22,810 nt of DNA from a virus. The stretch lies in IMG/VR virus record IMGVR_UViG_3300046533_000146, positions 1 through 22,810 of that record; one strand, 5' to 3'. This document shows, piece by piece, positions 1 through 22,810 of this stretch (position 1 is the stretch's first letter; every line of letters begins with the position of its first letter). The position numbers were made by a program, and so were the translations under genes. The notes beneath the pieces were generated by a model, which was given only the letters and a program-made list of their open reading frames with translations, ran no database searches and was not told where the DNA came from.

Positions 1-127
1 AGTTCGCCAGTACGACGGTTGATGGCAATGTGGAACACTTCGGCCGCGTCAAACTCTTGGCCACCAATGTTGTATATCCGTCGTCCGTCACGTAACGACA
101 CCGACCATTGACCGGCCATGACCGGGA
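1..127. repeat. Terminal direct repeat, left copy (circular overlap)
   Basis: Bases 1-127 are identical to 22684-22810. The repeat lies inside the portal gene, and the reading frame continues without a break from one window end to the other. This is best explained as the overlap left when an assembler closes a circle (127 is a common maximum k-mer size), not as a biological direct terminal repeat. The unit genome is 22,683 bp. Confidence 0.95.
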
Positions 128-587
128 ACATTTGCGTTGGCCATCCGTGCCACGCCGGTTCACCCAACACGCCAACGTGGTTTCCCCATAACGCCAAGTC
201 GCGCAACAACGGTTCTATCCAATCCGAGAACGTCAGACCGGTGGCGCGTGGATCACCAAGTGGATTGTTGACGATGGCCGGTTGTGGTTCCACCAAGGAG
301 TTGTGTGGGTCCGTTTCCTTCACGGCCTCCAACGGCATTTGTGTGACGTACGCCGCGAGTAGCGACAACGAAGCCGACACGGCCGGAACACCAAGCGCGG
401 ATTGTTCGTCAAGGATTACGTCACCGGTCCACACCGTTTGCGTTACGAAGTTCCACCAACTGTCCAACGATTGTTGGCCAAGGAATCCGACCGGGAACGG
501 TGGCGCGCCAAACGGCGTTGGTCCAGGGTATGCACCACCGGCCGTGTCGTTCGGTGGTGTCGGCGCTTGGCGCTTGAACAATGCCAT
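1..587 (-). CDS. Phage portal protein, N-terminal part (gene crosses the circular join)
   Basis: This is the 5' part of the portal gene; the rest lies at 21954-22810. The start is ATG at 587, preceded by GAAGGGACCACCACC and 16 bases after the TerL stop. Reading leftward from 587 and continuing from the other window end gives one uninterrupted frame of 439 codons (438 aa). The N-terminus is Pro/Gly-rich, then comes a helix-rich segment (SALGVPAVSASLSLLAAY, about residues 63-80) and a WGNHVGVLGEP stretch. These are typical of HK97/SPP1-type portals, which form the dodecameric ring through which DNA is packaged and to which the connector binds. Position directly after TerL and before the protease supports the call. 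No frameshift or truncation exists apart from the linear cut. Confidence 0.9.
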   Translation of the reverse strand, partial: MALFKRQAPTPPNDTAGGAYPGPTPFGAPPFPVGFLGQQSLDSWWNFVTQTVWTGDVILDEQSALGVPAVSASLSLLAAYVTQMPLEAVKETDPHNSLVEPQPAIVNNPLGDPRATGLTFSDWIEPLLRDLALWGNHVGVLGEPAWHGWPTQMFPVMAGQWSVSLRDGRRIYNIGGQEFDAAEVFHIAINRRTGE

Positions 588-603
588 GGTGGTGGTCCCT
601 TCG

Positions 604-2070
604 TTAGAACACCGACCACGTAGCCGCGCGCGGTGTTGGCGCACGGACAACGTGTGTGGCCATCACCGCGGCAATCAACGCGTTGATGGGTCCACTTCCG
701 TGCCGTCGTTGAAACTTCCACGCTTGGCCGTGTGCGTTTGGTGAAGCGTTCGCAACATGCGCGGCGAGCATGGCGTCATCACGATGGACCAACCGGCGCG
801 ACACCGCGAGTTCATAGAAGCGATCGCACGCGCGGTTGACATCGGCCGGTTCCAACGCACGACACGCGAGGCCGGAAGCCGCGAGTTCTCCGAGCGTTGC
901 CGCTAACGGCCCTTGGCCGTCGTACACCACTTCCGCGCCAGGATGCCGGTCAAGGAGTCCCGGCACGAACGTGGACACGGCCACCGGCACCGGCCGTCCG
1001 GGTGTCGCGATGAAGTCACGCGCAAGTTCAACGTGTGTCGTTCCATCCGGCAACGCACCGGCAACGACGCACACCGCGTGTTCCAAGTTTGGTGACGCAT
1101 CCACGGCGAACACCACGCGTGCGTCACTCGGCAACATGGCGTTCGGTTGCGCCAACGATTCCCATAGGCCAGATGGCAACCACGCGCCTAGATGCGTCAC
1201 ACGGATGCACAACCGTTCCGTCAAGAACGCTTCCATGGTGTCTTGGCGCAACTCGGCTTGCACCACGTCATGCGTGATCGTGTGACCAAGCGCGGGATTC
1301 GCTTGCGCCCACGCGCACACATCGGAAGGATCGGCGTTCACATCGGCGGACCACTCAAAGAATCCGAACGATGGATCGTTCGTTGGATCGTTCGCCAACT
1401 CCCGGCCACGGTCCACCCATCCGTTCAACAACACGGATTGGTTGTCACCGGCGTTGGAGAACGACCACGCTTGACTATTCGGCTTCGCGCTCCGCGTCTT
1501 GTCGGCCGCGGTCCACACGGTGGTGTCGTGTTGCTCGCGTGCTTCGTCCAACAACACCAAGTCCGACGACAAGCCGCGCAAGCCTTGGTTACTGGCCATC
1601 ACCAACCACCGCGCACCGTTCAACAACGCGAGTTGTTCGGAACCGTTACTACGGCGCACCGTGCGGATGTGATCCGACAACGCGAACGTGGATTCGGCAA
1701 TGTTCACACCGGATGTCCACGCTTCCATTGCGATCTTCAAGTTTTGCGCTAACGACATCACCAACAACTCACGAAGCCGGTACATGCCGAACAACGCACG
1801 CAACGCCATAACCGTGGTCTTGCCGTTCTGCCGCGCCACCAACACAACGATGGTCCGGTAACGGAAGTTCGGCCGCGTGTGCTCGCGATCGTTCCACGGT
1901 TCCTTCAACTCCATGGCGGCTTGAAACAACCACGCTTGCCACGGCATCAACGGCCAACCGGCAATGTCGGCAAAGTCCGCTACTTCTTCACCAAGTGAGT
2001 AAGGGTAAATGCGCGGCGTAAACAAGCGTGGTGTTGCATAACCAACCGGCAACGGCACGGTTGCAACCAA
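604..2070 (-). CDS. terL: Terminase large subunit (TerL)
   Basis: 488 aa. TerL is the ATP-driven packaging motor and the nuclease that cuts concatemers. The N-terminal ATPase shows a Walker A (VARQNGKT, about 78-85), Walker B (DLVLLDEA, 170-177) and a coupling-type segment (SFSNAGDNQS, about 203-212). The C-terminal RNase H-like nuclease shows acidic residues in VFAVDASP (D324) and VYDGQG (D384). At the place where a third catalytic Asp is usually found near the C-terminus, the sequence reads GPINALIAAVMA, with Asn rather than Asp. The start is TTG at 2070, chosen because an AAGAAGGGACC site lies at the right distance and no ATG is available there. The stop TAA at 604 is followed by the stereotyped spacer and the portal start. 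The HNH nuclease gene lies just upstream. Confidence 0.95.
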   Translation of the reverse strand: MVATVPLPVGYATPRLFTPRIYPYSLGEEVADFADIAGWPLMPWQAWLFQAAMELKEPWNDREHTRPNFRYRTIVVLVARQNGKTTVMALRALFGMYRLRELLVMSLAQNLKIAMEAWTSGVNIAESTFALSDHIRTVRRSNGSEQLALLNGARWLVMASNQGLRGLSSDLVLLDEAREQHDTTVWTAADKTRSAKPNSQAWSFSNAGDNQSVLLNGWVDRGRELANDPTNDPSFGFFEWSADVNADPSDVCAWAQANPALGHTITHDVVQAELRQDTMEAFLTERLCIRVTHLGAWLPSGLWESLAQPNAMLPSDARVVFAVDASPNLEHAVCVVAGALPDGTTHVELARDFIATPGRPVPVAVSTFVPGLLDRHPGAEVVYDGQGPLAATLGELAASGLACRALEPADVNRACDRFYELAVSRRLVHRDDAMLAAHVANASPNAHGQAWKFQRRHGSGPINALIAAVMATHVVRAPTPRAATWSVF

Positions 2071-2074
2071 TGGT

Positions 2075-2083
2075 GGTCCCTTC
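2075..2083 (-). promoter_or_regulatory. GAAGGGACC ribosome-binding site selecting the TTG start of TerL
   Basis: On the minus strand this reads GAAGGGACC, followed by ACCA and then TTG. It is one of 12 leftward copies of the same motif placed before start codons. Here it decides for TTG at 2070. Other leftward copies on the plus-strand numbering are 594-602, 3058-3066, 5887-5895, 7565-7573, 9161-9169, 11199-11207 (AAAGGGACC), 14352-14360, 14957-14965, 19091-19099, 19887-19895 and 21299-21307. Confidence 0.8.
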
Positions 2084-2094
2084 TTGACTTGCTA

Positions 2095-2451
2095 TTACCA
2101 AATACGTGAAGGATTCGGCCGGTCGGCTGTACCACTCGGTCCAAGAGAGAGATTGGCAGGGACGGTGGTAGTCAACGGCAATCGGCCACCAAAAATGCGC
2201 CGGTTGTTTTCGCCAATGCGCGCGTCGTGATGCGCGTGTTTGCGCGTGTCGCGTTTTGCCAAGTTGCAGTCACGGCACAACACTTGTACGCCATCGACAA
2301 CCGACCGGTCACGTACGTGGTCAAGTTGCAAGTTCTTGGTACTGCCGCATCGTTCGCAACGCGGATGGATGGTGCGAGCATGGCGCGATGCGCGTTGCCA
2401 TTCGGCGTTATGCAAGTCCGGCCGTCGCGCGCGTGTGCTCACGCGTGCCAT
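2095..2451 (-). CDS. HNH endonuclease next to terminase
   Basis: 118 aa, basic. It shows the HNH/zinc architecture: CERCGSTKNLQLDHV (CxxC followed by the catalytic His in LDH) and LCRDCNLAKRD (second CxxC with the Asn). HNH proteins beside terL are known in cos phages, where they cooperate with the terminase in cleaving packaging substrates (HK97 gp74 type). A packaging role is therefore likely here, though a free-standing homing nuclease cannot be excluded. The ATG at 2451 lies inside the end of the upstream HTH gene (44-base overlap). A GTG nine bases downstream is an alternative start. No Shine-Dalgarno site is obvious, so translational coupling is likely. The C-terminal 35 residues are Pro/Gly-rich and carry no recognised motif. 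Confidence 0.88.
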   Translation of the reverse strand: MARVSTRARRPDLHNAEWQRASRHARTIHPRCERCGSTKNLQLDHVRDRSVVDGVQVLCRDCNLAKRDTRKHAHHDARIGENNRRIFGGRLPLTTTVPANLSLGPSGTADRPNPSRIW

Positions 2452-2863
2452 CGTCTAACCGAACGTGTGCGTTAGCAAGCGCAAGCGCGAGTGTTGGCAA
2501 GTGTGACGTTATGGTTAGCGCGGGAATGTTGTGTGGCTTGTCGTCACGTCCAACGTGTGCCGTCCACGTTCCGTCGTCATGTTCGGCAATGCACGCGGTG
2601 AAGTCATCCACGGTGGCGTGGTCGATCTTCCACGCTAGGTCTTGCAACACCGTGACGTGTTCCCGGTAGTTCAAGCGTGTGCGATATGCGAACACCACCG
2701 CGAGTGATTCGCCGTACGTGAACAATCCGAACTTGCCGAACTTCGTTGTTGCGCGCATCCGGTACAACTGTTTTCGTGAGAGGCCGGTGGCTTCTTGCAG
2801 GTCTTGGTATCGGTAACGACTTCCGTGGACCACGCGCCAGTCCAACACTTGTTGTGCGTTCAT
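2408..2863 (-). CDS. HTH DNA-binding protein; candidate TerS substitute or regulator
   Basis: 151 aa. Residues about 17-45 (YRYQDLQEATGLSRKQLYRM and following) look like a helix-turn-helix of the MerR/excisionase sort, with the basic recognition helix SRKQLYRMR. The C-terminal half contains a TACIAEHDDGTWTAHVGR segment followed by a helix TLALALANAHVRL. This vaguely resembles the HicB-like RNase H-type fold, but I cannot confirm it. The ATG at 2863 overlaps the stop of the preceding small gene as ATGA. The gene sits immediately before the HNH and TerL genes, where a small terminase is usually found, and no other TerS candidate exists. DNA binding is well supported by the motif; the packaging role is inferred from position only. 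Confidence 0.7.
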   Translation of the reverse strand: MNAQQVLDWRVVHGSRYRYQDLQEATGLSRKQLYRMRATTKFGKFGLFTYGESLAVVFAYRTRLNYREHVTVLQDLAWKIDHATVDDFTACIAEHDDGTWTAHVGRDDKPHNIPALTITSHLPTLALALANAHVRLDDGTREHTRATAGLA

Positions 2864-3051
2864 CGTGGTGCCACATGCGCGAGTGACACGCGGTCCGCGA
2901 GTTCTGACGCCACGGCCAAGTCATGGTGAAGCATGGCCTTTGGATCACCCGGCTTGACTTGTGACACGCGCTTGTGGTCCGCGATCCACTCCAACGCCAC
3001 ACGCACGAACACACGTTGTTCATCCGGTGTGAGTTCCACGTTGATGGTCAT
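2860..3051 (-). CDS. Small conserved-looking hypothetical protein
   Basis: 63 aa, starting MTINVELTPDEQRVFVRVAL. The ATG at 3051 was chosen because a GAAGGGACC site (3058-3066) lies just upstream. Extending the frame further upstream would run into the foreign cassette. The protein looks like one helical bundle with no Cys and no membrane segment. Its stop overlaps the HTH gene start as ATGA, so the two are co-translated. No function can be assigned. Confidence 0.75.
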   Translation of the reverse strand: MTINVELTPDEQRVFVRVALEWIADHKRVSQVKPGDPKAMLHHDLAVASELADRVSLAHVAPR

Positions 3052-3071
3052 GGCTTTGGTCCCTTCATTGT

Positions 3072-3116
3072 CTACCGATTCGGTTGGGAATCCTCGAATC
3101 TGTAATACGGGGTCAT
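3072..3116 (-). pseudogene. 14-codon stub at the cassette edge
   Basis: An ATG inside the left copy of the 27-bp direct repeat overlaps the stop of the 140-aa gene (TAGATGA) and runs only 14 codons (MTPYYRFEDSQPNR) to a TAG. It has the same upstream AGAAAGG Shine-Dalgarno as the 140-aa gene. It is most simply the decapitated start of a gene that followed in the donor and was cut at the recombination point, or a chance peptide. Confidence 0.3.
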
Positions 3117-3139
3117 CTATTCGCCTTTCTTGGGGGGAC
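3113..3139. repeat. 27-bp direct repeat, left copy
   Basis: Identical to 3536-3562. On the minus strand it encodes PPKKGE-stop at the end of the 140-aa gene, then provides ATGA of the next reading frame. The C-rich stretch and AAGAAAGG make it both a coding tail and a Shine-Dalgarno. Confidence 0.95.
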
Positions 3140-3539
3140 TCGACACCCACACTGGCTCTCCGTCGATCAGAGGATTGTCATGGGTGCCCGTGACGTGAAG
3201 GTCGCGAAGTTTCCGGTCCGCCATCCGCCAGTAGATCGTCGCCGCAACCGCGTCGAGCAACGCAGCAGCCGCAGCTTGAACCTCCGGGGCGCTTTCGCCG
3301 ATCTCGCAATCTTCGCCCGTCTCACCGTTCTCCGAAGCCCACTCGCTGATCCACTCCAAGAGTCGATCAACTTGTGGCAAGTGGTAGCGCGGGGTGTGCA
3401 CCGACCACTCCTCGATCGTGAACGCGAGCGGCTCGTCCTCGTCGGCGTCGGTCAGGTATTCCTCGACAATCTCCGAGGGGTCGAAGCGCATCCATTCGGC
3501 GTCGGGTAGTCCATAGAGATGGTCCCGGTTCTCGCTCAT
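3117..3539 (-). CDS. Hypothetical actinophage-type acidic protein, recently acquired
   Basis: 140 aa, strongly acidic, starting MSENRDHLYGLPDAEWMRFDP. I recognise the general LPDAEWMRFDPSE.. / IEEWSVH type from hypothetical proteins of actinobacteriophages, but its function is unknown. It has no membrane segment or catalytic motif. The ATG at 3539 is preceded by a canonical AAGAAAGG, unlike the GAAGGGACC sites used elsewhere. Codon choice differs sharply from the neighbours: GAG, CTC/CTG, GAC and GCT are common here, whereas the rest of the genome prefers GAA and TTG. The gene is bounded by two 27-bp direct repeats (3113-3139 and 3536-3562). Together these features indicate acquisition of a single-gene cassette from another phage. 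Confidence 0.85.
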   Translation of the reverse strand: MSENRDHLYGLPDAEWMRFDPSEIVEEYLTDADEDEPLAFTIEEWSVHTPRYHLPQVDRLLEWISEWASENGETGEDCEIGESAPEVQAAAAALLDAVAATIYWRMADRKLRDLHVTGTHDNPLIDGEPVWVSSPPKKGE

Positions 3540-3562
3540 CTATTCGCCTTTCTTGGGGGGAC
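3536..3562. repeat. 27-bp direct repeat, right copy
   Basis: Identical to 3113-3139 and exactly 423 bp (one gene length) away. It contains the start codon and Shine-Dalgarno of the 140-aa gene. The PPKKGE-stop tail is also present here, but the upstream frame is closed by a TGA at 3570-3572, so no gene ends in it. This looks like a recombination footprint. Confidence 0.95.
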
Positions 3563-3569
3563 GAGCTTT

Positions 3570-3701
3570 TCAACGTTGATGCATGGCCGTTGGTGTGCAA
3601 TCCTTCGGTGTCGGTTGGTGGTGGTTGTGCGTGGTCACTCCTTGGTCGGCTTCGCCACGTTGCAACACACACGTTGCGCCACCATCAACCGGCGTTGTCA
3701 T
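3570..3701 (-). CDS. Small hypothetical protein (43 aa)
   Basis: The ATG at 3701 overlaps the stop of the VRR-NUC gene as ATGA. The frame runs 43 codons to a TGA that lies just before the right copy of the 27-bp repeat. The protein is His/Thr/Pro-rich with no recognised motif. Its codon use matches the resident genome, unlike the cassette beyond it. It may be a complete small gene or a gene whose 3' end was replaced when the cassette arrived. The overlapping start is the main evidence. Confidence 0.5.
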   Translation of the reverse strand: MTTPVDGGATCVLQRGEADQGVTTHNHHQPTPKDCTPTAMHQR

Positions 3702-4057
3702 GTGGCTTGGTCTTCTTCGTGTTGCCAGTCGTACACACCACCGTGTTGTGGTGGTGGTTGCTTCAACCGCGCACGCACGGCCACTTCGTCACACGGACGC
3801 CACACGTACGTTTCAATGTGGCACCGTGCCAAGTCTCCCAACACGCGTTCTTGTACGTGTGTGACACGGCCGGTGTTCGACTTGAGTTCCACCAACATGA
3901 AGTCAGGAACGCGGATCAACGCCAAGTCCGGCCATCCGGGTGTTGTGCGCCGCGAGTCCGTGCATTGGAACACCGACCATCCGCACACATGCGCGAGTTG
4001 CACAACGTACCGGTGCCATTCGCGTTCGTTTTCGTACTGCCACCGCGTCCCGGTCAT
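3698..4057 (-). CDS. VRR-NUC family nuclease
   Basis: 119 aa. The VRR-NUC signature is complete: an N-terminal helix (EREWHRYVVQLAHVCGW), a PD-(D/E)XK core TTPGWPDLALIR (catalytic Asp) and MLVELKSNTGRVTHVQ (E-x-K followed by the conserved Gln). Family members are structure-specific or Holliday-junction-type nucleases, often next to phage helicases. The length is that of the usual stand-alone phage domain. The ATG at 4057 overlaps the preceding small gene as ATGA, and its stop overlaps the next start in the same way. A role in resolving replication or recombination intermediates with the upstream helicase is likely. Confidence 0.9.
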   Translation of the reverse strand: MTGTRWQYENEREWHRYVVQLAHVCGWSVFQCTDSRRTTPGWPDLALIRVPDFMLVELKSNTGRVTHVQERVLGDLARCHIETYVWRPCDEVAVRARLKQPPPQHGGVYDWQHEEDQAT

Positions 4058-4191
4058 GCCATCGGCCTCCGGAGTTGTTCACGGTGCGTGTGCAAGACGA
4101 CGGCTTCGCACGCTAAGACGACAAGGCGACGGATATATATATTCGGTCGGCATGTCGGCTTGTCGGTTGTCGTGACACGGTGCGTGGTCAT
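4054..4191 (-). CDS. Small basic hypothetical protein (45 aa) between helicase and VRR-NUC
   Basis: The frame is linked on both sides by ATGA overlaps: its ATG (4191) overlaps the helicase stop, and its TGA overlaps the VRR-NUC start. The 45-residue product is basic (six Arg in the last 30 residues) with two Cys. It spans an unusually AT-rich tract, which forces the rare codons AAT ATA TAT ATC. The region therefore may serve mainly as a DNA element (see the origin candidate), with the frame kept open for coupling. No homology is recognised. Confidence 0.55.
   Translation of the reverse strand: MTTHRVTTTDKPTCRPNIYIRRLVVLACEAVVLHTHREQLRRPMA
4098..4173. other. Candidate replication origin: AT tract flanked by GTCGG/CGAC half-sites
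   Basis: An 11-bp run of A/T (4133-4143) stands out in a GC-rich genome. To its right GTCGG/GTCGT occurs at 4146, 4154, 4162 and 4169 (steps 8, 8, 7). To its left the inverted form CGAC occurs at 4119 and 4127 (step 8), with a further one at 4098. The phased, inverted arrangement around an easily melted core, directly downstream of a RepA-like helicase gene, resembles iteron-type origins. It is inferred from pattern and context only. Confidence 0.4.
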
Positions 4192-5480
4192 TCGTCTTCA
4201 CCCGGAAGATGCCACATCCACCGGTGCGTTCCGTTGTCGAGTTCTTCGCGGTAAGGCACGATGCCGAGTTCTTCCGCGGCGCGTTGCATGGTGCGTGGCG
4301 TGAGTCCGAACAACTCTTTGCCGGTGGCTTGGATGTCCGTGGCCGGTAGTGGTCCGTCTTCCAACATCGTGGCCACCAAGTCCATGGCCGCGGCCTTCTT
4401 CGTTGGCGCTTGTGCGTATTGCCGTTGTTCCTTCTTGCCGCGCATCATTTGGTCCAACGACACGTCTACCGGTTCCGAGTGGAACACCGCGCGCGCAACG
4501 TCATGCTTCTCGCCGCGGACGATGGAGTATGCGAACGGTTCCGGCTTCTTCGCCAAGTTGTTCTTGACGCACGCCATGATGCGTTTGTCTTCGTCTTCCG
4601 GGTGTTGTGCAACCACGAACGCGTGGCGTGCCGCACCGACGATTGCGATTGAACCACCACCGCGGTACATGGCGTTGGTTTCGCTTGATGTCTTGTTCAA
4701 GTGGCGCAACGCCAACACGGCCGCGCGTGTGTCGTCGGCCATCTGCGACAACGGCGCAAGAACGGTTCGGATGTCCGCGTCCGCGTGTGAGTTCATGCCG
4801 CGGCCACCGGTGTACGCGGCCAGTACGTCCATGACCACCAAACCGGCGTGCAAGTCGCCAACAAGTTCGCGCAACAACGGCACGTCTTCCGGAAGATGCA
4901 CCATACGTTGCCGGTCTTCGTCGTATCCGACCGATTGCACCAACGTGATGTTCTCCAACCGCGCGCCAGCTTCGATTAGGCGCGGCTTGATGGTGTCTCC
5001 TGCGCCATCTTCGGCCGACAAGACGACAACGTGTTGTGGTTCCCGCGCTTGTATCGGTGCGTCTTCGTTTGGGAATCGGAGGCCGTTCGACACGCACGCG
5101 GCGAACGTCAACGCCAACGTGGACTTGCCGAGTGATGGATCACCGTCCAACACGGCCAACTTGCCGTAGGCCATCCACGGATGCCACAACCATTCCACCG
5201 GTCGCATAGCAACTTCTCCCATGTTGACCGTACGCAACAACGCTTCTTCGTCTTCGTCTTCGTGTTTGCGTTTGCGCGCGCGGTTGCCGTTGTTGTACGT
5301 GGCCACATCCGGTGTGTCTTCGTACGGTGGTGGCGCGTCGTCCACGAAGTGTTCCGGTGGTGGGTCGATTCCTTCGCGCTGCAACCGGTGGTGTTCTTCG
5401 GACGCCATCGCGCCGTGTTCCATCGGTGGAAGTGGTGCCGGTCGGAACGGCCGTAAATGTGGTTGACGTTCATCCGCCAT
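4188..5480 (-). CDS. RepA-like AAA ATPase / replicative helicase
   Basis: 430 aa. A RecA-fold ATPase of the RepA/AAA_25 type. The Walker A is DGDPSLGKST (about 112-121), with hydrophobic Walker B LVVMD (214-218). LSAEDGAGDT (154-163) fits the family's conserved region after the first core strands. RHLNK (259-263) matches the sensor-like motif of hexameric DnaB/RepA helicases. The first about 90 residues are Pro/acidic and probably unstructured. The C-terminal about 70 residues (GPLPATDIQATGKELFGLTPRTMQRAAEELGI) form a winged-helix-like DNA-binding domain. The start ATG at 5480 has AAGGAAAG upstream. It probably unwinds DNA at the phage origin using host polymerase, since no polymerase or primase is encoded. 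Its stop overlaps the next gene. Confidence 0.88.
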   Translation of the reverse strand: MADERQPHLRPFRPAPLPPMEHGAMASEEHHRLQREGIDPPPEHFVDDAPPPYEDTPDVATYNNGNRARKRKHEDEDEEALLRTVNMGEVAMRPVEWLWHPWMAYGKLAVLDGDPSLGKSTLALTFAACVSNGLRFPNEDAPIQAREPQHVVVLSAEDGAGDTIKPRLIEAGARLENITLVQSVGYDEDRQRMVHLPEDVPLLRELVGDLHAGLVVMDVLAAYTGGRGMNSHADADIRTVLAPLSQMADDTRAAVLALRHLNKTSSETNAMYRGGGSIAIVGAARHAFVVAQHPEDEDKRIMACVKNNLAKKPEPFAYSIVRGEKHDVARAVFHSEPVDVSLDQMMRGKKEQRQYAQAPTKKAAAMDLVATMLEDGPLPATDIQATGKELFGLTPRTMQRAAEELGIVPYREELDNGTHRWMWHLPGEDE

Positions 5481-5604
5481 CGTGCTTTCCTTGGTGTTGT
5501 CCTATGGGACACGTTCCGGTTGGCGTTGTGGTTGGCGCACACCGATTCGGCAACACGTTTGCTTGCGGTCCACGGTGGTGTCCGAGTGGCACCACCGTTC
5601 CGCG
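5481..5604. other. Short intergenic region upstream of the helicase gene
   Basis: 124 bp between the stop of the 91-aa gene and the helicase start. One minus-strand frame is open through it (ending TAG at 5502, with several Cys, Arg and Gln codons), but it has no credible start outside the preceding gene. It carries the AAGGAAAG site of the helicase. No clear promoter or hairpin was identified. Confidence 0.5.
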
Positions 5605-5880
5605 TTATGCGGCCGGTACTCCGTCGTCCACCGGCTTGCGGACGTACACCATTCCGTTGCGTGCGTGCGCTTCCAATCCGTACGTCTTCCGCAACGTCGT
5701 GGCGCGTGAGTACGCTTGATTGTCACTCCCGCATTGGAGTTCGTACCACTCGCCCGCGTTGGCGTTCACTTCCGCGATCAACGCGTCATACGGCGACGTA
5801 CGGCCAACGCCATTGCCACCGGCGCGCGCCGGTGCCGGTAGTGCTTCCGTCCGTGTGAACGTGAACGGTTCGCGTGCCAT
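5605..5880 (-). CDS. Small hypothetical early protein (91 aa)
   Basis: Starts MAREPFTFTRTEALPAPARA. The ATG at 5880 overlaps the RDF stop as TAATG and has GAAGGGACC (5887-5895) upstream, which rules out the longer upstream extension of this frame. The C-terminal half (WYELQCGSDNQAYSRATTLRKTYGLEAHARNGMVYVRK) looks like a compact alpha/beta domain of a kind often seen in actinophage early regions, without known function. It lies between the directionality factor and the helicase. Confidence 0.8.
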   Translation of the reverse strand: MAREPFTFTRTEALPAPARAGGNGVGRTSPYDALIAEVNANAGEWYELQCGSDNQAYSRATTLRKTYGLEAHARNGMVYVRKPVDDGVPAA

Positions 5881-7058
5881 TAGCTTGGTCCCTTCGTTGG
5901 TTCGATCACTTGGAATGTCCAGTGGTTGTCTTCGTCGGCAAACACGCGTGCTGTTCTTCCGGTGGATGTGGTGAACACCACGCCGCGTTGGTCTTCCAAC
6001 GGTTCCACTTGAAGTTGGCCGCGCCGTAGTTCGGTCAACCGTGTGGACACACCGGTGAGTTCTTCGTGTGTGAGTTCGGACCATGACGTGACCGGTTCGT
6101 CACGGCGCTTGGCCGTTTCGATCACCGCGAGGCCGTAGCGCAACACGTCCGCGTCCAAGTCCGGCCGTTCCTTCAACACGTCACGGACTTGCGCGAAGCA
6201 ACCGCGCCGGAACTTTGCATCCGGGTCTTCCGGTGTCGTCGGCCGTTCATCGGTCACCACCGGCGCGAACACCAACAACGATGGTGGCGTGTCATCGTCA
6301 TGTTCTCCGAACGACGCGGCCGGTGGTGGTGTCGGTTCGCCGCGCGGGATTCGTGGCGTGGCCGTTGGCAACGACGCGACGGATAGCGCGGCCATACCGG
6401 GTGTCTCCCGTTCTACGGCCTTCTCCCGGCCTCCGAGCGTGCGCGTGGATGAACCGACCGGCGCTAGTTGTACGTCCAACACCGGCACAACGAACCGGCG
6501 TGGTGGATCACCCGGCCGTTTCACCACGCGGCGTTCTATGGCCAGAGTGGCCGCGGCCAACGAACCGGTGCGTTCCGCGAGTTGCAACGCCAATCCGACC
6601 GACGATTGAAGTTCACCGGCCGCGTACCACGAAGACGTTTCCACACGCCACACACCGAACGTGGCGAACGCGGGAAGGATGACGGACAACCGCGTTATCG
6701 GTTCACACACGCGGTTACCTTCGGCAAGACAGGGACACGCGGTATCCGTGATGGACTCGCGCACACCATCGCAACGGCGCGTGCAACCACCCGCGGACCA
6801 CGTTTCCCACCATTGCGAAAACGACACATCTTCCGGTGGCACCAACACGTCCAACCGGTCCACTTCCGTGATGACTTCCCATTGGCTGTTCCACTCGCGC
6901 ACGGTGCCACCGAACAACTCCGCGGCCGTGTCCAACAAGTCGCGGCGCACGGATGTGAAACGGAACGTGGACAACGCGCGCGGGTGGTCACCGGCTTGTT
7001 CGCCAAGTCGAATCCGTCCTATTTCGTGAACACGGCGTTGGATATCAAGGATTGGCAC
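5880..7058 (-). CDS. Recombination directionality factor, phiC31 gp3-like
   Basis: 392 aa. The N-terminal about 190 residues match the RDF-like (phiC31 gp3) family as I know it. It has RRVHEIGRIRLG near the start, a QWEVITEVDRLDVLVPP stretch (59-75), a SAGGCTRRCDGV motif and a cysteine cluster (C92, C96, C108, C110, C118), then TRLSVILP. Such proteins bind a large serine integrase and switch it from integration to excision. A linker and a C-terminal extension (about 270-392) with a helical segment follow; phiC31 gp3 is about 244 aa, so this is a long version. The start is GTG at 7058, overlapping the previous stop as TAGTG. Its partner is the serine integrase at 9495-11048. The 3' end contains the ribosome-binding site of the next gene. 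Confidence 0.85.
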   Translation of the reverse strand: MPILDIQRRVHEIGRIRLGEQAGDHPRALSTFRFTSVRRDLLDTAAELFGGTVREWNSQWEVITEVDRLDVLVPPEDVSFSQWWETWSAGGCTRRCDGVRESITDTACPCLAEGNRVCEPITRLSVILPAFATFGVWRVETSSWYAAGELQSSVGLALQLAERTGSLAAATLAIERRVVKRPGDPPRRFVVPVLDVQLAPVGSSTRTLGGREKAVERETPGMAALSVASLPTATPRIPRGEPTPPPAASFGEHDDDTPPSLLVFAPVVTDERPTTPEDPDAKFRRGCFAQVRDVLKERPDLDADVLRYGLAVIETAKRRDEPVTSWSELTHEELTGVSTRLTELRRGQLQVEPLEDQRGVVFTTSTGRTARVFADEDNHWTFQVIEPTKGPS

Positions 7059-7339
7059 TAGGACACCAACACGCGGATGTCCACTTGCAAGTGGTGTGGC
7101 GCGTCATCGTCGGACTTCCATTCGCGCATGATGCGCGACACCACGAACGCCAAGAGTTCCGTGGACAACACGTCCATGGCCTCCGGTGAGAACGCCGCGG
7201 CCGAATCCATGTGCGTGGCGTCAACCACGAACGTGGCTTCGTTGCCGGGAATGTTCGCCAACTCCATAATGTGCGGAAACATGGTTGCTTGGCGTTCGTG
7301 TTGTTCGTGGTGGCCGTTCCCGTTCCCGTTGGTGGTCAC
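7058..7339 (-). CDS. Hypothetical early protein (93 aa)
   Basis: The start is GTG at 7339, overlapping the upstream stop as GTGA. The first 20 residues are a low-complexity Asn/Gly/His stretch (TTNGNGNGHHEQHE). The rest is acidic and helical (SPEAMDVLSTELLAFVVSRIMREWKSD) and ends in a beta-like HLQVDIRVLV. No motif is recognised. It ends as TAGTG into the RDF start, so the two are translationally coupled. Confidence 0.7.
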   Translation of the reverse strand: MTTNGNGNGHHEQHERQATMFPHIMELANIPGNEATFVVDATHMDSAAAFSPEAMDVLSTELLAFVVSRIMREWKSDDDAPHHLQVDIRVLVS

Positions 7340-7380
7340 GACACATCCGCTTCCACCACGTCCGCGTCCACTACGTCCGC
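7336..7380. repeat. Three degenerate 15-bp tandem units
   Basis: Units at 7336-7350, 7351-7365 and 7366-7380 share the plus-strand pattern (t/g)(t/c)cca-c-a-c-tccgc with a few changes. They encode the ADVV(D/E) repeat at the C-terminus of the 74-aa protein. Expansion or contraction would stay in frame. Confidence 0.7.
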
Positions 7381-7560
7381 GCGCACAACGTCGAATCCGT
7401 AACACACTTCTTCTTCGTGGTCTTCGTCACCGGCGTACAACTCCGCGTTGTCGATGTGGTCGCGCAACACACCGATGACACCGGCCACATCAATGTCCGG
7501 GTCTTCTCCGTCCAACTTTTCATACGTGATAACCAACACGATCTTGTCAAGTGGTTGCAT
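7336..7560 (-). CDS. Small acidic hypothetical protein (74 aa)
   Basis: The ATG at 7560 has GAAGGGACC (7565-7573) upstream. The protein is strongly acidic with a single Cys. Its C-terminus is a degenerate five-residue repeat of ADVVD/ADVVE/ADVS type, encoded by three 15-bp tandem units. The start lies inside the end of the nuclease gene (14-base overlap), and the stop overlaps the next GTG. The function is unknown; acidic early proteins of this size are often DNA mimics or host-protein binders, but nothing here proves that. Confidence 0.75.
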   Translation of the reverse strand: MQPLDKIVLVITYEKLDGEDPDIDVAGVIGVLRDHIDNAELYAGDEDHEEEVCYGFDVVRADVVDADVVEADVS

Positions 7561-8422
7561 CGTTGGTCCCTTCTAGGTATGCGCCGAACACGGAACGCGG
7601 CGCGGTCACTTCCACGAAGTGTTGTGCGCCGCGGATGTAGAGAAAAGCGTTGTACGCGTCATCGTCCACACGTACCGGATACATGCGCCAACCGGTTGGT
7701 GTGAGTTGCAGAATGGCGCAACCGTCAACTTCCGGCATCGGCAACGCGTTGGCGCGATCGTTTGGTGAGATGTAGTACCGGCGTGGCGAACCACGTTCAC
7801 CATCCAACACGTATGGCCGGAACGCACACACGGACGGTGCGCGCCGGTACGCCGCGAGTTGCAACGGCCATTCCGCATATGGCGCACGAACGTGGCCGGA
7901 CTTCGTGCGATCGTTGCGCGTGGTCTTGTAGTCCACCAACCACGATGTGCCATCCGGAAGTTCCACGACGGCATCCAACGTTCCGGCGTACAAGTACGCG
8001 TCGTCAAACACGGTGGCTTCCACCATCGTGTGGCGCGGTGACATCTTCTCCATCCACCGTTCCCATGAGTGGACGTATGGCACGGCCTCCGCGTCGATGT
8101 CATCCAACGCCACCACACCGTCCAACACGTAACGCTCCAACACGCGGTGAACTTCGGAACCGAGTTCGGCGTCAGACAGATGGCCACGCTTCCGCCATCC
8201 GTCTTGCTTCGTCAGGATCGACTTGGCTTCGTCTTCGGTCCACGTCTTCAACGCGTCGGCGCGGTCATACGCGGCCAACGCCACTTGTTGCATCTTCCAC
8301 AACTCCAACGGATACCGGTACAGCGCGCGCAAGATGGACGTGACCGACCAACACTCCAACGCGTCCGGTGGAATCAACGCCGCGTCAACCGGTTGTGGTT
8401 GTGGCCACAACACCGCGGTCAT
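7547..8422 (-). CDS. Cas4/RecB-like PD-(D/E)XK nuclease
   Basis: 291 aa. It shows the RecB-family exonuclease signature in order: an N-terminal H in GSEVHRVLE (about 88-96), E135, YAGTLDAVVEL (D150), WLVDYKTT (D164-x-K166) and a QLAAYR motif (188-193). Cas4/RecB-like phage nucleases process DNA ends during recombination-dependent replication. I see no four-cysteine Fe-S cluster, so it is closer to the RecB/lambda-exonuclease-like form than to true Cas4. The ATG at 8422 overlaps the preceding 30-codon gene as ATGA. The 3' end reads through the next gene's ribosome-binding site. Confidence 0.88.
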   Translation of the reverse strand: MTAVLWPQPQPVDAALIPPDALECWSVTSILRALYRYPLELWKMQQVALAAYDRADALKTWTEDEAKSILTKQDGWRKRGHLSDAELGSEVHRVLERYVLDGVVALDDIDAEAVPYVHSWERWMEKMSPRHTMVEATVFDDAYLYAGTLDAVVELPDGTSWLVDYKTTRNDRTKSGHVRAPYAEWPLQLAAYRRAPSVCAFRPYVLDGERGSPRRYYISPNDRANALPMPEVDGCAILQLTPTGWRMYPVRVDDDAYNAFLYIRGAQHFVEVTAPRSVFGAYLEGTNDATT

Positions 8423-8511
8423 CGTGACACCACGCCAATGGCAAGTCCGAGGATGACACCGAACGCGAACAACGACACACCGGTAAGCGCGGCTTGCGCG
8501 TCGGCCGTCAT
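8419..8511 (-). CDS. 30-aa membrane peptide
   Basis: The ATG at 8511 overlaps the previous stop (ATGA) and the TGA overlaps the nuclease start (ATGA). The 30-codon product has a short polar N-terminus (MTADAQAAL) and one hydrophobic helix (VSLFAFGVILGLAIGVV) ending in Ser-Arg, as in a single-pass membrane peptide. Double coupling and the plausible TM segment support it as a real gene. The function is unknown. Confidence 0.6.
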   Translation of the reverse strand: MTADAQAALTGVSLFAFGVILGLAIGVVSR

Positions 8512-8630
8512 CGGAACAACACCACCAACGCCACCACGGTTCCGACCAACACCAACGTCATGGCCAACGCAATGACGGCACCACGGCAACCGCGGCCGAA
8601 GTCGTCTTGGACTTCAACGTGGTTCGTCAC
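8508..8630 (-). CDS. 40-aa single-TM protein
   Basis: The GTG at 8630 overlaps the preceding stop as GTGA; the TGA overlaps the next ATG. The product has a polar N-terminus (TNHVEVQDDFGRGCR) and a long hydrophobic helix (AVIALAMTLVLVGTVVALVV) ending LFR. Codon use (TTG, GTG, GCC) agrees with the genome. It is probably an inner-membrane protein with the C-terminus at the far side of the helix. It could act with the neighbouring 30-aa peptide, for example in host takeover or exclusion, but that is speculative. Confidence 0.65.
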   Translation of the reverse strand: MTNHVEVQDDFGRGCRGAVIALAMTLVLVGTVVALVVLFR

Positions 8631-8851
8631 GGCATCAACGTCCGCGCACCGGCCACGAACGCGTCGAACGATTGATGGTGAGTAAGACCGGCACGACGCC
8701 ACGCGGTCAACACTTCGTGGACCTTGTGGTGTGGAAGTCCGTAGGACAGACCCAACGCTTGTTCGTACATGACCAACTCCGACACTTGTTCTTCGCGTCC
8801 CGGTCGCGCGTCCCACCGTTGCCACACCGGCACGAAGTCATCGGCCTTCAC
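8627..8851 (-). CDS. Hypothetical early protein (74 aa)
   Basis: The start is GTG at 8851, overlapping the upstream stop as GTGA. A longer frame exists upstream but would lie wholly inside the previous gene, so the GTG was chosen. The sequence VKADDFVPVWQRWDARPGRE followed by SYGLPHHKVHEVLTAWRRAGLTHHQSFDAFVAGA is helical, with Trp and His residues. No family is recognised. Confidence 0.7.
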   Translation of the reverse strand: MKADDFVPVWQRWDARPGREEQVSELVMYEQALGLSYGLPHHKVHEVLTAWRRAGLTHHQSFDAFVAGARTLMP

Positions 8852-9150
8852 CGGCGCGCGCGGCGTGTGCCAACCGGGAACCACACTTGCGACAACGCAA
8901 CGTGGACCGCGGACAACAACACTTCGGCGCGTTGGATGTCGATGTACGACAAGAAGCGCGGCAACGTTCCGCCACTTGTCCACAACTCGCGCGCCAAGTC
9001 GTACGCGGCTTGTTCACCGGAAGACAAGGAGTCATAACGCACACGGTCAAACGTGTGCCACAAGATGTCGTCGTTTACTTCGTCAACAAGATTCGGAACT
9101 AGGGTCGCGACGACGCGCGCGGCCTCCATCATCGGCGTTCGGTGGTGCAT
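8848..9150 (-). CDS. Hypothetical early protein (100 aa)
   Basis: The ATG at 9150 lies after GAAGGGACC (9161-9169); the further upstream extension lacks a site and was rejected. The product is helical: MMEAARVVATLVPNLVDEVNDD, then SSGEQAAYDLARELWTSGG, then DIQRAEVLLSAVHVALSQVW, ending in a basic tail TRRARR. Its stop overlaps the next GTG. No function is recognised. Confidence 0.8.
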   Translation of the reverse strand: MHHRTPMMEAARVVATLVPNLVDEVNDDILWHTFDRVRYDSLSSGEQAAYDLARELWTSGGTLPRFLSYIDIQRAEVLLSAVHVALSQVWFPVGTRRARR

Positions 9151-9280
9151 GGTTGTTGTTGGTCCCTTCCCGCGAATCCGCGGCGCGTTGCTCACGGTTC
9201 CATCGGTGGAAACTTGCGCGCATAACTTCGGCCACGCGTGCAAGTTGTTCCGGCGTTGCGTGTTGTGAACGCTTCACCAT
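9083..9280 (-). CDS. Possible small protein (65 aa) overlapping the next gene
   Basis: Frame from ATG 9280 (or GTG 9286). The first 40 residues look like a protein (HATPEQLARVAEVMRASFHRW, an amphipathic helix) with codon use like the genome. The last 23 codons overlap the 100-aa gene by 68 bases, and the tail there is low-quality (Arg/Asn-rich). The next gene's ribosome-binding site lies inside this frame. It could be real and coupled, or only the leader of the operon. Confidence 0.4.
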   Translation of the reverse strand: MVKRSQHATPEQLARVAEVMRASFHRWNREQRAADSREGTNNNHAPPNADDGGRARRRDPSSESC

Positions 9281-9288
9281 GGCCACCG

Positions 9289-9317
9289 ATACTTCACCCG
9301 CGCGCGGCCGTCGTCAA
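9289..9317 (-). promoter_or_regulatory. Weak candidate promoter for the leftward early genes
   Basis: On the minus strand, TTGACG (9312-9317) and AAGTAT (9289-9294) are separated by 17 bases. The -35 is 5/6 to consensus, the -10 only 3/6. It would start transcription close to the ATG at 9280, giving a nearly leaderless message, a common arrangement in actinobacteria. This is suggestive only. Confidence 0.25.
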
Positions 9318-9408
9318 GAAGGAATCCGCGCCACGCGTCCACAACTTTGGTGGTGCCGGTGGACAACATCACACCGACCGGTGGAAAACCATGTGGACGG
9401 AACGCGGA

Positions 9409-9446
9409 ACGGCCGGTGCGTCATCGACAAGACACGCACCGGCCGT
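9409..9446. repeat. Perfect 13-bp inverted repeat downstream of integrase
   Basis: Arms ACGGCCGGTGCGT (9409-9421) and ACGCACCGGCCGT (9434-9446) with a 12-base loop. In RNA it would form a very stable hairpin 49 bases past the integrase stop. No T-run follows on either strand, so it is a U-less terminator, a processing site, or part of the attachment site. Confidence 0.85.
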
Positions 9447-9494
9447 CCGGACCATGCAACCACCGACACGCGCAACGCGCCGGTGCGTATGACG

Positions 9495-11048
9495 CTACGC
9501 CACTTTGCGGCCTCGCGCACGCTTGCCGATGGCCGGGTGTTCTTCGTTCACGATGATGCGCGCGCGTGCGTTGTTGGCGCGACTGGCCTTGGCTTCCGGC
9601 CGTGGTGTGATCCACACGAAGTGGTCGGTGGCCATGAACACGGCGCGGTGTTCTGCGGCCGAACACTTCTCCGATTGCATCCACGCCAACACGCCATCAC
9701 CATCACCAAGCCACGGCGACAAGGAGTCACGCGCACCGGAGGCCGTCAACTTGCGTGATAGTTCGGCCTCGCGTGCGTTGATGGTGTCCACCACTTGGTT
9801 GGCTTCGGCGCGTGACAACCGGCCAAGCGCGCGGTCTTCCAACGTTTCCTTCTTGCGTGTCGCCAACATGGAGAGTTCAACCGCGGCAGACTCCAACGAT
9901 GCGTCTTCACGAATCACACCGCGCCGTAGCGCCGCGTCATCGTCCACGTATGACGGCAACCACTCATATGCCACCGTTTCCACGATGTGCGCCACGATGT
10001 TGTTTCGGCCACACGCACGACGGCCGGGACGGCCAAGACACTTGAACATGGCCGCGCCGTGTTTGCTTGCCGTTTGGTAACACATCGTGGCACCACACGG
10101 TTGGCCGTCGTCTAGCAACGCGCCACACCGAACAACACCGGTCCACTTGCCACGCTTGGAAGAATCCTTGGTTGGACTTGTGGCACGACGCGCCAACAAC
10201 GCCGTGATCTTGGCGTGTGTGGCCGGGTCGATGATGCGGACGTTGGAACGGTGGACCACTTCACCATCGTGCGTGGTGAGTCCGGCGTTGCGTGGTGACG
10301 AAACGACGCGCCGGACTTCGTTGGAGTTCCACGGTTGGACCTTCACCGGCTTGCCATCCTTGGCCGCGTGATGCATGGCCTTTGGCTTCAACAAGCCTTC
10401 CGCGGTCCACTCTGCCGCAATCGTGGCCATTGGTATTCCAGCCAACACACGTTTGGCCGCGTCACGAACGAACGTGGCTTCGTATTCGTGGATGGTGTCG
10501 CCGTTGTTGTTGCCGTGGCCGTGGCGTGTTCCCAACCAACCAAGCGCAATGACCGGTTGGTGTGATCCACCGTTGTTGCGCTTCTCGGCAAACGCACGGC
10601 GCACACGCTTGGACAACTTCCGTACTTCCATATCGGCCGCCGCGGCCATTCCACGCGCACGCGCTATTCCACCATCCGTGGTTAGGTCCAACACTTCTTC
10701 GTCCGTGACGATGGAACGGAAGTTGCCGACGAAGGCTTGGTCAATCAACCATTCCAACTCACCCGGCAAGCGCAACAACCGGTCCAACATCAATGTGTAA
10801 ATGTGCATCACCGGTCCATGTTCGATGTCGTGCCGCAAGCGCAACCAATCGGTACGTTGGACTTTGGCGAACCGGCTTGCCGAAGTGTCGTTGTCGGTGT
10901 ATTTGTAATCATCGGTAATCGTGTGACCGTTGCCGTTGGCGCGGTCCACGTTGTCCCGTTCTTGCGTTGCCACGTTCAAGCCAGCATGGTCCAAGTCTTT
11001 GGAACGCCGCGAGTACGAAGCCGACAAGTCTTTGGTGTTGGCGTTCAT
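9495..11048 (-). CDS. int: Large serine recombinase (phage integrase)
   Basis: 517 aa. The N-terminal resolvase domain carries the catalytic YSRRS (Ser16), Q29-R31 in NVATQERD, and the LDRLLR segment (D89, R90, R93). A recombinase domain follows (AFAEKRNNGGSHQPVIALGWLG to NEVRRVVSSPRNAG). A zinc ribbon (VVRCGALLDDGQPCGATMC ... FKCLGRPGRRACG) and a coiled coil (about LESAAVELSMLATRKKETLEDR to INAREAELSRKL) complete the usual architecture. It integrates phage DNA by attP x attB recombination; the phiC31 gp3-like protein encoded here is the expected excision partner. The ATG at 11048 overlaps the preceding small gene as ATGA; a TTG-started extension in the same frame was rejected. All key residues are present. 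Confidence 0.95.
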   Translation of the reverse strand: MNANTKDLSASYSRRSKDLDHAGLNVATQERDNVDRANGNGHTITDDYKYTDNDTSASRFAKVQRTDWLRLRHDIEHGPVMHIYTLMLDRLLRLPGELEWLIDQAFVGNFRSIVTDEEVLDLTTDGGIARARGMAAAADMEVRKLSKRVRRAFAEKRNNGGSHQPVIALGWLGTRHGHGNNNGDTIHEYEATFVRDAAKRVLAGIPMATIAAEWTAEGLLKPKAMHHAAKDGKPVKVQPWNSNEVRRVVSSPRNAGLTTHDGEVVHRSNVRIIDPATHAKITALLARRATSPTKDSSKRGKWTGVVRCGALLDDGQPCGATMCYQTASKHGAAMFKCLGRPGRRACGRNNIVAHIVETVAYEWLPSYVDDDAALRRGVIREDASLESAAVELSMLATRKKETLEDRALGRLSRAEANQVVDTINAREAELSRKLTASGARDSLSPWLGDGDGVLAWMQSEKCSAAEHRAVFMATDHFVWITPRPEAKASRANNARARIIVNEEHPAIGKRARGRKVA

Positions 11049-11194
11049 CGTGTCACCAACGTGAGTTCGTGCCGGTCGGCGCAACGTTGGCAAGTAGGAA
11101 CGTCACCAAGTATTGGATGAACAACAACGCCAATCGCTTCGTTGTCGCATAACGCATACCATTGGCATTGCGTAGAGGCTTCTTCGGTGTGCAT
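11045..11194 (-). CDS. Small Cys-rich protein (49 aa), putative zinc finger
   Basis: The ATG at 11194 follows AAAGGGACC (11199-11207), and the TGA overlaps the integrase ATG. The product contains CQWYALCDNEA and, after HPILGDVP, TCQRCAD: four cysteines as C-x5-C and C-x2-C, a pattern I know from many small actinophage proteins. It is likely a zinc-binding module. As the first gene of the integrase operon it could regulate it, but this is inference. Confidence 0.8.
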   Translation of the reverse strand: MHTEEASTQCQWYALCDNEAIGVVVHPILGDVPTCQRCADRHELTLVTR

Positions 11195-11339
11195 GGTTGG
11201 TCCCTTTGGTTAGGTGGTGGTTCATGGTGTCACGTTCGGCCGGGTGGGTACAGTGGACATCCGCCAAGGCCGTTGTTCATGCTACACCACGTCCGCGACC
11301 GGCCTAGACACTGGGAAGTGGCTTGCGGCCTTGCCGCAT

Positions 11340-11360
11340 GTTGACCGGTCGGTGGTCAAC
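11340..11360. promoter_or_regulatory. Operator-like inverted repeat GTTGACC-N7-GGTCAAC
   Basis: Perfect 7-bp arms (11340-11346 and 11354-11360) with a 7-base spacer, giving two half-sites about 14 bp centre to centre. It overlaps a -35-like TTGACC just upstream of the wHTH gene, the expected position for autoregulation by a dimeric repressor. Confidence 0.5.
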
Positions 11361-11392
11361 CGGCAAGCTGTGAGCGCGGGACCGTGCGCCGA

Positions 11393-11401
11393 GAAGGGAC
11401 C
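11393..11401 (+). promoter_or_regulatory. GAAGGGACC ribosome-binding site of the repressor candidate
   Basis: The same motif as in the leftward genes, here on the plus strand, four bases before the ATG at 11406. It fixes the start and excludes the longer frame. Confidence 0.75.
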
Positions 11402-11405
11402 TTGT

Positions 11406-12335
11406 ATGCCGTACACCATTGACGTAACCGAAGACGGCCATTTGGCATGGCCACCACACCGTGTGGAATATCCACACCAACGTTTGATGAAGACGACGGA
11501 ACCACATTGGCGCAAGACTCTTGTGGTACTTGCCAAAGGTCCGGTGATCGACAAGTCCGGACTTGCCACGGCGAAACTTGCCAAGAAGATCAAGTGGCCA
11601 CACGGCCAACCGGCAATGTCAATGATGTTGGCAACGATGGAAGACACCGGACTTGTCTCCCGTGAGATCAACGGCAAGCGCACGATGTCGATTGCCATTG
11701 CCGTTGACGTTGAAGCGTTACCACCGGAGTGGTTCCCATCCTCCAACGGCCACCATGCGCCGGACGGAACCGACCAAGCCACGGAAACGGACGGCACACC
11801 GGCCACGGTGGCTTCTAACGCACCGGAGGCCGAAGCCACCACGGACGCGCCGGAACGGATGCCGGATGCGCCACGCGGCCTTGTGGCCGTTCCGGAAATA
11901 GACCCGTTGGAATGGCACACCGCGCAAACGGCAAACGATGGCGTGGACTATTCGTTGTTGGCCGCGGCCTTGTTGGAACGTGTTGTGGAACTTGCCACCG
12001 GTGCCGCCACCGCGGACCCGGATTCGTACGACCGTGGCGTGGTGTTGTCGGTCCAGTTGACGCACGCCAACAACCAAGCCGAGAAGTTGCGAAAACGGAT
12101 CACGGTGTTGGAGAAGGAACTTGCCGTGTCCGCGGGCTTGGTGAAGTCGTACCGTGTCCAGTTTTCCGAAGAACAACGCCAACACCGTGGCACGGAAGCC
12201 AACTTGCGTTCCGTGCTCCAAACCGTTCGGAAACTTGACGCCAACCAAATACTTGACGAAGACAAGCGCACGGCGTTGGCCAAGATGTTGCGTGAGATTC
12301 CTTTGAGTCCAGACACGCAACGCGCCGCGGATTAG
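11406..12335 (+). CDS. Winged-helix / coiled-coil DNA-binding protein, repressor candidate
   Basis: 309 aa. The ATG at 11406 is placed by GAAGGGACC at 11393-11401; the frame is open further upstream but without a site. Residues about 38-90 (LVVLAKGPVIDKSGLATAKLAKKIKWPH ... MLATMEDTGLVSREINGKRTMSIAI) look like a winged helix: helix-turn-helix, then a wing with GLVSREINGKRT. A long acidic Ala/Pro/Thr linker (about 115-175) follows, then a helical C-terminus with a coiled coil (NNQAEKLRKRITVLEKELAVS and on to LRSVLQTVRKL). The gene is transcribed away from the integrase operon and heads a three-gene rightward unit. A maintenance repressor is the likeliest role, but a nucleoid- or partition-type binding protein is possible. 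Confidence 0.75.
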   Translation: MPYTIDVTEDGHLAWPPHRVEYPHQRLMKTTEPHWRKTLVVLAKGPVIDKSGLATAKLAKKIKWPHGQPAMSMMLATMEDTGLVSREINGKRTMSIAIAVDVEALPPEWFPSSNGHHAPDGTDQATETDGTPATVASNAPEAEATTDAPERMPDAPRGLVAVPEIDPLEWHTAQTANDGVDYSLLAAALLERVVELATGAATADPDSYDRGVVLSVQLTHANNQAEKLRKRITVLEKELAVSAGLVKSYRVQFSEEQRQHRGTEANLRSVLQTVRKLDANQILDEDKRTALAKMLREIPLSPDTQRAAD

Positions 12336-12340
12336 TTCCG

Positions 12341-12661
12341 GTGGTGAAGAAGTCGGAACGCGTGTTCTTGGTCGCGGCCGCGGTGTTCTTCGTCGGTGCG
12401 GCCGTGACCGTGTTGTTCGGCTTGTTGGACGTGTCCGTGTGGTTGGCGTTGGTCGGTGCCATGTACGTCTTCATGGCGCATGTGTCGCGGACTTCGTACC
12501 GTGACGGTTGGTTGCGTGGTCGGTGGTACATGGTGGAATCCATGGGAGAAGCGCAACGCCGTGGCCTATCCCTTGCCGAGTGGTTGCGCGCAGAGGCCGA
12601 ACGCGACGGCCTACGCATCGACATCACGCGAGTTGATCCCAATGCGCCGGAAGACCATTGA
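12341..12661 (+). CDS. Two-TM membrane protein of the lysogeny module
   Basis: 106 aa starting at GTG 12341 (a second GTG follows directly). Two hydrophobic helices, VFLVAAAVFFVGAAVTVLFGLL (about 8-29) and VWLALVGAMYVFMAHV (about 33-48), are followed by a charged cytosolic-type tail with WLRGRWYMVESMGEAQRRGLSLAEWLRAEAERDG. It begins six bases after the preceding stop without a clear Shine-Dalgarno. Expressed together with the repressor candidate, it may be a superinfection-exclusion or other lysogenic-conversion protein; this is inferred only from topology and position. Confidence 0.75.
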   Translation: MVKKSERVFLVAAAVFFVGAAVTVLFGLLDVSVWLALVGAMYVFMAHVSRTSYRDGWLRGRWYMVESMGEAQRRGLSLAEWLRAEAERDGLRIDITRVDPNAPEDH

Positions 12662-12839
12662 AGAAGCCGCGCGGACGTACGGCCGCGCTTACGTGGCCAA
12701 ACGTGAGTCTGTCGGCTTCGCCGGTGGATTCGCCGTGATAGAGGCCGACGCGGCACACCATGACTTGTTGTTGGCCGTGCTTGACCGGTGTGTGGTGTGC
12801 GAACCGGGAACGTGTCCCGGCTTCATCATCAACCGTTGA
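12642..12839 (+). CDS. Small Cys-containing hypothetical protein (65 aa)
   Basis: The ATG at 12642 lies in the end of the preceding gene (20-base overlap). The product, MRRKTIEEAARTYGRAYVAKRE.., has a helical N-terminus, a GFAGGFAVIEADAAHHD stretch and three Cys near the end (DRCVVCEPGTCPGF), perhaps a metal site. The longer frame upstream lies wholly inside the membrane-protein gene and was rejected. No family is recognised. Confidence 0.6.
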   Translation: MRRKTIEEAARTYGRAYVAKRESVGFAGGFAVIEADAAHHDLLLAVLDRCVVCEPGTCPGFIINR

Positions 12840-13002
12840 CCGGTGGTCCGGCCTCACGTACCGTTTCCTCTTGGCGGGTGTAGTTAGTGGGACCACCGAC
12901 CGGTACGCGAGAAGGGACCAACCAACCGCGCTAACCGGCCGGTGGCCGCCACTTGGATTCTATGCCGTTGGTCTTTCTGTGCAAGACCCTAAGTTGTGAC
13001 TT
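12840..13002. other. Convergent intergenic region with an orphan ribosome-binding motif
   Basis: Rightward and leftward units meet here, so termination is expected, but no hairpin with a T-run is seen. Complementary stretches are CGGTGGTCC (12841-12849) with GGACCACCG (12890-12898), and GTACCG (12858-12863) with CGGTAC (12901-12906), an interlocked order. A GAAGGGACCA copy on the plus strand at 12911-12920 has no gene behind it: only 14- and 16-codon frames follow. Confidence 0.5.
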
Positions 13003-13374
13003 CTAACCTTCGGCTTCGGCTTCCGGGTCTTGGTGTCCGATTGCCACTCCGTGTTCCGGTATTTCCGTTTCGGTTGGTCCACCGGTTGGAACGCCGCGTT
13101 CTTCCACCAACCGTTCCATGACTTCATCGTGGCTTGGTGTCGGTTCCGGTGGTGTCGGTTCCGGGTCCGGTTCCGTTGGTGTGTTCTTCGTTGTCGGCAT
13201 CGTGAGTTCTCCATTCCGTGCCATGGTCAATCGTGTGAGACTTTCAACACTTCCGAGTCCGACCAACGACGCACCGACGACAACCAACAAGATGGTTGGC
13301 CGGTGTGCGTTGATCGTTTCGTGCAACAAGATGAACGCGCCGAGAAGCCACGACGCGAGGCCGTGCGCGATCAC
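13003..13374 (-). CDS. Holin candidate: two-TM protein with acidic tail
   Basis: 123 aa from GTG 13374, 13 bases after the endolysin stop; starts further upstream (GTG 13452, TTG) would lie inside the endolysin gene. Two hydrophobic helices (about HGLASWLLGAFILLHETI and PTILLVVVGASLVGLGSV) are followed by a Pro/Glu/Thr-rich acidic tail. Position after the amidase and two short TM helices fit a holin, which forms the membrane lesion that lets the endolysin reach the wall. An in-frame ATG at 13200 with GGAGA eight bases upstream could start a separate about 65-aa soluble product from the tail. Confidence 0.6.
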   Translation of the reverse strand: MIAHGLASWLLGAFILLHETINAHRPTILLVVVGASLVGLGSVESLTRLTMARNGELTMPTTKNTPTEPDPEPTPPEPTPSHDEVMERLVEERGVPTGGPTETEIPEHGVAIGHQDPEAEAEG

Positions 13375-13387
13375 ATACCAACCGGGA

Positions 13388-14197
13388 CTAGTTGACGTGT
13401 CCAGTTGGTGCGCCAAGGAACAACGCGGAACCGAACGCGAACACGCCACCATCCTTGGCGAGCAACACGTAACCGTTGCCGTCTTCGGCCGATGACAACG
13501 CGCACACTGGCGCGTTCAACTTCTTGCCGCCCATGCCACCGCGCATTGGTGCCGCGCCGTATGCGAACACGCCACCGTCCGATGCGACCAACCAATAACC
13601 GTCGTTGTTCGGCCTCACGTCCATGCCGACGATTGGCGCGGCCAACTTCAAGTCGTTGGCACCACCGCGGTATTGCGCGTCGCCGTATGCGAACACGGCA
13701 CCAACCGAGTCAACCACGTAGTAACCGTTGCCGCTTGGCGTCATCACGATGTCCATTGCGCCACCATTCCCATCTTCGTCGGTTGTCGGTGTGGTCGGTT
13801 GGCTTCCGGCTTGGCACGCGGCCACCACTTTGTTCCACACGTTCATGGTGTAGTTGCCGGGACACGCGGTGGCGCTTCCGGGTGAGTCTTGGTGTGCGCG
13901 CACCGTTGGATTGCCGACGACATAGCCGCGCGTGCGTGCATCGGCCACCGCGCCACGGATTAGTTCTATGTCCGCGTCCGTCACCGGATAACCGGTGTGT
14001 CTGTCTCCGGACAAACACACGTCTACCGATTCGCCGTTGAAGTTCAACGTGGCGAACGAATCCCATACGGAACGGAAGTGTTCCCACCGCGTCTTGCCGA
14101 TTCCGTATGTGTAACCACCGTGTGAGTAACCACCGGAGTTGTCTGTCGGCGCGCCTCCGCCTTGGTGGTGGATGGTCACCAACGTGACCGGCGACAC
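13388..14197 (-). CDS. Endolysin: amidase with C-terminal YWLVASDGGVFAYG repeats
   Basis: 269 aa. The N-terminal about 130 residues are a PGRP/Amidase_2-type N-acetylmuramoyl-L-alanine amidase: TIHHQGGG (Zn ligand H10 or H11), VRAHQDSPGSATACPG (H102 and C112) and GIGKTRWEHFRSVW. After a short Thr/Asp/Gly linker come three imperfect repeats of about 37 residues (GNGYYVVDSVGAVFAYGDAQ, DGYWLVASDGGVFAYGAAP, GNGYVLLAKDGGVFAFGSA). They probably make a beta-rich wall-binding domain; such repeats are frequent in secreted actinobacterial proteins, notably Acidimicrobiia. The GTG start at 14197 overlaps the preceding stop as TAGTG. No signal peptide is present, so export depends on a holin. Confidence 0.88.
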   Translation of the reverse strand: MSPVTLVTIHHQGGGAPTDNSGGYSHGGYTYGIGKTRWEHFRSVWDSFATLNFNGESVDVCLSGDRHTGYPVTDADIELIRGAVADARTRGYVVGNPTVRAHQDSPGSATACPGNYTMNVWNKVVAACQAGSQPTTPTTDEDGNGGAMDIVMTPSGNGYYVVDSVGAVFAYGDAQYRGGANDLKLAAPIVGMDVRPNNDGYWLVASDGGVFAYGAAPMRGGMGGKKLNAPVCALSSAEDGNGYVLLAKDGGVFAFGSALFLGAPTGHVN

Positions 14198-14346
14198 TAG
14201 GACGCGTCTTCCGTGTGATCGTGTCCCGGTTGTTCGGTCGGTTCCGGTGGTGGCGCTTCGTGTTGCGTTTCGTCTTCGTCATCCGTTAGGCGTTTCTCCC
14301 ACTCCGGCCTATCGTCTTCTTCTTCGCGTGGTTCGTTCGGTGTCAT
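14197..14346 (-). CDS. Small acidic protein (49 aa)
   Basis: The ATG at 14346 follows GAAGGGACC (14352-14360) and the TAG overlaps the endolysin GTG. The product is dominated by Glu, Asp, Pro and Thr (PREEEDDRPEWEKRLTDDEDE) with no Cys and no hydrophobic stretch; it is likely unstructured. It lies between the tail fibre-like gene and the endolysin. No function can be given. Confidence 0.75.
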   Translation of the reverse strand: MTPNEPREEEDDRPEWEKRLTDDEDETQHEAPPPEPTEQPGHDHTEDAS

Positions 14347-14361
14347 CGTTTGGTCCCTTCG

Positions 14362-14952
14362 TTACAAGAACAACCGCGCGGTCATAATGTTGACCGCGTT
14401 CGCTTGGTCCAGCGTTAGCGTCCCGGTTCCGGTGATCCGAGTCATAACTGTGGAAACTGCCACGGCCGTGTTGGCCGCGAGTGGCGTAAGTGTCGCCGCG
14501 GCAATACCGAAGTTGCATCGGAAGTTCACGGTTGGAAGTCGGATTGATGCGCCACCAACAATGGTGTTGGTTACGCGCGTCGTCAACATCCAATGGTCAC
14601 CAACCGTGTCGCCGTACGCGGTGCAAGCCGCGAGAACTTCCAAGTTGTACGCGCGCGGTTGCGCGGGAATGTTGATGGTTGCGAGAGTCAACACACCGGA
14701 AGAAATGGGACCACCGGTCAACGGACTTTGGAGCGCGCGTGGCGCTTGTGGCGCGTTCTCCCATGCCGTGCCGTTGTATATCTGGAATGTCTTGGTTGCC
14801 GTGATGTAACAACATTGGCCTTCGATCGGCGCGGCTAGTTGCGCGTCACGTTGCGTTGTTGTTGTGAAGATACACACGGCTTGGTTTTGTAGGTACGTTT
14901 GGAAGTCGGCCGATGCGACCTTTTCCAAGTAGGCCCATTGCTTCCACGGCAT
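14362..14952 (-). CDS. Tail fibre-like / distal minor tail protein
   Basis: 196 aa. The segment RDAQLAAPIEGQCCYITATKTFQIYNGTAWE (about 35-64) is a typical structural-protein motif (drop-off of domain boundary followed by Y-NG-AW) seen in siphovirus tail proteins. The remainder is beta-rich with Thr, Ala and Val. The ATG at 14952 follows GAAGGGACC, and the stop is separated from the next gene by the same stereotyped spacer. As the last tail gene before lysis it may form the receptor-binding tip; with 196 aa it is short for a fibre. Confidence 0.75.
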   Translation of the reverse strand: MPWKQWAYLEKVASADFQTYLQNQAVCIFTTTTQRDAQLAAPIEGQCCYITATKTFQIYNGTAWENAPQAPRALQSPLTGGPISSGVLTLATINIPAQPRAYNLEVLAACTAYGDTVGDHWMLTTRVTNTIVGGASIRLPTVNFRCNFGIAAATLTPLAANTAVAVSTVMTRITGTGTLTLDQANAVNIMTARLFL

Positions 14953-14966
14953 CGTTGGTCCCTTCG

Positions 14967-16214
14967 TTACGACAAGCGCATGACGTCTAGTTGTGCATCA
15001 CCGTTGTCTCCACCATCAAGTTGGAACGGCACGAACAACAAGACGTGTGAGAGTTGAAACACGGTTCGCCATTCTTCGCGGTCCACTACGTGTTCCCAAC
15101 CGCGCACCAACACCGACACCGTTAGCGCAGTTGGCTTGCCGGGTGGATCAACCGTGACTTGCCATTCGTCTAGATACTGCGCGCCGAGCACTACCGGAAA
15201 CAACGCGGCACCATCTATCTGTGGCACGACTTCTAGTTGGTCAACGCGTGGCGTTAGGTCCAAGCCGGTTTCAAGAACGACGGAACACCAATCGTTCACA
15301 TCCGCATCCGACTTGAACGGAAGATCGTTGCGGCCGTACGTGTGTGGCAAGCGCATGACCACTTCGGTGTCGTTGCGCCGTGTGAGTTCGGTTCCACCAA
15401 CGCGCGCCGCGCTTACGATGTTGCGATAGTTCGCGTCGTCAATGGCCACCACCGCGTCTTCGTAACGCAACGCGCTTGGTCCCCAAACGGCCTTGGTTGT
15501 TGCCGCTGCTTCAAGCGCGCGAGGCCGGAACACAACCGCGCCATCGCGGTCCACGTACGTTGCGCCAAGTTCGGCGTCTTGGTTCAAGAGAAGTTGCGTC
15601 CAACTGTCGCGCGCCATCGTGGTGGATTGCATGATGCGTCCACCGGCCGTGATTCGTGAACCGTCCGGCCATTGCGCTTCCGCGAGGATGCGCGCCGCGC
15701 GTTGTGCCGCGGTGTCACCATCACCAACCGGTGTGGTGAGTTCCGGCGTATCGTACGCGGTCAACATCTTGGTTCCGTCACTTGCCGTTAGCGTCACTGT
15801 TTCGTCGGCTTCGTCCCACGACATCTTCCATTCGTCCGCGTAACCGGTCCACTCCGGTGTCCACGTTGTTTCACCGGCAAGCCGCGTCCAAATACGAATC
15901 TTCACCATCGGTTGGTAACGCGTGTTCGGCGCGGTGATGTCGTACTTGCCATCGTTGTTGTCAAGAAGGATGGTTGCGCTTCCGGCCTCCCATCGTGTCA
16001 ACACGCCATCGGTGCGTGTTGCTCCTTGACGCCACGACAACGCGCGCACATCGCACGTTCTGTCGTCATAAGGATCGTCCGCGGAACCGAGAGTGCCGAC
16101 ACCATCAAGTTTCGACAACACCGCGTCATCCAACGTGAAGGTTTGGTCACCGGGACGGCCAACACCAATGCCAACTTTGATCTCAACAAACTCCGACCAC
16201 AACGTGTCAAGCAC
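14967..16214 (-). CDS. Minor tail protein
   Basis: 415 aa from GTG 16214, which overlaps the tape-measure stop by 8 bases; the frame is open much further upstream but only inside the tape-measure gene. The N-terminal region has VRALSWRQGATRTDGVLTRWEAGSATILLDN and WTGYADEWKMSWDEADETVTLTASDGTKML, the pattern of actinophage minor tail proteins (W-R-G...aGtatv-LdN...GyvddW). Mixed alpha/beta and beta-sandwich segments follow. Its place straight after the tape measure suggests a baseplate/distal-tail component. Confidence 0.85.
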   Translation of the reverse strand: MLDTLWSEFVEIKVGIGVGRPGDQTFTLDDAVLSKLDGVGTLGSADDPYDDRTCDVRALSWRQGATRTDGVLTRWEAGSATILLDNNDGKYDITAPNTRYQPMVKIRIWTRLAGETTWTPEWTGYADEWKMSWDEADETVTLTASDGTKMLTAYDTPELTTPVGDGDTAAQRAARILAEAQWPDGSRITAGGRIMQSTTMARDSWTQLLLNQDAELGATYVDRDGAVVFRPRALEAAATTKAVWGPSALRYEDAVVAIDDANYRNIVSAARVGGTELTRRNDTEVVMRLPHTYGRNDLPFKSDADVNDWCSVVLETGLDLTPRVDQLEVVPQIDGAALFPVVLGAQYLDEWQVTVDPPGKPTALTVSVLVRGWEHVVDREEWRTVFQLSHVLLFVPFQLDGGDNGDAQLDVMRLS

Positions 16215-18150
16215 GCCAAGAACTTCCGTTCTTGCGTTCGTACGCACGGATACTTGCAACAAGCGAACGGCCAACGTCGGCCGGATTCGCACCGGGCGCA
16301 ACGTTGACGTTGATGGTGTAGTGGTTGACCGTTGCACCACCCGGACCACCGCGGCCAACGTCTTGCGCGCGTGTGATGTATTCGCCACCGTGAACCGTTG
16401 CCAACACCGGCGCGCCGATCGGACCCGGAACGTAACCACCTTCCGCGTATCCGTATGCCGCGCGCACAACTCCTTGTGGATCAACCGTGACTTGACCGCT
16501 TGGTGTTTGTTCAATGACTTTCAACGTGATGTTGGCGTGGCGTGGTGTGGCCGCGCGGTCAAGATCACGGATCAATCCGTCCAAGTAGGAACGGAATGGA
16601 TTGCCAGGCTGGATGGTGCCGCGCAAGTTCTCCAACGCCGTGCGTTGTGCGTCTGCGCTTCCCTTGGCGTCCAACGTCTTGCCATGCAACGCGGCTTCTT
16701 GCGTTGCCGCGTTTGCGGCCGATGACGCCACGCCATCAATGGAAGACTTGACATCGTTGGACGCGCGTTCCCAATCGCGGTTGGCTTGCGCGTTCTTGCC
16801 GTGTTGCTTTACGGCCTCCGCGAGTTTCGGTAAGTACGCGTCGATGGAGTCCGACACACCGAGCATGGAGTTTGACAAGCCGATGTCGGCATCGCGCGTT
16901 CCTAGTATGGCGTCCGTTTCCGTCTTCTGCGCTTTGGCGCGATCTTCCGCGGCCTTCTTGGCCTCTTTGGTTCCGGCCGTTTGTGCGGCCGTTGCGGCCG
17001 TTGCCGTCGTTGCGGCCGTGGCGAGTCCATCGTTGATTACCTTCGCGGCCTTGTTGGCTTCCGTGTATTCCTTTTGGTGTTGCTTCGCGGCAACGCTTGT
17101 CTTGTCACCTTTGGCCAAGTCGTCCGCGTAGGCGCGCGTCGCGACTTGCAATCGCTTCATCGTTTCGGCCGCGTCGTCACCGGCGTGGTGGACATCTCCC
17201 AACGCTTTGCGTGCAAACTCCGCGAGTCCGAGCGACAACACGTCTTCAATGGCGCGGCCAAGATTGACGTGTATCTTCTTCGACAAGTCGTCAACGCCGT
17301 TCAATGCCAACGCAACGCCACCGGCAAAGTCTGACAACACCGGAAGAAGTTGGTTGCCAATCGCGACTTTCAAGTCGTTGGTTTCGGCCTTCATCACCGC
17401 GAGTTTTCCGGCGTACGTTGTCGCGTACTCCGAAGCCGCGCCACCAAACTGCGCGTTCAACTTTTGTACGGCCTCCGCCGCGGTGATGGTCTTACCGTTG
17501 GCATCCTTTTGTGCAATGCCGAGTTTGGCCAGTCCCTTCAATCTTCCGGCCTCTACGGCCACCAACGTGGACGTTGCTTCGTCCAACGTTTGGTTGCGCG
17601 CGCGTGCAACGTCCGCGGCCACGCCTAACAACACGGTGGCTTTGCCAACGTCGTGCGTTACCGGCACCAACTTGGCCATTGCCGATTCGGTATCGGTTGA
17701 CGAAAAGCCGAGTTGCACCAACTTGTCGTCATTGTTCGTGATCGCGTCGGCTTCATCCTTCATGGACTGGCCAACGTTTTCTACGACAACGGCCAACCGT
17801 TCATGCGCTTTGTTGAAGTTCTCCGCCGCGTCGATGGACTCGCGCGCAAACTCTGCGGCCGCGGCACCGGCCACCGCGAGTCCACCGGCAACGGCACTAC
17901 CGGTTCCGATTCCCGCGGCCTCCATTCGTGAGAAGTCACCGGTTACCGACTTGGCCGCGCCACCAAACGGCAAGTGGAACGAACCAAGAACTTTGCCGAG
18001 TTGACCGAACACACCGGCCATCTTGTTGCCGTGTCCGGCAATGTCTTTTCCGGCCGTGCCAACTGCGCTTGCGGCCTTCTTCGATGAAGACACCAAGTTG
18101 GACGCGTCACCAAGCCATTTGACGGTAAGCGAACGCACATCACCGGCCAT
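16207..18150 (-). CDS. Tape measure protein
   Basis: 647 aa, mostly helical and Ala/Lys-rich, with a hydrophobic patch (GSAVAGGLAVAGAAAAEFA, about 65-85). A long Ala/Thr-rich helical stretch (ATAATTATAATAAQTAGTKEAKKAAEDRAKAQKT) follows in the middle, and the C-terminus is characteristic (GYAEGGYVPGPIGAPVLATVHGGEYI, VNHYTINVNV). It sets tail length; at about 0.15 nm per residue the tail would be roughly 95-100 nm. The ATG at 18150 overlaps the preceding stop as TAATG. No lytic transglycosylase or peptidase motif was seen. Confidence 0.93.
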   Translation of the reverse strand: MAGDVRSLTVKWLGDASNLVSSSKKAASAVGTAGKDIAGHGNKMAGVFGQLGKVLGSFHLPFGGAAKSVTGDFSRMEAAGIGTGSAVAGGLAVAGAAAAEFARESIDAAENFNKAHERLAVVVENVGQSMKDEADAITNNDDKLVQLGFSSTDTESAMAKLVPVTHDVGKATVLLGVAADVARARNQTLDEATSTLVAVEAGRLKGLAKLGIAQKDANGKTITAAEAVQKLNAQFGGAASEYATTYAGKLAVMKAETNDLKVAIGNQLLPVLSDFAGGVALALNGVDDLSKKIHVNLGRAIEDVLSLGLAEFARKALGDVHHAGDDAAETMKRLQVATRAYADDLAKGDKTSVAAKQHQKEYTEANKAAKVINDGLATAATTATAATAAQTAGTKEAKKAAEDRAKAQKTETDAILGTRDADIGLSNSMLGVSDSIDAYLPKLAEAVKQHGKNAQANRDWERASNDVKSSIDGVASSAANAATQEAALHGKTLDAKGSADAQRTALENLRGTIQPGNPFRSYLDGLIRDLDRAATPRHANITLKVIEQTPSGQVTVDPQGVVRAAYGYAEGGYVPGPIGAPVLATVHGGEYITRAQDVGRGGPGGATVNHYTINVNVAPGANPADVGRSLVASIRAYERKNGSSWRA

Positions 18151-18611
18151 TACCGAACACCGGCCCACTTCGCGCCGAGTCCATCAAGCGCGGCTAGGTA
18201 AACCATCGTGTCGTGGTGTCCACGTTCACGAAGTGTTGGGAACAAGAAATAGCCTTGTGTTCCACGGTGTGGAAGAAACTGTTGTGTGCGTGTTCGACCG
18301 CGGCCACCAAACTCCGCGCCGAACAAGAACGCACCGGCCGAGTGGCGATGCGTTCCAACACGCTTTGATCCGCCGACAATCAACGACGGCACGCGGTCCG
18401 ACTTGACGCGCAACGTTTCCGATGCCAACGCCGCGGCACCGGCAATCGACGCGCCGCGCGCCTTCGCGGCCGTCACGGTTGTGGTTGCCACGGACTTGGA
18501 AGCCTTGCGAAGTTCGGCGTTGGCCTCGCGGCCGTAACTACCGAACGCGCGCAACATCGGTTGCAAGCCTTCAAGTTCCATGGCAACCGCGTTCGTCTTG
18601 ATGGTTGCCAT
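18150..18611 (-). CDS. HK97 gp10-like tail/head-tail protein
   Basis: 153 aa. The N-terminal helix and the central RVPSLIVGGSKRVGTHRHSAGAFLFGAEFGG with THRHS, then FLPHRGTQGYFLFPTLRE, resemble gp10-like/tail-completion proteins of actinophages. This type of protein normally lies between the connector and the major tail protein; here it follows the major tail protein and precedes the tape measure, where the two tail-assembly chaperones would be expected. The ATG at 18611 has a GGAG site 9 bases upstream inside the previous gene's end. Confidence 0.7.
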   Translation of the reverse strand: MATIKTNAVAMELEGLQPMLRAFGSYGREANAELRKASKSVATTTVTAAKARGASIAGAAALASETLRVKSDRVPSLIVGGSKRVGTHRHSAGAFLFGAEFGGRGRTRTQQFLPHRGTQGYFLFPTLRERGHHDTMVYLAALDGLGAKWAGVR

Positions 18612-18617
18612 GGTGTG

Positions 18618-19085
18618 TTACTCCGCGCTAGCCGAAGCCTTCGCGGTCTTGGCTTCCGTTGCCATCAACGCACCCGGCACGATGTCGTATGCCGGTTGTC
18701 CCTTCAACGGCAATGAGGCTTGGAACACGGCGACTTCGGATTGCGTACCACCGACTTGGCCGGGAACACACACCACGGTTCCGCTCCATGTTGGATTGTC
18801 CGCGCCAACTGGCGCGTCTTTACACACCAACGTGAACGGTTGTTCCGTGCGTGCGTTGTCGAATAGGTACATGAGCAACGCGGTGGCGTCATACGATTGG
18901 AAGCCTTCAAGGTCCAACGTCCACTTGATGTCACCCGGAAGTTCGGCCGGACCACACAACGAACCGGCATCCTTCATTGTGACGGCCGGTGTGAGTTCGG
19001 CCTTCGACAACTCACAAGTGACATCGGTTCCGGGTGTTCCGATGGTTACGGTTGGATTGATGAACACGAACGCGGGATTGGTCAT
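18618..19085 (-). CDS. Major tail protein
   Basis: 155 aa, starting MTNPAFVFINPTVTIGTPGTD. It has two strands, VTCELSKAELTPAVTMKDAGSLCG and DIKWTLDLEGFQ.., then ATALLMYLFDNARTEQPFTLVC and a Gly-rich end. This is the beta-sandwich tail-tube protein type of actinophages. The ATG at 19085 follows AGAAGGGACC; an upstream extension was rejected. The C-terminus is Ala/Lys/Ser-rich. Confidence 0.85.
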   Translation of the reverse strand: MTNPAFVFINPTVTIGTPGTDVTCELSKAELTPAVTMKDAGSLCGPAELPGDIKWTLDLEGFQSYDATALLMYLFDNARTEQPFTLVCKDAPVGADNPTWSGTVVCVPGQVGGTQSEVAVFQASLPLKGQPAYDIVPGALMATEAKTAKASASAE

Positions 19086-19098
19086 TGGTTGGTCCCTT

Positions 19099-19524
19099 CT
19101 AGAAGACGATAAGTGTTTCGCAATCGGCGCACGGAAACTCGCGGTTCCCGTGTGAGAACGTGGTGGCGTTGGTGCGCGTTGGACGGCACAACGTGACCGT
19201 GCCGCCAAGCGTGGTGTCGTTGAACAACGCTTGTGCGTACGCCATTTGGAGTTGGTCTAGGTCTTGTTGTGCCGGTCGGTTCGCAATGACAGGAACGACA
19301 AGCCGAACGCTTACCAACGCGGTTGGTAGTCCGTTGTAACTGTCGTCTTCCCATTCGACGTTGAAGACACCGACCAACGCACATGGTGGTGTGAACGTGT
19401 CCGACAACCATTCGTTCACGCGTAACGCTTGGCCTTGGTATTGCGCCGACGACAACGCGGCCGTGATGGCCTCGCGTGTGGCCGGGAGATCAACGGTGCA
19501 ACACCGTGGCGTTGTCACCGTCAT
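19099..19524 (-). CDS. Tail terminator candidate
   Basis: 141 aa from ATG 19524, overlapping the preceding stop as ATGA. The fold pattern ATREAITAALSSAQYQGQALRVNEW ... VGVFNVEWEDDSYNGLPTALVSVRLVVPVI ... DLDQLQMAY matches tail-terminator/tail-completion proteins, which cap the tail tube and join it to the head. A Cys-rich end (TLCRPTRTN, PCADCETL) is unusual. The position between connector and major tail protein supports the call. Confidence 0.7.
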   Translation of the reverse strand: MTVTTPRCCTVDLPATREAITAALSSAQYQGQALRVNEWLSDTFTPPCALVGVFNVEWEDDSYNGLPTALVSVRLVVPVIANRPAQQDLDQLQMAYAQALFNDTTLGGTVTLCRPTRTNATTFSHGNREFPCADCETLIVF

Positions 19525-19880
19525 GCCAAGACCACCGTTCGCCACGGCGCTTCTAGTGCGTCAATGTCACGGTCATACGGTGGTATCCGCGCAACGCCAA
19601 GTTCACCAAGACCAACAAGACCTTCCGGTGATGCGCGCCGCGCGTACAACCGTGACGCACGCATCAACGCGGCTTGGTACACATCGTCCGGCACCGTGAC
19701 CGGTGGTACTTCTCCCGGCATTAGTGGATCAACGGTCAAGAAGATGGACGGTTGCAACCGTGCGCGTTGCATGGCTTCCACCGCGTCCACGACTTGTTCC
19801 AACAACGCATCGTCCAACGTGTCCGTTTGTGCCAATCGCAAATACGCTTTGACACTTGCAACGTCTAGGTAAGTGGCCAT
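19521..19880 (-). CDS. Head-tail connector (gp6-like)
   Basis: 119 aa from ATG 19880, with GGAAGGGACC upstream. MATYLDVASVKAYLRLAQTDTLDDALLEQVVDAVEAMQRARL is the helical start of HK97 gp6/connector proteins, and YQAALMRASRLYARRASPEGLVGLGELGVARI is the diagnostic second half (A-L-R-A-RLY-RR-SP-G). It forms the ring below the portal. The longer upstream frame would run through the hairpin region and was rejected. Confidence 0.9.
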   Translation of the reverse strand: MATYLDVASVKAYLRLAQTDTLDDALLEQVVDAVEAMQRARLQPSIFLTVDPLMPGEVPPVTVPDDVYQAALMRASRLYARRASPEGLVGLGELGVARIPPYDRDIDALEAPWRTVVLA

Positions 19881-19898
19881 GGTGTTGGTCCCTTCCGT

Positions 19899-19943
19899 GA
19901 TGGAACGGTGGCCGTGGCGTGCAAGTCCGACCACCGTTCCATC
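19899..19943 (-). terminator. 13-bp perfect stem-loop between capsid and connector genes
   Basis: Arms GATGGAACGGTGG and CCACCGTTCCATC on the minus strand, perfect over 13 bp, with a 19-base loop. It starts 13 bases after the small membrane gene's stop and ends just before the GAAGGGACC of the connector. There is no U-run, so attenuation, RNA stabilisation or processing is as likely as termination. It would uncouple abundant capsid mRNA from downstream genes. Confidence 0.7.
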
Positions 19944-19956
19944 GTCGGCATCTCCC

Positions 19957-20064
19957 CTAACGAAGTCCACGCAAGAACGTGAGAAGTTGAACGGCCGCCA
20001 TCACCAACACCGCGGCAACGATCAACCACGCTTCCGTGGACGTGAAGTCCGCGGCAACCATCAC
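19957..20064 (-). CDS. 35-aa single-TM protein after the major capsid gene
   Basis: GTG 20064 (overlapping the capsid stop as GTGA) or ATG 20061. The product is MMVAADFTSTEAWLIVAAVLVMAAVQLLTFLRGLR: a short polar N-terminus, one hydrophobic helix of about 20 residues and a basic end, so N-out/C-in by the positive-inside rule. It lies between the capsid and connector genes. Coupling and the TM pattern make it likely real. Its job is unknown; a membrane peptide in a head operon is unusual. Confidence 0.6.
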   Translation of the reverse strand: MMVAADFTSTEAWLIVAAVLVMAAVQLLTFLRGLR

Positions 20065-21293
20065 GGACCTACAACGCCGGTAACTTTGCAAAACGCTTCC
20101 GGTGCCGCGTTGAACCACGCGACATATCCGTAGTAAGCGATGACGAATCCGAGGATGGTCGGTTCCGTGACGGACAGTTGGCCACCGACTTGTTCGTAAA
20201 ACTCCGCCAATGCCGACACGCCAACGATCATGGTCTTTGCCGCCAACGCACCGTCGGCAATCAACCGAAGACCGAACACGCTTCCGGACATTGAACCGAA
20301 CGACAAGTTGCCCATTGCGTTACCGGGATTGATGGCAACAAACAACGGACGGCCGGTGGAATCGACCGCGGACACCAAGAAGGCCCAAACATCCGGCGAA
20401 CACCAAATGGTGTCCGGCATCATGTTGGTTGCCGCGAAGATGGTTGCGGACGCGGTGGCGATTGCCGCCAACGCGCCTTTGCCGTCCATGCTCGCGGCCG
20501 CGGTTGTCGCTGTAACACTTGCCGCGAAGTAGGTTGCGAATCCGGCGTTGGTTGACTTGGCGTATGCACCGGCCAAGTCGTCAATCGCAATCTGCAAGAT
20601 TGCCGGTTCCGTCCAATCACGGTTCTGAAATGAGATGTCCAGCGTTCCACCGTACGTCTTCTTCGGAACATCGGTTCCGGAGATGACCAACTTTTGTGAC
20701 GCAACTTCCGTCTTCTCTGTCGCTTGCGCGGCAACCAACGTGTGTTGCGTTGTCTTCGGTCGCGAGAACGACGCACCGGCACCCGGCATCGGCCGTTGCA
20801 TCACGGACGACACCGTTGGACGCAAGTTCGTGATGAACGTTGTCACCGGTCCAAGGATCGGCTTCGGAACAACACCAACGTTGTCGGCAAGAAGTTGGTT
20901 CGCAACCGCGCGCTCCAACCGTTGTCCGGCCTCCGGAACTTTGGAACGCAACACCAAGTCCGACACGTAGTGACCGGCATCCGGCCACAAGTCCGTGAGT
21001 TCTTCGCGCCGCGGCATGACTCCTTGTCCTTGCATGGTGTGTGGCGATTGACGCACCAACGCACCGTTGATGCGTTCGGACATTGCGTCACCGGTGGCGC
21101 GTTGTTCGGCCAACGTTGCCCACTCGGAACGTTCACGGTCCACGCGCTCCAAGCGCGACCGTGCTTCCGTCAACATCGTGTTCTCCGCGTCCGTGAGTTC
21201 GCGGTCTTCTTGTCCGGCGCGTTCCAACACACCATCAATGGTGGTGAGAGTTTCGTTGCGCTCCCGGTCCAAACGATCAATGAACGTACGCAT
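20061..21293 (-). CDS. Major capsid protein, HK97 fold
   Basis: 410 aa. The first about 105 residues are a charged coiled coil (RLDRERNETLTTIDGVLERAGQEDRELTDAENTMLTEARSRLERVDRERSE), the scaffolding delta domain removed by the protease. The shell domain follows with PILGPVTTFITNLRPTVSSVMQRPMP, AQATEKTEVASQKLVISGTDVPKKTYGGTLDISFQNRDWTEPAILQIAIDDLAGAYAKSTN (E-loop/spine helix) and a beta-rich end GFVIAYYGYVAWFNAAPEAFCKVTG. This is the usual organisation and length. The ATG at 21293 follows AGAAGGGACC. It sits behind the protease gene, as in HK97. Confidence 0.94.
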   Translation of the reverse strand: MRTFIDRLDRERNETLTTIDGVLERAGQEDRELTDAENTMLTEARSRLERVDRERSEWATLAEQRATGDAMSERINGALVRQSPHTMQGQGVMPRREELTDLWPDAGHYVSDLVLRSKVPEAGQRLERAVANQLLADNVGVVPKPILGPVTTFITNLRPTVSSVMQRPMPGAGASFSRPKTTQHTLVAAQATEKTEVASQKLVISGTDVPKKTYGGTLDISFQNRDWTEPAILQIAIDDLAGAYAKSTNAGFATYFAASVTATTAAASMDGKGALAAIATASATIFAATNMMPDTIWCSPDVWAFLVSAVDSTGRPLFVAINPGNAMGNLSFGSMSGSVFGLRLIADGALAAKTMIVGVSALAEFYEQVGGQLSVTEPTILGFVIAYYGYVAWFNAAPEAFCKVTGVVGP

Positions 21294-21372
21294 GATGTGG
21301 TCCCTTCTTCACGGCGATTCTTGATGCCGGTGGGACCGTGCGCGTTGCGCTTGGTGAAACCGTCTGACGCGG
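21294..21372. other. 79-bp gap between protease and capsid genes
   Basis: It contains the AGAAGGGACC site of the capsid gene and no open frame of note. No hairpin as strong as the one behind the capsid gene is seen. Confidence 0.6.
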
Positions 21373-21948
21373 CTATGTGCGCCGGTCTTCGTTCACCATA
21401 AGACCCGCGCGCCATTTGCGCCAGTGGTCAACGGAAGATTCTTGGCGCGCCTCGCGCACGGCCAACGGTTCCACCGGTGCAAAGGCCGGATCGACAACGG
21501 CCGCTACATGGTCAAGTTGTTTGACCAACGAACGCGTGATGCGTTGTATCCCGTCTTCGCGCACGGACAACGTGTTGTGTGTTTGTCGATCGGATGGCCG
21601 ATAACCAACCGACAATCCCGGTAACTGTCCGTCACGAATCTTGTAAATGACTTGGCGTCCACGGTCGGTGTTATCCACTTGCCATTCTCCGAACAAGCCG
21701 CGCTTCTCCTCGCGCAACAAGACCGCGTTACCCACCCATGACATCACGTCATCATCGTGTCGGCATTGGAACTTGCAACGGTGCGCTTGCCGAATCACGT
21801 TCCGGAACGCGCCATGTGTGAACCGTTCGGCGTAATCTCCGAATCCGTCATTGACGATGGCGTCAACGTCGTATGGCACGGCGTATCCGTAGACCGTGCG
21901 GCCGTCACCACGGACGGTTAGATCGGCTTCGTATGCGCGAAACAACAT
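21373..21948 (-). CDS. Prohead protease, U35 family
   Basis: 191 aa. It has the U35 pattern: an N-terminal GDGRTVYGYAVPYDVDA and YAERFTHGAFRN, the catalytic His in CRHDDDVMSWVGNAV (H64), the catalytic Ser in GLSVGYRP (S113), and LVKQLDHVAAVVDPAF. The protease matures the procapsid by cutting the capsid protein's delta domain. The ATG at 21948 is five bases after the portal stop, with a GGAGG at the portal's end. The C-terminal 30 residues are charged and probably disordered. Confidence 0.93.
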   Translation of the reverse strand: MLFRAYEADLTVRGDGRTVYGYAVPYDVDAIVNDGFGDYAERFTHGAFRNVIRQAHRCKFQCRHDDDVMSWVGNAVLLREEKRGLFGEWQVDNTDRGRQVIYKIRDGQLPGLSVGYRPSDRQTHNTLSVREDGIQRITRSLVKQLDHVAAVVDPAFAPVEPLAVREARQESSVDHWRKWRAGLMVNEDRRT

Positions 21949-21953
21949 GGCTT

Positions 21954-22810
21954 CTAACCTCCGCTTGTAAGTGCGCTTGGTGCCGGTGGTGCCACGACTT
22001 GCAACGTTGGTGTGGTTGCCGTGACCGCGGCCGGGTCTTGTTCGGCCGGTGGTGGCGCACCGAAGTTCGGATGCGTCTTTGACAGATTCGGATTCGGTGC
22101 AAGGTCCAACATGGCGCGTGCTTCGTCCACGTCAATGACGCCACCGGCGTACGCTTGCAACGATTGTGTGATGCGTTCGCCAAGGTCCGGCCGTGCCAAC
22201 GCGGACGGTTGGAATCGCGCACGGATACCACGCGGCAAACATTGCGCCGTGATGGCTTGTTCAACCGGCACCAAGTAACGCATGACCGTGGTGTTGATCG
22301 TTTGTTGGTTGACTTCCACGATGTTGCGATACGTCATCGACGTTCCTTCCATGCCAAGCATGGACGGTTCGACACCGAGCGCAATCGCCAACGCGGCGTT
22401 GGACCACTTCCGCGCTTCCACCAACTGCGCGGATTCGGCATCACTCGGCAACACCGTGATGTCAGTACCAACCGGCGTGACTACCGGCGCGCGCGATCCT
22501 TTGGCCGACTCTAGAAACTTGTTCTTCAAGTCGTCGGCTTGCGCTTGCGTTAGGTCCGGATTCGGATGGGAGATGTGGATGGAAGGAACGGTGCCGGTCA
22601 CGAAGTAACGCGCGGCCCATCGTTCACACGCAATGGCCGCGGCCAACGTGTCCCGGTTCGTGTTCATCAAGCCGCGGCCGACAAGTTCGCCAGTACGACG
22701 GTTGATGGCAATGTGGAACACTTCGGCCGCGTCAAACTCTTGGCCACCAATGTTGTATATCCGTCGTCCGTCACGTAACGACACCGACCATTGACCGGCC
22801 ATGACCGGGA
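21954..22810 (-). CDS. Phage portal protein, C-terminal part (gene crosses the circular join)
   Basis: The frame enters from the window end and stops at TAG 21954. Residues here include MAGQWSVSLRDGRRIYNIGG, EVFHIAINRRTGELVGRGLM, the wing/stem helices (ALGVEPSMLGMEGTSMTYRNIVEVNQQTINTTVMRYLVPVEQAITAQCLP), the crown-type helix (ITQSLQAYAGGVIDVDEARAMLDL) and a Pro/Ala tail. The LGVEPSMLG and NIVEVNQQTINTTV..L.P segments are classical for HK97-type portals. Bases 22684-22810 duplicate 1-127; the whole protein is 438 aa, starting at 587. Confidence 0.92.
   Translation of the reverse strand, partial: PVMAGQWSVSLRDGRRIYNIGGQEFDAAEVFHIAINRRTGELVGRGLMNTNRDTLAAAIACERWAARYFVTGTVPSIHISHPNPDLTQAQADDLKNKFLESAKGSRAPVVTPVGTDITVLPSDAESAQLVEARKWSNAALAIALGVEPSMLGMEGTSMTYRNIVEVNQQTINTTVMRYLVPVEQAITAQCLPRGIRARFQPSALARPDLGERITQSLQAYAGGVIDVDEARAMLDLAPNPNLSKTHPNFGAPPPAEQDPAAVTATTPTLQVVAPPAPSALTSGG
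22684..22810. repeat. Terminal direct repeat, right copy (circular overlap)
   Basis: Second copy of the 127-bp end overlap, identical to bases 1-127. It should be counted once in the circular genome. It encodes part of the portal protein. Confidence 0.95.

Follow-up and report, generated by a model that had tools for sequence, protein, structure and literature searches.

The genome analysed here carries a short sequence, GAAGGGACC or its variant AAAGGGACC, ahead of thirteen gene starts, and raises the question of why this tag is conserved past the part that can pair with the 16S rRNA tail. The window, that is, the whole stretch of 22,810 nucleotides of IMG/VR record IMGVR_UViG_3300046533_000146, contains a complete, circularly permuted genome of 22,683 bp and is a small actinobacterial phage. 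By DNA, near relatives were absent from INPHARED and were limited in IMG/VR to 100%-identical contigs. The terminase aligned with actinobacterial prophages without pointing to a host, and an endolysin scan of genomes for the host found nothing. Our reading, to which we give a probability of about three in four, is that a hairpin RNA of the phage pairs with the tags and regulates the thirteen genes, most likely by repressing their translation.

A conserved tag ahead of thirteen gene starts

All copies listed by the initial annotation, at twelve leftward starts, at one rightward start (11393) and at an orphan position (12911), were recovered as exact copies. On the minus strand, GAAGGGACC precedes the major capsid gene (21299-21307; start at 21293), a 119-aa head-tail adaptor-like gene (19887-19895), a 155-aa tail-region gene (19091-19099), a 196-aa gene (14957-14965; gene at 14952-14362), a 49-aa gene (14352-14360), genes of 100 aa (9161-9169), 74 aa (7565-7573), 91 aa (5887-5895) and 63 aa (3058-3066), the terminase large subunit gene, which has a TTG start at 2070 (2075-2083), and the 438-aa portal gene, which crosses the circular junction (594-602). 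The variant AAAGGGACC precedes a second 49-aa gene (11199-11207, minus strand), and the plus-strand copy (11393-11401) a rightward gene of 309 aa (11406-12335). Counting the orphan, there are 14 copies, against a mean of 0.2 and a maximum of 3 in order-1 Markov shuffles.

The placement of the tag is nearly fixed. The distance from ACC to the start codon is 4-10 nt at all 13 non-orphan copies and 4-6 nt at 12 of them, the start codons are ATG or TTG, each opening a credible gene (n = 13), the spacers are A/C-rich, and the orientation of the tag follows gene direction on both strands. The core AAGGGACC is invariant (13/13), followed by A (12/13), A (9/13) and C (8/13). At three junctions CGAAGGGACC adjoins TAA, as previously described. 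It had also been proposed that GAAGGGA pairs with the 16S tail using one G-U while ACC does not, and that more than a Shine-Dalgarno is under selection; both statements hold, the invariant AAGGGACC reaching past the 16S-pairable part. The tag has the two features of the SAS class of motifs, namely a conserved asymmetric sequence a few nucleotides ahead of many start codons and conservation past 16S pairing, with ACC invariant at 13 of 13 sites. A literature text search for GAAGGGACC returned nothing relevant among the papers listed.

A hairpin loop complementary to the tag

The orphan at 12911-12919 (plus strand) is a genuine copy of the tag but does not mark a spare start site: its opposite strand is the apical loop GUUGGUUGGUCCCUUCU (12910-12926, minus strand), a full complement of the tag, matching AGAAGGGACCAACCAAC. 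The loop caps a proposed RNA hairpin of 26 pairs, GUGGCGGCCACCGGCCGGUUAGCGCG[loop]CGCGUACCGGUCGGUGGUCCCAC (12887-12952, minus strand), found by folding and a complementarity screen in the intergenic gap at 12840-13002. The minus strand, with 3 G-U pairs, folds at -46.7 kcal/mol (z -5.0), compared with -34.6 kcal/mol (z -2.1) for the plus strand. In the screen, which took hairpins of at least 12 pairs, scored the complementarity of their loops to gene starts and removed antisense copies of start sites, this hairpin ranked first among 917 scored in the window, its loop matching 12 gene starts and the runner-up 7. The mean duplex energy of the window starts was -24.2 kcal/mol with their own loop, compared with -9.8 kcal/mol for the 16S tail and -10.8 kcal/mol for shuffled loops, none of which (0/200) attained the own-loop value. 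The loop is predicted to be single-stranded, complementary to its target ribosome-binding sites as in antisense sRNAs, and able to pair with all 13 tagged starts; the base preceding the tag core complements it at only 5 of 13 sites. A weak promoter-like sequence, TTGCAC-16-TAGAAT (12957-12984, minus strand), was tentatively recognized by eye and ends about 4 nt before the hairpin. A consensus scan at this RNA found no canonical promoter or terminator and did not report that sequence, a scan of Rfam found no family, and the 6C/B11 covariance model gave no match up to E 1 in the window or in L149-L152.

According to the mechanism that we propose, the phage would encode, on the minus strand at about 12952-12887, a small folded RNA presenting GUUGGUUGGUCCCUUCU in its hairpin loop, which would pair with the GAAGGGACC(A) tag ahead of the 13 genes. 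The tag would have a double role, with GAAGGGA serving the ribosome as a Shine-Dalgarno and the full GAAGGGACC serving the loop as an RNA address; since the tag would serve the loop too, its conservation would extend beyond the 16S-pairable part. Pairing of 9-12 nt across the ribosome-binding site should stop initiation, so the RNA would most likely repress translation across the whole regulon, perhaps to switch between classes of genes as the life cycle proceeds. As to the sign of the effect, we infer repression and consider it somewhat better than an even bet. The RNA is presumably transcribed in the window phage, and the timing of its effect is likewise conjectural.

Tag and loop pairs in other actinophages

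The initial annotation had called for a search in related phages; the tag was located, together with the loop, in G004, G020, G002 and G037, a clade unrelated to the window phage. As a prospective test, an IMG/VR scan with the 16-nt loop sequence gave four contigs: G004, G020, the new phage G037 and one chance match. The hairpin screen placed the anti-motif hairpin first in G004 (10 starts, next 7), G020 (14, next 7) and G002 (8, next 7). In G037 each of the 14 forward motifs stands at a gene start, and the single reverse copy lies within a hairpin loop. On the 3' side of CUUC the loop has G in G004, G020 and G002 and A in G037. The partner of this base at the starts is C at 22 of 30 sites in the former three, compared with C at 0/14 and T at 7/14 in G037 (C/T Fisher p 1.4e-5). 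At orthologous starts in G037 the partner changed from C to T in 5/5 cases and flanking C to T in 1/26 (p 3.5e-5). This covariation argues strongly, on comparative grounds, that loop and starts pair in trans; such compensatory changes occur in the G020/G037 clade, the relatives of the window all being identical to it. Terminator-like hairpins follow the anti-motif hairpin on the anti-motif strand in G020, G002 and G037.

Other candidates were set aside. L151 and L317 contain the loop sequence without start tags and were attributed to chance, and G014 has a few motif copies, mostly away from starts. In G013 and G001 (one phage, 99.99% identical) CGAAAGGACA marks over 20 starts, and CCCCUUUCGUCC forms an open loop; this tentative pair reaches -12.5 kcal/mol, barely better than 16S pairing, and is not group-specific.

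The SAS of Cluster K mycobacteriophages, GGGATAGGAGCCC (Pope et al. 2011, PMC3203893), resembles the window tag in being asymmetric and conserved, past 16S pairing, at the ribosome-binding sites of 11-19 genes (PMC3203893). It differs from GAAGGGACC in sequence, so that the window tag is not the Cluster K SAS proper, and is confined to non-structural genes, whereas the window tag is also found on portal, capsid and terminase genes. About half of the Cluster K SAS have 17-bp inverted repeats upstream (ESAS). In K1 mycobacteriophages the pattern recurs, with SAS GGGATAGGAGCCC and a correspondingly different loop. In several of them the single reverse SAS copy is the hairpin loop, the loop is kept while the stem is altered on both sides, and duplex energies show that K1 starts pair preferentially with the K1 loop. 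Published RNA-seq of K1 places the beginning of late rightward transcription in the gap holding the hairpin, on the anti-motif strand. In the Adephagia, Anaya and Angelica screens the anti-motif hairpin came top or joint top. The fold prefers the anti-motif strand in Adephagia, Angelica and G020 as in the window; Anaya and G002 fold without preference for the RNA strand, and the minimum-energy fold of G002 buries the anti-motif in a short stem.

The matching loop is absent from the SAS-bearing Cluster K phages Pixie, TM4, ZoeJ, Kratio, Aminay, Ekdilam and Unicorn. Since most other Cluster K phages lack it, SAS conservation there cannot rest on such an RNA alone. The Microbacterium Cluster EF SAS (PMC7302621) is like the window tag in lying, as GGGAAAGGACCCC, at about 10 gene starts, which we confirmed, and unlike it in that a reverse copy in a hairpin loop was not found. 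AnnaSerena, which has this motif, keeps its SAS without a matching loop, contrary to a prediction fixed beforehand. We offer only tentatively, at somewhat less than even odds, the generalization that phages possess address systems in which one RNA, with a loop like a 16S tail that has been re-coded, directs much of the proteome in trans via a dedicated start tag, and that these arose independently in unrelated actinophages with differing tag/loop pairs.

Alternative readings and known antisense RNAs

Sequence comparison establishes the motif, the hairpin, their complementarity, the strand preference of the fold and the loop/start covariation in another clade with the same tag; what the tag does may be read in several ways. 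If the host ribosome simply preferred GAAGGGACC with an A/C-rich, unstructured spacer, the hairpin would be coincidental. The pairing of GAAGGGA with the 16S tail, with its one G-U, the suitable spacing and the A/C-rich spacers agree with such an extended Shine-Dalgarno, which we nevertheless judge very unlikely: ACC cannot pair with 16S and AAGGGACC is still invariant at 13/13 sites, the tag is uncommon ahead of ATG in genomes of Acidimicrobiia (a group that may not be the host's), at 0-9 GAAGGGACC-N3-9-ATG per genome of 1-5 Mb, and the loop and its covariation are left unexplained. The tag is short, asymmetric and repeated where genes adjoin, as would suit a recombination or stoperator-like DNA site, driving gene shuffling or bound by a repressor; the near-fixed 4-6 nt spacing, the orientation of the tag with the gene on both strands and the changes that follow the loop in G020/G037 make such a site scarcely credible. 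Neither the modular shuffling nor the nuclease site suggested by the initial annotation found support; ACC(A) complements the phage hairpin loop, and loop and starts co-vary in another clade.

Its third suggestion, an RNA-binding protein, was right in implying a trans-acting partner, although the partner directly evidenced is RNA; a protein may act in addition. A phage or host protein could read the tag, as suggested for SAS, with a motif-sense hairpin as a decoy like CsrB-type sponges. Inverted repeats fold on either strand, a sense decoy would likewise give matched changes, so that covariation alone does not discriminate, Cluster K retains SAS without a matching loop, and Adephagia encodes the Hfq-like protein gp39 and the DUF3310 protein gp51. 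We regard this as improbable given that folding in the window is more stable on the anti-motif strand, by 12 kcal/mol (a preference shared by Adephagia, Angelica and G020 and not seen in G002 and Anaya), that K1 late transcription starts on that strand and that the terminator-like hairpins of G020/G002/G037 lie downstream on it. It is possible, though doubtful, that the RNA, when paired with the tags, activates rather than represses, for example by recruiting a partner or unfolding the leader, or that it mimics the 16S tail. The loop with its 5' flank, GCGGUUGG...CUUCU, resembles the 16S 3' end, GCGGUUGGAUCACCUCCUUUCU, and a C/U-rich core is present in all loops; the pairing, however, covers the ribosome-binding site, and precedents with loops pairing there (6C/B11, P1 c4) repress.

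Pairing of tag and loop would give a specific, testable role to SAS, known in mycobacteriophages since 2011 and given as of unknown function in papers of 2011, 2024 and 2025: in K1 phages and in the window phage the one reversed tag forms the loop of a predicted RNA able to pair with the forward tags. If the reading is true, about one-third of the genome may be under the translational control of a single phage RNA, a scale of regulation for which the phage sRNA literature compared holds no description, and the tag with its loop would serve directly as an orthogonal switch for translation. The 6C/B11 sRNA of mycobacteria similarly represses several mRNAs by pairing C-rich hairpin loops with their ribosome-binding sites (PMC10470900), but is host-encoded, has two C-rich loops and lacks a dedicated tag. 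The c4 antisense RNA of P1/P7, with complementary stretches in loops, is likewise a phage RNA blocking a phage mRNA ribosome-binding site (PMC12197685); it has one target, whereas in the window phage one RNA would face 13 tagged genes.

The start tag of the window genome

The window begins and ends with the same 127 bases (1-127 and 22684-22810), a direct terminal repeat, and contig L009 spans the two ends; the window is thus a complete phage genome, circularly permuted and 22,683 bp long. Its products include a serine integrase, a Gp3-like protein resembling recombination directionality factors, and an amidase endolysin; its terminase shares 34-37% identity with the terminases of Gordonia and Microbacterium phages. 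Its IMG/VR relatives are identical contigs only. The endolysin gene (13391-14197, minus strand) carries repeats of the kind GYWLVASDGGVFAYG, a type common in Acidimicrobiia and a possible hint at the host.

The initial annotation placed a tag, GAAGGGACC or AAAGGGACC, before twelve leftward starts and one rightward start, with an orphan copy at 12911 on the plus strand. All of these were recovered as exact copies, against a mean of 0.2 and a maximum of 3 in shuffled sequence. Translation from the start codon behind each of the 13 copies gives credible genes, including those for the portal (438 aa), major capsid (410 aa), terminase (488 aa) and head-tail adaptor. At these starts AAGGGACC is invariant, followed by A (12/13), A (9/13) and C (8/13), and at 12 of the 13 a gap of 4-6 nt separates the tag from the start codon. 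The pattern GAAGGGACC-N3-9-ATG occurs 0-9 times per Acidimicrobiia genome (1-5 Mb), versus 13 starts in the 22.7 kb of the window, a scarcity that is at most a rough argument against a common host ribosome-binding site.

An anti-motif hairpin and its covariation with gene starts

An intergenic gap harbors a 26-pair hairpin (12952-12887, minus strand) whose apical loop, GUUGGUUGGUCCCUUCU, contains the orphan. Every base of GAAGGGACC is complementary to this loop, including the ACC that 16S rRNA cannot pair, as is the AAC following the tag at many starts. The minus-strand RNA folds at -46.7 kcal/mol (z -5.0); the plus strand, lacking three G-U pairs that only the minus strand can form, folds at -34.6 (z -2.1). 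A promoter-like TTGCAC-16-TAGAAT lies directly upstream and scores under the promoter-scan threshold. Loop and 5' flank together (GCGGUUGGUUGGUCCCUUCU, 12910-12931, minus strand) resemble the 3' end of 16S rRNA, taken here as GCGGUUGGAUCACCUCCUUUCU.

Hairpins of at least 12 pairs were screened in 16 phage genomes or half-genomes, each loop being scored by the gene starts complementary to any of its 9-mers after removal of antisense copies of starts. Among 917 window hairpins the anti-motif hairpin ranked top with 12 starts (runner-up, 7). It was also top-ranked in G004, G020 and G002, mutually related phages of 61-62 kb that could not be matched to the window at the DNA level. Such starts number 10, 14 and 6-8 in these phages, respectively, and each phage has a single reverse copy. 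In G013 (L298-L300, 20741-39773), a phage contig 48 kb long with a GC content of about 49%, CGAAAGGACA precedes over 20 gene starts and a hairpin near 28258 displays the open loop CCCCUUUCGUCC; pairing is weak, and the two are possibly a further tag/loop pair.

A prospective search of all IMG/VR with the 16-nt loop GTTGGTTGGTCCCTTC matched four contigs: G004, G020, a new 45.9-kb phage (G037) and one set aside as a chance match. In G037 all 14 forward copies of AAGGGACC precede a start codon and the lone reverse copy sits in a hairpin loop; being related to G020 (79% identity), it is an extra member of that clade and adds no new one. The 16 loop nucleotides shared by the window and the unrelated G004, G020 and G037 exceed what the start tags need.

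The loop reads CCCUUCG in G004, G020 and G002, where 22 of 30 starts have C immediately ahead of GAAGGGACC. In G037 the loop sequence is CCCUUCA, and 7 of 14 starts have T in that position and none has C. This contrast (Fisher test on C/T, p = 1.4e-5) and the C-to-T changes at nine orthologous G020/G037 starts paired by protein match (5/5, against 1/26 at flanking C; p = 3.5e-5) serve as a guide only, as the test assumes independent sites. Changes at several genes track a single loop change. Covariation alone would also fit a hairpin acting as a sense-strand decoy for a protein; strand evidence opposes that reading in the window, G020 and the Cluster K phages Adephagia and Angelica, while G002 and Anaya, also of Cluster K, lack the anti-motif strand preference. 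With covariation and strand evidence combined, base pairing in trans between loop and starts is the simplest reading.

Start-Associated Sequences of Cluster K phages

The same screen placed the anti-motif hairpin first in Adephagia and Angelica and joint first in Anaya (motif GGGATAGGAGCCC, loop GGCCUCCUAUCCC, 12/13 pairs). Homologues of the Adephagia hairpin region were found in 145 phage records; among the K1 records read, the loop CCTCCTATCCC is kept and both stem sides vary (GTTGACC/GGTCGAC, GTTGATC/GGTCAAC, GTCAACC/GGTTGGC). According to published RNA-seq, late rightward transcription of Adephagia begins in the hairpin gap, and the role of the Start-Associated Sequence (SAS) has been described as ill-defined (PMC11373665). 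Adephagia gene 39 (L153:31344-31742) has an SAS at its own start; its product, reportedly Hfq-like by DALI (Z 8.8; PMC11373665), might assist the proposed RNA as a chaperone. Pixie gp97, Curiosium gp103 (L307) and Guanica15 gp100 (L306), hypothetical genes overlapping the structured RNA region that Cluster K conserves, may have been annotated in error on top of an RNA gene.

In other K groups (Pixie, TM4, ZoeJ, Kratio, Aminay) the SAS occurs without a matching loop, in Ekdilam and Unicorn the loops are degenerate and do not match, and a matching loop predicted beforehand in Microbacterium phage AnnaSerena was not found. The tag can therefore exist without the anti-motif RNA, which has either been lost or else been gained, in some lineages, by a tag with an additional role. 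Aminay (L164) carries an SAS-core copy, CCCCGCAGATAGGAGCTGCGGGG, within a perfect hairpin (9155; record position about 37154); the SAS at 37184 follows about 30 nt downstream.

Proposed mode of action

Sequence comparison establishes the tag, the hairpin, their complementarity and, in the other clade, covariation; the anti-motif RNA is presumably transcribed in the window phage. The 13 window starts are predicted to pair with the loop at a mean duplex energy of -24.2 kcal/mol, compared with -9.8 for the 16S tail and -10.8 for shuffled loops; not one of 200 shuffles equalled the real loop. The loop RNA would pair over the ribosome-binding site and block initiation. We favour regulon-wide translational repression, of inferred sign and timing, in view of this strong pairing and of repressing precedents: the mycobacterial 6C/B11 sRNA, whose C-rich loops act against ribosome-binding sites, and the c4 RNA of phages P1 and P7, which represses likewise.
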